Source of the DNA: Sphingobium yanoikuyae
GTDB taxonomy: Bacteria; Pseudomonadota; Alphaproteobacteria; Sphingomonadales; Sphingomonadaceae
Assembly: GCF_013001025.1 (NCBI RefSeq)
Contig: NZ_CP053022.1
Coordinates: 1 to 64,000, forward strand
Length of the DNA stretch: 64,000 nucleotides
Reading direction: 5' to 3'
In this document: piece by piece, positions 1 to 64,000 of the stretch
How positions within the stretch are numbered: position 1 is the first letter of the stretch
Layout: the number at the start of each line of letters is the position of its first letter
The notes under the pieces: model-generated
What the model was told of the DNA's origin: nothing
Database searches by the model: none
The model's input: the letters and a program-made list of their open reading frames with translations, nothing else
Translations under genes and position numbers: made by a program

Positions 1-1514
1 TGACGCTTCTCCTTGCGCAGATCATCATAGCGTTCGACATTGGCCATCGGCTCGCTGACCAGCTTGAGCGCCTGGGGCGCCGTCACCGGCGGCGTGGAGA
101 TCGGTTTTCCGTCGACCAGCCTATAGAGCAGATTGAGGATATGGGTCTTGGTCGGAACGCCAGCCTCCAGCGCCATGGTGACCGCCGTCAGCACCAGTTG
201 CTCATCATGATGAAGAACCAGCGCCAGTATTTCGACCATTTCCCTGTCGCCGCCGGGATTGCGCAACAGATGTCGCTGCAGACGCTGGAACGCATCGGGT
301 AGCTCAAGGAAGGGCGCACCGTTGCGCAGGGCGCCGGGCTTGCGCTGCACGACCGCCAGATAATGGCGCCAGTCATAAACCGTATGACCTGGACCGTCGT
401 GAGAGCGGTTGATGATGCGCTGATGTGCGCAGATTGGCTGCCCCTCGGCGACGACCTGGAAGCGATCAGGATAGACGCGCAGGCTGACAGTGCGATTGGC
501 GAAAGAGGCCGGTACGCTGTAGCGATTGCGCTCAAAGTGGATGAGGCACGTCGGCGATACCCGTTTGCGATATTCCACAAAACCATCGAAGGGCCTGCCC
601 GCAACCATCAGACACTCAGATTCATCGGCCCAGGCATTGGCAACCGATCCGGGTTCGATCCCGTGAGGGATGTCCTCCCATAACGCCTTGCAGCGCTCCT
701 CCAGCCACAGGTTCAACTCATCAAGGCTCTCGGCCTGCGGCGTGGGTTGCCACAGACGGTGCCGCGCATCCTGGACATTCTTCTCGACCTGCCCCTTTTC
801 CCATCCCGCAGCCGGGTTACAGAACTCGGCTTCAAACAGATAATGGCTGACCATCGTCAGGAAGCGCGCGTTGACGGTGCGTTCCTTGCCACGCCCGACC
901 TTGTCGACGGCCGTGCGCATATTGTCATAGATACCCCGGCGCGGCACGCCGCCCAGTACGCGGAAGGCGTGATTATGGGCGTCGAACAGCATCTCATGGG
1001 TTTGCAGAAGGTAGGCGCGCACGATGAATGCCCGGCTGTAACTGAGCTTGAAATGCGCGACCTGCAGCTTGGTCCGAACCCCGGCAATGATTGCCCAGTC
1101 CTCACTCCAATCAAACTGGAAAGCTTCCCCCGGCGCGAACGACAGGGGCACGAATGTCCCACGCCCGCCAATCTGTTGCTGGCGCCGATAATCTTCGCGC
1201 CAGTCCCGAGCAAAAGCGGCAACCCGGTTGTAGGATCCTTCATAACCCAGACTCACCAGATCGGCGTAAAACTGCTTGATCGTGCGCTTCTGCTTGCGCG
1301 ATCGGCCCATATCGCGCCGCAGCCAGGCCGCCAGATGCTCAGCAAATGGGTCCAGTTTGCTTGGTCGATCAGGCACCTTGAACCGCGGATCGATCGTCTC
1401 GGACCGCAAATATTTGCGGATCGTGTTGCGTGATAGTCCGGTGCGCCGCGCTATCTCCCGGATCGGTAGATGATCGCGAAAATGCCAGCGCCGGATAACG
1501 CTCAATAACGCCAT
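1..1514 (-). CDS. istA: IS21-family transposase IstA (3' end outside window)
   Basis: DDE transposase of an IS21-type element. The frame is open from ATG at 1514 to the window edge, about 504 codons, close to the full family length of roughly 500, so only the last residues are missing. An N-terminal helix-turn-helix (LPIREIARRTGLSRNTIRKYLR, about residues 15-36) is followed by the catalytic core: first Asp in FQFDWSEDW, second Asp in GVPRRGIYDNMRTAV, and Glu in GWEKGQVEKNVQDAR. The C-terminus shows the usual basic ending around YDDLRKEKR. No frameshift or internal stop was found, so the gene may be active. IstB, the AAA+ helper, would follow to the left. Confidence 0.9.
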   Translation of the reverse strand, partial: MALLSVIRRWHFRDHLPIREIARRTGLSRNTIRKYLRSETIDPRFKVPDRPSKLDPFAEHLAAWLRRDMGRSRKQKRTIKQFYADLVSLGYEGSYNRVAAFARDWREDYRRQQQIGGRGTFVPLSFAPGEAFQFDWSEDWAIIAGVRTKLQVAHFKLSYSRAFIVRAYLLQTHEMLFDAHNHAFRVLGGVPRRGIYDNMRTAVDKVGRGKERTVNARFLTMVSHYLFEAEFCNPAAGWEKGQVEKNVQDARHRLWQPTPQAESLDELNLWLEERCKALWEDIPHGIEPGSVANAWADESECLMVAGRPFDGFVEYRKRVSPTCLIHFERNRYSVPASFANRTVSLRVYPDRFQVVAEGQPICAHQRIINRSHDGPGHTVYDWRHYLAVVQRKPGALRNGAPFLELPDAFQRLQRHLLRNPGGDREMVEILALVLHHDEQLVLTAVTMALEAGVPTKTHILNLLYRLVDGKPISTPPVTAPQALKLVSEPMANVERYDDLRKEKR

Positions 1515-1566
1515 GTCCAACACTCCATATACCCTCGCTTGTCAAAGCCAGGGACGAGTTCAACAT

Positions 1567-1621
1567 GGGTCAATTCTCAGTGGAAATTTACGCCCTACCC
1601 GGGTCACTTCTCAGTGGAAAT
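1567..1621. repeat. IS21 terminal direct repeats
   Basis: Two copies of a 21-bp sequence beginning GGGTCA and ending CAGTGGAAAT lie at 1567-1587 and 1601-1621, differing at one base. They sit between the istA start and the element terminus, where IS21 elements carry multiple transposase-binding repeats. Confidence 0.8.
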
Positions 1622-3285
1622 CAACAGACAACGCGCTTGCCCTCGACTGTTCCCACCGCACCGCGTCCCGTTGGGGAATCGAACTGGGATACCGGTGGCA
1701 GCACGAGATCGCGGGACCTGGCCATGTCGACGATTGCGAGCGCCAGGGGATGCTCGGATGCCTGCTCGACGGCGGCGGCGAGACGGAGGACCTCCGCTTC
1801 GGTGTGGCCGGACGCCGGTATGATGGCGGTAACCGCCGGATGGCCCAGTGTCAGCGTGCCGGTCTTGTCGACGACCAGCGTATCTACCTTCTCCATCTGC
1901 TCGAGCGCCTCGGCATTCTTGATCAGGACGCCAAGCCTTGCACCACGGCCCACGCCCACCATGATGGACATGGGCGTGGCGAGACCAAGTGCGCAGGGAC
2001 ATGCGATGATGAGGACCGCGACAGCGGCGATCAGGCCATGAGCGAAGCGCGGCTCCGGTCCCCATAGACTCCATCCGACAAAGGCCAATATCGCAACAAG
2101 GATCACGGCGGGCACGAACCAGCCAGCGACACGATCGGCCATGCGCTGAATGGGCGCGCGCGAGCGCTGGGCCTGCGCCACCATCTGGACGATCCGGGCG
2201 AGCATCGTGTCTCGCCCCACTTTGGTCGCCGCGATGACAAGCGCACCGGTCTGGTTGAGCGTGCCGCCAATGACCGTGCCATCAATCTTTTTGGTCACCG
2301 GCATGGATTCGCCGGTAACCATGGATTCATCGACCGACGATCCGCCGTCTATTACGGTGCCGTCCACCGGCACCTTCTCACCGGGGCGAACGCGCAACTG
2401 GTCGCCGACGCCGATCAAGTCGAGGCTGACCTCCTCCTCATCGCCATTCAACAAGAGCCGACGCGCGGTCTTTGGCGACAGGTCGAGCAGCGCCTTGATT
2501 GCGCCCGACGTCTGCTCGCGCGCACGCAACTCGAGGACCTGTCCCAGAAGCACCAGCACGGTGATAACGGCTGCCGCTTCGAAATAGACCGCGACGCTGC
2601 CATCGGCATTACGAAAGGCTGGCGGAAAGAGGCCGGGAGCGAGCGCCGCGATCATGCTGTAAGCCCAGGAAACGCCCGTGCCCATCGCGATCAGCGTGAA
2701 CATGTTGAGGTGGCGTGTCGCGAGCGAACGCCATCCGCGCACGAAGAATGGCCAGCCCGCCCAGAGTACGACCGGCGTGGCGAGAGCGATCTGGATCCAG
2801 ATCGACAATCTCGCCGGCACCAGATGATGCAGAGCGGGAACGAGATGCCCGCCCATTTCCAGAACGAAGACGGGCAAGGCGAGCAGGAACCCCACCTTAA
2901 GGCGCCACGTCATGTCGAGCAGCTCGGCGCTTGGTCCGCTCTGCGCGCTCGCCACTTCGGGCTCGAGCGCCATGCCACATATCGGGCAAGGTCCTGGATG
3001 ATCCTGCTGGATCTCAGGATGCATGGGGCAGGTCCAGACAGTCCCGGAGACGATAGCGGGCTGCTCCCGCGCGGAGAGGTAAAGCACGGGGTCAGCGACG
3101 AACTTGGCGCGACAGCCGTTGCTGCAGAAATAATATCGATGACCATCATGTTCAGCGCGATGGGGCGTCAGTTCGGGGTCGACTTCCATCCCGCAGACGG
3201 GATCGTGAACCATTGCCTTCTGGCCATGATGGTCATGATCGCCCTTGTCGTGATGTCCATATGCATGCGGGGGCATGTTTTGCAT
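1621..3285 (-). pseudogene. copA: Copper-translocating P1B-type ATPase, truncated by IS21
   Basis: N-terminal 553 residues of a copper/heavy-metal exporting P-type ATPase. In order: His-rich leader, YHS-type metal-binding segment (about 28-70), heavy-metal-binding motif TCPMHPEI...CPICGM (about 85-108), transmembrane helices from about 128, actuator domain with TGES (324-327), the metal-transport motif CPC (429-431), the phosphorylated Asp in DKTGTLT (473) and the HP motif of the nucleotide domain (512-513). The frame ends right after KRVV with a Cys codon and a TGA supplied by the insertion sequence. The hinge with GDGxND and the last membrane helices are gone, so the visible product should not pump metal. 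The missing part probably lies left of the element. Pairing of YHS and TCPMHP motifs is known in copper ATPases of proteobacteria. Confidence 0.9.
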
Positions 3286-3546
3286 CGACGGCTCCCTGTT
3301 GTGCGCAGCTCAAGTCCGTCCGGCTTCGCCTGGCAGATGGGCTACCCCGGAAAGTACCACAGGATCTTGATCCCAAGCAAAATTTGGTAGCCGCCTTCAG
3401 CAAGGCTTCTGACGAACGTCGCTCATTGCTTAGCCGGCGCACACCCTAGCCGCCCATCCTCGACTGTTGAGCGATAAGCCGACGGTCGGCATTTCGGAAG
3501 GCAAGAACAAGCGCTGAACGACTGAGAAGGGTCGGTATTACCCCGC

Positions 3547-5073
3547 CTAATCCGACTTTGCCTGAATGAAGCCACGGACATCGCGCGTCACATCATTGAA
3601 GGTCTTGCCGTCGAGATACAACATATGGCCCGAAGCATAATGGCGGCTAATGAGGTTCGGCCTGAGTGCGGGCGGCAGGTAAAGATGGGCGAGATCAAAT
3701 TCGGTCGCGAAAAAGGGCGTAGACAGGTCGTAGTAGCCGCTCAGCGACAGGACCCGCATCTGCGGTGCGCGACGCATGGCAGCGCCCAGATCGATGGCGA
3801 CATTGGCCATCGCATTTTGGCGCGGGCCGCCCGGCGGCATATGGCTCCAGTCCCAGACCGGAAAGAGCGTAGGCGTGTTCACCACATAGTCGCCGTCCGG
3901 CGCATAGCCCAGGTCATGGGCGAGGTAGGCGGAGAAATTGGCGATGATCGCGCCTGAGATTGCATCGTCGGCCGGATCGCTCTGCGCCATATCTGCCGCA
4001 TTGTCCCCTTCGCTGCCGGTAAAGCGAGTGTCGAACCCGCCCGTAACGGCCCCGCGATCCCGCAGCGGTTCTTTGCGGAAGCGGTCGGGCGACACATGCA
4101 GGTCGGCCTCGCGCAGATAATCGGGGCTGAGGCCCGTCAGCGACGCCATCTGCGCAATCACGCTTTCGTGCTCCTGCGCACCGATATCCTGCCCTTTGGC
4201 CAGTGCTGCCGCATAAGGGCCTTGCGCGAACTGGCGCGCACGGGCGACATGCGCCTCCAGCCCTGTGCCCCGATCTACCTTGCCATGATACCAGGCGGTG
4301 GCGGCATAGCTCGGCAGATAATTGATATCCATCCGGTCGAGGCCGGGCGCGCGCTGGGCAAAATTGAGGATGGAGGACATGAGGATCACACCATCTACCG
4401 GCATGCCGCTGTCGATCAGCCGGTAGGAAACCATCGCCGACCGGGTGGTGCCATAGGATTCGCCAAACAGATATTTGGGCGAAAGCCAGCGATTGTTGAT
4501 CTCGACATAGCGCCGGATCGCCTGTGTGAAGGCAGCAGCATCCTGGTCATTGCCCCAGTAAAGCTTCCCTCCCTGTGGATCGAGCCCGCGCGAATAGCCC
4601 GTACCCACGGCGTCGAGGAAAACCATGTCGGTAGTATCCAGCAGGCTGTCGGGATTGGGCGCGAGGCGCGGCATGCGGCCGCCCCCTTCCCTGCCCTGCG
4701 CCTCGACATCGACCGGCACCCGCACCGGCGCGAAGGAGGCCATGTGTAGCCAGATGCTGGAGGATCCAGGGCCGCCATTGTAAAAGAAGGTGACGGGTCG
4801 CCGCTCCCCTGCCTTTGGCGCGACCGTGTAGGAGACATAGAAAAGGCTCGCCCCCGGCTTTCCCTGCTTGTCCTTGAGCAGCAAGGTGCCTGCGGTCGCG
4901 GTGTAAGGCAGCTTCGCCCCGTTGGCCGTTGTCAGGATATGGTTGGTGATCACCCGCTTTTCTGCAGCCGGTTCTGACGCTTGTGTCTGCGCCGGTTTGT
5001 CGGCGGCGCAGAGCGAAGCCGTGGGCGACGCGAGTGTGATTGCCGCGATGGACGCGCTAAGCAGGCTACGCAT
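3547..5073 (-). CDS. Peptidase S10 (serine carboxypeptidase), secreted
   Basis: Exported serine carboxypeptidase, predicted to release C-terminal amino acids from peptides in the periplasm. A signal peptide (about residues 1-23, ending SLCA-AD) precedes an alpha/beta-hydrolase fold. The nucleophile is in GESYGTTRS (Ser about 206), the oxyanion region in NGGPGSSS (about 99-106), and the Asp and His of the triad are likely in GYYDLSTP and SGHMLY near the C-terminus. Its ATG overlaps the stop of the upstream S10 gene as TGATG, implying translational coupling. It is the last gene of the operon receptor-S10-S10 and a clear paralogue of its neighbour. Peptide scavenging is inferred from the family and the TonB receptor; substrate preference cannot be read. 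Confidence 0.88.
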   Translation of the reverse strand: MRSLLSASIAAITLASPTASLCAADKPAQTQASEPAAEKRVITNHILTTANGAKLPYTATAGTLLLKDKQGKPGASLFYVSYTVAPKAGERRPVTFFYNGGPGSSSIWLHMASFAPVRVPVDVEAQGREGGGRMPRLAPNPDSLLDTTDMVFLDAVGTGYSRGLDPQGGKLYWGNDQDAAAFTQAIRRYVEINNRWLSPKYLFGESYGTTRSAMVSYRLIDSGMPVDGVILMSSILNFAQRAPGLDRMDINYLPSYAATAWYHGKVDRGTGLEAHVARARQFAQGPYAAALAKGQDIGAQEHESVIAQMASLTGLSPDYLREADLHVSPDRFRKEPLRDRGAVTGGFDTRFTGSEGDNAADMAQSDPADDAISGAIIANFSAYLAHDLGYAPDGDYVVNTPTLFPVWDWSHMPPGGPRQNAMANVAIDLGAAMRRAPQMRVLSLSGYYDLSTPFFATEFDLAHLYLPPALRPNLISRHYASGHMLYLDGKTFNDVTRDVRGFIQAKSD

Positions 5074-6629
5074 CAGCGGGTCGTCGCATCATAGAAGCGG
5101 TCGAGATCGACCTTGAGCTTTCGCGATGCGGCCTCATCCACATAGGTCATATGGCCGGACTCATAATAGGAGAAGCTGATATTCTGGCGCAGATTGGGCG
5201 TCAGATAGAGATGCGAGACATCGAATTCCGCGCCGGCAAACGGCGTTGCCAGATCATAGAGCCCCGCAATCACCATCACATTGAGATTGGGGTTGCGCTG
5301 CATGGCGCCGGCGAGGTCAAGCGCGGTGTTGGGAACCGGAATGGGCTCATCGATCCCTGGCGCCTTGTGATGATTGTCCCAGGCCGGCGCGATCACGCCA
5401 TTATAAAGTGGCCGATATTGCAGGTCCGGCTTGTAACCGATGTCACGCGCCAGATGATCCTGGAAGGTGGAAAGATGGGCACTGTTGACGCCTGCAGTCG
5501 CGGCGTCATTGGTCGCCGGGTCATAGGAGCCGTCGCCGCTCACATAGGAGGCCGGCGCGGTGAAGCGGGTATCGAACCGGCCGATGATCAATCCCTGATC
5601 AGCCATCAGCGCGCCGCGATATTGTTCCATGCCGACGCGCAGCTTGTTCTTCTTGAGGAAGTCGACCGACAGGCCGATATAGCCGCTGAGCGTGCGAGCC
5701 ACGGCGTCCATTTCCTCGGCCGACAGCCGGTCCCCCTTGAGCAGCGCGGAGGCATAGGGGCCAAGGGCGAAGGCGCGGACCTCGTCGAGATAGGCCATCA
5801 GGTCGGCCGGGTGGGTCGCCGATTTGCCATGATACCAGGCCGTCGCCGCGAAGGAGGGTACTCGCCCGATATCCTCCAGGTCGACGCCGGGAAGGCCGGT
5901 GCCCGAATTGAGGATGGTCGACATCAGCACGACGCCGTTGAAATCCATCCCCTGATTCTGGAGCTTGTAGACAAGCCCCGCCGACCGGGTGGTGCCATAG
6001 GATTCCCCGAACAGGTAGCGCGGGCTGTTCCACCGGTCGTTCTTGGTGATGTAGCGGTTGATGGCGCGAGCGAAGGAATCGATGTCCGCGTCGACGCCCC
6101 AGAAGGTCTTGCCCTTGGTATCGCCAATCGGCCGGGAATAACCGGTCCCGATCGCATCGATGAAGATGAGATCGGACTTGTCGAGCAGCGAATAGGGATT
6201 GTCCTGCACCACATAGGGGGCCGGCAGGGTCGCCTTGGGGGTCAGCGTCGGTGGGCGCTTTGGCCCGAACCCGCCTACATTGAGCCAGAGGCTGGCCGAG
6301 CCGGGACCGCCATTGTTGAAGAAGGTCAATGGCCGGGGCTTGCCCGCACTCGTCCCCTGGGCGGTATACGCGGTGTAGAAGATCCTGCCGCGCGGCACGC
6401 CATCATCATCGGTGATGATCAGCGTGCCGGCGCTCGCGTTGTAGGCAATGGTCTTGCCGTTGATCACCATCTTGTGATCGCGGCTGGCCAGTTCCTCCCT
6501 CGGTCCCACCTCTTTCTGCCCCTCGGCCGGTGGCTCACTGGCGCGCGCCACCGGTCCCTCGACGACAAGCGCCATCGCGGCGCCCAGCGCCAGCATCGAT
6601 ACAAAAGCCTTCATGGTGGGGAGCCTCAT
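5073..6629 (-). CDS. Peptidase S10 (serine carboxypeptidase), secreted, paralogue
   Basis: Second serine carboxypeptidase of the same operon, 518 residues. It has a signal peptide (about 1-30, ending PVARA), the NGGPGSAS oxyanion-hole region (about 106-113), GESYGTTRS with Ser about 210, and C-terminal GLYDLATP and SGHMTY supplying Asp and His. The first ATG overlaps the stop of the TonB receptor as ATGA; a second ATG five codons later (6614) is an alternative start with a GAGG sequence before it. The tandem pair with conserved active-site blocks suggests an old duplication; differing loops may give different peptide specificity. Expression should follow the upstream receptor and its ECF sigma factor. 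Confidence 0.88.
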   Translation of the reverse strand: MRLPTMKAFVSMLALGAAMALVVEGPVARASEPPAEGQKEVGPREELASRDHKMVINGKTIAYNASAGTLIITDDDGVPRGRIFYTAYTAQGTSAGKPRPLTFFNNGGPGSASLWLNVGGFGPKRPPTLTPKATLPAPYVVQDNPYSLLDKSDLIFIDAIGTGYSRPIGDTKGKTFWGVDADIDSFARAINRYITKNDRWNSPRYLFGESYGTTRSAGLVYKLQNQGMDFNGVVLMSTILNSGTGLPGVDLEDIGRVPSFAATAWYHGKSATHPADLMAYLDEVRAFALGPYASALLKGDRLSAEEMDAVARTLSGYIGLSVDFLKKNKLRVGMEQYRGALMADQGLIIGRFDTRFTAPASYVSGDGSYDPATNDAATAGVNSAHLSTFQDHLARDIGYKPDLQYRPLYNGVIAPAWDNHHKAPGIDEPIPVPNTALDLAGAMQRNPNLNVMVIAGLYDLATPFAGAEFDVSHLYLTPNLRQNISFSYYESGHMTYVDEAASRKLKVDLDRFYDATTR

Positions 6630-9421
6630 TTGCGCAGGGTCAGCGTCGCGCCGATCGTGCGCGGGCGGAAGGTCACATATTGATAGGGCAGCGTGTAATT
6701 CTCGTAGGTGGTGCAGGCCGCGCCCTCACCCGTGGCGCAGCCGGTCCGGCCACCCTCATTGCCCAGCACATCCTTGGAGTTGAGCAGATTGTCGGCGAAG
6801 ATCGAGAATTCCCAGCCATAGCGGCGCAGGCCGATCCGCGCCGTCATATAGTCAGTCGCCTCCGACATATAGGTATCGGGCGTGAAGCTGCCCGTGCCGG
6901 GACCAAAGCTGTTCTGGTAGCGGGAGGCATGTTGCCAGTCTGCCCGCAGATAGGCGCCATAGCTGCCGATATCGAACCGATATTCGCCCGCGATGTTGAA
7001 GGCCCATTTGGGTACCGGCAGGCGATCGCCATCGCGGATATAGAGGGTGGACGAAGGGGCCGGGCCAACGACAGCCTGCGTATATTGCGCATCGGTATAG
7101 GCGACGAGGCCGCTCAGCGTGAAGCCATAGATCGGCTCCACCGAGGCTTCCAGGTCAAAGCCCTTGGATACGGCCTTGCCGCCGTTGACGACATAGCCAA
7201 AGCCGCAGGTCGGCAGGCCATAGCTTGCCTGGATATTGCTCCAGTCGATGTAGAAAGCGCTGGAGTTGAGGCTGAGCTTGCGATCGGACGAGCGCAGCTT
7301 CGCACCGACTTCATAGCTCCACAGCGAGTCTGCCTTGTAGGTCCCCGGCGTCGATGTGATACCCAACGCCGTAAGATCCGCCCCGCAGCGCGAGGCCGGC
7401 GGTGGCTGGTTGACGCCGCCCACGCGGAATCCCTTGGCTGCCGTCGCATAGAGCATGTTGGCGCTGTCCAGCTGATATTGCAGACCGAATTTGGGGGTGA
7501 CGGGCGTTTCCTTGACCTTGCCGTCAGTGAGGCCGCCATTGGCGGTGGTCGGGGTCAGGAAGCCGGCAAAGGTTCCGGCCGTGACCTGATGATAGCTGAA
7601 TTTTTCCCGACTGACGCGCGCGCCGCCGATCAGCTTCAATTTGTCGGTGATCGCGAAATTGGCCTCGCCAAAGACCGCCAGCGACTTTTCCTTCAGGTCC
7701 TGATCGCGATGATAGGTGATATTGCCGGGCTCGACCGGCACGCCGAAAATGGCCTGCGCCGGGGCGCCAAACACGGCCTGGGTCAGATCGTCCAGATTGG
7801 CGACGATATGATAGTTGGAATTATTCTTGTAGGTGGCGAAGAAGCCGCCCACCACCCAGTTGAAGCGGCTATTGCCGTCATTGGCGAAGCGGACTTCCTG
7901 GGTGAAACCGGTGCGCTTGTTCTCGTAGATCGGGGTCGAGCGATAGCTTTCGATATCGGCGACGAGGGGAAAACCGCCCTGGAAATTGCCCGGCTCGATA
8001 TAGCTATAGTCGGACCGGCCATGGGTGCGGTCGCTGATATAGCTGGAGACCGAGGTCAGCGTGGTGCTGCCGATGTCCAGCTCTGCCTTGAGCGACGGCA
8101 GGAAGATGCGCGAGGTGCGCGGCTGCCTGGCGACACAGCGCGGCGTGCTGGCGGCATAATTATCACCCACATTGCAGTTGGCGCCCGTCTGATAATCGCC
8201 ATAGACGGCAGCGGGATATGTGAAACCATTGAGCGTGGTTTCCGGCACGGTCTGCCAGGCTGTATCGGCATCATGCTGCTCACTCAGCGCATAATAGACC
8301 GAAGGCGTCAGGCTGAAATTCTCGGTCGGCTTGAAGAGCAGCGCGCCGCGCAGCGCCCAGTCGTCCGAACTGTTCGTGTCCTTTGCAAGCGTGTCGCCGG
8401 TGAAGCGATCGACATGATCGATATAGCCCGCCGTGCGGCGTTGCCACATGCTGACGCGGATACCAAGCCGGTCCTCGATCAGCGGGCCACCGAGCGCAAT
8501 GCCCAGATCATGATTGACGCCGCCATCCTGGACGAAACCGACTTCCGCACGGGCATAGGCAGACATTTTCTCGAGGCTGGGTTCAGGCGTGATGAAGCGG
8601 ATCGTCCCGCCGAGCGACGATCCGCCATAAAGCGTGCCCTGCGGGCCGCGCAGCACTTCGACCCGTTCCAGATCGAACAGCGCCGGAACCGGCGTGCCAC
8701 TGCCCGAAATGCCGATCGCGTTGCGTTTCTGGAGCGGGGCATCATCGAGATAAACGCCGGTCGTCTGCGCGCCGGTTGAAGACGCCACGCCGCGGATCGA
8801 GATGCTCGGCACGCGATCGGCCGTGGTCGACGTCTGCATCGAGAGCGCTGGAACCGTGCGGACGATATCGGACACGCTGCGGATGCTGCGACGATCGAGC
8901 TGCTCCTGCGGCATCGCCTGCATGCTGATCGGCACACGGTTGAGAGTGGTTGCCGTCTTGGTGGCGGTCACGATGATTTCGCCTCCGGTGCCGGGCTCTG
9001 CCTGGGCTGTCGATGCATCGGCCGCCTGAAAGGCGCGAGGCGCGGTCCAGCTGCTGGTTGCGCGGGCCGATCGGAGGGAGCGCAAGGCGACCGGCGTCGT
9101 GACGGCACGGGCGCGCGGCTTCAAAGTGATGGCCGCCCCATTATCGGCAACGATTTCGAGGTTAGCGTCGGCAATCAGGCGGCGCAGTGCCACCCGGGTA
9201 TCAAAGACACCCATGATGGCTGGCGACCGGACACCGGCGAGCTGATCGGCCGGCGCGATGATCTGGATGCCGCTCTGCCGGGCGAACATCGGCAGCGTCA
9301 TGTTGATATTGCCGGCAGGCACATTGAACTTGCGGTCCTGCGCCTGCGCGCTGCTGGCTACGATAGCCGTGGTTAGGCTGGCACCGATTAACAGGCTCTT
9401 GATCGTCATCGAACGGTTCAT
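6626..9421 (-). CDS. TonB-dependent receptor with N-terminal STN signalling domain
   Basis: Outer-membrane active transporter, 931 residues. A signal peptide (about 1-27, ending SSAQAQ) is followed by a secretin/TonB short N-terminal domain (FNVPAGNINMTLPMFARQSG onward, about 34-102) of the FecA type that contacts a FecR anti-sigma protein. The plug starts with the EIIVTATKTATTLNR region (about 148) and contains GVYLDDAPL and a VLRGPQGTLYG motif; the rest is a 22-strand-type beta barrel. The C-terminus ends TLTLRK, without the usual terminal Phe. It heads an operon with two S10 carboxypeptidases and diverges from a FecI/FecR-like pair, so the substrate is probably a peptide or peptide-like compound, taken up on cue through surface signalling. 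Substrate identity is inference. Confidence 0.9.
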   Translation of the reverse strand: MNRSMTIKSLLIGASLTTAIVASSAQAQDRKFNVPAGNINMTLPMFARQSGIQIIAPADQLAGVRSPAIMGVFDTRVALRRLIADANLEIVADNGAAITLKPRARAVTTPVALRSLRSARATSSWTAPRAFQAADASTAQAEPGTGGEIIVTATKTATTLNRVPISMQAMPQEQLDRRSIRSVSDIVRTVPALSMQTSTTADRVPSISIRGVASSTGAQTTGVYLDDAPLQKRNAIGISGSGTPVPALFDLERVEVLRGPQGTLYGGSSLGGTIRFITPEPSLEKMSAYARAEVGFVQDGGVNHDLGIALGGPLIEDRLGIRVSMWQRRTAGYIDHVDRFTGDTLAKDTNSSDDWALRGALLFKPTENFSLTPSVYYALSEQHDADTAWQTVPETTLNGFTYPAAVYGDYQTGANCNVGDNYAASTPRCVARQPRTSRIFLPSLKAELDIGSTTLTSVSSYISDRTHGRSDYSYIEPGNFQGGFPLVADIESYRSTPIYENKRTGFTQEVRFANDGNSRFNWVVGGFFATYKNNSNYHIVANLDDLTQAVFGAPAQAIFGVPVEPGNITYHRDQDLKEKSLAVFGEANFAITDKLKLIGGARVSREKFSYHQVTAGTFAGFLTPTTANGGLTDGKVKETPVTPKFGLQYQLDSANMLYATAAKGFRVGGVNQPPPASRCGADLTALGITSTPGTYKADSLWSYEVGAKLRSSDRKLSLNSSAFYIDWSNIQASYGLPTCGFGYVVNGGKAVSKGFDLEASVEPIYGFTLSGLVAYTDAQYTQAVVGPAPSSTLYIRDGDRLPVPKWAFNIAGEYRFDIGSYGAYLRADWQHASRYQNSFGPGTGSFTPDTYMSEATDYMTARIGLRRYGWEFSIFADNLLNSKDVLGNEGGRTGCATGEGAACTTYENYTLPYQYVTFRPRTIGATLTLRK

Positions 9422-9568
9422 TGTCTGGCCCCCAGCCGCTCCCCGGACGCGGCGAATGGATCGGGCCTTTCAGACCGGTTTTCGCATCCTCCCTGTTCCC
9501 GTTCCCCCGGGGTTTTGCGCCCTAGATGCACGAGCGCGATTTTTCCCCCAGTGTCGGATTGCACTTTT

Positions 9569-9597
9569 TTGACATTGCGATCGGACATGGCATTTTT
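9569..9597 (+). promoter_or_regulatory. Possible promoter of the sigma-factor gene
   Basis: TTGACA at 9569-9574 is followed after 17 bases by the AT-rich hexamer ATTTTT (9592-9597), 55 bases before the sigma gene start. The -35 is perfect for a housekeeping sigma factor; the -10 is weak. The region 9422-9651 must also hold the divergent promoter of the receptor operon, which was not located. Confidence 0.35.
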
Positions 9598-9651
9598 TGG
9601 ATGCATGCATGGCGTGTCTGCGCGGTTCGCTCGTCATGGGGCTTGCCGAAC

Positions 9652-10236
9652 ATGACCGATTTTTCCGACGATCGCGCCTTCTGGCTGTCACGGCAGATCC
9701 TGCCGCATGAGGGTAGCCTGCGCGCCTGGCTAAGCCGGCGTGTCCATATCGGCTTCGACATCGATGATGTGATCCAGGAAGCCTATTCCCGGCTCGTCAT
9801 GCTCGAGACGGTGAGCCAGATCACCAATCCGCGTGCCTATCTGTTCCAGACTGCCCACTCGATCATCCTCCAGGATTTGCGGCGATCCCGGATCGTGCCG
9901 ATCGGCTCGATCCACGAGATTGGCGCGCTCGAACTGGAGGCGTCCGAGCCCCTCCCCGACCAGTTGGTCGACGAACGCATGGAACTCGAGCAGGTGGCAG
10001 CTGCCATTGAAGCACTGCCCCATCGCTGCCGCGAGGTCTTCATGCTGCGCAAAGTGCAGGGCTTGTCCCAGCGCGATGTAGCCAACCGTCTTGGCCTGTC
10101 GGAAAGCACGGTTGAAAAGCATGTCGCCAACGGTATTGGCAAATTATTGGATTTCTTCGCGCATAGCGGAAAATGGAGCGCTCGTGCATCAAGGGCACGT
10201 AAACGAGACAGCCGGCGCCATGAAAAGAGACAGTAG
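9652..10236 (+). CDS. ECF sigma factor, FecI-like
   Basis: RNA polymerase sigma factor of the ECF class, 194 residues, expected to switch on the divergent TonB receptor operon when its ligand is sensed. Region 2 is seen in IGFDIDDVIQEAYSRLVML and NPRAYLFQTAHSIILQDLRR; region 4 in LPHRCREVFMLRKVQGLSQ and the helix-turn-helix RDVANRLGLSESTVEKHVANGIGKL. The start at MTDFSDD was chosen because the frame upstream encodes sequence unlike a sigma factor. The last 17 bases overlap the anti-sigma gene. The C-terminus after DFFAHSGK is basic and variable, as in other members. Confidence 0.9.
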   Translation: MTDFSDDRAFWLSRQILPHEGSLRAWLSRRVHIGFDIDDVIQEAYSRLVMLETVSQITNPRAYLFQTAHSIILQDLRRSRIVPIGSIHEIGALELEASEPLPDQLVDERMELEQVAAAIEALPHRCREVFMLRKVQGLSQRDVANRLGLSESTVEKHVANGIGKLLDFFAHSGKWSARASRARKRDSRRHEKRQ

Positions 10237-11170
10237 CGCACATATTGGCGACGCAGCAGCGCGATGGGCTTCGCGCATTGATCGCGCACCTCTGGAGCCC
10301 CATAAACAGGCGGAGCTTGACGCCTGGCTGGCGAGCGACACACGCTGTCCGGGCGCCTTCATGCGCGCCCGCGCTGCCTTGCTGCGCATGGACGCAGCCC
10401 AAGCCCTGGGCCCGGATTTCACGCCGCAAGCGCCGCGCCTGCACTTGTCCCGCCGCAATGTTCTTGCCGGATCAGGCGGCCTCCTCGCAGCATCGTTCGG
10501 CGCATTCCTGTTCTGGCCTAGATCGCAGGTCTATCGCACCGAAACAGGCGAAGTCCGATTGATCCCGCTCGATGACGGATCGATCGCAACGCTCAATACG
10601 CAGAGCGAGATGGAAGTCCTATTTACCCGGGAAAAGCGCCTGGTGCGCCTGATACGCGGAGAAGGCTATTTCGAAGTCGCCAAGGACAAGGCGCGACCTT
10701 TCATCGTCACTGCCATGGGCGCGCAAGTCCGTGCGGTCGGCACTGCATTTACCGTCCGAACACTGCCCGGCCGTGCCGTGGATGTGCGTGTCCAAGAAGG
10801 GATCGTCGAAGTCGGGAAGCCTGCACGCGCCAATCAAGCCGTCAGGATGGCCGCGAATATGGAAGCGAGGATCGGAGACGACGCTGATCGCATTGCTCCC
10901 GTTGCCATCACCCCGGACAATGTCCAGCGCGACCTTCTATGGCGGGAGGGACGCCTGAGCTTCGAAAGCGAGACGCTCGCGAACGCTGTCGCTGAGTTCA
11001 ACCGCTATAATCGCACCGCCATCATCCTCGCCGGCGAGGGCATCGGCAAAAGGCATGTGACGGGCCTTTTCTCGGCAACCGATCCGCAGGGCTTTGCTCA
11101 GGCCATCGCCCTAAGCATGGACCTCAGCGCTCGTTCGAACGAAAAACAGATCGTGATTGAGAGCCGCTGA
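10220..11170 (+). CDS. FecR-family anti-sigma/sigma-regulator
   Basis: Membrane-spanning partner of the preceding sigma factor, 316 residues. The cytoplasmic N-terminal DUF4880-like region (AARWASRIDRAPLEPHKQAE, about 13-55) binds sigma. One membrane segment follows (RRNVLAGSGGLLAASFGAFL, about 78-98) with a twin-arginine-like lead. The periplasmic FecR domain (TGEVRLIPLDDGS to VQEGIVEVG) and a C-terminal DUF4974-like secretin-N-type region (VTGLFSATDPQGFAQAI) contact the STN domain of the receptor. The start (ATG 10220) lies inside the sigma gene, giving a 17-bp overlap and likely coupling. Together with the divergent receptor this forms a complete cell-surface signalling trio. Confidence 0.9.
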   Translation: MKRDSSAHIGDAAARWASRIDRAPLEPHKQAELDAWLASDTRCPGAFMRARAALLRMDAAQALGPDFTPQAPRLHLSRRNVLAGSGGLLAASFGAFLFWPRSQVYRTETGEVRLIPLDDGSIATLNTQSEMEVLFTREKRLVRLIRGEGYFEVAKDKARPFIVTAMGAQVRAVGTAFTVRTLPGRAVDVRVQEGIVEVGKPARANQAVRMAANMEARIGDDADRIAPVAITPDNVQRDLLWREGRLSFESETLANAVAEFNRYNRTAIILAGEGIGKRHVTGLFSATDPQGFAQAIALSMDLSARSNEKQIVIESR

Positions 11171-11208
11171 GCAGTCCACGATCCAGCATATCCTCGGACA
11201 CTGCTCAG
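11167..11208 (+). terminator. Inverted repeat at the end of the sigma/anti-sigma operon
   Basis: CTGAGCAGT (11167-11175) is repeated inverted as ACTGCTCAG (11200-11208), spanning the fecR-like stop codon with a 24-base loop. There is no T-run, so termination is uncertain. Confidence 0.3.
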
Positions 11209-11278
11209 TTGAGCTAGCGCGGAAAACCCAACCCACGATCTCCCCGTCGACGGCCAACATCGAGAAAATCCTAATGAT

Positions 11279-11336
11279 AACGGACGGTCCGTTTGTGAGA
11301 GGCGCGAAGTGGCGGCTGAAAGGCCGCAAAGGGTCG
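11279..11336 (+). repeat. 58-bp dispersed intergenic repeat, copy 1
   Basis: Begins with the dyad GGACGGTCCG and ends GGCTGAAAGGCCGCAAAGGG followed by TCG. It shares the layout of seven other copies in this window (see 18844, 22416, 26187, 36716, 44775, 47067, 47914), all in the same orientation. Confidence 0.75.
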
Positions 11337-11495
11337 CGAGTTGCCTAAGCGTCGAACACCTTGGGCAGGGACTTTGCTGCCGTTCGCCTGCGGCATGTCG
11401 AACGGCGCCTCTCGTCAGAAGCCGACATTCAACGTTCGCCCGACCGGCCTCTGGTTATGTCAGAAGCTTGGCCGTTATACCAAGGATCATAGATG

Positions 11496-11630
11496 ATGAC
11501 TCCCCGCGCCAATGCCGAGGCGATCAAGGCGGCGGGCATTTTCCAGCGCTTTTATGTCTCGACCGGCATCGGCCATGAGTTCCTGACCTAGGGGCCAAAC
11601 CTGTACGAAATGGCGCCGTTGCTGTTTCGC
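11496..11630 (+). pseudogene. C-terminal remnant of a CE1/enterochelin-esterase-like hydrolase
   Basis: About 45 codons resemble the C-terminal end of esterases of the Fes/CE1 type: NAEAIKAAGI, then FYVSTGIGHEFLT with the family's catalytic His in GHE, then NLYEMAPLLFR. A TAG at 11589-11591 interrupts the frame where the family usually has Trp, consistent with a TGG to TAG change. Nothing of the N-terminal catalytic Ser region is present upstream. The remnant sits between the fecR-like gene and the efflux operon, at what looks like a recombination border. Family assignment is from remembered motif similarity and is moderate. Confidence 0.45.
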
Positions 11631-11762
11631 GACCGCACGGGGGCGGGGCATCCGAGGAATTCAATTGCGCGCGTGTTTCATTGCAAATATGCGTAATCGA
11701 AGATCACGCCGTCGCGGGAGCGACCCTCGGCGGCGTGGCAGGCAAAACAGGGGCGGAGCAGG

Positions 11763-13283
11763 GTGCGCAGCACGAAGCGGCAGGATCTACACGTCGCGCA
11801 CCGTTGCTGCAGCGGGCCTGCCGCGCTCGCCCTACTGCTCGCCTCTACCGGCACCGCAGTAGCGCAGGAGGCGCCGCCGCCCCCGCTCAGTTTTCAGGCA
11901 GCGCTCGCCAGGCTCGACAAAGCCTCACCGGGGCTCACCGGCGACGACCATGCCGTCCGCGCCAGCGAGGAAATCGCCGCCGCCACCCGAACGCTGCGCC
12001 GCCCGGTGGTCACCGCCTCGGCGAGCGTGATCGAATATCAGAAGACGCTCTCGGTCGACCTGTCCGAGCCCAAGGCCGATGCGCTGAGCGCCACCAACGG
12101 CTTTCTAGACCAGCTTGGCGGGCAATTCTCCGGCGCGAGCGCGCAGATTGTGGCGCAGGTGACCCAGCGGATCGGCGCGGCCCTGCCCCGGCTGTTTGGC
12201 GCGATTCCCAACACGCTGGAGTTCCAGACGCGCGACACCGTGTTCCGTCCGGCGATCACCGCGGCGATGCCGCTCTATACCGGCGGCGCGATTCCCGCCG
12301 TCCAGAAGGGCGCGGACGCAGCGGTAGGCATCGCCCGGGCCAAGCAGGCGGGCGGGCAGGATCTCTCCCGCGTCAATCTGGTGCGCGCCTATTTCGGCCA
12401 GAAGGTCGCGAGTCAGCTGACCGTATCAACCCGCGAACAGCTCGAAGCCTTCGACCGGCACCTCTCGGACGCGCGCAAGCTGGAAGCGGAAGGCGTGCTC
12501 GCCCATGCCCGGGTGCTGGAGGTGGAGGTCGCGCGCAACACCGCCCAGCGCGCCTTCGAGCATGCCCGCAGCGAGGAGGCGATCGCCACCGATACGCTGG
12601 CGCGGCTGCTCGATCAGCCGCTGGGCGTCACCGCCTCCACTCCGCTGTTCGTCCATTCGGAGCCGCTGCCGCCGCTCCAGCGCTTCCTCGACGGCATCGA
12701 CCAGTCGCCGCGCGCGCAGGGTGCGGATGCCGCCAAGAGCGCAGCGCAGGCCGGGGTGGATCTCGCCAAATCGCGTTATCGCCCCCAGGCCTTCGCCTTC
12801 GGCAGCTACAACGCCAATCGCAACAACGCGCTGCCGACCGAGCCCGACTGGATCGCCGGCGTCTCGCTGCGCATGACCCTGCTCTCCAACTTCGATCGCC
12901 AGAAGGCGCTCTCGGCCGCCCGCGAGAACCAGGCCGCCGCCGCCGATGCCGCCGCGCAAGCGCGCCGCGACGTCGCCGGTGAGATCGTTCGCGCCTGGAA
13001 CATCGCCGAAGCGGCGCGCCGCTCCTTCCTGCTGCTCGATGCCAACCTCGCCGCCGCGCAGGAAAATCTGCGCGTGCAGCAGCTTTCCTTCCGCGAAGGC
13101 GAGGTCGCCTCATCGGCGCTGATCGATGCCGAGGCGGCGCTGTCGACAGTCCGCACCCAGCGGCTCGCCGCCGCCTATGAATATGACCTGGGGTTGATGG
13201 CGCTGCTCGCCGCCAGCCACCGCGTCGACGACTATAGCGACTTCATGGCGCGTGCCGACCGGCACGTGGAGGACCAGCAATGA
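11763..13283 (+). CDS. TolC-family outer-membrane efflux protein
   Basis: Outer-membrane channel component of a tripartite exporter, 506 residues with a GTG start. The N-terminus carries an export signal ending TAVAQ (about 35). The mature protein shows the long alpha-helical, Ala-rich heptads of TolC-type proteins (for example around ARKLEAEGVLAHARVLEVEVAR and AAQENLRVQQLSFREGEVAS), with the second OEP repeat ending near the C-terminus. The start is uncertain because the segment before the signal (RSTKRQDLHVAHRCC) is poor; a recombination point may lie just upstream. The stop overlaps the next ATG by 4 bp. The four-gene operon 11763-16517 is visibly GC-richer than its neighbours. Confidence 0.85.
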   Translation: MRSTKRQDLHVAHRCCSGPAALALLLASTGTAVAQEAPPPPLSFQAALARLDKASPGLTGDDHAVRASEEIAAATRTLRRPVVTASASVIEYQKTLSVDLSEPKADALSATNGFLDQLGGQFSGASAQIVAQVTQRIGAALPRLFGAIPNTLEFQTRDTVFRPAITAAMPLYTGGAIPAVQKGADAAVGIARAKQAGGQDLSRVNLVRAYFGQKVASQLTVSTREQLEAFDRHLSDARKLEAEGVLAHARVLEVEVARNTAQRAFEHARSEEAIATDTLARLLDQPLGVTASTPLFVHSEPLPPLQRFLDGIDQSPRAQGADAAKSAAQAGVDLAKSRYRPQAFAFGSYNANRNNALPTEPDWIAGVSLRMTLLSNFDRQKALSAARENQAAAADAAAQARRDVAGEIVRAWNIAEAARRSFLLLDANLAAAQENLRVQQLSFREGEVASSALIDAEAALSTVRTQRLAAAYEYDLGLMALLAASHRVDDYSDFMARADRHVEDQQ

Positions 13284-14284
13284 CCGACGAGACCGCGGCT
13301 CCGCCGCGCCGCAAGCCGCCCATCCTCGCGATCGTGCTCGGCATCGCGGTGCTGGTGCTGATCGTCGGCGGGCTGTGGCTCGCCAACCGGCCCGCACCCG
13401 AGCAGCTGCAGGGCATGGTCGATGCCGACGAGGTCAATGTCGCCACCAAGGCGCTCGCCCGCGTCGAGACTCTGGTGGCCGAGGAAGGCCAGCGCGTCCG
13501 CGCCGGCACGCTGCTCGCGACGCTGTCGAGCCCGGAGATCGCCGGCGGCAAGGCGCAAGCGCAGGGCGCGGTGGACGCCGCCCGCGCGATCGCCTCGGAA
13601 ACCAATGAGGGCGTGCGGCAGGAGGACATCGCCTCGTTGCGCTCCACTTGGCAGGCGGCGCAGGCGGCAGCCGACCTCGCCGCGGTGACCAGCCGGCGCA
13701 CCGCGAACCTTTATGCGCAGGGCGTGGTCGCGGCGCAGCGGCGCGACGAGGCGGCGGCAGCGCGCGACGCCAGCGCCAAGCAGGCCGAGGCCGCGCGGCA
13801 ACAGTATCTCAAAGCGCTCGCCGGCGCACGCCCGCAGAACAAGCAGGCGGCCAACGCCCAGGTCCGCATCGCCGAGGCGGCGCTGCAGACCGCCACCGCG
13901 CTCGGCAGCGAGACCCAGCTGGTCTCGCCGATCAACGGCGAGGTTTCGCGCAAGCTTGTGCAGCCCGGCGAAGTCGTCAGCCCGGTGATCCCCGCCTATC
14001 AGGTGCTCGACATCGACCATAGCTGGGTAGCGCTCACCGTGCGCGAGGATCGCTTCAAGTGGATCGCGATGGGCAAGCGGCTGCACGGCCACATCCCCGC
14101 GCTCGGCCGCGACGGCGATTTCGCGGTCTATCATATCGCCCCGCGCGGCGACTTCGCGACGTGGCGCGCAACGCGGCAGGCTTCGGGCTATGACGTCCGC
14201 GCCTTCGAGGTGAAGCTGCGCCCGGTTACGGCGATCCCTGGCCTGCGCCCCGGCATGAGCGTGCTGTTCGACTGGCCGCAATGA
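13280..14284 (+). CDS. HlyD-family membrane fusion protein
   Basis: Periplasmic adaptor linking inner-membrane permeases to the TolC-like channel, 334 residues. It has one N-terminal membrane anchor (ILAIVLGIAVLVLIVGGLWL, about 15-34), a biotinyl/lipoyl-like hybrid region with the first half at VDADEVNVATKALARVETLV, a long coiled-coil hairpin (about 85-205, rich in Ala, Gln and Arg), the second lipoyl half at LVSPINGEVSRKLVQPGEVV, and a beta-barrel region. The layout matches YbhG/YhiI-type adaptors that work with ABC-2 permeases. It overlaps both neighbours by 4 bp (ATGA). Confidence 0.88.
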   Translation: MTDETAAPPRRKPPILAIVLGIAVLVLIVGGLWLANRPAPEQLQGMVDADEVNVATKALARVETLVAEEGQRVRAGTLLATLSSPEIAGGKAQAQGAVDAARAIASETNEGVRQEDIASLRSTWQAAQAAADLAAVTSRRTANLYAQGVVAAQRRDEAAAARDASAKQAEAARQQYLKALAGARPQNKQAANAQVRIAEAALQTATALGSETQLVSPINGEVSRKLVQPGEVVSPVIPAYQVLDIDHSWVALTVREDRFKWIAMGKRLHGHIPALGRDGDFAVYHIAPRGDFATWRATRQASGYDVRAFEVKLRPVTAIPGLRPGMSVLFDWPQ

Positions 14285-15408
14285 GCGCCTTCGGCCACGC
14301 CTTGGGGGCGGAGCTGCGCCATCTGGCGCGGGACCGCTGGGACCTGGCCGGGCTGACGCTGATCCCCGCGCTTCTGCTGTTTCTGATCGGTGCGATGTTC
14401 TGGCAGGGATCGATGCGGCGGCTGCCGATCGTGGTGATTGACGACGATCGCAGCTCGGCGAGCCGCGATATCCTGCGCGCGATCGACGCGGCGCCGCTGG
14501 TCCATATCGTCGCGATGCGCGCCACCGAGGCGGAGGCAGTGGAGGAAGTGCGGCGCGGCCATGCCAATGGCTTCGTCCACCTGCCCAAGGATCTCGGCGC
14601 GGGGCTTGCCCGCCACCGCACGCCGGTAATCCGCATCCTATACAATGCCAGCTTCCTATCTTCCGGCTCGCAGGCGGCGAGCGGTGCGGAGAGCGCGGTG
14701 CAGGCCGCCGCCGCGTCGCTGGTGGTGGACCAGCTTTCCGGCCACGCCCTGCCCCCGGATCCGACGCGGCGCTTCGCCGTCGAGGCGGTGCCGCTCAACA
14801 ACGCCGCGTCGAGCTTCGAGTGGTTCCTCGGCACGCTGATCTATCCGGCGGTGCTGCATCTGGTCGCGGCGGTCACCTCCGCGATGGCGCTGGGCCGGGA
14901 ACTGGAGGGGCGGTCGCTCGGCGGCTGGGCGGCGCGCAGCGGCACGATCGTGCCCGCACTGTTCGGCAAGCTGCTGCCGTATGTCGGAGCCGCAAGCCTG
15001 TGGGGCATCGCCTGGCTGCTGTTCGTGACGCTGGGGCGCGGCTGGCGGGTGGAGGGCAGCGTAGCGGCGATCGTCGCGGGGCAGACGCTCTTCTATCTCG
15101 GCACCGCCGCGATTTCCGCGCTGCTCGTCGCAGCCACGCGCGAAACCGCCACGGCGCTGTCGGTCTGCGCGGTCTATGCGGGTTCGGCGTTAGCCTATGC
15201 GGGCGCCACCCTGCCGCTCAACGGCGGCAGCGGCTTCGCGCGCTTCTGGAGTGAGGTGCTGCCCCTCACCCATTACCTCGCGCTCCAGACCGGGCAGCTG
15301 GGCGGACAGGATGTCGCCACCATCTTCCCGCCGATTCTGGCACTGCTCGCCTATGTGCTGGTGCCGGGCGCGCTCGCCTGGCTGCTGATCCGGCGGCAGG
15401 CGCGATGA
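14281..15408 (+). CDS. ABC-2 type transporter permease, first of pair
   Basis: Inner-membrane permease, 375 residues, of the ABC2_membrane_3 type. One N-terminal membrane helix (about 25-42) is followed by a large extracytoplasmic domain (about 45-190, starting PIVVIDDDRSSASRDI), then five or six helices from about 185 to the C-terminus, including the region PLTHYLALQTGQLGGQDV typical of this permease class. It overlaps its neighbours by 4 bp on both sides. Such permeases normally pair with a cytoplasmic ATPase, which is absent here. Substrate cannot be inferred; relatives export drugs and hydrophobic compounds. Confidence 0.85.
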   Translation: MSAFGHALGAELRHLARDRWDLAGLTLIPALLLFLIGAMFWQGSMRRLPIVVIDDDRSSASRDILRAIDAAPLVHIVAMRATEAEAVEEVRRGHANGFVHLPKDLGAGLARHRTPVIRILYNASFLSSGSQAASGAESAVQAAAASLVVDQLSGHALPPDPTRRFAVEAVPLNNAASSFEWFLGTLIYPAVLHLVAAVTSAMALGRELEGRSLGGWAARSGTIVPALFGKLLPYVGAASLWGIAWLLFVTLGRGWRVEGSVAAIVAGQTLFYLGTAAISALLVAATRETATALSVCAVYAGSALAYAGATLPLNGGSGFARFWSEVLPLTHYLALQTGQLGGQDVATIFPPILALLAYVLVPGALAWLLIRRQAR

Positions 15409-16517
15409 GTTTCGCCGCCGCCTTCCGCGCCACCTGGGCGACGGTGCTGACCTCCCGCACCCTGCTCAGCACGATGCTGCTCGCGGTGGTGCTCTATGCC
15501 TTCTACTATCCGGCGCCCTACAGCCAGGAAGTCGCTCAGCAACTGCCGGTGGTGCTGGTCGATGAGGACGGCAGCGCGCTCAGCCGCGAGCTGGTCCGCA
15601 ACCTCGAAGCCACGCGCGCCGTGATCGTGGCCGAACATGCACCGAGCGTAGCCGAGGCTCAGGCGCAGCTCCGCGCGGGCAAGGTGGACGGCGTGGTGCT
15701 GATCGCCCGCGGACTGCAACGCCAGCTGCGTACCGGCGCGCCGGGGGCCGGGATCGCGGTATGGGTCAATGCCTCGTACCTCCTGCGCGCCAGCACGATC
15801 GGCGAGGCGGTGACCGAGGTGCTGCGCGATCTCGCCGTCGAGAAGCTGGACGTGCTGGGCCAGGCCGTGCGCACCGGGCCGCCGGTCACCATCGTCCGCG
15901 AGCCGATGTTCAACCCGACCGCGGGCTACAAGGGCTATGTCTTCCCCGCCGTGACCATCGTCATCATCCAGCAGACCCTGCTGTTCGGCGTCGCTACCTT
16001 CGTCGGCGGGCGGCGGCGCGATGGGCGCTGGCGGATGGGGCATGGCGAATATCTCGGCACGTGGGCAGCGTTCACATCGGTTGGGCTGCTGACCTGCCTG
16101 TTCCTGTTCGGCTTCATCTTCTGGGTGCAGGGCATCCCGCACGACGAGAATGTCGCGGGCATGCTGCTCGCCGCGCCGTTGTTGGCGGCCTCGGTCGCCG
16201 GGCTGGGGCTGTGGCTGGGCAGCTATTTCGACCGGTCTGAGCGGGCGATGATGATCCTCGCGCCCACCTCCGCGCCCTTCTTCTTCCTCTCGGGCACTGC
16301 CTGGCCGCTCGACCAGATGCCGGGCTTCGTCCGCGCGGTGGCGAAGCTGATCCCCTCGACCAGCGGCGTGCAAGTATTCGTGCCGCTCAACCAGATGCAC
16401 GCCAGCCTCGCCGACGTGGCGCCGGGGGTGCTCACGCTCCTCGGCCTTGCGCTCCTCTATGGCGGGCTAGGCTGGTGGCGGATCACCGGGCTGCGTCAGA
16501 AGCTGAAGCTGAGCTAG
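15405..16517 (+). CDS. ABC-2 type transporter permease, second of pair
   Basis: Paralogue of the preceding permease, 370 residues, with the same architecture: N-terminal helix (LLSTMLLAVVLYAFYYPAPY), a periplasmic domain starting LPVVLVDEDGSALSREL, then a C-terminal block of about five helices with FFFLSGTAWPLDQMP and LIPSTSGVQVFVPLNQM. The pair would form a heterodimeric membrane domain coupled to the HlyD and TolC proteins encoded upstream. This is the last gene of the operon; no nucleotide-binding protein follows, and the next 380 bases hold only debris. Either an ATPase encoded elsewhere serves this pump or the operon is incomplete. Confidence 0.85.
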   Translation: MSFAAAFRATWATVLTSRTLLSTMLLAVVLYAFYYPAPYSQEVAQQLPVVLVDEDGSALSRELVRNLEATRAVIVAEHAPSVAEAQAQLRAGKVDGVVLIARGLQRQLRTGAPGAGIAVWVNASYLLRASTIGEAVTEVLRDLAVEKLDVLGQAVRTGPPVTIVREPMFNPTAGYKGYVFPAVTIVIIQQTLLFGVATFVGGRRRDGRWRMGHGEYLGTWAAFTSVGLLTCLFLFGFIFWVQGIPHDENVAGMLLAAPLLAASVAGLGLWLGSYFDRSERAMMILAPTSAPFFFLSGTAWPLDQMPGFVRAVAKLIPSTSGVQVFVPLNQMHASLADVAPGVLTLLGLALLYGGLGWWRITGLRQKLKLS

Positions 16518-16630
16518 CCGGCGACGAAGTCCGAACTCGCATAGCCTGCCTTGGCCGACGCCGGCCCAGCGGCGAGATGCTCGTAGCGGCCGGTCAGCGA
16601 CAGCCGCGGGGTGAGTGACCAAACCTCCTG
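16514..16630 (-). pseudogene. Outer-membrane protein C-terminal fragment (alginate-export-like?)
   Basis: The minus strand encodes about 38 codons reading WSLTPRLSLTGRYEHLAAGP and on to GYASSDFVAG, then a TAG that shares bases with the stop of the permease gene. Alternating hydrophobic strands and the LTPRLSLTGRYEHL pattern are like the last strands of alginate-export or similar beta-barrel proteins. No start or upstream part is present. It appears to be a scrap cut off by the event that brought in the efflux operon. Family identity is a guess. Confidence 0.35.
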
Positions 16631-16894
16631 CAGCCGAGGGACATCGGAGGTCCGAGTGTGGCGGACTTCACTCTTTATACCGAAGGCGATCAACCACGAT
16701 GCGGAAGGCTGTGGTTGCCTAGGGCCGCTTTCGGCCCGAGCGGTCGTTCAAAGTGACTGGTGGGAACGGCTTGAGCTGGTCGACTGACGCCGCCCCCTCC
16801 TGACGTGTCGGAAGGCACTTTCGGGAAATGCTGTTCGTCCGCCCCCGGAAGGTTGAGCATGCCAAAATTCAAAAGCGCCCACTCGAGCGGATTA

Positions 16895-18562
16895 TTATCT
16901 CCAACGCGGATCCTTGCAATTATTGCTATCTGAGAAGGTGGCCTCGCTACGCTCCTCACCCCAGATGCGCTTGCCAGCCCGCTTGGGATGCTCGCGAAAG
17001 TGCTGGTTGCGCCCGGCGAAATAGCTGTTGATGGCTGCCCGTGCTTCGTCGACCGACTCATAATTGCTATTGTGGATGGTTGCCCGAGCCATCCCGCTGA
17101 AGATTGATTCAATGACGTTCAAGAACTGAGCGCCCGCTGGCAGTGGAGCCGTTTCGACGCGCGGGCGTCTAGCCACCTCGGCGATCGCATTGTGATCCTG
17201 GATCCGTTGGTGCAGCTTTTTCGACATGTGCCAAGACGCGGCATCCCATGACAGATAGAGAGTGCGTCGATCGGCATATTGCTCGATCAGCACTTCCATC
17301 ATGCGTATCATCTCGGCTGTATTCTTTCGCTCACTGTAGAAGTGCGTGACTTGGTTTCCGCTTAACTCCAGCGCCGCCGTCATGATCATGCAGCCCTTTG
17401 ATCGCTGCCATTGTGGGACCACACGGTGTGGGCCAGGAGGATCGAGCTTGACTCCAGACTTCATTTTGACTGCGAAGGGGCCGAACTCGTCGATCGAGAA
17501 GAAGGCCTCATCTGACGCCAGTTTACCCAATATGGTCTGCACAGCCGCCAGTTTCTCCCGGTAGGCAGGGTCTTGGGATGTCAGCACGATCCTCGCCTTG
17601 CGCCATTTCCAGCCGGCATCCTTGACGATCTGCCGCACAACGTGAAGGCACGCCGGATGCCCCACCGAGGTTAACACCATCCGGAGATCGCGCATGGTCC
17701 AAGACGTACGATTGATGCCATGATCTTTTGGCGGCTCATGGAGAATGCGGAAAACGGCGGCCTTCAGATCCTCTTGCTGAGCCTTCAGCACTCCCCTGCT
17801 TATTGGGGCAAGCAATTGCTCGACGCCGCCAGCTTGGAACGCTCGAATATGGCGTCTGCAACTATTCCGGCTTAGCCCGAGGCACGCAGAGATGCGCCGG
17901 ATCGGGAAGCCCTGCGCATAGGCTAGGACAGTGATGGCCCGATTGCGCCGCCGGCTGCTGGGATCATGGACGCAAGGCAGAAGCTTTGAAGCGACCTCGG
18001 CTGACACCCGTAACGGGGTTCCAAGGTGGTTTCCCCTAAGCTCATTGATCCAATGCGCCACCTCAAGCCCCTGCTCGGCACGGCGGTCGCGCTCCAGACT
18101 GAGAGCGATGGTCGAGCCCGCAGCCGCTGCGTCAGCCTTGAGCCGATAGGCTCGGGACCCTTGAGCGAAAGCCACGCATGCGCCTGATGCGTCAAAGCCA
18201 AACGGTCGAACCGCGATTTTCACATACGAAGACTGGGCTTTCCGGCATTGCCTGCGGACGGCATCATAACTGCCAAGGCTGCCATGCTGATCTCGCAGCG
18301 ACTCGTAAATCGCCTTCATCGTGCGGCGCTCCCGCTGCGGCTTCGCTTCATCCTCGATAAGCATTGAGGTGATAGTGGGCACATACGGGGCGATTGCTGG
18401 CGGGCGGCTCGGACGGCGATATTTGGCGGGCTGCTCCTGCGCGAGCATCTTGCGGACCACGGCTCGGCTAAGCCGTTGCGATCGGGCAACTCCTCTGATC
18501 GACTGCCCGTCGATCAAGACGAGTTTACGAATGCGGGCCCATTGGACAGGATCTGTATGCAT
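16895..18562 (-). CDS. IS630-type transposase with extra N-terminal HTH region
   Basis: DDE transposase of 555 residues, far longer than the usual IS630 enzyme of about 340. An N-terminal part (WARIRKLVLIDGQSIRGVAR, then LSRAVVRKML) resembles the HTH of IS21 IstA. A second HTH follows near the middle (AITVLAYAQGFPIRRISACL...LSRNSCRRHI), as at the start of normal IS630 proteins. The catalytic core has Asp in FFSIDEFGPF, Asp in LYLSWDAASWHMSKKL and Glu in FLNVIESIFSGMARATIH. The start at 18562 was chosen because GGGAGG lies 8-9 bases before it; 18589 is the longest alternative. The frame is intact. I could not find convincing terminal inverted repeats in the flanks. Confidence 0.8.
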   Translation of the reverse strand: MHTDPVQWARIRKLVLIDGQSIRGVARSQRLSRAVVRKMLAQEQPAKYRRPSRPPAIAPYVPTITSMLIEDEAKPQRERRTMKAIYESLRDQHGSLGSYDAVRRQCRKAQSSYVKIAVRPFGFDASGACVAFAQGSRAYRLKADAAAAGSTIALSLERDRRAEQGLEVAHWINELRGNHLGTPLRVSAEVASKLLPCVHDPSSRRRNRAITVLAYAQGFPIRRISACLGLSRNSCRRHIRAFQAGGVEQLLAPISRGVLKAQQEDLKAAVFRILHEPPKDHGINRTSWTMRDLRMVLTSVGHPACLHVVRQIVKDAGWKWRKARIVLTSQDPAYREKLAAVQTILGKLASDEAFFSIDEFGPFAVKMKSGVKLDPPGPHRVVPQWQRSKGCMIMTAALELSGNQVTHFYSERKNTAEMIRMMEVLIEQYADRRTLYLSWDAASWHMSKKLHQRIQDHNAIAEVARRPRVETAPLPAGAQFLNVIESIFSGMARATIHNSNYESVDEARAAINSYFAGRNQHFREHPKRAGKRIWGEERSEATFSDSNNCKDPRWR

Positions 18563-19060
18563 CGCCGGGGACCTCCCAGCTGACATCATGCCGGATATGA
18601 GTTAATGCCTGTCGAACTCCGGCTGTGACCGAATCTCTAGCGCCCATTCTGCACTCATTGCCCTCGGCATAGATCTCAGCTCTCGTCAAAATAGCGTGAA
18701 GCCTGATGCCCTCGTCTCAAAACCGCTTGTGCCCCCCTATCTATTCGACTCCTATCAACGTCGCGACAGACCGGTTTCGACGTGACCGGACATTCATATT
18801 GCCGCGTAGGAAAGGCGAGATTTGGTCGCGACCTGCCGGTTACCGGACAGTCCGGACCTGGGGATGCGAAATTGGTGCCTGAATGGCGACAAAGGGTCGG
18901 CAGCGACCCCGCGTTAATCCCTGCCGCCGCTTTGAACGGGAGCCCTTCTCAAAGCCAGCCATTTTCGCAAGTCTGGCATCTGCCAGACAGAATGGCACTG
19001 GCAATGAGAATGAATCCCTTTGACAGCATAGTAGGTGGGCATGACGCCCACCCACTTGTT
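18563..19060. other. Intergenic region without a recognisable gene
   Basis: About 500 bases between the transposase and the hydrolase operon. It holds one copy of the 58-bp dispersed repeat (18844-18899). No frame here gave recognisable protein similarity, and no clear insertion-sequence end was found. Confidence 0.6.
18844..18899 (+). repeat. 58-bp dispersed intergenic repeat, copy 2
   Basis: Starts with the dyad CGGACAGTCCGG and ends GCCTGAATGGCGACAAAGGG followed by TCG. Same spacing between the two blocks as in the other copies. Confidence 0.75.
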
Positions 19061-20134
19061 TCAGGCCGCGAGGTGGTCGTTGAAGAATGTCGTGAGCTTG
19101 TCGAACGGGATGATGTCAACCTGATCGTAGAGGTCCGTGTGCGTGGCGCCAGGAATGATCATCAACTCCTTGGGTTCAACCGCTGCCGCATAGGCCGTCT
19201 CGCTGAAATAGCGCGAATGTGCCTTCTCGCCATGGATGAGCAGCACCGGTCGGGGAGCGATCTCCGCGATATAGGTTAGGATCGGCAGATTGAAGAACGG
19301 CAGCGGCGTGGTGAGCGACCATGCGGCGTTCGAGTTGATCGCGCGGGGATGGAAGCCGCGCTTCGTCTTGTAATAGGCCGCATATTGCACGACGAACTCG
19401 GGTTCGCCGCCCTTCAGCTCCAGGGAGACCGGGCCATAGGCCGGAGTGCCCTTCTCGGCGTCCGTCCAGCGCTGGCGGCTCATCTGCTCCAACGCCTCGG
19501 TGCGCTGCTGCGGGGGCGTGCTGTCATTATAGCCCTTCGACATGACGCGGGTCATGTCGTACGTGGTGCTGGCGACGACCGCCTTGATCCGCTTGTCGAT
19601 GGCGGTGGTGCTGAGCGCCATGCCGCCCCAGCCGCAGATGCCGATGACACCGATGCGCTCGCGGTCGATCTCCGGCCGCAGCCCGATGAAGTCGACGGCC
19701 GCGCTGAAATCCTCGGTGTTGATGTCCGGCGATGCAACGTTGCGCGGCTCACCGCCGCTCCCGCCGGTATAGGACGGATCGAAGGCGAGCGTTGCGAAGC
19801 CGCGCTCGGCCATGGTCTGAGCATAAAGGCCCGAAGACTGCTCCTTGATCGCCCCGAACGGACCGCTGACCACGATCGCCGGGAGCTTCTCGGTGCCGCG
19901 CTCCCTGGGGAGATACAGATCGGCTGCAAGCGTGATGCCGTAGCGGTTCTTGAACGAGACCTTCTGGTGATCGACGGCGTTGCTGCGCGGGAATGTCTTG
20001 TCCCAATCTTGTGTCATATCTGGAGCCTTTGCTGGGGAAATGGAAGGGATCGAAAGCACGCCAAGGGTGACGAGACCGGCTGCGCCAGCCCTGAGCACGC
20101 CGCGGCGCTCGAATGAGGAGGATCGGTCGGTCAT
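19061..20134 (-). CDS. Tat-exported alpha/beta hydrolase (DLH/S9-like)
   Basis: Predicted serine hydrolase of 357 residues with a twin-arginine signal (FERRGVLRAGAAGLVTLGVL, about 7-26). The hydrolase domain begins near KVSFKNRYGITLAADLYLP. The nucleophile elbow is unusual, GICGWGGM, with Cys rather than Ser two residues after the first Gly, as in dienelactone hydrolases. An Asp or Glu in RPVLLIHGEKAHS and His in IPGATHTDLYD complete the site. The start at MTDRSSS is supported by AAGGAG 11 bases upstream. It follows an MFS gene by 16 bp, likely in one operon controlled by the divergent LysR gene. Known relatives act on xenobiotics or small esters; the substrate here is unknown. Confidence 0.8.
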   Translation of the reverse strand: MTDRSSSFERRGVLRAGAAGLVTLGVLSIPSISPAKAPDMTQDWDKTFPRSNAVDHQKVSFKNRYGITLAADLYLPRERGTEKLPAIVVSGPFGAIKEQSSGLYAQTMAERGFATLAFDPSYTGGSGGEPRNVASPDINTEDFSAAVDFIGLRPEIDRERIGVIGICGWGGMALSTTAIDKRIKAVVASTTYDMTRVMSKGYNDSTPPQQRTEALEQMSRQRWTDAEKGTPAYGPVSLELKGGEPEFVVQYAAYYKTKRGFHPRAINSNAAWSLTTPLPFFNLPILTYIAEIAPRPVLLIHGEKAHSRYFSETAYAAAVEPKELMIIPGATHTDLYDQVDIIPFDKLTTFFNDHLAA

Positions 20135-20150
20135 GGCTGGGCTCTCCTTG

Positions 20151-21350
20151 TCAGGCCAGTTGTTCGGCGAAGATCGGCATGGTGCGGATGCGCGACGTGA
20201 CGACCGCCAGCAGCGACGCGATAACGAGTAGGGCGGCTGCGACGCTGAACGGGCCGCGATAGCCCCAAGCATCGAACAATGTGCCGCCGACCATCGCGCC
20301 GAGCATGATCGCAAGCTGGATGATCGCGACCATCAAGCCGCCACCGGCTTCCGCCTCATGTGGCATAGTCTTGCTGAGCCAGGTCCACCATCCAACCGGC
20401 GCGGCGGTGGCGAGCAGGCCCCAAAGGGTGAGGAGCAGGCCGGCGGTCAGGGGCGTGCCGTCAACTTCGACCAGCGTGATGGCAATGACTGCCAGCATGG
20501 CCGGGATGGTGATCAGCAGGCTGTAGAGGTGTGACTTGAGCAGCCAGCCAATCATGATCGTGCCAACAAAGCCAGCAATGCCCAGCGCCAGAAGTATGGC
20601 CGAGATCAGCGGCGCGTCGTTCCCCGTCACCAGGTCAAGGAACGGACGCAGATAAGTGAGCAGCGTGAACTGACCGAAGAAGAACAGAGAAACGGCAATC
20701 ATGCCGATGGCGAACTGCCGATGTTTCAGCAGAGCGAACACGTCGCGTGCGCGGAACGTCGCTTTTTCGGGTGGCAGGGCCGGAAGGCTGCGCCACTGCC
20801 AAACGAACGCGATGACGGCGAGCGGCACCACGCAGAAGAAGGCGCCGCGCCAGCCGATCAGGCCGCCGAGGAAGCTGCCGATGGGGGCGCCCAATGTGGT
20901 CGCGACCGCATTCCCGCCATTGAGGATCGCCAATGCCTTAGGCACGGACTCCTCGGGCACGAGGCGCATAACGACTGCTGCCGATATTGACCAGAATCCG
21001 CCGATCGCGACCCCGAGCAATGCGCGCCCTGCCATCAGCAGCGGGGCATTGGGCGCGAGTGCGACCATCACGCCGGACATGACCATCAATGCGGTGAAGA
21101 TTAGCACGACGCGACGCCTGTCAGAAACGCCGATGATCGCCGAGATGAACAGGCTAGTGATGAGCGCGAAGAGGCCGGAGATGGCAATCGACTGGCCAGC
21201 ATGCCCCTCAGTGATCGCCAAATCGCGCGCGATCGGGCTCAACAGGCTGACCGGCATGAATTCCGATGATATCAGTATCGTGGCGCACAGCGCCATTGCT
21301 ATCACCGCGCCCCAGGCAGGCGCTGTCGCGATTTTGCCGGATGCCGGCAT
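20151..21350 (-). CDS. MFS transporter, DHA1-type
   Basis: Inner-membrane transporter of 399 residues with about 12 hydrophobic helices. It contains the loop 2-3 motif as GVSDRRRVVLIFTALMV, a motif-C-like stretch GGNAVATTLGAPIGSFLGG (antiporter signature region, about helix 5) and a basic central loop after PPEKATFRARD. It resembles the AraJ/YdhP group of drug or sugar efflux proteins. It is the first gene of an operon with a Tat-exported hydrolase and diverges from a LysR gene 107 bp away. Export of a toxic compound or product is the likely role; no substrate can be assigned. Confidence 0.85.
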   Translation of the reverse strand: MPASGKIATAPAWGAVIAMALCATILISSEFMPVSLLSPIARDLAITEGHAGQSIAISGLFALITSLFISAIIGVSDRRRVVLIFTALMVMSGVMVALAPNAPLLMAGRALLGVAIGGFWSISAAVVMRLVPEESVPKALAILNGGNAVATTLGAPIGSFLGGLIGWRGAFFCVVPLAVIAFVWQWRSLPALPPEKATFRARDVFALLKHRQFAIGMIAVSLFFFGQFTLLTYLRPFLDLVTGNDAPLISAILLALGIAGFVGTIMIGWLLKSHLYSLLITIPAMLAVIAITLVEVDGTPLTAGLLLTLWGLLATAAPVGWWTWLSKTMPHEAEAGGGLMVAIIQLAIMLGAMVGGTLFDAWGYRGPFSVAAALLVIASLLAVVTSRIRTMPIFAEQLA

Positions 21351-21431
21351 GGTCTACCTCGTAGTTCTCGGATGAATTTCTCCTCCACTATCTAGCCCGC
21401 GCGTCGATCCATAATTAGAGGTCTAAATCTT

Positions 21432-21442
21432 CTGATAATCAG
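21432..21442. promoter_or_regulatory. Candidate LysR-type operator
   Basis: CTGATAATCAG is a perfect 11-bp palindrome with the T-N-A form of LysR boxes. It sits 15 bases before the LysR start, in the 107-bp divergent region shared with the MFS gene. Confidence 0.35.
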
Positions 21443-21457
21443 TAGGGATTTTAATTA

Positions 21458-22381
21458 ATGGCGCGGGACACGCTGAGCGACATCACCGCCTTCGTCCATG
21501 TGGCGCGCGAGCGCGGTTTCACCAAAGCAGCCGGTAAGCTCGGGCTTTCCCAGTCCGCGATCAGTCAGATCGTCAAGAAACTGGAGGACCGGCTCGGGGT
21601 CCAGTTGCTCGTCCGCACAACCCGCAGCGTGGCGCCGACAGAAATCGGCGAGAGGCTGCTCCAGAAGGTCAGTCCCTATCTGGACGGGATCGAGGCGGAA
21701 CTGGCCGCGGTCAACGAAGTGCGAGACAGGCCTACGGGCAAGATCCGTATCAGCGCATCGGACCACGCCATCAACGAACTTCTGCTGCCCAAGCTGACCG
21801 CTTTCATGAGGGACTATCCTGACGTCAGTGTCGAGATGATCACCGACTATGGTCTGATCGACATTATCAGCGAGCGCTATGATGCGGGCGTGCGCTACGG
21901 CGAAACTCTGGCGAAGGACATGATCGCCGTCCGCATCGGGCCGGACGCCCGCATGGTCGCCGTCGGCTCGCCAGACTACTTCGAGCGTTATGGTCGGCCT
22001 GAAAGCCCGTCCGATCTCCAGTCGCACAATTGTATCGGGCTGCGCCAGACCTCCGGACGGCTCTACGCCTGGGAATTGCAGCGGGAGGGCGAGACGGAGA
22101 TCAAGGTGCAAGTCGGCGGGCAGCTAATCTTCAATAACAGCTATTCCTGCCTCGGCGCAGCCGTTGCAGGACTGGGTCTCGCCTTCATCCCGCAGGATCT
22201 GGCGGAAGCACATCTGCAAGCCGGCAGGCTGGAAATCGTACTCGACGAGTGGAGCCTGCCATTCCCCGGCTTCTATCTCTATTATCCGACGGTCACGCAG
22301 CCATCGCTCGCCTTCTCGCTGCTAGTCGAGGCCTTGCGGTATCAATGGCCGGAACGGACCATAAGATTGGGCGGCAAGTAA
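21458..22381 (+). CDS. LysR-family transcriptional regulator
   Basis: Regulator of 307 residues. The N-terminal winged HTH is typical (FTKAAGKLGLSQSAISQIVKKLEDRLGVQLLVRTTRSV, split by normal turns, about 21-60), followed by a periplasmic-binding-like effector domain from about 90 (GKIRISASDHAINELLLP) with the GYGVRYGE-like segment RYDAGVRYGETLAKDM, as in the CrgA/DmlR subgroup. It diverges from the MFS-hydrolase operon and probably controls it and itself. A palindrome lies just before its start. Inducer unknown. Confidence 0.88.
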   Translation: MARDTLSDITAFVHVARERGFTKAAGKLGLSQSAISQIVKKLEDRLGVQLLVRTTRSVAPTEIGERLLQKVSPYLDGIEAELAAVNEVRDRPTGKIRISASDHAINELLLPKLTAFMRDYPDVSVEMITDYGLIDIISERYDAGVRYGETLAKDMIAVRIGPDARMVAVGSPDYFERYGRPESPSDLQSHNCIGLRQTSGRLYAWELQREGETEIKVQVGGQLIFNNSYSCLGAAVAGLGLAFIPQDLAEAHLQAGRLEIVLDEWSLPFPGFYLYYPTVTQPSLAFSLLVEALRYQWPERTIRLGGK

Positions 22382-22415
22382 TCGTGGAGCTGCGCGTTGC
22401 AGGGCGACCAAGGAA

Positions 22416-22473
22416 AGCAGACTGACCGCATCTGGGCATCGGAAATCGACGGCTGAGCGACCGCAAAGGGTCG
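22416..22473 (+). repeat. 58-bp dispersed intergenic repeat, copy 3
   Basis: Begins AGCAGACTGACCGCAT and ends GGCTGAGCGACCGCAAAGGG followed by TCG. The CGACC/GGTCG arms of the end block form a perfect 5-bp stem. It lies between convergent genes (LysR and xenA). Confidence 0.8.
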
Positions 22474-22579
22474 AAATTTCACGCCGGTCCATCCGGGGCC
22501 GAGATTGCCATTTCGCCAGCATGACCGCCGCCCACGGCCGCTACGATAATCGCGAACCTCGACCTCCCCGGCGGTCAGA

Positions 22580-23695
22580 TCATTGCGCAGCCGCCTTGCC
22601 AATGCCGCGATAGCGCGACAGCCAGTGGGCATAGGGTGCGGGAAGCACCCAAGCCGGCTTCTCAACGCCGAGTGCCTGCGCAGCAACATAGGGATAATGC
22701 GGATCGGCCAGGTGCGCACGCGCGATCATGACGAGATCGAGTTCGCCCTTTTCGACCGCCGCATTGGCGACCTCGGGCCCGTCGATGCACCAGGCGGTGG
22801 CGACCGGCAGGCCGGTTTCCCGCCGCAGGCGGCCGGCATAGGGCGCCATGAAGCCCTCTGCCCATGGCGTCTTGCCCTCGATCGTCGAGAAACCGATGCT
22901 GACATTGAGCATGTCGAGCCCGCGTGCCTTGAATTCATTCACCAGCGCAATCGATTCCACCAGCGTCTCCTCGTCGCGGCCGTCAAACTCGATGACGCCG
23001 AAGCGCGCAGTCAGCGGCAGATGCTCCGGCCACACCTTGCGGACCTCCTCCAGCGTTTCGATGAGGAAGCGGCCACGCCCGCGCCAGTCGCCGCCATATT
23101 GGTCAGTGCGCTGGTTGGCATGGACCGAGAAGAAGCTCTGCGCGAGATAGCCGTGCGCGAAATGCAGTTCGAGCCATTCGAAACCGGCGGCCAGTGCGCG
23201 CTTTGCAGCGGCGACGAAATCGGCCTTCACCCGCTCGATATCGGCAAGAGTCATCTCGCGCGGCACGCGGGGCAGGCCACCGCCGAACGGAATCGCGGAC
23301 GGCGAGATCGGCTCCCAGCCGCGCGGATCGCCGGCAGGGATATGATCGTCGCCCTCCCAAGGCAGGTTTGCGCTCGCCTTGCGGCCGGCATGGCCGATCT
23401 GGATGCCGGCTACGGCGCCTTCCGCTTTGATCTCGGCGGCGATGCGGGCCATGCCCTCGATCTGGCCGTCATGCCACAGGCCGGTACAGCCCGGCGTGAT
23501 CCGGCCATCGGCCGACACGCCGGTCGCCTCGACGATCACCAGCCCTGCGCCGCCACGCGCGATCGAGGGATAATGGATCCAGTGCCAGCGGTTGGTGACA
23601 CCATCGATGGCGCTATACTGGCACATCGGCGGCACGGCGATGCGATTGCGCAGGGTGACGCCCTTCAGTTTGAACGGCTCGAACAATGCGGACAT
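22580..23695 (-). CDS. xenA: Old yellow enzyme, XenA-type NAD(P)H:flavin oxidoreductase
   Basis: FMN-dependent ene-reductase of 371 residues, a class III (thermophilic-like) old yellow enzyme. The protein is very like Pseudomonas XenA: start MSALFEP, redox-tuning Cys25 in PPMCQY, substrate-binding pair His178/His181 in LHFAHGY, HAGRKASANLPWEGDDHI, and the C-terminal APYAHWLSRYRG. Family members reduce activated C=C bonds of enones and nitro compounds such as nitroglycerin. A good AAGGAG precedes the start. It is the last gene of an operon with an SRPBCC protein and a DJ-1/PfpI protein, which suggests defence against reactive electrophiles, under the divergent LysR gene. Confidence 0.92.
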   Translation of the reverse strand: MSALFEPFKLKGVTLRNRIAVPPMCQYSAIDGVTNRWHWIHYPSIARGGAGLVIVEATGVSADGRITPGCTGLWHDGQIEGMARIAAEIKAEGAVAGIQIGHAGRKASANLPWEGDDHIPAGDPRGWEPISPSAIPFGGGLPRVPREMTLADIERVKADFVAAAKRALAAGFEWLELHFAHGYLAQSFFSVHANQRTDQYGGDWRGRGRFLIETLEEVRKVWPEHLPLTARFGVIEFDGRDEETLVESIALVNEFKARGLDMLNVSIGFSTIEGKTPWAEGFMAPYAGRLRRETGLPVATAWCIDGPEVANAAVEKGELDLVMIARAHLADPHYPYVAAQALGVEKPAWVLPAPYAHWLSRYRGIGKAAAQ

Positions 23696-23724
23696 GAAAG
23701 CTCCTTGGCGGGCAAAAAAGGGGA

Positions 23725-24408
23725 TCAGCCGCGCACGGCTGCGAGGACGAGGTGCGCGACTTCCTCCGACGATTGCGGGTTCTGGCCGGTAACCAGCTTG
23801 CCATCACGGCGCGCGAAGGGCTGGAAGGCCGGGCCGCTTTCATAATGCGCACTGAGATTGCGGATCCGGGTTTCGAGCAGGAAGGGCACCTGCTGCGTCA
23901 GGCCGGCCATCTCCTCTTCCTCGTTGGAGAAGGCGGACACAGTGCGTCCGGAGACGAGCGGCTTGCCGGCTTGATCCTTCGCGCTGACGAGGCCGGCCGG
24001 GCCGTGGCAGACGGCAGCGACGACCTTGCCTTTCGCCCAGGCATCGGACAATAGCGCGCCGAGCGTGGCATTGTCCGGCATGTCCCACATCGTGCCGTGG
24101 CCTCCCGGCAAGAACACGGCGTCATAGTCGTCCGCGCGCACATTCGCGATGGCCGGGGAGGATTTGATCTTTGCCATTGCAGCAGCATCGGCGAGGAAGC
24201 GATCGACGCTGACAGGGTTCTTGCCGGCTTCCTCGATCGAATGGGGATCGACCGGCACCTGGCCGCCCGCGACAGAGGCGATGTCCACCTCGGCACCGGC
24301 ATCGCGGAACACATAATAAAGCGTGGTCAGTTCTTCGAACCAGAGGCCAGTCTTGCGGTCGCTGGCGCCGATCCGGTCATGCGAGGTGAGAATGATGAGG
24401 ATTTTCAT
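23725..24408 (-). CDS. DJ-1/PfpI-family protein (class I GATase-like, Hsp31 type)
   Basis: Cytoplasmic protein of 227 residues with the DJ-1/PfpI fold. The nucleophilic Cys lies in the elbow AAVCHGPAGL, preceded by the conserved acidic segment DYDAVFLPGGHGTMWDMP. Members of this size and motif (Hsp31/YhbO/YDR533C-like) act as glutathione-independent glyoxalases or stress deglycases. It lies between SRPBCC and xenA genes with 5-bp and 29-bp gaps, on one strand, which fits handling of reactive carbonyls together with an ene-reductase. Exact activity is inference. Confidence 0.85.
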   Translation of the reverse strand: MKILIILTSHDRIGASDRKTGLWFEELTTLYYVFRDAGAEVDIASVAGGQVPVDPHSIEEAGKNPVSVDRFLADAAAMAKIKSSPAIANVRADDYDAVFLPGGHGTMWDMPDNATLGALLSDAWAKGKVVAAVCHGPAGLVSAKDQAGKPLVSGRTVSAFSNEEEEMAGLTQQVPFLLETRIRNLSAHYESGPAFQPFARRDGKLVTGQNPQSSEEVAHLVLAAVRG

Positions 24409-24413
24409 GGAGT

Positions 24414-24926
24414 TCAGCCTTTCGTGCTGCGGGCGGCGACAATGAGGCCGTCGAGCCAGTCCTGATGACCATTGATCATGGGATTGGGTTTCGTTGTTGC
24501 CAACGCCTTCGCCGGCGCGCCGTTCTGCGTTTCCTGGGTGAGGATGCGGACGCGGCCACCGGGGAGATTCTCGACCAGCCAGGCATGGTGGACATCAAGG
24601 CGGCTATCGCCTTCGCCAGCCCAGCCGTGCCAGGCGACACGGCCCGGTGCGTTGTCTGACGGCGCGACATATTCCACCACCTCGGCCTCGACCGGGAAAC
24701 CGAAGGTCTCGAAATAGAAGCGCGTTCCGCTGGCCAGTTCAGGGCCGCCACCATCATAAAAGCGAATGTTGGCAATGTTGGCGTAATAATCCGGCCAGCG
24801 GGGTGCCTCGGCCAGCAGCGGCCAGATATCAGCGGCATTCAGCCCCGCCACGATCACCTCGTTCGAGGCGAAATTGTCGCTGAAGCCGGGGAGAAAGCCC
24901 TCGGGCCAGTGGATTGCGTTCATCAT
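24414..24926 (-). CDS. SRPBCC-family (polyketide cyclase-like) protein
   Basis: Small soluble protein of 170 residues. The pattern EVIVAGLNAADIWPLLAEAPRWPDYYANIANIRFYDGG, split around the usual strand-helix-helix turn, is the start of a START/Bet v1-like fold that binds hydrophobic ligands; the C-terminus holds the long helix (HQDWLDGLIVAARSTKG). The start is one of two adjacent ATG codons (24926 or 24923) after GAGGG; longer forms lack conservation signs. First gene of the operon with DJ-1/PfpI and xenA, divergent from a LysR gene. Its ligand and any enzymatic role are unknown. Confidence 0.8.
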   Translation of the reverse strand: MMNAIHWPEGFLPGFSDNFASNEVIVAGLNAADIWPLLAEAPRWPDYYANIANIRFYDGGGPELASGTRFYFETFGFPVEAEVVEYVAPSDNAPGRVAWHGWAGEGDSRLDVHHAWLVENLPGGRVRILTQETQNGAPAKALATTKPNPMINGHQDWLDGLIVAARSTKG

Positions 24927-25024
24927 GATGTCGCCCTCGATAATATGGATCGGTTGCCGCTTTCCTCGAAATGGGCATCGTGCAATGATAAGGCAAATAA
25001 GCTCCATCTATCAGGGCTATCATC

Positions 25025-25978
25025 GTGCGTGATATCAGAACGATCGATCTCAACCTGCTGCGCGCGCTCGATGCGCTGCTCGACGAACGCAACGTCAGCA
25101 AGGCGGCGGAGCGGCTCGGCGTCACCCAACCCGCTGTCAGCGGCATGTTGACGCGACTGCGCGAGAGTTTCGACGACAGCTTGTTCGTGCGCTCGCAGCG
25201 CGGTGTGCAGCCCACATTGCGCGCCCTCGCGCTGGCCGAACCGCTCAAGCAGATCCTCGCCAATGTCGAAGCCCTGCTGCGGCCGGCAGCCTTTGATCCG
25301 GCGACGGCATCCTTGACGCTGACTTTGGCAGCCACCGACTATGCCCTTCAGGCGGTGGTGGTGCCGTTCGTGATGAAGCTGTGCCGTTACGCACCCGGAA
25401 TCCGGGTCGCGACACGACCGATCGACAATGACAGGATCGCCCAGCAGTTCGAACGGGGTGAACTGGATCTGGCGCTGATGACACCGGAATCCGCCCCGCT
25501 CGACCTCCATTCGCGGCGCCTGTTCGACGAAACCTATGTCTGCGCATTGCGGGCCGGCCATCCCGATGCCGGCGGCACGACGATTTCGATCGAGCGTTTC
25601 TGCGCGCTCGATCACGCGCTGGTGTCCTTCTCAGGTGGCTCGTTCCACGGCGTCACGGACGAAGCACTGGCCCGTGAAGGGCGGGAAAGGCATGTGGCGC
25701 TGTCATTCCACAGTTTCCTCGCTCTGGCGGAGGTGCTGCGAGCCACCGATCTCATCGCGGTCGTGCCACGGCGGCTGGCGGCTGCCTCCGATGGTCTAGC
25801 ACTGATCGAGCCACCGGTCGCCGTTCCGGGCTTCACCAAGCTTGCCGTGTGGCATGGACGCACACACAATGACGCAGGACATCGCTGGGTGCGTGCACTT
25901 CTTTTCGAGACATGCGGCGCGGTCGATGCGCTCAGCAGCGAGTTCCTGCGATGCTGCAGCCTAGATCAGACGGGTTGA
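25025..25978 (+). CDS. LysR-family transcriptional regulator, NodD/SyrM-like subgroup
   Basis: Regulator of 317 residues with a GTG start. The N-terminus IDLNLLRALDALLDERNVSK leads into the HTH AAERLGVTQPAVSGMLTRLR, then the effector domain (LTLTLAATDYALQAVVVPFV). The subgroup with the 'LNLL..LDALL.ER' opening includes NahR/NodD-like activators of aromatic catabolism. It is divergently placed about 100 bp from the SRPBCC-PfpI-xenA operon and is its probable regulator; no clear LysR box was picked out in the gap. Confidence 0.87.
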   Translation: MRDIRTIDLNLLRALDALLDERNVSKAAERLGVTQPAVSGMLTRLRESFDDSLFVRSQRGVQPTLRALALAEPLKQILANVEALLRPAAFDPATASLTLTLAATDYALQAVVVPFVMKLCRYAPGIRVATRPIDNDRIAQQFERGELDLALMTPESAPLDLHSRRLFDETYVCALRAGHPDAGGTTISIERFCALDHALVSFSGGSFHGVTDEALAREGRERHVALSFHSFLALAEVLRATDLIAVVPRRLAAASDGLALIEPPVAVPGFTKLAVWHGRTHNDAGHRWVRALLFETCGAVDALSSEFLRCCSLDQTG

Positions 25979-26186
25979 TCGCACTCGGGCCTTCGCCGCA
26001 ATGGTCTGGTCAAGGGCAGGCCTCTGGCGCTTGGCCAACTCCCTTCCCGCGATGAGCAAAGCCTTGGAGCCGTCTATTTGTGCCGGTGGTCGAGCATTTC
26101 TAATGCCCAGCAGAGCCTAACGGTAGCAAATCCTTGCTGATAAGGGGCAGCCGAAACTGGCAAGTCTCGGGCATCCGGAAAGGAAA

Positions 26187-26244
26187 AGCGGACGGGCTGC
26201 ACGTGGGAAAGAAAAATTGGTGGTTGAACGGCCGGGAAGGGGCG
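26187..26244 (+). repeat. 58-bp dispersed intergenic repeat, copy 4
   Basis: Starts AGCGGACGGGCTGCA and ends GGTTGAACGGCCGGGAAGGG followed by GCG. More diverged than copies 1 and 3, but with the same block order and spacing. Confidence 0.65.
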
Positions 26245-26302
26245 AAACTGGCAGCATATCAACATCGAACAAATGATCGTGGTGAAAACGTACCTAGACA
26301 AT

Positions 26303-26314
26303 GGTAGCGCTATC
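26303..26314. promoter_or_regulatory. LacI-type operator before the GH43 operon
   Basis: GGTAGCGCTATC contains the perfect palindrome TAGCGCTA (26305-26312), with a central CG step as in LacI-family operators. The same core occurs upstream of the TonB receptor at 35568-35575, and a LacI gene is part of the locus. It lies about 95 bases before the GH43 start. Confidence 0.65.
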
Positions 26315-26408
26315 TAAAAATGGTTGCGTTACGGCACTCTTCCAAGCACAATCAGTCCATCAACGAGCAAAGCCCATTCTAAAGCCTTGCCGACAGGAGG
26401 GATATCTG

Positions 26409-28028
26409 ATGCCGCTTCAAGGCGGAATGCTGGCAAGACTGTTATGCGCTGCATCTCTGATTTGCGCCACTGGTGCCGGGGCGGAGGCGTCACCCTCCGC
26501 ATCGACATACGTCAACCCCATCCTCTACGCCGATTATTCCGACCCCGACGTCATTCGCGTCGGACAGGATTATTATATGGTGGCATCGAGCTTCCATTTC
26601 TCGCCCGGCATCCCGATCCTCCATTCCCGCGACCTGGTCCACTGGTCGATCCTTGGCCATGTCTTGCCGCGCCTGCCGTTCGCGCCCGAATATGACATGC
26701 CCGGCCCCCACAGCCTGACCGACGCGATTTCCAAGCCGATCGGCGACACGCGCTATGCCGGCGGCGTCTGGGCGCCGTCGATCCGCCATCATGCCGGCCT
26801 GTTCTACGTCTATTGGGCGACGCCGGACGAGGGCATCTTCATGGCCACCGCCAGCAAGGCGGAAGGCCCCTGGAGCGCGCCGGTCAAGGTGATCGACCAG
26901 CCGATGCTGGAAGACCCCTGTCCCTTCTGGGACGATGATGGCCAGGCCTGGCTGGTCCATTCCCGCCATGGCGCCGGGCCATTGATCCTCCATCGTATGA
27001 GCGCGGACGGCAAGAGCGTGCTCGATGGGGGAACGGTGATCGTCGAGGACAAGCAGAAGCTGCCGATCCTGGAAGGCCCCAAATTCTACAAACGCAACGG
27101 CTATTATTATATCTTCGCGCCCTATGGCGGCGTGGAGAAGGGCGCGCAGGCCGCTCTGCGCGCGCGCGACATTCGCGGCCCCTATGAAGCGAAAACCGTG
27201 CTGGCCCAGGGCAGCAGCGCTCTGCAAGGGCCACATCAGGGTGGCTGGGTCGAAACGCCGTCGGGCCAGGGCTGGTTCATCCATTTCAACAGCAGCGGCG
27301 CCTTTGGCCGCATCACCTATCTGGAACCGCTCAAATGGGTCGATGACTGGCCGGTGATCGGCGACCTGCGCCCTGGCAGTGATGTCGGCCAGCCGGTCGA
27401 GCGTCATGCCATGCCGTACACGGGATCGCCCCTAACGAAGGATCGGCTCCAGGACACGGACGCATTCGGCAGCGCGAAACTGGGGCCACAATGGGAATGG
27501 AACCATAATCCGGACAACCGTGCCTGGAGCCTTACTGCACGCCCCGGTTTCCTGCGTCTCCAAGCCCTGCCCGCCGACCATCTGGTGACTGCCCGCAACA
27601 CGCTGACCCAGATATTGCAGGGACCGAGCAGCCGGATCACGACCCGGATCGAGATCGGCCGGATGACCGATGGCCAGCGGGCGGGGCTTACCCTGTTCGG
27701 CGTAAAGCCAAGCTGGATCGGCATCGTCCGGCAGGATGGGCAGTCGCATCTGACTCTGGCGTCAGCCGGGGACGAAACCACCGGCCCAGCCCTCACCGGC
27801 TCCTCCGTCGAATTGCGGGCGGAGGTCAGCGAAGACCAGATGGTCCGTTACAGCTACAGTCTCGACGGCCGCGCATTCCAGCCGTTCGGCGACGCCATCG
27901 CCCTCCCGCGCTTTTCCTGGTGGAAGGGATCCCGACCGGGGCTGTTCACCTTCACGCGCGGCAAGCCCGACGGTTCTATCGACGTTGACTGGGTCCGGGT
28001 CGATCATCCCGCGCCTGCCGCGCCATAA
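26409..28028 (+). CDS. Glycoside hydrolase family 43 (beta-xylosidase/arabinofuranosidase type)
   Basis: Secreted enzyme of 539 residues. A signal peptide (about 1-26, ending GAGAEA) is followed by a five-bladed GH43 propeller: general base Asp45 in ADYSDPDV, pKa-modulating Asp169 in MLEDPCPFW, and general acid Glu222 in LEGPKFY. A C-terminal beta-sandwich (from about 365, TDAFGSAKLGPQWEW) is the accessory domain common in GH43 subfamilies 10-12. Start chosen for AGGAGG eight bases upstream. First gene of an operon with an MGH1-like enzyme and a GH10 xylanase, so xylo-oligosaccharide or arabinoxylan side-chain cleavage is likely. A LacI-type operator precedes it. Confidence 0.9.
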   Translation: MPLQGGMLARLLCAASLICATGAGAEASPSASTYVNPILYADYSDPDVIRVGQDYYMVASSFHFSPGIPILHSRDLVHWSILGHVLPRLPFAPEYDMPGPHSLTDAISKPIGDTRYAGGVWAPSIRHHAGLFYVYWATPDEGIFMATASKAEGPWSAPVKVIDQPMLEDPCPFWDDDGQAWLVHSRHGAGPLILHRMSADGKSVLDGGTVIVEDKQKLPILEGPKFYKRNGYYYIFAPYGGVEKGAQAALRARDIRGPYEAKTVLAQGSSALQGPHQGGWVETPSGQGWFIHFNSSGAFGRITYLEPLKWVDDWPVIGDLRPGSDVGQPVERHAMPYTGSPLTKDRLQDTDAFGSAKLGPQWEWNHNPDNRAWSLTARPGFLRLQALPADHLVTARNTLTQILQGPSSRITTRIEIGRMTDGQRAGLTLFGVKPSWIGIVRQDGQSHLTLASAGDETTGPALTGSSVELRAEVSEDQMVRYSYSLDGRAFQPFGDAIALPRFSWWKGSRPGLFTFTRGKPDGSIDVDWVRVDHPAPAAP

Positions 28029-28051
28029 CGCCAGTTTCCAGGGGAAATTAA

Positions 28052-29620
28052 ATGGATCGACGTTCCTTCCTGCTCACCGCCACGAGCGCCCTTGCCAGCG
28101 CTGGCACAAGTCGTATGGCCTATGCGGGGCCTGCCGCCGACACGCCGCGCTTCAGCACCGCCAACCGTCTTTGGCAGGCGGCCTATGACAAGGCGCTGGA
28201 AGTACTGGCCGCCAACGTTCAGGTCATGCCCTATGTTAGCAAGCCGGTGCTGATCGAAGGCGCCGTCTATCAGGGCATCTGGCAGGAATGCGGACCGCAC
28301 GAGGCACTGGTCTATCGCAAGTTCCGGCCGGACGTGGCCCGTAACAGCCATATGACCTTTTTCGAATTGCAGCGGGCGGACGGCCAGTTGCCCGCCAACA
28401 ACAAGATTGTCGAAACCGGCTTTGGCCAGATCCAGATGGTCGTGCCGATCGCTGCCACCGCCTGGGAACTGGCGCGGGCGACCGGCGACAGCGCGCTGCT
28501 GGAGGCCAGCTACCGCGCCTGTTCGGCCTGGGATGGCTGGCTGATGCGCTATCGCAATATACGCGGCACCGGACTGGTCGAAGGATTTTGCACCTATGAC
28601 ACCGGCCATGACAACAGCCCGCGCTGGGCCGGCATGCCCAACCAGTGCCCGAACAAGGATGCCCGCACCCATCACCCCATCGCCACCCTGCCCCGTCTGT
28701 GCCCGGACCTGTCCGCAACCGTTTATGGCGGGCGCAGGGCCTTGGCCGAAATGGCAAAGGAGCTCGGCAAGACCAGCGAGGCCGACCGCTGGGCAGCGCA
28801 GGCCGAGCATATTCGCGGCCTGATCCTTTCCAAACTCTATGTGCCGGAAGATGCGGCCTTCTACGATCTGGATGCCAAGGGCGATTTCGTGCGCGTGCGT
28901 TCCGACATTCTCTCGCGCGTCTGCGGCGAACATGTGCCCGACCAGGCGCTGTTCGACATGCTCTGGACCCGGCAACTGCATAATCCGGCAGCCTTCTGGG
29001 CACCCTATCCGCTGACGTCGGTGGCAATGGACGACCCTGCCTTTGTCGGATCAATCCCGGCCAACAGCTGGGGCGGCGCCACCCAGGCGCTGACGGCATT
29101 GCGCGCCGGCCGCTGGTTCGACCATTATGGCCGCACCGCCGAGTTCAGCCAGATGATGAATCCCTGGTGCGCAGCGCTGATCCGCGACATGACCTTCCGC
29201 CAGCAGATGGACCCGCGTACCGGCGCCTTCACCCATGCCGAGGCCGCCGGCTACTCCCCCGCCGCGCTGGTGATGGTCGATTATAGCTGGCGGCTTGTCG
29301 GCGTCTGCGAGGAAGCCGACGACCTGCACTGGAATGTCCGCCCCGGCCATGAAGCGGCGCAGGCCACCCGCCTGTCGATGCCGACCGATGCAGGGCGCAG
29401 TGCCGCCATGGCCTATCGTGCCGGCGGCGCCGACCTTAACCTTGCGGGCGCAGAAATCGGCCGGATCGAAGGCGGGGCCGCGCGCCTCGTCACCGACAAG
29501 CAGGGCAAGCCGCGCCATCTGATCGGCATTGAGCCGAAAGCGCAGACGATCCGGCTGCGCCTGACTGGACAGCCCATGCGCCAACTGACCCTGCACGCCA
29601 ATGAACGGGTCACGCTGTGA
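28052..29620 (+). CDS. Tat-exported (alpha/alpha)6-barrel glycosidase-like protein (MGH1-like)
   Basis: Protein of 522 residues with a twin-arginine signal (MDRRSFLLTATSALASAG). The body has the repeating helical pattern and motifs of six-hairpin glycosidases of the MGH1/GH63/trehalase kind: VYQGIWQECGPHEALVYRKF, GFCTYDTGHDNSPRW, LAEMAKELGKTSEADRWAAQ, IPANSWGGATQALTALRAG, and MVDYSWRLVGVCEEADDLHW. A short C-terminal beta domain follows. I cannot name the substrate or the CAZy family with certainty. It is placed between GH43 and GH10 genes, with which it should act on xylan-derived glycans. It overlaps the next start by 4 bp (GTGA). Confidence 0.7.
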   Translation: MDRRSFLLTATSALASAGTSRMAYAGPAADTPRFSTANRLWQAAYDKALEVLAANVQVMPYVSKPVLIEGAVYQGIWQECGPHEALVYRKFRPDVARNSHMTFFELQRADGQLPANNKIVETGFGQIQMVVPIAATAWELARATGDSALLEASYRACSAWDGWLMRYRNIRGTGLVEGFCTYDTGHDNSPRWAGMPNQCPNKDARTHHPIATLPRLCPDLSATVYGGRRALAEMAKELGKTSEADRWAAQAEHIRGLILSKLYVPEDAAFYDLDAKGDFVRVRSDILSRVCGEHVPDQALFDMLWTRQLHNPAAFWAPYPLTSVAMDDPAFVGSIPANSWGGATQALTALRAGRWFDHYGRTAEFSQMMNPWCAALIRDMTFRQQMDPRTGAFTHAEAAGYSPAALVMVDYSWRLVGVCEEADDLHWNVRPGHEAAQATRLSMPTDAGRSAAMAYRAGGADLNLAGAEIGRIEGGAARLVTDKQGKPRHLIGIEPKAQTIRLRLTGQPMRQLTLHANERVTL

Positions 29621-30738
29621 ACCGGAGTATCAACCGCCGCAGCCTGATCGCGGGCGCCGCGGCCCTGGCCCTGCCGGTTCCTGCCTGGGCAAGATCGGCA
29701 AGCTCCCTCGCCACGCTGGGCGCCGCCAAGGGCATCCGCTTCGGCAGCACGGTCGGCAAGGATAATTTCGCCGACCCCGGCTATCGCGCGCTCAATGCCG
29801 CGCAATGCGCGCTGGTCGTGCCGGAAAATGAAATGAAATGGTCGATCACGCGTCCCGATGCGCAGCATTTCGACTTTCGCGCCGCCGACCGGATCGTCGA
29901 TTGGGCTGGTGCCAACGGCCTTGGCGTGCGCGGCCACACCTTGTTGTGGCACAGCGAGCGATGGATGCCGCAATGGGTGGCGGAGCATGATTATGGCCCC
30001 AATCCCAGAGCAGAAGCGGAACGGCTGCTGACCGACCATGTCGCCACGGTCGCCGGCCGCTATGCCGACCGGATCGACAGCTTCGATGTCGTCAACGAAG
30101 CGATCGATTCCGAAACCGGGGCGCTGCGCGACACCGCTTTGTCCCGGCATATCGGCGCGTTCGAGACTATCGACATCGCCTTTCGCACCGCGCGCGCGGC
30201 AGCGCCCAAGGCCCAATTGGTCTATAATGACTATATGGGCTGGCGCGCAGACGAGGGCGTGCATCGGGATGCGGTGCTGCGCCTGCTGGAACAGATGCGC
30301 AAGCGTGGCACGCCCGTCGATGCTCTCGGCATACAAAGCCATCTCGGCAGCAAGTTCAGCGATACGCCGACGGGGCTAGGGTCGTTGGATGAGCCCGCCT
30401 TCCGCCGCTTCCTGGATCAGGTCACCGGCATGGGCCTTGGCCTGCTCGTCACGGAAATGGACGTGCATGACAATCCGCTGCCCGGCGCCATCCGTCCGCG
30501 CGACGCGCAGGTCGCTGCCCATGCCAAGGCCTATCTCGACCTGATGCTATCCTACCCCCAGACGAAGACGGTGATGTGCTGGGGCCTGTCCGACCGCTAT
30601 AGCTGGCTCAGCGGCATGCGGCTGCGGCCCGACGGCATGGCCAAGCGGCCCTGCCCCTTCGATGCCGATTTTCACCCCAAGCCGTTCCGCGATGCGATCG
30701 CGGCGGCTTTCGCCGCCGCACCAGACCGCAGAAGTTAA
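29617..30738 (+). CDS. Endo-1,4-beta-xylanase, glycoside hydrolase family 10
   Basis: Retaining xylanase of 373 residues with a GTG start and Tat-type signal (INRRSLIAGAAALALPVPAWA, about 5-25). The GH10 TIM barrel shows VVPENEMKWS, GHTLLWHSE, the acid/base Glu161 in DVVNEAID, and the nucleophile Glu280 in LLVTEMDVHD, plus the conserved CWGLSDRYSWL near the end. It overlaps the preceding gene by 4 bp and converges with the GH28 gene, whose stop overlaps its stop. Extracellular or periplasmic attack on the xylan backbone is the expected role. Confidence 0.95.
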   Translation: MNRSINRRSLIAGAAALALPVPAWARSASSLATLGAAKGIRFGSTVGKDNFADPGYRALNAAQCALVVPENEMKWSITRPDAQHFDFRAADRIVDWAGANGLGVRGHTLLWHSERWMPQWVAEHDYGPNPRAEAERLLTDHVATVAGRYADRIDSFDVVNEAIDSETGALRDTALSRHIGAFETIDIAFRTARAAAPKAQLVYNDYMGWRADEGVHRDAVLRLLEQMRKRGTPVDALGIQSHLGSKFSDTPTGLGSLDEPAFRRFLDQVTGMGLGLLVTEMDVHDNPLPGAIRPRDAQVAAHAKAYLDLMLSYPQTKTVMCWGLSDRYSWLSGMRLRPDGMAKRPCPFDADFHPKPFRDAIAAAFAAAPDRRS

Positions 30739-32327
30739 AAGTCGCCGGACAGCGAGCCGTCGCTCCGGCGGTCCGCAATCCAGCGCGACCCACTGCTGCG
30801 AAAGCCGGTGACCCGGTCAAGCGACCAGGTCGTGCCGCGTGGCGCGCGCAGGCCGACAAAGTCGGCATCCTGCACATCCTCCAGCCGGAAGGCGGCGCGC
30901 GGATCGGGCGCGGCCACCGCCACCTCGACATTGCTGAAGCGGATATTGCGCGCATGGCGGACGAAGAAGCCGGTGGCGGGCAGATCGCCGAACATCGTCG
31001 CTTCGGGATAGGCCAGTTCGGCCTCGGGCGGACGCACCTTGGCCATCGCCGTCGGCGCACCACCGACATGCTGGAAATGGCAGTCGGCAATCGAGACATC
31101 CTCGATCGGGTGATCGATCAGTCCCGCAATCACCGATGGCAGCATATTGGCGCTCGAACTCACCACATTCTGGATGAGGATGCGCTTCATCGTACCGATC
31201 GGCACGCCCGCAGGTCCGCGCATCCGCTTGCCCAACCGCAGGAACAGCGGCGCGTCTATGATGCCCCGCATGGTGATGTTGCTGACCGTCACATCCTCGA
31301 CCACCGCGCCATCGACCGTCTCGAACGCCAGTCCCCGGCTATCCTCGAAGATGCAATTGCTGATCGTGATGTTGCGGAAGCCCCCATTGGTTTCGGTGCC
31401 AAACTTGATCCGGCCGTGAATCTTGGGCGCAAAGGATGGCGGCATCTTGCGCCAGCTACCATCCAGCACCGACCCGACTTCATAATTGCCGGTGACGAAA
31501 CAGTCCGAAATGGTGAGATTTTCGGTAATGCGGGGATGGCCCAGCGCATAGCTGCTCTTGGGGCAGATGCCGTCATCCCACGGGGAATTGACGGTGCAAT
31601 TGCTGATCCGCACATTGCGGCAGCAATCAATGTCGAACCCGTCGCGGTTGGTGTCTACCAGCACATTGTCGATGGTGAGATTATCGACCCCCGTGGCAAG
31701 CAATGCGAACCAGCCGCCCTCCAATATCCTGATGTCGCGCAACAGAACGTTGCGACAATTTTTGAGCGCGATCGCCTTGTTGCCGGTACCGGGACCGGTC
31801 GGATCCTTGAGCCAATTATCCTTGCCGTCCCCCCGGCCCAGCCCCTTGCCCCAGATCAGCCCCGGACCAAGGATCGCGATGTCGTTCAGCCCCTCGCCCC
31901 AGATCAAGCTGTTGCGCCAATGGCTGTGCCCGAAATCCTGATAGGCCCCCCACTCCCCGATCGGTTCGGCATGGTCATAGCCTTGCGTGTCGGTCGGCGC
32001 GGCGGCCAGCAGGACAGCGCCGTCCGCCAGGAACAGCGTGACCCGGCTCTTCATCCGGATCGTATAGCTGGCATAGGAGCCGGCCGGGAAATAGACGGTC
32101 CCGCCGCCCAGCCCTGCGACATGATCGATCGCCTTGTTGATCGCGCCGCTATCGATCGCCGTGCCGTCGCCCTTGGCGCCGAACTGGCGGACATCGACGA
32201 TCCCGCCAACGGCCCCGGCAGCCGATCCCAGGCCCGCACCGGACGCGGCAAAAGCCGGTTGCGCGATCCCGGCCATGCCTGCCAATGCGCCGCCCTGCAG
32301 GAAGCTCCGCCGGTCAAAACCCATCAT
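30735..32327 (-). CDS. Glycoside hydrolase family 28-like right-handed beta-helix enzyme, Tat-exported
   Basis: Enzyme of 530 residues with a Tat signal (FDRRSFLQGGALAGMAGIAQ). The N-terminal VDVRQFGAKGDGTAIDSGAI is the pectate-lyase-superfamily start of GH28 proteins. The beta-helix body carries NRDGFDIDCCRNVRI and NSPWDDGICPKSS, which match the NTD and DD catalytic motifs; the GHG motif is replaced by GHPR. This suggests a polygalacturonase or rhamnogalacturonan hydrolase, though the exact linkage is open. Start chosen at paired ATG codons after AAGGGGA. It follows the TonB receptor with a 62-bp gap that contains a strong hairpin. Confidence 0.82.
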   Translation of the reverse strand: MMGFDRRSFLQGGALAGMAGIAQPAFAASGAGLGSAAGAVGGIVDVRQFGAKGDGTAIDSGAINKAIDHVAGLGGGTVYFPAGSYASYTIRMKSRVTLFLADGAVLLAAAPTDTQGYDHAEPIGEWGAYQDFGHSHWRNSLIWGEGLNDIAILGPGLIWGKGLGRGDGKDNWLKDPTGPGTGNKAIALKNCRNVLLRDIRILEGGWFALLATGVDNLTIDNVLVDTNRDGFDIDCCRNVRISNCTVNSPWDDGICPKSSYALGHPRITENLTISDCFVTGNYEVGSVLDGSWRKMPPSFAPKIHGRIKFGTETNGGFRNITISNCIFEDSRGLAFETVDGAVVEDVTVSNITMRGIIDAPLFLRLGKRMRGPAGVPIGTMKRILIQNVVSSSANMLPSVIAGLIDHPIEDVSIADCHFQHVGGAPTAMAKVRPPEAELAYPEATMFGDLPATGFFVRHARNIRFSNVEVAVAAPDPRAAFRLEDVQDADFVGLRAPRGTTWSLDRVTGFRSSGSRWIADRRSDGSLSGDF

Positions 32328-32348
32328 CCATCCCCTTGTCATGATGAA

Positions 32349-32375
32349 GGCGGGAACAGTCCAACTGTCCCCGCC
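32349..32375 (-). terminator. Intercistronic hairpin between TonB receptor and GH28 genes
   Basis: On the transcribed minus strand, GGCGGGGACAGT and ACTGTTCCCGCC form a 12-bp stem (one G-U pair) around a 3-base loop. It starts 15 bases after the receptor stop codon. There is no long U-tract, so it may be a partial terminator or a 3' RNA stabiliser for the receptor message. Confidence 0.6.
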
Positions 32376-32389
32376 CTCCTGTCTCATCT

Positions 32390-35300
32390 TCAGAATTTCA
32401 GCGATGCGCCGATGAAGAACTCGGTCCCCAGCACATCATAGGTCGCCGAGAAGGTGTTCGCATTCGGCCCCTGGGTGGTAACCGGCGGCTTGTTGTTGAA
32501 CATGTTGTTCGCGCCGCCGAAAATCTCCATCCCGTCACGCAGCTTGTAGTTGAACGACAGGTCGAAATAATTCTGATCGTTCAGCACCGGATAGGCAAAG
32601 CTGTCGAGGCTCGGCGCGTTCGCCGCCCCCTGACGATGCGGTACGACATAACGGTCGGTCGTGACCTTGCCGATATAGCGATGCCGCAGGCTGAGGCTCA
32701 GATCCTCAACATTCCAGGTGATGCGCGACGTCGCCCGCCAGCGCGGCAGCGGCTGCCCGCAGGTCGGGCCATAGGCACCGGCACATTCATTCTTGATGTC
32801 GGGCAACGCCGCGACCGGCGTGGACGTGAACTCGTCCAGATAGGTCAGGTTGCTGCTGATATCGAACGAGCTGGTGCTGCCCAGACCCGGAAAGCCGAAA
32901 CCGACGTCGAAAGAATAGCGCATCGCAAAGTCGATGCCCGACGTCTTGAGCTTGCCGGTATTGGCGTTGCGGATTTGCGCCACATAGGGATCGTTGATCT
33001 CGCCCGTATTGGGATTGCGCACGATCGCCCGGCAGAACTCGCTATTGGCGTCCTGAATGACGGTATAGCAGAGGTTGAGCGTGTTCTGCAGACCACCGCC
33101 CAACGACGAGATCGCGCCGTCCAGCGAGATATTGAAATAATCGACGCTGAAATAGAGTTTGGGCGCGAAGCTGGGCGTGAACACGGCGCCGACGGTGAAC
33201 GTGTCGGACTTTTCCGCGCCCAGGTTGACGTTGCCGCCAAAGTCCGCCGGCATGATGTTGTTGGGCTGGACCGCATCGGTGAAGACCGCGCCAGCTGGAA
33301 CGCCCGTCGCGATGCAGACCGCGCGGACGGCATCGGTCCGCTGCGCCGCCGAAGCGCGCGAGGAACAAGGATCGGTCGCGACACCGACCACGCGGGTCAC
33401 ACCACCATAAAGTTCGTTCACATTGGGCGCACGGATCGCCCGCTGATACTGGCCGCGGAAGGCCAGATCGCGGTTCACCCGCCAGTCGAGCCCGCCCAGA
33501 TAGGTCCACTGACCGCCAATGCCGGACAGGCTATAGTCGGAATAGCGGAAGCCGCCATTGGCAACCAGGCTCTCCATGAACGGCGTATCGTGGATCAACG
33601 GCACGCGCAATTCGCCGAAAATCTCGTTCACCGACACGCTGCCCTTCGTCGGCAGGCCGGGATTGAAACCGGCGACGTCGCCCGAGGCCAGGAAGGAGTC
33701 CGGCGTGAAAGTTGCACTGGTCTTGCGCCATTCATAGCCGCTGGAGAAACCGACCGGGCCGGCGGGGAGCTGGAACAGGGTGCCGGTGACACTCGCCTGT
33801 GCGACCTGCTGGGTGGCGATGGTCGAGTTTGTGGCGTTGATGCGGATCGCACTCGCGCAGGCTTCGGAAATATTCTGGCCGAAGATGTTGCAGACCGGAG
33901 CAGCGCCATTGACCGACAACAATGCCGCCTGCAGCCGGCTACGCGAAATCGCGTTCTGCAGCAGCAGCGTGTCTTCGCTGCGGGCATAGGTATAATAGGC
34001 GTCGAACTTGAGATCGGTCAGGACATTGTCCGACACGCTGCCCAGATTACCCTTGAAGCCCCAAGCGCCACGGAACACGTTGCGCCGTTCGCTGGCCAAT
34101 CGCGGCCCCACCTCGCGATAGCGCCGGCCGGCGGTCAGGACCGCCAGGCCGTCCCCTGCGGTCGTCGTCCGCGTCGCGGTACCGCTGGTGACGGTGGTCG
34201 TCCCGGTTTCGGCCAGGTCAAGCTGACGGAGCACTTCCTGCAACTGCGGCGTCAGATAGGGATTATTGACGTCGAACAAGGTGGGCGACCCGACATTGGT
34301 CGGCGCCAGCCGGGCATTCACCACATTGCTGCTATAGTGAAGCTCCATATAGCCGGTGATATCATCGGTGAAATCATAATGGCCGAAGCTGTTGATCATC
34401 CAGCGCTTCTGCGGCTGGATCAGATAATTGTCGGGCCCCAGATTGAAATCATCCTGCGGCGTGATCTGTGGCCGGGCGGCCGTGCCTTCATCGTTGAAGG
34501 TGAAGCCGCGCGACGTCATCGCCGAAAGGCCGGCATTGGCATAGGCGGCATTGAGCGCCGCATTGGAGCCCCCCGCCGCCGGGATACCGGAAAAGCGTCC
34601 ATTGGGGATATCGCCGCTGCCGCCGGCGACGAAGCCAAGCTCGCCGCCGCCCGCGACACAGCCCAGGCCGGAGGCCGGCGTGAAGGGCGTGCCGGCCCGG
34701 TCATGGCCGCCGCTGCCCGGCACGATGCATCCATCGTTGAGCGAGTCATAGGCAAAGCTGCCGCGCTGCCCGCGCGTAATCGAGTTGCGCTTGAGATAGT
34801 TGCCCGACACAACCAGATTGCCACGCCCATCAGCGAAATTGCCGCCCATCGTCAGATCGACGGTATAGACGGGCGTCCCGGTGGGACGATCCATGTTAAG
34901 CTGGGCGCGCGCTTCCACGCCTTCGAAATCGTCGCGCATGATGAAGTTGACGACGCCGGTGATGGCATCGGAGCCGTAGACGGCCGACGAACCACCCGTC
35001 ACGATTTCCGTGCGCGCAATCAGGCTCGACGGGATCGTGTTGAGATCGGTAACCTGCTCCGGACCATAAATGGCATAGCGCCGCCCATTGACCAGCACCA
35101 GATTGCGGGTCGAACCAAAGCCGCGCAGATTGACGTCGGCAAAGCCGCCGGGAACGGTATTCGAGGTCGCGCTACCCAATTGCGAACCGACCACCTGCGG
35201 CAGCTGCGCCAGCGTCTTTTCGACGTTCACATTGCCCGAGAGCTTGATGTCCTCGGAGCCGACCACGCTGACCGGGGTTGAAGCATCGAAGCCATTGCGC

Positions 35301-35488
35301 GCGATGCGCGATCCGGTGACGACAATATCCGCGGTCGCGGCATCCGAACCGCCTTGCCGCTGCTCAACGGCAGCGACAGCCGGCGTTTCGGCAGAATTTT
35401 GCACCTGTGCCAGCGCTGGCACAGTGGGACAAAAAATAAGCGCGGCTCCCGTCAGGAAACGCACGCGCAACGATTGTATCTGCTTCAT
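32390..35488 (-). CDS. TonB-dependent receptor of the xylan/pectin locus
   Basis: Outer-membrane transporter of 1032 residues, typical of sphingomonad and Caulobacter glycan receptors. It has a signal peptide (about 1-28, ending PALAQ), a TonB-box region DIVVTGSRIARNGFD (about 54), a plug with NLRGFGSTRNLVLVNGRR and TGGSSAVYGSDAITGVVNFI, and a long barrel ending FFIGASLKF with terminal Phe. There is no STN domain, so control is by transcription, not surface signalling. A LacI-type operator lies about 80 bases upstream and the LacI gene is divergent. It should import xylo- or pectic oligosaccharides released by the neighbouring GH10, GH43 and GH28 enzymes. AAGGGGAGG precedes the start. Confidence 0.9.
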   Translation of the reverse strand: MKQIQSLRVRFLTGAALIFCPTVPALAQVQNSAETPAVAAVEQRQGGSDAATADIVVTGSRIARNGFDASTPVSVVGSEDIKLSGNVNVEKTLAQLPQVVGSQLGSATSNTVPGGFADVNLRGFGSTRNLVLVNGRRYAIYGPEQVTDLNTIPSSLIARTEIVTGGSSAVYGSDAITGVVNFIMRDDFEGVEARAQLNMDRPTGTPVYTVDLTMGGNFADGRGNLVVSGNYLKRNSITRGQRGSFAYDSLNDGCIVPGSGGHDRAGTPFTPASGLGCVAGGGELGFVAGGSGDIPNGRFSGIPAAGGSNAALNAAYANAGLSAMTSRGFTFNDEGTAARPQITPQDDFNLGPDNYLIQPQKRWMINSFGHYDFTDDITGYMELHYSSNVVNARLAPTNVGSPTLFDVNNPYLTPQLQEVLRQLDLAETGTTTVTSGTATRTTTAGDGLAVLTAGRRYREVGPRLASERRNVFRGAWGFKGNLGSVSDNVLTDLKFDAYYTYARSEDTLLLQNAISRSRLQAALLSVNGAAPVCNIFGQNISEACASAIRINATNSTIATQQVAQASVTGTLFQLPAGPVGFSSGYEWRKTSATFTPDSFLASGDVAGFNPGLPTKGSVSVNEIFGELRVPLIHDTPFMESLVANGGFRYSDYSLSGIGGQWTYLGGLDWRVNRDLAFRGQYQRAIRAPNVNELYGGVTRVVGVATDPCSSRASAAQRTDAVRAVCIATGVPAGAVFTDAVQPNNIMPADFGGNVNLGAEKSDTFTVGAVFTPSFAPKLYFSVDYFNISLDGAISSLGGGLQNTLNLCYTVIQDANSEFCRAIVRNPNTGEINDPYVAQIRNANTGKLKTSGIDFAMRYSFDVGFGFPGLGSTSSFDISSNLTYLDEFTSTPVAALPDIKNECAGAYGPTCGQPLPRWRATSRITWNVEDLSLSLRHRYIGKVTTDRYVVPHRQGAANAPSLDSFAYPVLNDQNYFDLSFNYKLRDGMEIFGGANNMFNNKPPVTTQGPNANTFSATYDVLGTEFFIGASLKF

Positions 35489-35565
35489 TCGATCCTCCCC
35501 TTCTTTCTTGCAATGACCAGTTGGAGCCTTGACCTGCTCCGCCGTAAATTGCTCGACACGCTTTC

Positions 35566-35577
35566 GTTAGCGCTATC
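35566..35577. promoter_or_regulatory. LacI-type operator before the TonB receptor
   Basis: GTTAGCGCTATC shares the perfect TAGCGCTA core (35568-35575) with the site before the GH43 operon. It lies in the 193-bp region between receptor and lacI-type genes. Confidence 0.65.
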
Positions 35578-35636
35578 ATTGATGGCCGTGGATTATGCCT
35601 CTCCAACCCGCGCGTCAAGTCAAATAGGTGGGCATG

Positions 35637-35651
35637 ATGGTAGCGCGTGAC
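35637..35651. promoter_or_regulatory. Possible second, weaker LacI operator near the regulator start
   Basis: ATGGTAGCGCGTGAC repeats the left half of the operator (compare ATGGTAGCGCTATCT at 26301), with a decayed right half. At 31 bases before the lacI-type start it could serve autoregulation. Confidence 0.35.
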
Positions 35652-35681
35652 AGACGCAACCAGTCAGCATAGCGTTCGACC

Positions 35682-36746
35682 ATGAATAGCAATGCTTCGT
35701 TCAATAATGGCCATGAGCCAACCATTTCTGACGTCGCGGATCGCGCCGGCGTTTCGATCCGCACGGTTTCGCGCGTCCTCAACAATTCGCCGCGGGTCAG
35801 TGACGACACCCGAGGACGCATTGAACAAGCTATTGCTGCGCTGAACTTCAGGCCGAGCCTGCGCGCAAGAGCCTTGGCCAAGGGCCGCTCCTTCCTGATC
35901 GGCATCGTCCATAATGATCGCAACGCTCTGGTCCTGGACACTGTGCAACGCGGCGTCGGACGAGAAGCGACACGGCGTGGCTATGAGGTCATCTGCCATT
36001 CCACGCCGCTGGAAGAAGAAGGCGCGATCGAGGATGTGCTTGCCTTCGCCCGCAGGTCTCGCATCGATGGCCTGATCGTGCTGCCGCCCGTGTCCGGCAT
36101 CATTGGCTTGCCCCAGGCCTTGCAAGCCGAACAGGTTGCCGCCGTGGCGCTCTCAGCCGTGCCGATCGATGGCTATGGCAGCGTCATATTGTCCCGCGAA
36201 GCCGATGCGGCCGGTGCTGTCGCGGATTATCTGGTTGCCCTCGGCCACCAGCGGATCGCGATGGTCACTGGCCCCCAGACCATGATATCCGCCATCGAAC
36301 GGCGTCGTGGCTTCATCGAAGCACTCGACCGGAATGGGGTTGCCTTCCTCCATGAAATCGAGGGGGATTACAGCTTGGCCTCCGGCGTGGCAGCAGCCGA
36401 GCAGCTCCTGTCCCTATCGCCGCTACCCACGGCCATTTTCGCCGCCAATGACATCATGGCCGCAGGCATATTGAAGGTTGCGTCGGAACGCCGCATTTCA
36501 GTGCCCTGCCCGCTTTCCGTTGTCGGATTTGACGGCAGCCTGGTCGCAGAATTATTGACGCCGGCGCTGACCACCGTGGCAAGACCATTTGGCGAGATGG
36601 CCGAGATAGCGACCCATCAACTCGTCGATCTTGTCGAGGGGCAGCCATTGCCTCATGCAACGCCACCCCCGCTCCGGTTAGTGATCGCTCAGTCAACTGC
36701 TGCCGCTCCTATAGGAGACCGTCAGCAGTTCGGAATGACAAATTAA
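35682..36746 (+). CDS. LacI-family transcriptional regulator
   Basis: Repressor of 354 residues. The N-terminal HTH TISDVADRAGVSIRTVSRVL with hinge helix FRPSLRARALAKGRS (about 15-70) is followed by a sugar-binding periplasmic-like domain (FLIGIVHNDRNALVLDTVQR to the C-terminus), with the usual FAANDIMAAGIL and VPCPLSVVGFDGS motifs. It diverges from the TonB receptor and is the probable regulator of both transcription units that carry the TAGCGCTA operator. The last dozen codons coincide with a copy of the dispersed 58-bp repeat, so the C-terminus may have been extended or altered by it. Confidence 0.9.
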   Translation: MNSNASFNNGHEPTISDVADRAGVSIRTVSRVLNNSPRVSDDTRGRIEQAIAALNFRPSLRARALAKGRSFLIGIVHNDRNALVLDTVQRGVGREATRRGYEVICHSTPLEEEGAIEDVLAFARRSRIDGLIVLPPVSGIIGLPQALQAEQVAAVALSAVPIDGYGSVILSREADAAGAVADYLVALGHQRIAMVTGPQTMISAIERRRGFIEALDRNGVAFLHEIEGDYSLASGVAAAEQLLSLSPLPTAIFAANDIMAAGILKVASERRISVPCPLSVVGFDGSLVAELLTPALTTVARPFGEMAEIATHQLVDLVEGQPLPHATPPPLRLVIAQSTAAAPIGDRQQFGMTN

Positions 36747-36770
36747 AAGCAGAGCGTCCACAAAGGGTCG
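36716..36770 (+). repeat. 58-bp dispersed intergenic repeat, copy 5
   Basis: Starts AGACCGTCAGCAGTT, nearly as copy 6 does, and ends GAGCGTCCACAAAGGGTCG. It begins inside the last codons of the LacI gene. Confidence 0.65.
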
Positions 36771-36846
36771 TTGTCGTCCTTGGCAAGCATACAAGATATC
36801 GGCGCGCGGTAAGGGTACTTCCATCAAACGCCAGTGGGTGAGCACG

Positions 36847-37965
36847 TCATCGATCGGCCATTGGCATTGTCTCAAAGGGCTTGGAAGAGGCGCCCGTCCA
36901 ATGCATCAACCGCGTAACGGCGGACTGCGCGCCGCGCACACCGTCGTTCTGGACGAGATAGTATAGGCCATCTCCCAAGGGCTGTATTCCGACATCGGCC
37001 TTCTGATACCACCCCCGCACACCCGTCTTCACATCATGAATCCCATCCTGAGCGAGCGGTAGTAGCAGGCCTTTTTCTGGATTCATACCTTGAGGAGAAG
37101 CCAGGCCTTGCAAGGCCTGGCGACGTGGCCGGCTGCGGGCATCGAGCGCGAACAGCAGATAATTGGGCCAGTCGGGTTTGGCACCCTGATAGACGCCCAT
37201 GAACCAGCGTTGCTGGCTTGAATCATAGGCGAGGTTCTGGACGCCATAGCGGGTGTTGCCGGTAAGGACGAAATATTTGCCCCGAGGGGTAGTCGGGCCA
37301 GAATGGTGCAGTGCCTGTTCGTCAATCGGCTGCGCCTCTCGGCCCCAGTCCGTCGCGTCATATTGCAGGAGGACCTGATGGTCATTGTCGCTGCGGGCGA
37401 CGTCGCCATAGATACCGTAGGCGACGGTCAGGTAGAGCGGGCCGTCGCTTCGGCCGAAGGCGGGGCCAAAAGCGACGCCATCGATGCCCGAACAGCCATA
37501 GCGATGATCCGCCTTGCCGTCGCCATCGAGATCGGCGGCATAGTCGCGCGTCACTTCGGGCAGATAGACGGCGCGCAGCAGGTCCGTGCCGGCAACAGTC
37601 ATGCCGACCCGATCGATCCGTGCCCCGTCGATCATCGCGATATAGAAGGCGTCCTGCTTGCCATATTCCAGCGAGCCATAGACCCGTCCGTCGACCGGGT
37701 TGAAATCTAGGTCGCCCAGATGCCCCGACCAGCCGGTCAAAGTGCCGACCAGCCGCCCTTCAAAGTCATATTTGGCGAGCATGTCGGTGAAGGAATAATA
37801 GATGAAGCCGCCCTTGCGATCGACCGCGATGCCCTGGACATGACCCGAGGCGAAAGGGCCCGCGACCTGCTCGCGCGGCAGGTCGGCAGGCGGAAACGGC
37901 GTAGCCGAATGAGCAGACTGGGCAAGGCCAAGCAGAAGTAGCGCAACGATCGCGGACCGCATCAT
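36847..37965 (-). CDS. Secreted propeller-like protein of unknown function
   Basis: Exported protein of 372 residues. The signal peptide is MMRSAIVALLLLGLAQSAHS. The mature part shows repeated beta-strand units with Gly/Asp-rich turns (GHVQGIAVDRKGGFIYYSFT, LGDLDFNPVDGRVYGSLEYG, DLDGDGKADHRYGCSGIDGV, VQNLAYDSSQQRWFMGVYQG), which suggests a six-bladed propeller; DLDGDGKAD looks like a calcium-binding loop. I do not recognise the family. The start is supported by AGGAG before the paired ATG and lies 10 bp after the phoD stop. Last gene of the sigma/anti-sigma-controlled receptor locus; a role in hydrolysing or binding organophosphates is possible by context only. Confidence 0.75.
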   Translation of the reverse strand: MMRSAIVALLLLGLAQSAHSATPFPPADLPREQVAGPFASGHVQGIAVDRKGGFIYYSFTDMLAKYDFEGRLVGTLTGWSGHLGDLDFNPVDGRVYGSLEYGKQDAFYIAMIDGARIDRVGMTVAGTDLLRAVYLPEVTRDYAADLDGDGKADHRYGCSGIDGVAFGPAFGRSDGPLYLTVAYGIYGDVARSDNDHQVLLQYDATDWGREAQPIDEQALHHSGPTTPRGKYFVLTGNTRYGVQNLAYDSSQQRWFMGVYQGAKPDWPNYLLFALDARSRPRRQALQGLASPQGMNPEKGLLLPLAQDGIHDVKTGVRGWYQKADVGIQPLGDGLYYLVQNDGVRGAQSAVTRLMHWTGASSKPFETMPMADR

Positions 37966-37975
37966 AATCTCCTGA

Positions 37976-39607
37976 TCAGGCGCTGAAGACACGGCGGCCG
38001 CGCTCGACCGACATGCGATGGGTGCTGGCGATCCGCGTGCTGCGCGCCTTGATCGTATCGAGGAACAGCCATTCGCCGGTCACCCGATCACGGCTGATGT
38101 CTATCATCATATAGCCACGCTGGTGCGTGTTCGCCCATTTGAGTTCGCGATTGGCGGCGACGAAGCCGCGCGCCACCGCCGTCGGATCGCCGCGCAGGTC
38201 ACCCTCCATGCCACCCGACGTGACCGCCTGTCCGGCAAATTCGACACCGGCGGGCTGGCCATCCTCGACCAGGCCGTAGGCCCAGGCATTGTGGCTGTCG
38301 CCCGCCAGCATGATGAGGTCGGAGTCGGCCGCCTGTGCCGACCGGAGCAGGCGCGAGCGGGCAGCGGGATAGCCGTCCCACCGGTCCATCCACATCGGCA
38401 GGCCATTTTGCGCCATGCGCACGCTGTTGCGATAGCGTTGGACCAGCTTGGCGTTAGCGTCGGGACGGAGCCAGTCGGTGACATTGGCCGGCATCACCGT
38501 ACGGCCGATGATCGTACCCATGCCGACCATCTGCCAGGCGGTGGTGCGGGCGTTCGCCCGGAACGCATGGGCCAGCCAGCTTTCCTGGGTGCTGCCCAAC
38601 ATGGTGGCCGATGGGTCCTGCCACACGCCATCATGGAAGGCCTTTAGCGCGGCGTCCGCATCGGGCGCGCTGGCGGCGGCCGTGATGTCGGCCGGGCGCG
38701 TACGGGCGAGCAGGCGGGATTCTGTGCGATACAGCGTCGCCAGCGTCCCGATATCATAGGCCTTCCACGGCTCGTCCGACACCGGCATCCATTCGCGATA
38801 GACCTGCATTGCGGCGGCGCGGCGGGTGTTCCAGTCGCCTTCCTTGTCGGCCTGATGGTTCTGGGCGCCACCTTCCCAGCTGTCATTGGCCGATTCATGA
38901 TCGTCCCACAGTGCAACCATCGGCGCCATCTGGTGCAGCCGTTGCAGGTCGGGGTCAGCCCGATAGGTTGCGTAGCGCAGGCGATAGTCGGCAATCGCCA
39001 GAATTTCCGTGTCGGGCATCAGCGTGCGCCCCACGATGCCCTGACCGGGCCGTACCGAAGCATTGCCATATTCGTAGATATAGTCGCCGACATGCAGCCA
39101 CAGGTCGAGATCGTCGCGCGCTGCGGCATGGGCATAGGCGTTGAACCAGCCATAGGGCAGGTTGGAACAGGAAAAGACGCCCAGGCCAAAGCGCGGCACG
39201 TCGCCCTGCGGCAGCGTCCGGGTGCGGCCGACCGGCGACTTGCTGCCGTCCGGCGCGACGAAGCGATACCAGTAGCTCGTGCCTGGCTGAAGCCCGTCCA
39301 CTGTCACTTTCGCTGTCCAGTCACGATAGCCCCCGGTGCGCACCGTGCCGCCGCCGACGATCCGCACGAAATCGGGATCGATCGCGACTTCAACGTCGAG
39401 GCGCGCGCTCTCAACCTCGCTCGCAGGGACATAGCGGGTCCATAGCAGCATCGAATCCGCCCCCGGCTCGCCGCTGGCGACCGCATGGGTGAAGCCGCGC
39501 GCGCCGATCAGGTCGGCGGCCAGCGCCCGGCCAGCAGGTAGCGCCAGGGCGCCAATGCCCCAGACTCCGCCCAGGATCATGCAGCGGCGGTCGATTTGCA
39601 TTACCAT
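37976..39607 (-). CDS. phoD: Alkaline phosphatase D (PhoD family)
   Basis: Secreted metallophosphatase/phosphodiesterase of 543 residues with a Tat-like signal (QIDRRCMILGGVWGIGALAL). The PhoD N-terminal domain (FTHAVASGEPGADSMLLWTR) precedes the metallophosphatase core with GVFSCSNLPYGWFNAYAHAA, LHVGDYIYEYG, and WDDHESANDSWEG, and the later metal ligands in LAGDSHNAWAYGL. PhoD enzymes use Ca2+ and Fe3+ and release phosphate from mono- and diesters. It lies downstream of a TonB receptor, separated by a perfect 13-bp hairpin, and upstream of a secreted propeller. Control by the ECF sigma factor upstream is likely; no Pho box was identified. Confidence 0.93.
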   Translation of the reverse strand: MVMQIDRRCMILGGVWGIGALALPAGRALAADLIGARGFTHAVASGEPGADSMLLWTRYVPASEVESARLDVEVAIDPDFVRIVGGGTVRTGGYRDWTAKVTVDGLQPGTSYWYRFVAPDGSKSPVGRTRTLPQGDVPRFGLGVFSCSNLPYGWFNAYAHAAARDDLDLWLHVGDYIYEYGNASVRPGQGIVGRTLMPDTEILAIADYRLRYATYRADPDLQRLHQMAPMVALWDDHESANDSWEGGAQNHQADKEGDWNTRRAAAMQVYREWMPVSDEPWKAYDIGTLATLYRTESRLLARTRPADITAAASAPDADAALKAFHDGVWQDPSATMLGSTQESWLAHAFRANARTTAWQMVGMGTIIGRTVMPANVTDWLRPDANAKLVQRYRNSVRMAQNGLPMWMDRWDGYPAARSRLLRSAQAADSDLIMLAGDSHNAWAYGLVEDGQPAGVEFAGQAVTSGGMEGDLRGDPTAVARGFVAANRELKWANTHQRGYMMIDISRDRVTGEWLFLDTIKARSTRIASTHRMSVERGRRVFSA

Positions 39608-39636
39608 GATGATGCCTTTTCGATGAGATCAGAAAG

Positions 39637-39665
39637 GGACGGAGCGGCCCAAGGCCGCTCCGTCC
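39637..39665 (-). terminator. Perfect intercistronic hairpin between TonB receptor and phoD
   Basis: GGACGGAGCGGCC (39637-39649) and GGCCGCTCCGTCC (39653-39665) form a perfect 13-bp stem with a 3-base loop, starting 12 bases after the receptor stop. On the transcript it is followed by CUUUCU only, so read-through into phoD is expected. Confidence 0.7.
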
Positions 39666-39677
39666 AGTGGGGGAGGA

Positions 39678-42600
39678 TCAGAAGCTGCCCTTGATGCCGA
39701 TGTTCCACATCGAGCCGTAAATGCTGTACTGGCGCACCCGGCTTTCGACGTTGGAATAGATGACGTCCGGCGCATTGAAGATATTGCGGCCGGCGACGTT
39801 CAGCTCGAAATTGGGGCTCAGCTTGTAGCTGAAGCTCACATTCCATAGCTGGCGATCGGTATGATAAAGGACGCCATTGTTGGCGGTGGTCGGCGTGGCG
39901 CTCAATGCACTCACCCGATATCGCGACTGCCAGTTACCCGTCAGCTGGAAGTCGAACGGCCCATAGCTGTAGCGCAGGCCCCAGTTGGCCGATTTTTCCG
40001 GCGTGTTCACACGCTCCGCATCGGGGAAGAGACGGGTGAAGGAACCGCGCAGGCCCAGCCCCTTGAGGATGCCCGGCAGGAAGGTCAGCTGCTGGTCATA
40101 TTCGAAGATCAGCCCCTCATTGGTGCTGGTCCCCGGAAGATTCTGCGCGCTTCGGAATGTGTAGCCGGCATATTCATCAGGATCGAAGCCGACGGCGGCG
40201 GGATCGACCTCGATCCCGGTGACCTGCATGTCCTTCATGTCGAGGCGATAATAGGACAGACCGATGATGCCTGACGGCTCCAGATAATATTGAAGGCTGG
40301 CGAAATATTTGGTCGAATGTTCGGGCTTTAGCAGGGGATTGGGTACATTGACGATCTGTGTATCGTCATTGACCGACACCACGCCGCCCAGATTGCCATA
40401 GTCGGGCCGCAGGATCGACTGGCTGAAGGCGATCTGGCCGACCAGACGGCGGCTGAAATCATATTTCATGCCCCCGCTCAGGAACCAGTCGTCATATTCG
40501 CCATGGCGGGTTGAATAGGTACCGCCATTATATTGGTAGAGCAGCCCCTCGATCGTGTTGGTCTTGTAGCCTGCCGCCTCGACCTCGCTGGTCGGACGGA
40601 TATTGGCGACCAGCGCGCCAGTCCTGGTCTTCTCGTAGCGCAGGCCGAGGTCAAAGGTCGCCTTGCCAATGCGCGCCTCCGCCTCGACATAGGCGGCGTA
40701 GATATCTTCCTTGACCCGCTTGTTGTTGTCGAGGTCGCGCTTCAGATTGCCGACCGTATCGGCAACGAAATATTCCGGATGCGCCTTGTAGATGTCGTAC
40801 ATCGCGTAATTATTGTCGGCGCGCCAATTCTGGTCGTTGAGGTTACCAGCGTTGAAGCCGATGATCTCGAACTGGTAGCGATTGGTCCAGGGAATGACCG
40901 CGGCTGGGTCCTTTTGGCTCAGATCGCCGTTCGGGCCGACATATTGGAACTGGTCATAAGACCCCTCATTGGTGCGCCAGTCATTCACCCGCGCGCCGGC
41001 CCCCGCCATCAGCGTCAGCGGCACGTCGCCCACGAACAGCTTGCGCTTGATGTCCAGATTGCCGCCATACATTTCATTGCGGGCGTCCGATTCAGCCGTG
41101 CGAATATTGTTGCCGATGTCATCGTCACGGTTGAAGCTGGTCGGATCGCTCCATGACCGACCGGCTGTCTGCTGTAGCGTCCAGGCGTTCGAGCTTTCCG
41201 ACTCCCGGTCGAGCGTGAAGCCGATACGCGTCAGCCAGCTGTCGGTGCGCTGGAAGAAGCCTTTGGAATTGTCGCGGAAATTGAATTCCGAACTGGAATA
41301 GCTGCCGCGCAACGCGACTTCCCAATCGTCATTCTTATATTCGAGCTTGGGCGCCAGCAGCATTGCCGGGGTGCCTGCATAGCGATGCGAATATTGGGTG
41401 TGTAGCCGGGTGTTAGTGCCGTTGGGATTGACGACGATATGGGTACCGGTCGAATCCGGCGTGGCATAGGATTTGGTCGTCGTGCCGAAAATCAAATAGG
41501 TATATTGGTTGAAATATTCGACCTCGTAGAAAGAATAGCTGCCACGCAGCGACAGCGCGAGTTCATCGGAGAATTTATAATCGACCGATAGGTTGGCGGC
41601 GGTACGGCTGGTTTTCTTCGGGCCAGGACGCCACATGACCTGATAGGGGATGACCCGGCCGTCGGCGAGATAGGACCAGTCGGTCTGGACGCGATCCTGC
41701 TGGACATAATTGGCATTGTAGCTGGCGCTCAGCGCGACGCCGAGCCTCCCATCCAGAAACACGTCGCCATAGTTGAAGCTGACCGACGGATAGATGCGGG
41801 CATGTTTGTCATTATCGGGCAGATAGATTTCGCCGATCCCGGCGTCCGAGGTGCCGACCCCGCCAACCTGGAAGCGCAGTTGGCGCTTCTTCAGCTGAAA
41901 CGCATATTTGCTGCGCAGGTTGATCGCGCCGCCAGGCGCGTCGGCATCCATGCGGGCGGTCAGCGTGTTGTTCAGCTCGATCGACTCAATGCCGGTGATC
42001 GACATCTGCTCGAAACTGTTCTGCCGGCCATTATTGTTGTTGGACGTCGCCGTCGCCATGCGGGCGCCGTCGGTGGTGAAGGTCGAATATTTGGGGTCGA
42101 GACCACCAATGCGGACCGCCGTGGCATCGACCTCGGTATAGTCGAGCGAGATGCCGGGCATCTGCTTCATGAATTCGCCGACATCGCCCATGGTCAGCAG
42201 GCCGTAATTGTCGGCGGCCACCACGGTCTTGGCATTGGTGGCAGCGCGGCGTTCCATGATCGCGGCCGCCTGCCCCTCGCGCCGGGCGGTGACGGTGATG
42301 GCCGAGCCGTCGTCGGTGGAAGAGCCCGCAAAGGTCGGTGCACGCAACGCCACGTCCAGCGTCGCGACTTCACGCGGGCTGACAGTGGCGATCAGTCTTT
42401 CGGTCTGGAGGCCGGTATATTTGACGACGATCGTCGCTTCACCGGGCGGAATGTTGGACAAACGAAATTCGCCATTATCCTCGGAATAGACGGTGATCGG
42501 CGTGCCTTCGACGCGAATTTCCGCGTTGCGCAGATATTCGCCGGTGACCGTGTTGAACACGCGGCCGCGCACCATGCCATTGCCGACGCTGGCTTCCGGG

Positions 42601-42905
42601 CGCGCCGAGCGCAGGGTGATGACATTGCCGTCGTCCGATCCAACCCGCAGCGGCGTGCCTGCGATCAGGCGGCGCAACGCTTCGCGCACGTCCATCCGCC
42701 CCTTGATTGCGGGCGTGTTGATGCCGGCCAGATCACGGGCCGGGGCTACGATCTGCACTTGTGCCTGTCGGGCCAGTTCGGGGATGGCACGGACGGCGGG
42801 CTGGGCGGGTATGTCGAAGAGGCGTTCCTGCGCATGGGCCGGCACGGCCACGGCAAGCGCAACGACAGAAGCCCCACAAGTGAGGAGAGAATGACGCGAA
42901 TACAT
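39678..42905 (-). CDS. TonB-dependent receptor with STN and carboxypeptidase-regulatory-like domains
   Basis: Outer-membrane transporter of 1075 residues. A signal peptide (about 1-25, ending PAHAQ) precedes an STN domain (about 30-100, LFDIPAQPAVRAIPELARQA) for contact with FecR. A carboxypeptidase-D-type beta-sandwich follows (about 110-190, GMVRGRVFNTVTGEYLRNAE, NIPPGEATIVVKYTG), then the plug (MPGISLDYTEVDATAVRIGG) and a barrel ending in WNIGIKGSF with terminal Phe. This STN + CPD + TonB layout is known from signalling receptors of Sphingomonadales and Xanthomonadales. It lies between a FecI/FecR-like pair and phoD, so an organophosphate or its organic moiety is a reasonable substrate guess. 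Confidence 0.9.
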   Translation of the reverse strand: MYSRHSLLTCGASVVALAVAVPAHAQERLFDIPAQPAVRAIPELARQAQVQIVAPARDLAGINTPAIKGRMDVREALRRLIAGTPLRVGSDDGNVITLRSARPEASVGNGMVRGRVFNTVTGEYLRNAEIRVEGTPITVYSEDNGEFRLSNIPPGEATIVVKYTGLQTERLIATVSPREVATLDVALRAPTFAGSSTDDGSAITVTARREGQAAAIMERRAATNAKTVVAADNYGLLTMGDVGEFMKQMPGISLDYTEVDATAVRIGGLDPKYSTFTTDGARMATATSNNNNGRQNSFEQMSITGIESIELNNTLTARMDADAPGGAINLRSKYAFQLKKRQLRFQVGGVGTSDAGIGEIYLPDNDKHARIYPSVSFNYGDVFLDGRLGVALSASYNANYVQQDRVQTDWSYLADGRVIPYQVMWRPGPKKTSRTAANLSVDYKFSDELALSLRGSYSFYEVEYFNQYTYLIFGTTTKSYATPDSTGTHIVVNPNGTNTRLHTQYSHRYAGTPAMLLAPKLEYKNDDWEVALRGSYSSSEFNFRDNSKGFFQRTDSWLTRIGFTLDRESESSNAWTLQQTAGRSWSDPTSFNRDDDIGNNIRTAESDARNEMYGGNLDIKRKLFVGDVPLTLMAGAGARVNDWRTNEGSYDQFQYVGPNGDLSQKDPAAVIPWTNRYQFEIIGFNAGNLNDQNWRADNNYAMYDIYKAHPEYFVADTVGNLKRDLDNNKRVKEDIYAAYVEAEARIGKATFDLGLRYEKTRTGALVANIRPTSEVEAAGYKTNTIEGLLYQYNGGTYSTRHGEYDDWFLSGGMKYDFSRRLVGQIAFSQSILRPDYGNLGGVVSVNDDTQIVNVPNPLLKPEHSTKYFASLQYYLEPSGIIGLSYYRLDMKDMQVTGIEVDPAAVGFDPDEYAGYTFRSAQNLPGTSTNEGLIFEYDQQLTFLPGILKGLGLRGSFTRLFPDAERVNTPEKSANWGLRYSYGPFDFQLTGNWQSRYRVSALSATPTTANNGVLYHTDRQLWNVSFSYKLSPNFELNVAGRNIFNAPDVIYSNVESRVRQYSIYGSMWNIGIKGSF

Positions 42906-42988
42906 TAGCTGGTAGCCCCCTGCTGGCCGCGCGCTGCACGGCGTTCGACCCTAAGAGGTGGGAGGCCGGCGGTTCCGCTAATGCGGGG

Positions 42989-44002
42989 TCAATTTTTTTT
43001 CGACTGCGCTGTGCGGCTCAGGATGAGGTCATGGTCCTGCCGGACCAGGCGAGCATCGAAGATGGTCGAAATGGCGCGACTGAAGCCAGCGGGATCATTG
43101 GCTGTAAACAGACCCGTTACAGGTTCGCGCGCCAGTGCCGCGTCCGGTATAAGGATGCGGGTTTCGCTGTAACGGGCAAAGGCATTGGCCGCCTGCTGCA
43201 AGGTCTCGCCCTCGAAGGCCAGTTTCCCGTCGCGCCAGGCCAGCTCCCGGTTGATGCGCTCGGGCGAGATCGGTTCGGGCCGTTCCGCGACGAACAGGCT
43301 GGTTGCCGCATTGGCCATGACCATGTGGGTATTGCCAGCCAGGGCAACGACCTGACCGCTCATGGGATTGACCGCAGGCAGTTCGACCAGTCCCTGATGC
43401 ACCAATATGTCGACAGGCGCCTTGGCCAGCTTGCGGACGCGAAAGCCGGCCTGCGCTGTGCGCAATCGGCGACCGCCGACCTCGACAATGAATGGGCGCC
43501 GCTCGTCGCGTGCGACCGAGAAATAGACTTCGCCATCTAGCAGCGAGACCAGACGTTCCTTTTCACCATAGAGGATCCGGATGCGGCTGTCGGTATTCAG
43601 CAGGGCGGTCGACCCGTCCTCCAGCGGCACCAGTCGCATCTCGCCGCGGCCGGTGCGGATTTCCGCGCCCGATGCTGGCATGCCGACGGTCAATGCGGCC
43701 ATGCCCGCCATGGCGGCCAGCGCACCACCGCCGATGCCGAGCAAATGTCGTCGCGACAGGCCGCGCTGTTTTTTCGGCTCGAACACACGAGGGTCGAAAT
43801 CTGGGCCCAGCGCCTGCGCGGACTCACTCATCAACGACAATGCCTGGGCACGCAGCAGGGCACCCTTATGGCGCGGATCGGCGGCCAGCCATTGCTTGAG
43901 TTCGGCATCCTGCGCCGCAGACAGCGCGCCACGATCCAGCCGCGCCGCCCAATCGGACGCGGTTTGGTCAATGCTGCGACTGTCTTCTTGTCCGGCCATC
44001 AA
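42989..44002 (-). CDS. FecR-family anti-sigma/sigma-regulator
   Basis: Inner-membrane signalling partner of 337 residues. It has the N-terminal DUF4880-like sigma-binding region (ASDWAARLDRGALSAAQDAE), one membrane span (HLLGIGGGALAAMAGMAALTV, about 85-105), a FecR domain (GRGEMRLVPLEDGSTALLNT to HQGLVELPA) and the C-terminal region that meets STN domains (VTGLFTANDPAGFSRAIS). Its start overlaps the end of the sigma gene by 35 bp. It lies between the sigma and receptor genes on one strand, so here the whole trio is collinear, unlike the divergent arrangement at 6.6-11.2 kb. Confidence 0.9.
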   Translation of the reverse strand: MMAGQEDSRSIDQTASDWAARLDRGALSAAQDAELKQWLAADPRHKGALLRAQALSLMSESAQALGPDFDPRVFEPKKQRGLSRRHLLGIGGGALAAMAGMAALTVGMPASGAEIRTGRGEMRLVPLEDGSTALLNTDSRIRILYGEKERLVSLLDGEVYFSVARDERRPFIVEVGGRRLRTAQAGFRVRKLAKAPVDILVHQGLVELPAVNPMSGQVVALAGNTHMVMANAATSLFVAERPEPISPERINRELAWRDGKLAFEGETLQQAANAFARYSETRILIPDAALAREPVTGLFTANDPAGFSRAISTIFDARLVRQDHDLILSRTAQSKKN

Positions 44003-44570
44003 CTGCGCGCGTCTCCGTTGTCACATCCCTAGAGGTTTGGGGCAGCGTCTTTCCACCACGACCGAACCAGTCAATCAAAAATCGGATGCCGCGCGAAATA
44101 TGCGTCTCGACCGTATTTTCCGATATACCCATCTGCGCCGCGATTGCGCGCTGAGGCAGGCCCTCGACCCGGCGCAGGATGAACGCCTCACGCGTCTTGA
44201 GCGGCATGGCCGCGATCGCGCAGGCCAGCTGGCGCAATTCATCCCGGTCGATCGCCGTCTGCTCGGGTGATGCGGTATCGTCAGGGTGGTCCAGATGGTC
44301 AAGATTGTCGACCGCGTGGATGGGAACGATCCGCGCACGGCGGACATGGCGGGTTACCACAGACCGGGCTACCTGGAACAGATAGGCCCGGGGATAGGCG
44401 ATGGTGTCGACCCGCTCCATCTCCGCGAAGATGCTGTAGGACTCCTGAATGATATCGTCGGGTTCGAGGCCGCCCAATGGCCGACGCGCAAGCCAGCCGC
44501 GCAAGGCAGGCTCATGCGGCAAGATATTGCGCAGCAGCCAGCGCGCTCTTTCCCTGTCCGTTCCGCTCAT
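43968..44570 (-). CDS. ECF sigma factor, FecI-like
   Basis: Sigma factor of 200 residues. Region 2 is LEPDDIIQESYSIFAEMERV and YPRAYLFQVARSVVTRHVRR; region 4 is MPLKTREAFILRRVEGLPQR with HTH AIAAQMGISENTVETHISRG. The start at MSGTDRER was preferred because upstream codons lack sigma-factor character. First gene of the collinear set sigma, fecR-like, TonB receptor, phoD, propeller. It is similar to the sigma factor at 9652 (same ILPHE...RGWLARR opening), pointing to a shared ancestor for both signalling systems. Confidence 0.9.
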   Translation of the reverse strand: MSGTDRERARWLLRNILPHEPALRGWLARRPLGGLEPDDIIQESYSIFAEMERVDTIAYPRAYLFQVARSVVTRHVRRARIVPIHAVDNLDHLDHPDDTASPEQTAIDRDELRQLACAIAAMPLKTREAFILRRVEGLPQRAIAAQMGISENTVETHISRGIRFLIDWFGRGGKTLPQTSRDVTTETRAVDGRTRRQSQH

Positions 44571-45074
44571 CCCAGTTCCGCGACCGTTTATTATGACGAA
44601 GTGTCGATTCTGGGGGTGGCTAGAGGGAAAATGTGACAAACAGACTGCGGGGCCGACATCTTCGAAACGTGCGACCCATCTTTTCGAGGGCGGTGCGTTC
44701 AAACTGCCAGCATCCTTGGGTGCCCCCTTTCAGCTTACACTGCGGGAGAAGCACGGCCTTAATCGAATCTAACAAGCAGACCGTCAGCACTTGGCGATTG
44801 AAAATCGACCTCCGAACGGCAGCAATGGGTCGACAGCCGGGATGAATACTACGCGCCCATCTAAGCCATTCGCCCGCAAAATTACTATGCTTGGAAACGG
44901 ACCGTCAATTTTTAAGGACAAATCCCTCCCCGGGTGCCCGGCTGTCTGTCCGGTACGCGCTCGACCAGTTCGACACGACAATGCGCAGCAAAGCACATCA
45001 CGACGCTGGCGACAGCCGCAGCCACACCTCATGATCTTGTGGGAACACCGGGCGCAGAATCAAGGCCTGCCCCT
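44571..45074. other. Intergenic region without a recognisable gene
   Basis: About 500 bases between the sigma factor start and the acetyltransferase stop. Contains repeat copy 6 (44775-44832). No protein similarity was recognised in any frame; the sigma-gene promoter must lie near 44571-44700 but was not identified. Confidence 0.55.
44775..44832 (+). repeat. 58-bp dispersed intergenic repeat, copy 6
   Basis: Starts AGCAGACCGTCAGCACTTGG and ends CTCCGAACGGCAGCAATGGG followed by TCG. Confidence 0.7.
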
Positions 45075-45749
45075 TCACGCCTCGTTACCCTGGAACTCTT
45101 CGAGGCGACGGCCCTGACCGCCTTCGTCATCAAAGTTGGCAGGGTCGAGCCACGCCTGCAACCCTGCCGACACGCCGGGCCACTCGGTATCGGTAATCGC
45201 GAACCAGGCAGTGTCACGGTTCTCGCCCTTCACCACCATATGCTGACGGAAAACGCCCTCGAAGATGAACCCGAAACGCAGCGCCGCGCGCTTCGATGGT
45301 TGATTGCGATCGTCGCACTTCCATTCGAGCCGACGATAGCCGAGTTGATCAAAGGCGTAAGACGCGAACAGATAGAAGGCTTCCGTTGCTGCGCGTGTGC
45401 GGGCCAGCGCCGGCCCCCACAATATGTTGCCGATTTCGATGACGCCGTGAGTGGTGTCGATCCGCATCAAGGATTGTCGACCTTCCGCGCGTCCGGTTGC
45501 TTTGTCGACCACGGCAAAGAACAGGGGATCGGTGGAAGCGGCAGATCGCTCGATCCAGTCCGCAAACTCCTTCTCGTCGATGGGCGGTTGATCGAACAGA
45601 TAACGAAACCGTTCTTCCGCCCCCGCTTCAAGCGCCGACCGGAGCAGATCCTTGCTATGCTTCGGTTCCAGCGGTTCAAGCCGTGCATAACGCCCGTCGA
45701 GAGCGACACTACGAGGACGTGGTGCGCCGTTCCAATCAGCCATACTCAT
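45075..45749 (-). CDS. GNAT-family N-acetyltransferase, RimJ/RimL type
   Basis: Soluble acetyltransferase of 224 residues. It has the RimJ/RimL pattern: ARLEPLEPKHSKDLLRSALE (strand 1/helix 1), FFAVVDKATGRAEGRQSLMR, IEIGNILWGPALARTRAATE (acetyl-CoA loop region with modified Q/RxxGxG/A) and YRRLEWKCDDRNQPSKRAAL, then FGFIFEGVFRQHMVVKGENR. Transfers an acetyl group to an amine, target unknown. It stands alone, divergent from a broken LysR gene, at the start of a degraded accessory stretch. Confidence 0.85.
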   Translation of the reverse strand: MSMADWNGAPRPRSVALDGRYARLEPLEPKHSKDLLRSALEAGAEERFRYLFDQPPIDEKEFADWIERSAASTDPLFFAVVDKATGRAEGRQSLMRIDTTHGVIEIGNILWGPALARTRAATEAFYLFASYAFDQLGYRRLEWKCDDRNQPSKRAALRFGFIFEGVFRQHMVVKGENRDTAWFAITDTEWPGVSAGLQAWLDPANFDDEGGQGRRLEEFQGNEA

Positions 45750-45874
45750 ATCGCTCTCCGCATCAGACGGGAGATACCCGTGTTGTTCGCCATAAAGTTC
45801 GTTGCCTACCGTGACCGAGCACTACGATCCAATCGACTGTTGGACGGTCTTATAAATCCAATTTATCAAGAGCC

Positions 45875-46402
45875 ATGTCTCGGAATCATCCCCCATTGCT
45901 CGCAATCAGGGCGTTCGAAGCGATCTCTCGCTGCGGTACGTTCACTGCGGCGGCTCATGAGTTGGGGACCACGCAGGCCGCGATCAGCAATCAGATCAAG
46001 GTGCTGGAGGGGCGCCTGGGATTGCGGCTCTTTGAGCGTCATGGCCGACGGGCCATGTTGACAGATGACGCCCGGCGCGTAGCCGCTCGTCTCTGCAAGG
46101 CATTCGATGAGATCGAAGCGGCTTTCACGGAGCTGCGTGAAAGTGAAGAGGCGGTGTTGCGGATCACGGCCAGCAACACCTTCACCGAACGCCTGCTGGC
46201 GCGCCACATCGACAGCTTTCAGGCAGTGCACCCCGAACTTGAAATTCGACTCAATGTCGGCAACCGCTACGTCGACTTCGGCACCGAGCAAGTCGACGTG
46301 GCGATCCGCTGGGGTGGAGGCGTGTGGCCTGGCTTAGCATCCGATCACCTGCTTAAACTCGACTTTACGCCAATGTGCGCGCCAAGGATTGGGTTTCCGT
46401 GA
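45875..46402 (+). pseudogene. LysR-family regulator (GcvA-like), C-terminally truncated
   Basis: The first 170 or so residues of a GcvA-type LysR protein: LLAIRAFEAISRCGTFTAAA, HTH HELGTTQAAISNQIKVLEGR, and the start of the effector domain (VLRITASNTFTERLLARHID) up to LDFTPMCAPR. The frame then ends four codons later in sequence that belongs to another, oppositely oriented LysR remnant. About 120 residues are missing. The product would bind DNA but lack most of its ligand domain. Confidence 0.85.
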
Positions 46403-46815
46403 ACAGATGCCGCGCATGGGCAACGGATACATCCGGCTTGAACCCATGGATGATGAGGTCGAGCTTACCGGTCGCCAGTCTTTTGAACATATCGTCGGTG
46501 TAGCCGGATATTTCGACCTGACATCCCGGCGCGGTCTTGCCGATCGATGGCAGTATGGGAAAAAGGACCGACAGCATGCCATAGTCCGTCGCAGCGATGG
46601 AAAATCGGCGTTCCAGTGTTGCTGGATCGAAATCCGCGGGTTGCAACACAGCCGCCGTTATCGCCATCCACTCTTCGAGAGGTTTGGCTAATTCCATGCC
46701 GCGTTGAGTCAGCGCCATGCCTCGACTGGTCCGGACCAGAAGCGGATCGGATAGAAGCTTACGCAGCTCACTCAAAGCTCGGCTGACTGTCGGCTGGCTT
46801 AGCCCCGGCGCATGG
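46365..46815 (-). pseudogene. LysR-family regulator remnant, truncated at both ends
   Basis: The minus strand encodes the second half of an HTH (GLSQPTVSRALSELRKLLSD, then PLLVRTSRGMALTQRGMELA) and the first part of an effector domain (RFSIAATDYGMLSVLFPILP to FKPDVSVAHARHLFTET). The N-terminal 25-30 residues are missing beyond about 46815, and the C-terminal half is lost near 46380, where the frame meets the other LysR remnant head-on. It belongs to a different LysR subgroup from its partner. Confidence 0.8.
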
Positions 46816-47289
46816 CTGTCCGACTGACACTCTGCGTCTGAAGTAAAACAGAAAGAGTTGGCAACAAATTGATATCAAACGCCTTCATTGCTGACTCCGG
46901 CTTTGCGAATAAGCCGCGTTAGCGCTGAAAGGTTGGTGTTTCAATGGAGCGGAAGGGTGGCTGTACTGCACTATGTTCGACTTAAAATTGGAAACGGCAT
47001 TTTCCACAATCATCCGCTCACGCCTGCTTGCCTTCTTGCTGCCGCTTCTGGCATCGAGTTATGGAAAGCAGACGGACCGCTCCTGGGACCCCAAATTTGG
47101 CGTCTGAGCGCCCGCAAAGGGGCGGGCGCAGAAGTGCCTCTACGTGCCGGCCGCGAGCGTGGCCGCCAGTCACCAAATTCGCCGTTCCATGTATGATCCG
47201 GTCAAAATGAGCCTACGGTCCGCTTTCCCCTCTGGAGCACGTTCGCCTGCGGCGCCCGGCGGATTCGAAGATCGATCACGACACCAACG
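46816..47289. other. Intergenic region without a recognisable gene
   Basis: About 470 bases between LysR debris and the toxin-antitoxin pair. It holds repeat copy 7 (47067-47124). No coding similarity recognised. Confidence 0.55.
47067..47124 (+). repeat. 58-bp dispersed intergenic repeat, copy 7
   Basis: Starts AGCAGACGGACCGCTCCTGG and ends GTCTGAGCGCCCGCAAAGGG followed by GCG. The end block pairs CGCCC with GGGCG, a compensated version of the CGACC/GGTCG stem of copy 3. Confidence 0.8.
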
Positions 47290-47346
47290 GCATTTTGTAG
47301 TAACGATAAGCGATTGACTGCTAATCAAATCGTAACTACAAAATGC
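47290..47346. promoter_or_regulatory. Long inverted repeat at the brnT start, probable brnTA operator/promoter
   Basis: GCATTTTGTAGTAACGAT (47290-47307) recurs inverted as ATCGTAACTACAAAATGC (47329-47346), matching at 17 of 18 positions, with a 21-base spacer. A TTGACT -35 (47314-47319) lies in the spacer, and TACAAA (47337-47342) at 17-bp spacing could be the -10. The right arm ends one base before the brnT ATG. BrnA antitoxins repress their own operon, so this is the expected binding site. Confidence 0.65.
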
Positions 47347-47347
47347 T

Positions 47348-47593
47348 ATGATCATCGTATGGGATGAGCCGAAGCGGCAAGCGAACCTCGTCAAGCACGG
47401 GATCGACTTTGCCGATGTGGGCGAAGGGTTCTTCCTCTCCGCCCTGGTCATGCCTGCGAAGGATGGACGCTTTGCCGCCATCGGTGAGATGAACGGTAAG
47501 ATCACGGTGATTTTCGCTGTGCTGGGCACCGAAGGCGTCTCGATCATCTCGGCCCGCCCGGCCAGCATTACGGAACGGAGGCTCTTGCCATGA
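47348..47593 (+). CDS. brnT: BrnT toxin (RelE-like ribonuclease)
   Basis: Toxin of a type II toxin-antitoxin system, 81 residues. The BrnT signature is clear: WDEPKRQANLVKHGIDFADV, FSALVMPAK-like strand, then IGEMNGKITVIFAVLGTEGV and ISARPASITERRL. Family members fold like RelE and cleave RNA to stop growth. The gene precedes its antitoxin and overlaps it by 4 bp, the usual brnTA order. No ribosome-binding site is visible because the inverted repeat abuts the start codon; the message may be leaderless. Confidence 0.92.
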   Translation: MIIVWDEPKRQANLVKHGIDFADVGEGFFLSALVMPAKDGRFAAIGEMNGKITVIFAVLGTEGVSIISARPASITERRLLP

Positions 47594-47877
47594 CCTACCC
47601 GAAAAACGCCGCTCTCGGTTACACCAAGGCCGATATGGATGCGGTCAGCAATAATCCTGAATGGACTGCTGAGGATTTCGCCAGGGCCAAGCCTTTCGCT
47701 GAGGCCTTCCCGGATCTCGCAAAGTCGATTCGTGCACGCGGTCCGCAGAAAGCCCCGAAAAAGGTTAGTACCACACTGCGCCTTTCGCCCGAGGTGATCG
47801 AGCATTTCAAATCCGGCGGCCCGGGTTGGCAGTCACGGATCGATGCAGCACTCAAGGATTGGGTGGCTGCACACTGA
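47590..47877 (+). CDS. brnA: BrnA antitoxin
   Basis: Antitoxin of 95 residues that neutralises BrnT and binds the operon promoter. The C-terminal half has the BrnA ribbon-helix-helix-like pattern: KVSTTLRLSPEVIEHFKSGG, then PGWQSRIDAALKDWVAAH. The N-terminal half (TAEDFARAKPFAEAFPDLAK) is the toxin-binding region. Start overlaps brnT by 4 bp. Located in a gene-poor accessory stretch beside a Fic protein. Confidence 0.9.
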   Translation: MTYPKNAALGYTKADMDAVSNNPEWTAEDFARAKPFAEAFPDLAKSIRARGPQKAPKKVSTTLRLSPEVIEHFKSGGPGWQSRIDAALKDWVAAH

Positions 47878-47913
47878 GGCCGACAGCGCCCATCCGCCCG
47901 GAAGGGCGAAGAC

Positions 47914-47971
47914 AAGCTGCCGGACCGCTCCTGGAGAGCTGAGCACGACCGCTCACGTCGGTATAGGGTCG
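47914..47971 (+). repeat. 58-bp dispersed intergenic repeat, copy 8
   Basis: Starts AGCTGCCGGACCGCTCCTGG, close to copy 7, and ends CGTCGGTATAGGGTCG. Lies between convergent brnA and fic genes. Confidence 0.65.
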
Positions 47972-47974
47972 CTG

Positions 47975-49204
47975 TCAGGCGAAGAGCTTTGGGAAAAGCG
48001 TATCCTGGGTGTCACTCGAGAAACGAAGTGATACCGGCCCCTTCGGGGTATCGGACGCCAGCAGTCCAGCGTCGGTGAGTTCCTTTAGGACGCGTCGCGC
48101 GCTGCGCTCGGGCAGACCCGTAAGGCGCGGAGCTGCACCCCGCTCGAATTCTCCTCGAATAAGGGCTTCCTGGAGTAACCAGTTACTCTCCGGAGACAAG
48201 CCATCTGTGATCAACACATGGCGCTCAAGCCGCTTCGATAGGGTGTCGAGTTCGAAGACGCCCGACATGTAGCTGATTTGATCGAGACAGACTTTGAGAA
48301 ACCACTCAGCAAATCCCACCAGATGCGCTTCGGAAAGGTTTCCCCGGCCATCGCGATCTCCCTGGCGCGGTGCATCGGCTAAGGCCATGTATTTGCGATA
48401 TTCTGTCCGGCCAGCATCTCCGGGCTCCAGCCCGCGCGCAAGCCCTCGAGATACCGACCATAGCCCGTGCGCGCCGATCCCTGCCTTGAGCGCCATGGCG
48501 TGGCTCATCAACCGACTAACCCGGCCATTGCCATCGGGAAAGGGGTGAATCCAATTGAACCGGTGGTGTGCTGTTGCCAGTGCCAGTATACGCTTTGCTT
48601 TCCCGGCTCCCACTGCGGTCAAGCGCATTCCATCCTTGGGTTCAAAGGCAAACCGCGAGAAGAAATAGCTCATGAAATCGGCCACTCTGGCCGACGATGG
48701 CGGAGTGTGGCGGCCGATCTGGACATCGTGCTCGGCCCTTGATCGCCATTCGCCCGGCGTCATGACAAAGCTTCGCTCCCCACCGCGCACGGTGAGCATG
48801 TCGATCGAGGCATCCGCGTAGAAATCGCGGTGCAGTTGCAGGATAAAATTTGGGTCGGCAGGATCGGGAAGTTCGCCATGAATGGCAGCGCGATCGATGG
48901 CTTCCTGTACGCGGTAATGCGCGGCAGCTTCGGCCATGAGATCTCGTTGATCGTCATCGCGTTCGCCGGCCAACGCGCGCTCGATATCCCGTGGACGGGT
49001 GCGGTGCCCCTCGATGAGGTTACTGTAGTAGGTGTTCATCACTCGCACGAGGCTGGCTAGATGGAGTGCGGTCTGCGGATGAAGTGCTCGCCCGAGACCT
49101 TCGGCCCTGGCTGCTATTTCGACGACGAGATCCGGCAAATCACCGGCCGGTGCATCGATCCGTGCAGGCTCGATCTGTGTGGGGGATTCGACGTTCACTG
49201 CCAC
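47975..49204 (-). CDS. Fic-family protein (class II, with inhibitory helix)
   Basis: Predicted protein AMPylase of 409 residues. The active-site motif is HPFPDGNGR (220-228). An N-terminal inhibitory helix motif S-x-x-x-E-G is present as SNLIEG (61-66), marking a class II Fic protein whose Glu65 blocks ATP until relieved. The flap region includes LTVRGGERSFVMTPGEWR. The C-terminal third ends in a winged-helix-like segment (LTGLPERSARRVLKELTDAG), common in this group. Targets are unknown. It stands alone next to brnTA in a degraded region; a stress or phage-defence role is possible but unproven. Confidence 0.9.
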   Translation of the reverse strand: MAVNVESPTQIEPARIDAPAGDLPDLVVEIAARAEGLGRALHPQTALHLASLVRVMNTYYSNLIEGHRTRPRDIERALAGERDDDQRDLMAEAAAHYRVQEAIDRAAIHGELPDPADPNFILQLHRDFYADASIDMLTVRGGERSFVMTPGEWRSRAEHDVQIGRHTPPSSARVADFMSYFFSRFAFEPKDGMRLTAVGAGKAKRILALATAHHRFNWIHPFPDGNGRVSRLMSHAMALKAGIGAHGLWSVSRGLARGLEPGDAGRTEYRKYMALADAPRQGDRDGRGNLSEAHLVGFAEWFLKVCLDQISYMSGVFELDTLSKRLERHVLITDGLSPESNWLLQEALIRGEFERGAAPRLTGLPERSARRVLKELTDAGLLASDTPKGPVSLRFSSDTQDTLFPKLFA

Positions 49205-49811
49205 AGTTTTGGCCGATCCTTCTAGCCGGTTCTCTTATGCTCACATTAGCCCAAGAATAGCCGTTTTCCCAGCCTTTATGCTTTACTTTCAGCACTGCCT
49301 GATGGGCTATGGAGTGGCAATTTGGCCGGTCATTTGGCCGATCTTCTTGCCAAAGTTCGCCCTCCGTCGCGGCACCCCGTTCCGACAGGCCTACGCTTCG
49401 GTTGCACTTGACGCCCATTTCGCAACAGTAGGCAGCCGTGCCGATATCGTCCGAAGCGCCATGGCCCCCAATCCGCATGATGCCACCAACAAGCCGCTGG
49501 AGCGAGGTCCCAGCGATCTTTCCGACCACGGCTTGGACATCATTCCGGGTCAGCCGACCCAGGGCATCAAGGTGAAGACGCGGGATTTTCGTTAAATGGC
49601 GGCAGGAGCTGCTGCAATCGAGCCGCCATTTCCATCGGCGACACGCAGCACGGGATAAGGATCATCGCCAAGCAGTATGCCGATGAGCTCGCGCCGCGTG
49701 CCGCGTGGCATGTCATTTGCGCCTTGCGGGCTTGCACGCGGATCGGGCCTCGGCCCCGTTCTGGTCCTGATTTTCGAACACCCAGTTGAGATAGGCGGCG
49801 ATGCGGATAAC
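49205..49811. other. Degraded intergenic region
   Basis: About 600 bases with no intact gene. The minus strand has an open stretch at 49380-49600 (for example LDALGRLTRNDVQAVVGKIA) that faintly recalls AAA-type cyclase or regulator proteins, but it cannot be assigned. At 49610-49740 the minus strand reads MPRGTRRELIGILLGDDPYP and on to a stop, also unassigned. Confidence 0.4.
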
Positions 49812-49928
49812 CTTGCGGTTCGAACGCGGTGGGATGACCGGCAAAATGTTGCTCAGGAGCAGGTTCTCGCGGAAGCGGTCGCCATCATAGCCTTTGTCGG
49901 CAAGCAAGGCGCCCCACATGCCGAGCGC
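49812..49928 (-). pseudogene. IS5-family transposase fragment
   Basis: About 39 codons (LLADKGYDGDRFRENLLLSN, then ILPVIPPRSNRK) match the centre of IS5-type transposases around the second catalytic Asp in ADKGYD. Upstream and downstream parts are absent; after SNRK the frame runs into unrelated sequence (VIRIAAYLNWVFENQDQ). It differs from the IS5 fragment at 50970 (ADKGYDGD against ADKAYDSN), so two elements left debris here. Confidence 0.75.
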
Positions 49929-50459
49929 GGCATTTTTCGGGAAATTTCTGCTCCTGTGAGGCATTCGCACCTCCTGGGCTCGAAGTCGCTAGACGGGCGT
50001 CCGACACATTTTCGACGAGGGGGGAATTCCATCATGCCCAGCACCCGATTGACCAGGCTCAAGCGCCTGCGTCTCAAACTCGACATCGACCGGCCCGCCG
50101 CGCATGCGGGTGAAAGCAGGGTGTCTCACACCTCCCGCGTCGCCCAGCCGACCGCCAGCGCGCCCGACAGCCAATCGCGCCCGTCAAGGCTGAGCCTCCG
50201 CCGTGCCGCAATGGCGCGCGGTGGCGCGCGTCGCTGACCGCCCTCCGTCCCGCAGGCTTGATGCCATGGGCACGCACGCGCCGATGCTCCGCCTCTCCCG
50301 TCCGCCAGGGAACAGCCACAAGCCCCCGCCTCCGCGCATTCGCCAGGCCCCGGCGCGGGTAGCGGAAGAATCCGCGGCGTCCACGCGCATTCATCGCATT
50401 GTCCATGATCTGTTGGGGATTTTGTCATAGGCCGCGCCGCGATGATGTGCGAATCGCTC
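49929..50459. other. Region without a recognisable gene
   Basis: About 530 GC-rich bases between IS5 debris and the truncated sensor gene. Several frames are open but none shows a known motif; the open frames look like a result of base composition. The promoter of the truncated sensor gene would be near 50400. Confidence 0.45.
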
Positions 50460-50966
50460 ATGCCGCGCCTTTTCCGGACCATCCTCCCTCTCCTGTGCAT
50501 GATCGCATGCATGGTGATGATGGCACTTGGATGGTCCTCCCCCGCCGCCGCGGAAATGCTGCGGATCGGCCATCCTTTATGCCATGCCGTGAGCCAGGCG
50601 GTGGCGCAGGGCGATCGCGCGCCTTCCCCCTTCGCCTGTCGCGGCGCGCCTCTAGGATATCAGAAGGGAACACTCTGGCTTCGCGCGACGCTGCCCGCTC
50701 GCGCAGGGGAGCCCGACGACCTGTCGCTGATCGTCCACAGCTCGCGTTTCGATCGTCTCGGCGTCGCATTCACCTTTGCCGATGGCGCGGTGGAGCGCCA
50801 GCATGTGCGCAGCGGTGATTTCGGGCCCCATTGGCGGGCCGGCGGACAGCTTGCCTTTCGCGCGCCGCGCCGCGACGCCGCGCTCACGGCCGTGACCCTG
50901 CGGTTCGACAAGGTGGCGAGTGCGCGCCTGCTGCGCATCAGGCTCGTCGGCGAGGCGCAGAAAGCA
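50460..50966 (+). pseudogene. 7TM-DISM sensor protein (likely diguanylate cyclase), truncated by IS5
   Basis: N-terminal 165-170 residues of a membrane sensor: signal segment MPRLFRTILPLLCMIACMVM, then a 7TMR-DISM extracellular-2-like beta-sandwich (EMLRIGHPLCHAVSQAVAQG, GYQKGTLWLRATLPARAG, LIVHSSRFDRLGVAFTFADG, QLAFRAPRRDAALTAVTLRF). In intact relatives this is followed by seven membrane helices and a GGDEF or kinase domain. Here the frame passes at about 50966 straight into IS5 transposase sequence. The helices and output domain are gone, so signalling is lost. The GGDEF output is an inference from remembered relatives. Confidence 0.75.
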
Positions 50967-50969
50967 CCC

Positions 50970-51316
50970 AGACGGCCGCGCTTCATCATCACGCCCGGCC
51001 AGACTGGCGACGTTACCCAAGCGCCGGCCCTGCTGCACGGGCAGGAAAGCGGCGTCGTGCTCGCCGACAAAGCTTATGACAGCAATGCTTTACGGACAAT
51101 CATCGCGAAAATGGGCCCGAAGCGGTCATACCTTCAAACCGCTGCCGTAAGGTCGCCATCCCGCATGACACGCTGATCTACAAACACCGCAATCGTATCG
51201 AACGATGCTTCGGCAGGCTCAAACACTTCCGCCGCTTCGCAACACGCTACGATCGCCGCACCATCCACTTCGCCGGCTTCACAAACCGCGACGCCGCCAC
51301 GATCTGTTTACTCTGA
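50970..51316 (+). pseudogene. IS5-family transposase, C-terminal half with frameshift
   Basis: The sequence RFIITPGQTGDVTQAPALLH, then VVLADKAYDSNALRTIIAKM encodes the second catalytic Asp region of an IS5 transposase. Near 51117 one base is missing (GGGCCCGAAG where GGCGCCGAAG would keep frame). After the shift the rest follows: AVIPSNRCRKVAIPHDTLIY, then KHRNRIERCFGRLKHFRRFA with the catalytic Glu, and a stop at 51314-51316. The N-terminal half is absent. It is dead both by truncation and by frameshift. Confidence 0.85.
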
Positions 51317-51430
51317 ATGTCGATCCGCGCCAGGATTGTCAGCGGGCAGGCGGATTGAAGTGCGGCAAGTGCCCTGAATGTTCTGCGCATAATCGACCCT
51401 AACCCCAAAATTGTGAAACCAAGAAATGCA

Positions 51431-52288
51431 TCACAAATAGCTGGCAAAGAGCAATGCACCGTCCAGCGGATCGCCCAACTTAGGGCTCAACCGCCCCACC
51501 GTTCGCGCCCGCAGCCAAGGCTGCATGCGATCGGCCAATCCGCCGACCAGCGTGCAGCGGCTAGCTCCGCGTTCAAAAATTGTCTCGATGAACCGTTCGA
51601 TATGCTGGACCGCATCCTCGACGATCGAACGAGCAATGGCATCATCCGCTTCAGCGTAGTCCATCACCAGAGGCGCAAAACTGCCGTAGTCCTTAGGCGT
51701 AGCCTTATCCATCCAGCCGATCGCCTTCGTTGTGTCATGATCGAACCGCTCTGTTACCGCTCGGCTCAGAGGAGTGGCCTGTGATCGCCCGTCCAATGCG
51801 CGCAGAGCATGGCGCATTGCGCTCAAGCCCAGTGCAGCGCCGCTGCCCTCATCTGATATAGGGAAACCATAGCCACCGATGGTAAAGTCCCGGCCACCTG
51901 CGCGCACCTGCGCGATACTCCCCGTTCCTAAAATAAGGATTGCCCCATCTGCGCCGCCATGCGCCCCTAAGTTGGCGATGAAGGCGTCCGTCCCATAATT
52001 GACTGAGGCAAAGGGAAAGGCGAACCTCTCCAGCGCGTCGCGCACACCCGGTCGAGAAATGCCGGCAATGCCCATGCCCGCACGGATCGTTTCTACCTGC
52101 ATCGAAGAAAGTCCCGCTTCAGCGATCGCTTGATTGGATACCGCGCACAATGTCGTATAGAGCGCTTCCAGGCCGATCCGAGCATTGGCCGTTCCGCCCT
52201 GTCCTGTGCCGATCACATTGCCTTCACTGTCGATCAGCCGCGCACGGCAATTACTGCCACCCGCATCGATGCCCAAAAAATAGCTCAT
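51431..52288 (-). CDS. BadF/BadG/BcrA/BcrD-type ATPase, probable amino-sugar kinase
   Basis: ASKHA-fold sugar kinase of 285 residues: phosphate-1 loop LGIDAGGSNCRARLID at the N-terminus, phosphate-2 region AILILGTGSIAQVRAGG, then GGYGFPISDEGSGAALGLSA, and the adenosine motif TLVGGLADRMQPWL. Relatives are N-acetylglucosamine/glucosamine kinases (human NAGK, GspK). It is the last gene of the operon deaminase-nagA-dld-kinase and overlaps dld by 4 bp. It should phosphorylate GlcNAc, and possibly MurNAc, freed by recycling, making the substrates of NagA and MurQ. Start at ATG 52288, because upstream codons belong to dld. Confidence 0.85.
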   Translation of the reverse strand: MSYFLGIDAGGSNCRARLIDSEGNVIGTGQGGTANARIGLEALYTTLCAVSNQAIAEAGLSSMQVETIRAGMGIAGISRPGVRDALERFAFPFASVNYGTDAFIANLGAHGGADGAILILGTGSIAQVRAGGRDFTIGGYGFPISDEGSGAALGLSAMRHALRALDGRSQATPLSRAVTERFDHDTTKAIGWMDKATPKDYGSFAPLVMDYAEADDAIARSIVEDAVQHIERFIETIFERGASRCTLVGGLADRMQPWLRARTVGRLSPKLGDPLDGALLFASYL

Positions 52289-53982
52289 GATGGAACTTCC
52301 TTTTGCTGTTCGCCCCAATGGCGCGCCCGCACTGTCTGGCCGATGCCGGGATTGCACTGGTTGCGCGGGTCGATCTGGCGATAGAAATCCGCAAGATCGG
52401 GCTTTGCCTTGTAGAGATGGCCAACATTATGTTCGGCTGGATATTCCGCACCGCGCTCATCGAGCAGCGCCCAGATGCGATGCTCGAAAGCCAGCAGGTC
52501 TACGCCTTTACGAACGATATAATCCTGATGGAACACATGGCACATAAAATGGCCATAATAGAGGCTATGGATGCTCTGCGCCGCCAGATCCGGCGGCAAT
52601 TTCTCCTGCCATTCCGGTATATTGCGCGGCAAAGCTACGTCCAGTGGCACGATATCCTCGACTTCGCGAGCATGCACTGCGCGATAACGCACCGCCGCCC
52701 CCGCCGCGACGAAGCGATGCAGGAACGCCTTGGCCGCCAGCGCTGGGCTACACTCAAAATACCCCCCCTCGCCGGCGGCAAATAGATCGGTGAGTAAAGC
52801 GCGGGTATCCGCAACCGCCGCCAACGGCATCTTGAGCAGCAGATGATGCTCGAACCTATTGCGCCAGGCGCGCATCTCAGGCGGCAGATGATCGGGCAGC
52901 ATCCGGCCGATACGCTGCATTATCCGGTCGCTAAACCCCGCCCCGACAAGGGGAAGCGCATCAACCCGTGATTTCAATGCAAACAACCGGGGCAGCCGGT
53001 CCGTCCCCAGCCGCTCGATCGCGATGAACATGTCCTTGCCATAACCATCGGCAATGTCGAACGCGTCGCGGTGCATATATTCGCCCGCCACCGGCAGAAG
53101 GCTGAATTCACCCAATATGGTGCGCCGTATCGCCGTCAACTGTGCGGGATCATTGGTCCCGATATAGAAGGTGGTGGCGCCTTCTTCCTTCACGAAACTG
53201 TCCAGCCGCACGGCAAAGACGATGATCTTGCCGGCGCTGCCCGCCGCTTCATACAGGCATCGACTGTCGGCATTGAATCGAGCGGGCGTCGCGCTGTCGA
53301 TATCGCGCACATGGCCGGTATAACCACAGTCATGCGCCCATCGATCCGCCGCCGCATCGACATCGTCGGGCCGGAAGTCGCCACTCTCCAGCCGCCGCAG
53401 CATCTCTTCGGGATCATCGCCCAGCGCCACGCCCAGATGATTGACCAGCCGCAACGCCCCGTCCGCGCCGATCTGGCCATAGAGACTGAGCTGCGTATAG
53501 GCAGGCCCGCGCTGCACCAGCGATCCGCCCGAATTATTGCACACGCCTCCCACCACCGACGCGCCGAAGCAGGAGGAGCCGATCACCGAATGCGGCTCTC
53601 GCCCCAGCGGCGCCAGCGCCTTTTCCAGCGCATAAAGCGTCGTACCGGGCAGGCAGACGACTTGCGCACCATTGCGGATAAGATGCAGCCCGTTGATCCG
53701 CGTTGTGCTGATGATCACGCAGCCGCCGGGATAACCATCGCCATTGGGCGTCGATCCGCCGGTCAGCCCGGTATTGGACGCCTGCATAATGATCGACACA
53801 TCTGCCGCCACACAGGCCTGCGCCACTCGCCACTGCTCGACCAGACTGCCCGGCCGCACTACTGCCAGCGCAGCGCCCGATCCGGTACGATAGCCATGGC
53901 GATAGCGCGCGGTCGCCTGTGAGCCAGTCAGCACATGGCGCGCGCCCACGATCGCGCGCAGCCGGGGCAGCAGGCCCCTCAT
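52285..53982 (-). CDS. dld: Quinone-dependent D-lactate dehydrogenase
   Basis: Peripheral-membrane FAD enzyme of 565 residues that oxidises D-lactate to pyruvate and passes electrons to quinone. It is similar over its full length to E. coli Dld: ARYRHGYRTGSGAALAVVRP, ASNTGLTGGSTPNG, GTTLYALEKALAPLGREPHS, VIGSSCFGASVVGGVCNNSG, AGEYMHRDAFDIADGYGKD, HHLLLKM, SLYYGHFMCHVFHQDYIVRK, and AEYPAEHNVGHLYKAKPDL. The start at MRGLLPR overlaps the nagA stop by ATGA. D-lactate is the by-product of MurQ, encoded 2.4 kb away on the other strand, which explains this enzyme's place inside a GlcNAc operon. Confidence 0.95.
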   Translation of the reverse strand: MRGLLPRLRAIVGARHVLTGSQATARYRHGYRTGSGAALAVVRPGSLVEQWRVAQACVAADVSIIMQASNTGLTGGSTPNGDGYPGGCVIISTTRINGLHLIRNGAQVVCLPGTTLYALEKALAPLGREPHSVIGSSCFGASVVGGVCNNSGGSLVQRGPAYTQLSLYGQIGADGALRLVNHLGVALGDDPEEMLRRLESGDFRPDDVDAAADRWAHDCGYTGHVRDIDSATPARFNADSRCLYEAAGSAGKIIVFAVRLDSFVKEEGATTFYIGTNDPAQLTAIRRTILGEFSLLPVAGEYMHRDAFDIADGYGKDMFIAIERLGTDRLPRLFALKSRVDALPLVGAGFSDRIMQRIGRMLPDHLPPEMRAWRNRFEHHLLLKMPLAAVADTRALLTDLFAAGEGGYFECSPALAAKAFLHRFVAAGAAVRYRAVHAREVEDIVPLDVALPRNIPEWQEKLPPDLAAQSIHSLYYGHFMCHVFHQDYIVRKGVDLLAFEHRIWALLDERGAEYPAEHNVGHLYKAKPDLADFYRQIDPRNQCNPGIGQTVRARHWGEQQKEVPS

Positions 53983-55130
53983 TCGCTGCTCTCCTCCATC
54001 TCCCCATTGATCCAGGTCCGCCGCACCTGCCGGTCGCAGTCCATATGAACAAGATCCGCGCACAGCCCAGGCGCTATCGCGCCTTTGCGATCCTCCAGCC
54101 GCAAAAAGCGCGCCGGATTGCCGCTCGCCATGCGCGACGCTTCAACCATGGAACAGCCCATCATGTCTATCGTGTTGCGAAACGCCTGCGCCATATTGAG
54201 CGCCGATCCCGCCAGCGTTCCGTCCGGCCCGCGGCATATGCCATCCACGACATGGATAGACTGTCCCATCAGGGTGAAGCTACGCTGCGCACCTCCCACC
54301 GGCGGCATCGCGTCCGTCACCAACATCGCACCCTCTAGTCCGCGCGCAGCAATTGCCACACGCAGGGTCGCTGGATGCACATGTACTCCATCGACGATCA
54401 GGCCGAAATGGCTGCTCCGATCCAGCAATGCGGCCGCCACCATGCCCGGCTCCCTGCTTCCCATCTGCGTCATCGCGTTGAACAGATGGGTGAAGCCGTT
54501 CAAGCCTTCGCTTAGCGCCGCGACCGTCTGGTCATAATCAGCCAGGCTATGCCCCGCCGCGACCAGAACCCCCGCATCACGCAACGCCCGGATAGCCCCC
54601 GACGGTGCCAGTTCCGGCGCCAGCGTCACGATCCGCCGCCCGATCGTCGGCCGCGTCAGCCGCTCCAGCACCTTGGGATCGATGGCGGTGAATTTGGCGG
54701 CGTCATGAATGCCTTTCTTCACCGGGTTGAGGTGCGGCCCCTCGATATGCAGGCCCAGGACGCCGGGCACGCCCTGCACGAGCGCAGCTTCTCCTGCCGC
54801 GATTACCGCATCGACCACATCCGCATCATCGCTGATCAACGTCGGCAACAGACCCGTCGTCCCGAACCGCCGATGCGCGCTCGCAATCGCGCGGATGCCC
54901 TCCACATCAGGCTGATCATTCAACAGTATGTTGCCGCCGCCATTGACCTGCGTGTCGATAAAGCCGGGTAGCAGCCATCCGCCCTCCAGCGCTACCGTAT
55001 CATATCCTGCTGGCACCGCGTCCCGCGCCACGATGCCAAGGATATGCCCGCCTTCAAGCAGCAGCGCGCCATCATCGGCAATCCCATCCGGCTGCACGAT
55101 CGCTGCACCGACAAGCGCCTGCCCGTTCAT
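53979..55130 (-). CDS. nagA: N-acetylglucosamine-6-phosphate deacetylase
   Basis: Amidohydrolase of 383 residues that converts GlcNAc-6-P to glucosamine-6-P and acetate. Motifs: PGFIDTQVNGGGN, LGLHIEGPHLNP with the metal-binding Glu, the two His motifs AAGHSLADYDQ and THLFNAMTQM, DGVHVHP, and catalytic Asp in LVTDAMPPVGG. Length is standard. It overlaps the SIS deaminase upstream and dld downstream by 4 bp each, so four genes form a tightly coupled operon. Confidence 0.95.
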   Translation of the reverse strand: MNGQALVGAAIVQPDGIADDGALLLEGGHILGIVARDAVPAGYDTVALEGGWLLPGFIDTQVNGGGNILLNDQPDVEGIRAIASAHRRFGTTGLLPTLISDDADVVDAVIAAGEAALVQGVPGVLGLHIEGPHLNPVKKGIHDAAKFTAIDPKVLERLTRPTIGRRIVTLAPELAPSGAIRALRDAGVLVAAGHSLADYDQTVAALSEGLNGFTHLFNAMTQMGSREPGMVAAALLDRSSHFGLIVDGVHVHPATLRVAIAARGLEGAMLVTDAMPPVGGAQRSFTLMGQSIHVVDGICRGPDGTLAGSALNMAQAFRNTIDMMGCSMVEASRMASGNPARFLRLEDRKGAIAPGLCADLVHMDCDRQVRRTWINGEMEESSE

Positions 55131-56185
55131 AGCGTCCGCGTCACCTTAGCCAGATGCGGCGGCGCGTCGGGATTATACCCGCGCGCCAGCGACAGCGCAT
55201 TGGCGAGGCCATAGAAGCTCTGTATTTGCGCGATCGCATTCAGCACCGGATGCACATCCCATTGCCCCGGCAACGCCAGCGTCGCCGCCGCCACATCATC
55301 AGGATGGCCCACCGCAATCACCTGCGCCCCACGCGCCCGGAAATCCTCCAGCCGTTCGCGCAGCCCGGCCCGCGCCGCATCGATCGGTCCCAGCGCCAAC
55401 ACCGGATCACCCTCGCCGATCAACGTCATGGGCCCATGCGCCACCTCCGCAATGCTGAACGCCTCGGCATGCAGGCTCGACGTTTCCTTGAACTTCAGCG
55501 CCGCTTCCCCCGCGATCGGCAGGGTCAGGCCGCGCCCCAGCACCAGCATATTGCCTGGCTCTTTCAGCAACGGCACAGCCCCGGTCCAGTCGGCCGCAAC
55601 CGCCGCCTCCAGCACATCGCCGACAGACGCCAAAGCCGCCAGCAACGCCTTGTCCTCGCTCCATTCCGCCGCCAGGTGCGCCAACGCGACCAACGTACCG
55701 ATGAAGCTCTTGGTCGCCGCCACGCTGGTTTCCGGGCCAGCATGGATGGGAATGCAGATATCCGCCAACTCCGCCAGCGGCGACGCATCATCATTGACGA
55801 TGGTGACCACCAGCGCGCCCTGCCGCTGCGCATCCACCGCTGCGGCGATCAGGTCCGGGCTGCGCCCCGACTGCGAAATGGCAATCAGCGGCACGCCTTT
55901 GAAGCGCGGCGACGTCGCCTTGTACAACGAGCCAATCGATGGCGCATGACTCAATGTCGGCAAGCCCGCCCGCGTTTCCAGCAGCACCTTGGCAAAGGCC
56001 GCCGCCTGATCCGAACTGCCCCGCGCCAGCGTTGCGGCAAAGGGCGGCGCCAGCACGCGCAGCCGCTGCCCAACCTCCCGCATCAGACCGGCATTGCGCG
56101 CAATCTGCGCCGCACAGCGTTCCGGCGCTTCAGCCGCCTCACGCGCCATCAGCGTGGTACGGCTCTTATCCTGTATCGCGATCAT
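55127..56185 (-). CDS. nagB-II: SIS-domain glucosamine-6-phosphate deaminase (NagB-II type)
   Basis: Tandem-SIS protein of 352 residues that resembles the isomerase half of GlmS: LARGSSDQAAAFAKVLLETR, LIAISQSGRSPDLIAAAVDA, VAATKSFIGTLVALAHLAAE, then second domain LVLGRGLTLPIAGEAALKFK with ETSSLHAEAFSIAEVAHGPM, and the conserved end PHLAKVTRTL. In proteobacterial nag operons such proteins deaminate glucosamine-6-P to fructose-6-P and ammonia. No classical NagB is present in the window, which supports this role. Start at MIAIQDK was preferred; the longer frame runs through the divergent promoter and operator region. First gene of its operon. Confidence 0.9.
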   Translation of the reverse strand: MIAIQDKSRTTLMAREAAEAPERCAAQIARNAGLMREVGQRLRVLAPPFAATLARGSSDQAAAFAKVLLETRAGLPTLSHAPSIGSLYKATSPRFKGVPLIAISQSGRSPDLIAAAVDAQRQGALVVTIVNDDASPLAELADICIPIHAGPETSVAATKSFIGTLVALAHLAAEWSEDKALLAALASVGDVLEAAVAADWTGAVPLLKEPGNMLVLGRGLTLPIAGEAALKFKETSSLHAEAFSIAEVAHGPMTLIGEGDPVLALGPIDAARAGLRERLEDFRARGAQVIAVGHPDDVAAATLALPGQWDVHPVLNAIAQIQSFYGLANALSLARGYNPDAPPHLAKVTRTL

Positions 56186-56191
56186 GCCGAA

Positions 56192-56268
56192 ACAATACCA
56201 AATGAACGAAAAAAGGCAATTGGATTTATTTTGGTTGCATCGAAATGCGACAAGGACAATACCACATG
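56192..56268. promoter_or_regulatory. Paired NagR-type operator sites in the nagB-II/murQ divergent promoter region
   Basis: ACAATACCAAATG (56192-56204) and ACAATACCACATG (56256-56268) match at 12 of 13 bases and are 64 bp apart, about six helical turns. On the other strand each reads TGGTATTGT, like the left half of the Bacillus NagR site (TTGGTATAGACAA). They lie in the region shared by the two divergent units, and a GntR/UTRA regulator is encoded downstream of murQ. Confidence 0.6.
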
Positions 56269-56357
56269 CCAGAAGCGCCGCTTGCACACATACTGCCTGC
56301 TGCGCATGAAGTTGAACCGATTAAAGCCGGGCGTCAACGACCGGCCACGGAGTGTCC

Positions 56358-57248
56358 ATGAGTACCGAAACCATCGATCCGCGCTATGTCGACATCGACC
56401 AATGGCCGACCATTCGCGCGGTCGAAGCGATGCTGGAAGGGCAGATGGCCGCCATCGCGGCCATCGGATCGCAGGCGAAGGCCATCGCACTGGCCTCCGA
56501 AGCCGCCGCCGCGCGCCTCGGCACGCAGGGGCGACTGGTCTATGTCGGCGCCGGCACCTCCGGCCGCATCGCGGTACAGGATGGCGTCGAACTTTATCCC
56601 ACTTATAACTGGCCGCAAGAACGCCTCTTATTCCTAATGGCGGGTGGCCTAGCAGCGCTCACCGAAGCGGCCGAAGGGGCGGAGGATGATGCGGACGCAG
56701 CCCGCGCCGAAATCGCCGATGCCGCCGTCGGCCCGCAGGATGTGGTGATCGGTGTCGCCGCCAGCGGACGCACCCCCTACACGCTCGCCGCCATCGCTGC
56801 CGCTCGAGAGGCTGGCGCGCTGACCATTGCCGTCGCCAACAATTGCGATACCGCTCTGCCCGCCGCCGCCGACCACGGGCTAGTCGCGGAAACCGGCACC
56901 GAAATCGTCGCCGGCTCCACCCGGATGAAGGCGGGCACCGCGCAAAAGGCGACGCTCAACATCCTGTCCACCGCAATCATGCTGCGCATGGGCCTCGTCT
57001 ATCGCGGCCGTATGGTCAACATGCGCATTTCCAACGAAAAGCTGCGCTTGCGTGGAGAGGCCATGGTGCGCGACATTGCCGATGTGGACATGGCCGCCGC
57101 ATCGCGCGCACTCGATGCAGCGGGACAGGACATCAAGCAGGCGGTGCTTGTTGCCATGGGGGTAGCAACGCACGAAGCGCACCGTCTTCTTGAAATCCAC
57201 GGCCAGAATCTGCCGGACGCGATGCGCGCCGCGCAAGGGGGGGAATAG
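56358..57248 (+). CDS. murQ: N-acetylmuramic acid 6-phosphate etherase
   Basis: SIS-fold lyase of 296 residues that cleaves the D-lactyl ether of MurNAc-6-P, giving GlcNAc-6-P and D-lactate. It has LVYVGAGTSGRIAVQDGVEL, the acidic motif AAEGAEDDADAA with the catalytic Glu region, DVVIGVAASGRTPYTLAAIA, and the hallmark GTEIVAGSTRMKAGTAQKAT with LNILSTAIMLRMG. ATG 56358 after GGAG is preferred to a GTG two codons earlier. It heads the operon murQ-gntR-ampG-hydrolase. Its sugar product feeds NagA and its lactate feeds Dld, both encoded divergently. Confidence 0.95.
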   Translation: MSTETIDPRYVDIDQWPTIRAVEAMLEGQMAAIAAIGSQAKAIALASEAAAARLGTQGRLVYVGAGTSGRIAVQDGVELYPTYNWPQERLLFLMAGGLAALTEAAEGAEDDADAARAEIADAAVGPQDVVIGVAASGRTPYTLAAIAAAREAGALTIAVANNCDTALPAAADHGLVAETGTEIVAGSTRMKAGTAQKATLNILSTAIMLRMGLVYRGRMVNMRISNEKLRLRGEAMVRDIADVDMAAASRALDAAGQDIKQAVLVAMGVATHEAHRLLEIHGQNLPDAMRAAQGGE

Positions 57249-57254
57249 GGGGAC

Positions 57255-57986
57255 ATGCGGGAAAAACTGGTCGCACGGGGGGAAGACGGGACGCCGCTCT
57301 ACCTGCAACTGGCGCGCAATCTGCGCGATCATATCGAAAGCGGCGGGATCATACCGGGCAACGCCCTGCCGTCCGAACGCGACCTCAGCGAAATGGCCGG
57401 CATTTCGCGCGTCACCGTGCGCAAAGCGATCGAACAGCTGATCGAGGAAGGCGTGCTGTTCCGCAAGCAGGGTTCCGGCACCTTCGTCGCCCGCCGGATC
57501 GAAACGCCCGCCTCCGTCCTGTCCAGTTTCACCCATGATGCCCTGTCACGCGGCGAAGATCCCGGCGTCATCTGGATGATGAAAAGCTATGCCCAGCCGA
57601 CCGAGGAAGAGGCCGCCGCGCTTTCTATTTCCCCGTCCGCCCGCGTCGCCCGCCTTGGCCGCGTGCGCCTATCGGGCGGCGAGCCGCTGGCGATCGAACA
57701 TGCCATCGTTCCGGCCGATTGCCTGCCCGACCTCACGACCATCGGCGACTCCCTCTATGAGGCGATGGGCCGGGCCGGTTTCCGTCCTACCTCCGGCACG
57801 CAGCGCGTCCGAGCCTCGCTCGCCACGCCGACCGAAGCCGGCCTGCTCTGTGTCCGCCAGAATAGCGAAGTGCTGCGTATCGAACGCATCACCCGCATCC
57901 CCGGTGGCCGGGCGGTCGAATTTACCCGCTCCGTCTATCGCGGCGACCGCTATGACTTTGTGACTGAACTCAAGGAAATCGGCTGA
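57255..57986 (+). CDS. GntR/HutC-family regulator with UTRA domain (NagR-like)
   Basis: Regulator of 243 residues. The N-terminal winged helix is PLYLQLARNLRDHIESGGII, then PSERDLSEMAGISRVTVRKA and GVLFRKQGSGTFVARR (about 15-80). The UTRA ligand domain follows (about 95-240), with LGRVRLSGGEPLAIEHAIVP, VLRIERITRIPGGRAVEFTR and SVYRGDRYDFV. NagR/DasR-type members of this group bind GlcN-6-P or GlcNAc-6-P. It lies 6 bp after murQ and abuts the AmpG gene. The twin TGGTATTGT sites at 56192-56268 are its likely operators. Confidence 0.9.
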   Translation: MREKLVARGEDGTPLYLQLARNLRDHIESGGIIPGNALPSERDLSEMAGISRVTVRKAIEQLIEEGVLFRKQGSGTFVARRIETPASVLSSFTHDALSRGEDPGVIWMMKSYAQPTEEEAAALSISPSARVARLGRVRLSGGEPLAIEHAIVPADCLPDLTTIGDSLYEAMGRAGFRPTSGTQRVRASLATPTEAGLLCVRQNSEVLRIERITRIPGGRAVEFTRSVYRGDRYDFVTELKEIG

Positions 57987-59480
57987 ATGACAGCATCGAT
58001 CGCCGCCGATCTGACCGAAGGCCCCACGCCAGAGCGCCCGCCGCTCCGCACGCTGGGCCTCTATCTCCTCCTCGGTTTTTCCGCCGGCCTGCCCTTCTAC
58101 ATGTTCAATGCGGTGCTGACGCTGCGGCTCGCGCGGCATGGCATCGACATCGTCATCATCGGCTTCTTTGCGTGGATCGCGCTGCTGCCGACCTTCAAAT
58201 TCGTCTGGGCGCCTTTGCTGGATCGCTACAGCGTACCCGGCTTCTCCCATTTCTGGGGCAGGCGGCGCGGCTGGATCATGCTGTCGCAACTCGGCATCTT
58301 CTTCTCCATGGTCGCCATGGCTTTCACCTCCAGCGACCAGAGCCTGCCGCTTACAGCGCTCTTCGCGATCCTGCTCGCCTTCTGGACGACCACGTTGGAA
58401 GTCGCGGCCGATGGCTGGCGCATCGAACTGGCGCCCACACAGGCGCAGCAGGGGCCGATCGTCGCCGCAAACCTGTGGGGCTATCGCAGCGCCATGGTCG
58501 CGGCGGGCAGCGGCGCGGTGCTTGTCGCCGCCTGGGCCGACTGGACCTGGGCCTATCTCGCCATCGCCATCGCCGCCTTCCTCCCCTTCCCCATTCTCGC
58601 CGCCATGCGCTCGGAACAGGAAAAGACGAAAGGCCGCACCGGCGCTCTAATCAGCGGCACCCTCGTTAGCCTCGTCATCCTCGCCGTCACCGGCGCGGCC
58701 ACCGCGCTGATCGGCTGGGTACTACTCTCTGCCGTGCAGAGCGCGGGCTTCTCCGCCCAAACCAATGTTACGCCGATCGTGCTGGCAGTCGCGCTGCTGC
58801 CCTTCGTCGCGCTCGCCATCGCCCTGCCGCGCATCCGCCGCCTGCCGGCCGATGCGCCGGCGAAAATGCCCGGCTTCATCGCCCCCTATGTCGAGATTTT
58901 CTGGCGCTATGGCTATGCCGTGCTGCCGGTGCTGGCCTTCGTCTCCTTCTACCGTATGGGCGACGTGCTGACACTCACCCTCTCGCATCCGCTGTGGAAT
59001 GCGGCGGGCTACAGCCTGGAACAGATCAGCATGGCTGACGGCGTCGTCGCCCTCACCTGTTCCATGGCCGGCGTGGCGCTGGGCGGCCTGTGCGCCGCGC
59101 GCCTGCCGATGACGGTCGCGCTTATCATCGGCGCCTGCGCCTCGGCCATCGGCAACTGGGTGTTCGTCTGGCTCTGGTATGCCGAACCGTCCGCCTTCGT
59201 CCTGTATGTCGCGGCGGGCGTGGACCAGTTCGGCCATGGCCTGGAAGGCGCCGTCTTTGTCGTCTATCTCTCCATGCTGGTCAGCCCGCGCTATCCCGGC
59301 ACCCAATATGCCTTCCTGTCGGGCTTCGCCTTCCTGCTGCCCCGCCTGATCGGCGGCGCGGCCGGCGCGATCCAGAAGCAGATCGGCTATGACGGCTTTT
59401 TCATCCTGTCGGGCGCGCTCAGCTTCGCCGCCATCTTCTTCCTGCCGATCGTCATGCGCGTTCGGGCCAGAACCGTTTAG
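57987..59480 (+). CDS. ampG: AmpG-like MFS muropeptide permease
   Basis: Inner-membrane transporter of 497 residues with 12-14 predicted helices. AmpG-like features: LYLLLGFSAGLPFYMFNAVL at helix 1, FKFVWAPLLDRYSVPGF in the first loop, RRRGWIMLSQ, and EVAADGWRIELAPTQAQ (the AmpG 'D.A.DA...E' region). AmpG proteins import GlcNAc-anhydroMurNAc muropeptides from the periplasm. Its position after murQ and the regulator supports that role. Its ATG follows the regulator's stop without a gap. Confidence 0.85.
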   Translation: MTASIAADLTEGPTPERPPLRTLGLYLLLGFSAGLPFYMFNAVLTLRLARHGIDIVIIGFFAWIALLPTFKFVWAPLLDRYSVPGFSHFWGRRRGWIMLSQLGIFFSMVAMAFTSSDQSLPLTALFAILLAFWTTTLEVAADGWRIELAPTQAQQGPIVAANLWGYRSAMVAAGSGAVLVAAWADWTWAYLAIAIAAFLPFPILAAMRSEQEKTKGRTGALISGTLVSLVILAVTGAATALIGWVLLSAVQSAGFSAQTNVTPIVLAVALLPFVALAIALPRIRRLPADAPAKMPGFIAPYVEIFWRYGYAVLPVLAFVSFYRMGDVLTLTLSHPLWNAAGYSLEQISMADGVVALTCSMAGVALGGLCAARLPMTVALIIGACASAIGNWVFVWLWYAEPSAFVLYVAAGVDQFGHGLEGAVFVVYLSMLVSPRYPGTQYAFLSGFAFLLPRLIGGAAGAIQKQIGYDGFFILSGALSFAAIFFLPIVMRVRARTV

Positions 59481-59488
59481 GAGCAATA

Positions 59489-60505
59489 ATGATAGATGAA
59501 ATCTGCGAAGCCGCCTTCGCCCCGGCGGTCGAAGCGGTCGCCAGTGGCCGCATCCCCGGCGCGACCCTTGGCATCGTCAGTGCCGACGGCAAAAGCGCAG
59601 TGCGCCTGGTCGGTTCAGCCGCCATCTTGCCCGAACGCGAAGCCCTGACCCGCCACCACTGGTTCGACCTCGCCTCCGTATCGAAGGTGATCGCCACCAC
59701 CACCATGATCTTGCAACTGGCGGAGCAGGGCCGACTCGATCTCGACCGTCCTCTGACCGACGCCATTCCCGACCTGCGCCAATATGACGTCGCCAATGCA
59801 GCGGAACGCAAGCTGACCTTCCGTGATTGCCTCGCCCACCGCAGCTTCCTGCCCGCGGTTGAGCCGATCTACACCTATGGCGATGATCCCGCGCGGCTGC
59901 GCGCCTTCGTCCTCCAGCGCGAATGGCACCATGGCCCGCCAGTCTATTCCGACATCAATTTCATAATGCTCGGCATCGCGATCGAACGCATCACCGGTGC
60001 GCCGCTCAGCGACTGGCCGCTGGGCGATGGCCTGTCCTACGGCCCGCCCCCTGGCCCCGCCGTCGCGACCGAGGCATGCAGCTGGCGCGGACGGGTGCTC
60101 AAGGGCGAAGTGCATGACGAAAATGCCGCCGCACTGGGCGGCGCGCCGGGCCATGCCGGCCTGTTCGGCACGGTCGACGGCGTGCTGGGCTTTGCCAGAA
60201 CGATGCTCGACGGCTCGATCCTATCCCCCGCGATGCTGGCCCAGACCCGCACCGCGCAACTGGGCCACCGCACTTGCGGCTGGGAACGCGCCTTTGCCAG
60301 CTGGTCAGGCGGCGACGCCTGTTCGACCGCAACGATCGGCCACACCGGCTTCACCGGCACGGGTCTATGGATCGATTTCGAGCGCGGCCTCGCCTGGACC
60401 CTGCTCACCAACCGCGTTCATCCCACCCGCCATGCCGACAGCGGCATCTTCACCCTGCGCCCTGCGGTGGGCGACGCGCTGATCGCGGCGTGGGATGCCG
60501 CTTAG
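59489..60505 (+). CDS. Serine hydrolase of the class C beta-lactamase/DD-peptidase fold, cytoplasmic type
   Basis: Protein of 338 residues without signal peptide. SxxK is S63-V-S-K66 in DLASVSKVIA, the second motif is YSD in PVYSDINFIMLG, and the third is HTG in IGHTGFTGTG. Related genes occur next to muropeptide recycling genes in other bacteria (for example YbbE near murQ in Bacillus), so a role in cleaving muropeptides or D-amino acid linkages is plausible. A good AGGAG lies before the start. Last gene of the murQ operon; its end overlaps the end of the next, convergent hydrolase gene. Confidence 0.82.
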   Translation: MIDEICEAAFAPAVEAVASGRIPGATLGIVSADGKSAVRLVGSAAILPEREALTRHHWFDLASVSKVIATTTMILQLAEQGRLDLDRPLTDAIPDLRQYDVANAAERKLTFRDCLAHRSFLPAVEPIYTYGDDPARLRAFVLQREWHHGPPVYSDINFIMLGIAIERITGAPLSDWPLGDGLSYGPPPGPAVATEACSWRGRVLKGEVHDENAAALGGAPGHAGLFGTVDGVLGFARTMLDGSILSPAMLAQTRTAQLGHRTCGWERAFASWSGGDACSTATIGHTGFTGTGLWIDFERGLAWTLLTNRVHPTRHADSGIFTLRPAVGDALIAAWDAA

Positions 60506-61707
60506 GGGAGCTGCCCCTGCGCCAACCCTTCCTCGACCGGCGTATAGGCGCTGACCGCGCCACGCCCGGCCGGAACATCCGTCGCGAAATAGAGCACGCC
60601 TGTACCGCGCTTCGGATCGATCCACAGTCCGGACTTCAGGCCATAGGCATCGCCGGCATGTCCGATACGCTGGCGGCCATCGCCGAACGGATCGTCGGCA
60701 CAACCCTTGGCGGACGTCGCAAGGAAAGCAATCGCCAGACCATAGCGGCAGGTGAAACCGGTGTTCGTGTCACCCGTATCGGCTTCCCCGGTCACGCCAT
60801 TGGCGGCATCGACGCCGCCATAGGTCCATAGCGGCGTCATCAGTTGCGTCATGCTCTGCGCGCTCAGCAGGCGCCGGCCATCGACCACGCCACGCCCCAG
60901 AAACAGGCGGCCCACCGTCGCCAGTCCGCGCGCCGAAATCCGTAGACCGCCCTGCGGAGAGAAGATCGCGCCATTGCGCCCTGCAACCCAGGTCGACAGA
61001 TCGCAACTGCCATCGCGGGCCGGCGTCACGGTGCAGTCTGGCTTCGCGCCCTTATTATCGTCCCGCACCGGCTGCCCGTCCTGATAGAGCACCACCGCCT
61101 GCGCAGCGCGGGCATCCGAACAAGTCGACCAGTTATAGCAGGCGTCCAGTTTCAGCGGCTTTAGCACCAGCCGATCCATCAATCGGTCGAACCGCTCCCC
61201 GGTCGCCCGCTCCATGACGGCAGCGACGACCGGAAAGTTGAGATTGGTATAGGCATACCAGTCGCCGGGCCCGTGGTGCGCATCCCATGCTTCCGCCTTG
61301 GCCAGGGTGGCGCGCATGTCCGCATTCAGCGGTAGTGCATAGCCGGCGCTGTCGACCAGCCCGGACCGGTGCGACAACAGCAGTCGCAGCGTGATCGGCC
61401 GATCGGGAAAGCCGGGGTGGCGCAGCCTGTAGCCCAGCCAGTCGGACACGTCCTGGTCCAGGTGCAGCTTGCCCGCCTCCACCAGCCGCATGGCACCGAT
61501 GGCAACAACCAGTTTGGAAATGGACGCAACCCGCACCGGATCATCAATGGTCAGCGCCCGCCCCGTCGCCTTGTCGGCTGGGCCGCTGACCTTGCTATCG
61601 GTCACGCCCGTGCGATCGAAGCTCACCCGAACCATCGCGACAGGCGGATGCACCGCAGGGACTGCAACAACGGGAGCGGAGGCGAGAGCTAGGACAAGAG
61701 ACAGCAT
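60502..61707 (-). CDS. Exported serine hydrolase, beta-lactamase/PBP4* fold
   Basis: Protein of 401 residues with a signal peptide (MLSLVLALASAPVVAVPA). SxxK is S62-I-S-K65 in VASISKLVVA; the second motif is YTN in YAYTNLNFPVV; the third is probably HAG in IGHAGDAYGLK. Several Cys residues (CYNWSTCSD, CTVTPARDGSC, CRYGLA...CADD) suggest disulphide bonds in the periplasm. Possible DD-peptidase, esterase or amidase activity on wall fragments. Start at ATG 61707 gives a clean signal; longer starts add a non-signal leader. Convergent with the murQ operon, divergent from dacB. Confidence 0.82.
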   Translation of the reverse strand: MLSLVLALASAPVVAVPAVHPPVAMVRVSFDRTGVTDSKVSGPADKATGRALTIDDPVRVASISKLVVAIGAMRLVEAGKLHLDQDVSDWLGYRLRHPGFPDRPITLRLLLSHRSGLVDSAGYALPLNADMRATLAKAEAWDAHHGPGDWYAYTNLNFPVVAAVMERATGERFDRLMDRLVLKPLKLDACYNWSTCSDARAAQAVVLYQDGQPVRDDNKGAKPDCTVTPARDGSCDLSTWVAGRNGAIFSPQGGLRISARGLATVGRLFLGRGVVDGRRLLSAQSMTQLMTPLWTYGGVDAANGVTGEADTGDTNTGFTCRYGLAIAFLATSAKGCADDPFGDGRQRIGHAGDAYGLKSGLWIDPKRGTGVLYFATDVPAGRGAVSAYTPVEEGLAQGQLP

Positions 61708-61813
61708 GCGCAAAAGGCTAGTCCGATCCCCGCCAGCACCGCAAGTCCGCCCCATTGCCCCAGGTTATGGCTTGCGCCGTGCACGCCCTATTCCCCTGCC
61801 CTGCCTGCTCTCT

Positions 61814-63268
61814 ATGATCCACCTCATGCGTATCATCCTCCCCCTGCTCGCCCTCACCCTGCCACTGACCAGCCTTTCCGCCCAAAATGCGCCGCCGCCG
61901 CTCCTCAGCGCGGTCGAACAGCAGCTGGCGCAGGGGCCTGCCGGCACTCGCTACGGCCTGATGGTCGCCACGCTGGATGGCGAGCCGATCCTCGCCATCG
62001 CCCCGGACCAGCGCTTCATCCCAGCCTCCAATACCAAGATGTTCACCACCGCCACCGCCTATGCCGATCTGCCCGCGCTCGACGCCGCGGCACGGGGCAC
62101 CGGCGTCCGCCTCGATCGGGGCGACGTCATTCTGGTCGGCCATGGCGACGCGCGCCTGTCCAGCGCGAACGGCTGCACGATCAACTGCCTCCAGACGCTG
62201 GCCGACGCGGTCGCCGCGAAGACACGCCATGTGCGCAACATCGTGGGCGACGATAGCTGGTTTCCCGACGAACGCTGGGGACCGGGGATGAGCTGGAACA
62301 ATATCCAGTCACGCTATGGCACCGGCATTTCCGCGCTGACGCTGGACGATAATGAGGTGACGGCGTCGGTCGCGCCCGCCGCGATCGGCGCATCGCCAGC
62401 CGTCACCGCGCCGGCCTATTACGGCATCGACAACCGTATCATCACCGTCCCCGGCAAAAGCGAAGCGATCACGGCCGACCGCGCGCCCAACAGCCGCCTC
62501 ATCCGCCTGACCGGCACGATCGGCGTGGAAGCGAGACCCGCCACGCTCCATTTCAGCATCGACGATCCGGCCCATTATGCCGCCTGGCGGCTGCGCGAGG
62601 CGCTCCTCGCACGCGGCGTGAGGGTCGATGGCGATATCCTCACCCGCCACCGCCCGCTTGCCCCCGCCGATGATCCTGCCATCCGCAAGGACGCGCCTGC
62701 CGCCCAACCGCCCTCGCCCGATATGCTTGCGCAACTCCCTGCTCTGCCGTTGGCGCAGGACATGCGCATCATCAACAAACAGAGCCAGAATCTCCACGCC
62801 GACCTGATGCTGCGCCGCGTGTCCCGCGCGCAGGCGAGCGGCTCGATCGCCGATGGGCAAGTCGCGCTTCACCGACTGATGGCGCAAGCCGGTCTGCCTG
62901 AAAGCAGCTACAGCTTCGCCGACGGATCGGGCATGTCATCCTATAACCGGATCACCCCGCGCGCCGCTGTCACCCTGCTCACATGGATCGCCCGCCAGCC
63001 CTGGGGCATGGCCTGGCGCGAGACGCTGCCGATCGCGGGACATGACGGCACGCTGCGCGGCCGCTTCAAGGGCACGCTGCTGGAAGGCAAGCTGTTCGCC
63101 AAGACCGGATCGCTCAACGCCGCGCGCGCCGTATCGGGCTATTTCATCACGAAAAGCGGCCGCACTTTGGTCTTCTCCGCCCTCGCCAACGACATGCCCG
63201 ATGGCACTGACGGACAGGCCACCGCCGCCGTCGACCGCGCGCTGGTCGACATAGCGGCGGCGCTATAA
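61814..63268 (+). CDS. dacB: D-alanyl-D-alanine carboxypeptidase/endopeptidase, PBP4 family
   Basis: Periplasmic class C low-mass penicillin-binding protein, 484 residues (480 if the ATG at 61826 is used). The signal peptide MRIILPLLALTLPLTSLSAQ is followed by SxxK as S72-N-T-K75 in PASNTKMFTTA, an inserted domain (about 85-290), SxN as SQN in INKQSQNLHADLML, and KTG in LFAKTGSLNAARAVSGY. Removes terminal D-Ala or splits cross-links in peptidoglycan, producing the fragments that AmpG and the recycling genes next door would handle. A longer frame to 61469 overlaps the divergent hydrolase gene and is not believed. Confidence 0.9.
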   Translation: MIHLMRIILPLLALTLPLTSLSAQNAPPPLLSAVEQQLAQGPAGTRYGLMVATLDGEPILAIAPDQRFIPASNTKMFTTATAYADLPALDAAARGTGVRLDRGDVILVGHGDARLSSANGCTINCLQTLADAVAAKTRHVRNIVGDDSWFPDERWGPGMSWNNIQSRYGTGISALTLDDNEVTASVAPAAIGASPAVTAPAYYGIDNRIITVPGKSEAITADRAPNSRLIRLTGTIGVEARPATLHFSIDDPAHYAAWRLREALLARGVRVDGDILTRHRPLAPADDPAIRKDAPAAQPPSPDMLAQLPALPLAQDMRIINKQSQNLHADLMLRRVSRAQASGSIADGQVALHRLMAQAGLPESSYSFADGSGMSSYNRITPRAAVTLLTWIARQPWGMAWRETLPIAGHDGTLRGRFKGTLLEGKLFAKTGSLNAARAVSGYFITKSGRTLVFSALANDMPDGTDGQATAAVDRALVDIAAAL

Positions 63269-63271
63269 GCC

Positions 63272-64000
63272 TTATGCTGGAATGATCTCCACCCGGTCCG
63301 CCGCATGCTGCTCCACTGCAGCGCGGCTGAACCACAGCGGCTGCATCTCGCCCGCCAGCCAGCGCGGGTAGAAATCGCGATAACGCGGCGATCGCGGGTC
63401 GGCCGACTGGCCGGGCAGCAGCAGGAAGCGGCTATTGTCCCATGCGCCGACATCCGCGACCAGCAGATAGCTGGCACCATGCGACACCTGATAGCCGCGC
63501 TTTGCATTGAAACCGCGCGCCATCGGCGTGAAGCCGTCGCCGCCTGACCGCCCACCCTCGATCTTCGGGAAAGCCGCTGCGACCCCCGGCAGCGACGACA
63601 GCGGATGGGCCAGCGTCACCCGATGCAGATCACCCCAGCGCCATTGCGCGGGATCGGCACCGCCCAGTTCCACCGCCTTATTCCACCCGGCGATCAGCGA
63701 TCGTTCGATCAGCGCATCGCGTGCCAGATCCGGCACCGGCCCCAGCCGCGTGTCGGGCGCGGCCAGTATCCGCAGCATTTCGAACAGATTGACCGACGGA
63801 ATATATTCCCGCGCCGCCGCCGGCACCACCAGATCGCGGAAGCCCGATTGCAGTTCGGGCATCACCATCTCATAGAGCAGGGCCGCGCCGCTATCCGCCT
63901 CCAGCCCGCAATCCCAGCGCTTCAGCAAGGCCGCCGCCGGCTGCGCTTCGGGCAACAGCTTGTCCGGCAGCAATTTCACTAGCGCCCGCGCCGGCAGCGA
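63272..64000 (-). CDS. Penicillin acylase/acyl-homoserine-lactone acylase family protein, C-terminal part
   Basis: The last 242 codons of a gene whose start lies beyond the right edge. The sequence has the C-terminal pattern of the Ntn-hydrolase penicillin amidase family: LKRWDCGLEADSGAALLYEM, ALIERSLIAGWNKAVELGGA, WRWGDLHRVTLAHPLSS, the Gly-rich GGRSGGDGFTPMARGFNAKR, SHGASYLLVADVGAWDNSRF, LLPGQSADPRSPRYRDFYPR, and WLAGEMQPLWFSRAAVEQHA. The catalytic Ser that starts the beta subunit is not in the window. Substrate may be a beta-lactam side chain, AHL or another amide. Converges with dacB, 3 bases apart. Confidence 0.88.
   Translation of the reverse strand, partial: SLPARALVKLLPDKLLPEAQPAAALLKRWDCGLEADSGAALLYEMVMPELQSGFRDLVVPAAAREYIPSVNLFEMLRILAAPDTRLGPVPDLARDALIERSLIAGWNKAVELGGADPAQWRWGDLHRVTLAHPLSSLPGVAAAFPKIEGGRSGGDGFTPMARGFNAKRGYQVSHGASYLLVADVGAWDNSRFLLLPGQSADPRSPRYRDFYPRWLAGEMQPLWFSRAAVEQHAADRVEIIPA

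Follow-up and report, generated by a model that had tools for sequence, protein, structure and literature searches.

The window, a 64,000-nt stretch of Sphingobium yanoikuyae DNA, contains eight well-conserved copies of a 62-bp repeat, all on the + strand, and one further decayed copy. Using a position weight matrix (PWM), the gene map, Pfam and comparison with other genomes, we divided it as follows:

3473-3534, + strand, A-type 62-bp site, left border of M1 (PWM; border to S. yanoikuyae pKN1 and to G014)
3535-11336, + strand, cassette M1: two S10 peptidases, TonB receptor, ECF sigma factor, FecR, then the site (Pfam)
11275-11336, + strand, 62-bp site of M1 (identity to pKN1 stops at its last base)
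11337-18899, + strand, interval M2: OEP-HlyD-ABC2-ABC2 export operon, B-type site, DDE transposase, A-type site (Pfam)
16739-16782, + strand, B-type site, a sister motif of 45 nt with CTGGTCG at its end (similarity of C2 and G013 is lost just beyond it)
18838-18899, + strand, 62-bp site (PWM; GGTCG 71 bp before its end, the signature of a 72-bp unit)
18900-22473, + strand, interval M3: alpha/beta hydrolase (S15-like), MFS transporter, LysR regulator, site (gene map, Pfam)
22412-22473, + strand, 62-bp site (PWM)
22474-26244, + strand, interval M4: FMN oxidoreductase, DJ-1/PfpI, unknown, LysR regulator, site (gene map, Pfam)
26183-26244, + strand, 62-bp site, core variant GGGGCG (PWM)
26245-36770, + strand, cassette M5: GH43, MGH1-like GH, GH10, GH28-like, TonB receptor, LacI regulator, site (Pfam)
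36709-36770, + strand, 62-bp site of M5, overlapping the 3' end of the LacI ORF (identity to G021 stops at its last base)
36771-44832, + strand, cassette M6: unknown, PhoD phosphatase, TonB/carboxypeptidase-regulatory receptor, FecR, ECF sigma factor, site (Pfam)
44771-44832, + strand, 62-bp site of M6 (PWM)
44833-47124, + strand, interval M7: GNAT acetyltransferase and LysR-type pieces, site (gene map, Pfam)
47063-47124, + strand, 62-bp site (PWM)
47125-47971, + strand, interval M8 (847 bp): BrnT-BrnA toxin-antitoxin pair, decayed site (Pfam)
47910-47971, + strand, decayed site, left border of a segment in common with the genome's own contig C1
47972-49401, - strand, left part of M9 (right end of unit not located): Fic-family gene (own-C1 identity, Pfam)

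An earlier note on this DNA had described a dispersed family of eight 58-bp intergenic copies with a covarying hairpin. The family is real, with seven of those eight copies forming an ungapped 62-nt alignment (starts 11275, 18838, 22412, 26183, 36709, 44771 and 47063) in which members reached 37-66 bits under a leave-one-out PWM and any non-member position, on either strand, at most 12.7 bits; its copy list, length and hairpin, however, needed correction. The conserved stretch spans 62-63 nt, the copy at 3473-3534 had been missed, and the copy at 47914 is too decayed to call by its own letters (6.1 bits, E 7.2; 10.0 bits over positions 6-31 of an 85-copy model). Judged from sequence comparison, the decayed copy is nonetheless a true border, since window positions 47966-49401 are 95.9% identical to 3911648-3913082 of the genome's own C1 and this identity begins five bases before the copy's end. 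The copies are mostly intergenic, except that the LacI ORF (35682-36746) runs with its last 38 nt into the one at 36709-36770. A strict DNA pattern retrieved 5 stretches only from the genome contigs, and all site counts given here are lower bounds because only part of the candidates in each genome was scored (131-150 of about 200-1250; 18 per genome in another scan).

The covarying hairpin did not survive a larger alignment. RNAalifold returned a 5-bp helix with one both-sides change from 8 copies and 0 pairs from 130 aligned sites, and the top mutual-information pairs among 85 copies make no helix. Fold z-scores, computed for 80 of 158 sites, came to -0.37 (top) and -0.29 (bottom), compared with -0.09 for 80 control 62-mers, and a search of Rfam with the repeat gave no match; lacking a match, covariation and a consensus fold, a hairpin or structured RNA was rejected. 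The site does contain a 13-bp dyad, GCnGACnGTCnGC, of which two of six pairs scored slightly above 500 shuffles (0.92 versus a maximum of 0.90; 0.95 versus 0.94). With its one-base centre this dyad cannot be a hairpin, and it may be a protein-binding dyad.

The single orientation of the copies extends well beyond the window. Among adjacent pairs within 20 kb, 109 of 111 (82 stretches) agree in direction, the two exceptions lying in L096 and G011, and a smaller comparison gave 100 of 101; in a 91-kb array on a 1.06-Mb contig from another genus (G130), all 22 sites that score above 8 bits point the same way. The chance of 1 in 128 first quoted is right for eight copies. Orientation relative to replication, offered with it as an explanation alongside a transposon-like origin and a chromosome-organising element, fails as a strict rule: the listed sites on the 5.06-Mb contig G007:C1 change strand four times, whereas an origin and a terminus allow two, and two of these changes occur within about 50-60 kb (1310068 - / 1362709 +; 3554926 - / 3614608 +). 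Uniform orientation within arrays would instead be expected if every cassette bears its site at one fixed end.

Three of the intervals, M1, M5 and M6, recur in other genomes of the genus, with similarity breaking at the site's terminal GGGTCG. M1 is common as a unit to S. yanoikuyae pKN1 (94.4%) and G014:C18 (88%); M5 is 93.6% identical to G021:C1 459511-470038, where it comes directly after a recombinase gene and its site; and M6 is 96.8% identical to G013:C174, with GGGTCG at both borders. The last contig also matches part of M2 (11368-16792, 99.7% identical), here with a left border 31 bp inside the interval, away from GGGTCG. The order of units differs as well: in G013, nothing but a B-type site and a 72-bp unit separates M6 from the preceding M2, where the window has M3-M5. 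Similarly, next after one small cassette come a VapBC cassette in G008 and a broken recombinase copy in G010, and in G012 that VapBC cassette in turn precedes a broken recombinase copy. The right-hand site was carried along in all six shared cassettes checked, while the next 40 bp matched at 6-12 of 40 positions; the second half of the site matched at 22 of 31 positions in one pair and at 28-31 in the others.

Across stretches mostly picked for holding sites, 66 of 619 free ends of shared DNA fell at the 3' end of a site in both copies, compared with a random mean of 0.03 (200 placements, never more than 2); a smaller comparison gave 65 of 543 and a random mean of 0.06. These ends are partly non-independent, M1 being present in three places, and the pair and end counts rest on shared segments of at least 250 bp and at least 75% identity, with ends more than 40 bp from the limits of a stretch; the near-identical G005:C11 was set aside, as were short loci duplicating a longer one. 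For the other 553 of 619 free ends there was no such coincidence with a site in both copies, which means that other processes move or break much of the shared DNA. Variant borders place the exchange more closely: GGGGCG versus GGGTCG at the left of M5 and GGGTCG versus GGGCCG at a G022 cassette imply that base 4 stays with the resident site, and GGGTCG versus GGGTGT at the site end of M1 implies that the last two bases belong to the downstream partner. Intervals range from 72 bp to 19.5 kb and often hold a whole operon with its own regulator, with at least three predicted genes in 49 of 104; their genes point both ways (168 same, 196 opposite, p 0.16). Loci under 7 kb were dropped from these last counts, which keep 104 of the 109 same-direction pairs.

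The protein that tops the recurrent families (4 stretches) is a tyrosine recombinase of 210 aa, which has the catalytic domain (PF00589 over residues 43-197) without a core-binding domain. Its residues R61, K89, H158, R161, H184 and Y193, which we take to have catalytic roles, are invariant in 24 aligned copies; the AlphaFold2 model is poor (mean pLDDT 60.8). Of 30 loci collected by similarity of their protein, all 14 of the A subgroup have a site scoring above 8 bits within 1.5 kb, compared with 4 of 16 of the B subgroup (Fisher p 2e-5); at the A loci the site was within about 110 bp in 11 of 14 and in the same direction in 13 of 14. Only one complete recombinase cassette flanked by two sites was found, in G130; at other loci a good site lies on one side. 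No recombinase match at E<=1e-15 was found in 31 of 94 genus genomes, and many of the other 63 have fragments only, despite frequent sites. In the window's own genome the A recombinase is present only as a fragment (C1:1928371-1928598) and the sister B enzyme is intact (C1:3845522-3846142); the array there may therefore be inactive today. A Nitrobacter plasmid holds one site with a recombinase fragment, and the flanks of distant relatives in Sinorhizobium, Shewanella, Cupriavidus, Phaeobacter, Methylocystis and Asticcacaulis revealed no clear site arrays.

With a probability of about 80%, we read the repeats as one-sided recombination sites of a gene-cassette system that is integron-like without being an integron. 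Whole operons, each ending in a 62-base site, probably move between genomes of Sphingobium and related bacteria by means of a very small, non-IntI recombinase. A cassette would consist of CG, any genes (often an operon with its own regulator) and then a 62-bp site ending in GGGT, and recombination between the GGGTCG cores of two sites, presumably with crossover between T and C, would excise or insert it, probably by way of a circular intermediate. Excision and insertion between such cores would leave the sites of an array in one direction whatever the direction of the genes. The likely enzyme is the roughly 210-aa, catalytic-domain-only recombinase of the A subgroup that adjoins the sites; if so, a cassette economy may be run by a tiny recombinase that lacks a core-binding domain. 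The transposon-like origin proposed earlier was right in spirit, as the sites delimit mobile cassettes, but the selection for a hairpin is unsupported. The cassette start, which forms the right-hand half of the recombination site, is weakly conserved; this is unusual for a tyrosine recombinase and counts against the enzyme model.

The same cassettes could instead be moved by an HUH nuclease, either an IS91/ISCR-like transposase or a conjugative relaxase, that would nick the 3' end of an oriT-like site and take along the DNA as far as the following site. HUH systems recognise a sequence wholly on one side of the break point, as is the case here, and IS91/ISCR elements transpose from one end and take adjacent DNA with them. 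Many sites lie on plasmid records, and a tyrosine recombinase and an IS91-family gene occur as a pair in S. herbicidovorans pSHV1 and G003, in regions that contain sites. We nevertheless consider this version unlikely: IS91-type genes were found in only 3 scanned stretches, one of them without sites, whereas the 210-aa recombinase heads the recurrent families and adjoins sites. IS91-linked mobilisation was accordingly rejected as the main route. Homologous recombination between dispersed repeats would also leave site sequence at every border, but over 62 bp the identity of the window copies to the reference copy is only 65-77%, and the borders are found at the 3' end instead of being spread inside the site, the right-hand site having travelled along in all six cases. 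On these grounds we set it aside as very improbable.

Short, multicopy and intergenic, the repeats resemble REP, BIME and MITE families, which are likewise short dispersed intergenic repeats, and they might be selfish and MITE-like, or might function between genes as a terminator, regulator or structured RNA, with an orientation due to chance. The absent Rfam match leaves room for a new family and the dyad is slightly more symmetric than shuffles, but there is no consensus hairpin, gene directions are mixed, orientation is uniform array by array, and exactly shared gene blocks bordered by the sites are unexpected of, and contradict, such an element; we give it almost no credence. We are equally sceptical of true integrons with missed attC sites, even though the parallels are close. 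Integrons hold arrays of cassettes with one site each at a fixed end, moved as units in near-uniform orientation and changing order, with crossover at the site's 3' end, toxin-antitoxin cassettes and arrays lacking a nearby recombinase. Their attC sites, however, are single-stranded hairpins with an R' box GTTRRRY at the crossover, and their cassettes are mostly single-gene, promoterless and read in one direction, whereas here the sites keep their sequence, form no consensus fold and mostly end in AAAGGGTCG (130 aligned), the recombinase is itself among the cassettes, and intervals can be as large as an operon, including regulators of their own and genes that point both ways. IntI (TIGR02249) exceeded the cut-off in one of 94 genus genomes (G021:C2; the listed G021 sites are on C1), the 210-aa enzyme scores 20.3 bits to it (cut-off, 265), and a cursory look at the near flanks of the 30 recombinase loci brought up neither an attI nor a common promoter. 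With IntI so rare and the enzyme so far below its cut-off, a classical integron was discarded.

Two further systems share single features with the proposed cassettes. FimB and FimE are, like the recombinase, about 200 aa with a catalytic domain only, but against NF007370 'tyrosine-type DNA invertase' (cut-off, 221) the recombinase reaches just 24.4 bits, and FimB and FimE invert one element, whereas here the sites are directly repeated and bound cassettes. The pdif modules of Acinetobacter plasmids, recombined by XerC/XerD, are also toxin-antitoxin-type modules moved at short sites, but these sites are about 28 bp and face opposite directions around the module, compared with 62 bp and predominantly direct neighbouring pairs here. 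To our knowledge, integrons stand alone among well-known systems in keeping genes in a shuffled cassette array. A counterpart able to move complete, regulated operons (for glycan use, export, phosphatase with TonB uptake, toxin-antitoxin and defence) would explain sphingomonad replicons built from functional blocks; transferred operons could then be delimited by sequence alone, and the arrays would provide a natural test of how cassettes gain sites.

More tentatively, and a little short of an even bet, the sequence patterns suggest a second, integron-independent cassette system in which a 72-bp 'empty cassette' moves alone and makes cassettes. A catalytic-domain-only tyrosine recombinase, itself among the cassettes, would shuffle whole operons by acting on sequence-conserved, double-stranded sites, and the 72-bp unit, a 10-nt leader plus a site, would move alone into the GGTCG cores of sister B-type sites. 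By inserting alone, it would give neighbouring genes a site and turn them into cassettes, which, if true, would answer how cassettes are born. A search with the B-type site model gave 21 matches only. GGTCG occurs 71-73 bp before the site's own end in 39 of 185 distinct sites, compared with 1 for the other 32 distances from 66 to 100, and a GAACGnC-type block precedes 27 of these 39, against a background of 342 of 1847 (18.5%) for all GGTCG in C2.

The repeat is an ungapped 62-nt family with eight plus-strand copies in the window, which covers bases 1–64000 of contig C2 (371,560 bp) in a 5.94-Mb genome of four contigs.

Copies of the 62-nt repeat in the window (start, strand, type)
3473, +, ungapped family
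11275, +, ungapped family
18838, +, ungapped family
22412, +, ungapped family
26183, +, ungapped family
36709, +, ungapped family
44771, +, ungapped family
47063, +, ungapped family

Scored leave-one-out, these copies reached 37–66 bits compared with at most 12.7 bits anywhere else, confirming the dispersed family described in an earlier note. The copy list in that note held in part: it missed the copy at 3473, and its copy at 47914 scored just 6.1 bits, yet is a true border of a shared segment. The conserved part of the repeat spans 62–63 bp instead of the proposed 58 bp, with an abrupt right edge after GGGTCG and weak signal beyond. A full scan of C2 revealed no more strong copies outside 3–47 kb, the next best (289620–289671, minus strand) scoring 11.4 bits, or 20.6 with an 85-copy model. 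Across the whole genome, at least 15 matches had E ≤ 0.001, 14 on the plus strand (150 of 1166 candidates scored). Adjoining the good site at 44771 is a weak minus-strand match (44855–44912, 11 bits), which may be an inverted site that has decayed.

When 41 genomes were scanned with a sequence-only model built from the eight copies, 24 gave a match: 24 of the 25 genus members and none of the 16 genomes belonging to other families of the order. With a second model, at least 14 of 298 family genomes had sites at E ≤ 1e-6 (18 candidates scored per genome). Copies at E ≤ 1 were present in 23 of 72,556 plasmid records (Sphingobium, 15; Novosphingobium, 7; Nitrobacter hamburgensis, 1). Sites occur in clusters and almost always share one direction within them: 109 of 111 neighbouring pairs at most 20 kb apart agreed over 82 stretches (1.99 Mb) that were mostly fetched because they bear sites (100 of 101 in a first version), which bears out the single orientation claimed from the window. 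On a 1.06-Mb contig from another genus (G130), 22 sites above 8 bits lie on one strand within 91 kb.

The earlier note had also proposed a covarying hairpin. While RNAalifold on the eight copies gave a single 5-bp helix with one both-sides change, it predicted no pair on 130 copies; the top mutual-information pairs among 85 copies make no helix, and folding of 80 of 158 sites (−0.37 and −0.29 versus −0.09) was hardly better than controls. Together, these tests do not support a hairpin, and we reject it as the nature of the repeat. The small dyad GCnGACnGTCnGC is slightly above shuffles in symmetry at two of six pairs and, because its centre is one base, would suit protein binding more than hairpin formation. 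No Rfam family passed its gathering threshold in the window; relaxing the limit to E = 10 gave four sub-threshold matches, none at the repeats.

We next consider the intervals between neighbouring sites (M1–M9). As judged from shared sequence, M1, M5 and M6 demonstrably move as units, and the other window intervals would do so by analogy. Megablast against plasmids matched 3529–11336 to S. yanoikuyae pKN1 in one piece (94.4%), beginning with the final six bases of one site and stopping at the terminal base of the following site, and genome G014 carries the M1 unit at 88%. M5 (26245–36770) is present in G021 at 93.6%, directly after a recombinase gene and its site, and M6 (36771–44832) in G013 at 96.8%. 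The segment right of the decayed copy at 47914 matches C1, another contig of the same genome, at 95.9%, beginning five bases before the end of that copy. Overall, 66 of 619 free ends, partly non-independent, fell at the 3′ end of a site in both partners (−40 to +12 bp), whereas 200 random placements averaged 0.03 and never exceeded 2; the remaining 553 were not at sites in both partners. The right-hand site travelled with the cassette in all six shared cassettes compared base by base, with 6–12 of 40 positions agreeing beyond it. Behind a 0.86-kb cassette lies a VapBC cassette in Sphingobium sp. TKS but a broken copy of the recombinase in G010; in G012, a broken recombinase comes after the VapBC cassette, which is also present in S. 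herbicidovorans pSHV1. Sequence comparison makes it very probable that site-bounded cassettes are mobile.

Two left borders and one right border, the only three informative cases, would place the crossover between T and C of GGGTCG. The left border reads GGGGCG or GGGTCG for M5 and GGGTCG or GGGCCG for a cassette in G022, the fourth core base staying with the resident site in both, while the right border of M1 reads GGGTCG or GGGTGT, its last two bases coming from the new neighbour. In G099 (stretch L099, contig C48), M1 has no recognised right-hand site and a decayed left site (18.7 bits); it is a cassette fixed long ago or else a source locus.

Gene content of the window intervals
M1, peptidases, TonB receptor, ECF, FecR
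M2, export operon
M3, hydrolase, MFS, LysR
M4, oxidoreductase, DJ-1, LysR
M5, GH43, GH10, other glycan enzymes, TonB receptor, LacI
M6, PhoD, TonB receptor, FecR, ECF
M7, GNAT, LysR pieces
M8, BrnT-BrnA
M9, starts with a Fic-family gene

The shortest of 104 intervals measured 72 bp and the longest 19.5 kb, with a median of 2.9 kb; a simple gene finder predicted at least three genes in 49 and gene directions that were random relative to the site (168 same, 196 opposite; p = 0.16).

Clustering of 413 array proteins ranked a family of 210-aa tyrosine recombinases first (four stretches), with PF00589 over residues 43–197. Its scores were far below cut-off for XerA, XerC and XerD models and only 20.3 for IntI (cut-off, 265). 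Matches at E ≤ 1e-15 occurred in 63 of 94 genus genomes, many only as fragments. Among 30 loci obtained by protein similarity, a site above 8 bits lay within 1.5-kb flanks in 14 of 14 for subgroup A and 4 of 16 for subgroup B (Fisher p = 2e-5). For subgroup A, the site was within about 110 bp in 11 of 14 loci and in the same direction in 13 of 14, ending about 50–65 bp upstream of the start codon in eight and starting about 60–80 bp downstream of the stop in three; in G130, the recombinase is the sole gene between two sites. This association makes the A-subgroup recombinase the likely cassette enzyme; in the window genome, B is intact and A is present only as a fragment. On the strength of the sequence comparisons, we assign a probability of about 0.8 to integron-like, non-integron site-specific movement of operon-sized cassettes with this 210-aa enzyme.

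PMC8138268 distinguishes simple tyrosine recombinases, built of a core-binding and a catalytic domain, from complex ones that add an arm-binding domain, and names an integron-like subgroup; the passages considered here mention no catalytic-domain-only enzyme that serves a cassette system. We found no description of such a system in open-access full-text literature, a scope too narrow to prove absence from print.

A separate 45-nt site ending CTGGTCG (consensus AAGCTGTCGTTCACATCGACGTCGCTGAACGACTTGATCTGGTCG; arms GnCGTTC and GAACGnC) belongs to subgroup B; it gave only 21 hits across the scanned stretches.

B-type sites
Window 16739–16782, closes the M2 export operon
L190 2212–2256, upstream of a B-subgroup recombinase
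L222 7706–7750, upstream of a B-subgroup recombinase

The window and G013 part just past the B-type site of M2. In G013, M6 follows M2 with just this type of site and a 72-bp unit between, unlike the window, where M3–M5 intervene; the G013 copy of M2 has its left border 31 bp into the interval, away from any site. G130 contains two pairs of sites spaced exactly 72 bp apart, and the Novosphingobium sp. RL4 plasmid and G024 contain one pair each. GGTCG lies 71–73 bp before the site's own end in 39 of 185 distinct sites, and once at 32 other distances (66 to 100); a GAACGnC-type block precedes 27 of these 39, versus 342 of 1847 of all C2 GGTCG. This signature may be a fixed composite site; our reading is that the unit is an empty cassette (10-nt leader plus site), which could move alone into other GGTCG cores.

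Several further observations concern individual loci. Relatives of the small recombinase occur in 437 plasmid records (E ≤ 1e-20), an E. coli plasmid being among those viewed, and in L220, L224, L225, L227 and L228 they lie beside toxin-antitoxin, restriction, chromate or RNA-repair genes. The sole integron integrase above cut-off in the 94 genus genomes is in L107 (G021:C2 402348–403292). On plasmid 2 of N. hamburgensis X14, from another bacterial order, an A-type (62-bp) site adjoins a recombinase fragment (L113 12222–12428), both between ABC-three-component/AbiH defence-like genes and a helicase. A DDE_3 transposase (16895–18460) within M2 is missing from the G013 copy. LysR-type matches in M7 fall on two overlapping opposite-strand ORFs (45896–46402 and 46365–46718), and this regulator looks broken or miscalled. 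An IS21-like istA fragment (1–1630), with near-identical copies at C2 110114–111743 and on C1, adjoins a heavy-metal P-type ATPase ORF (1621–3285) that looks shortened.
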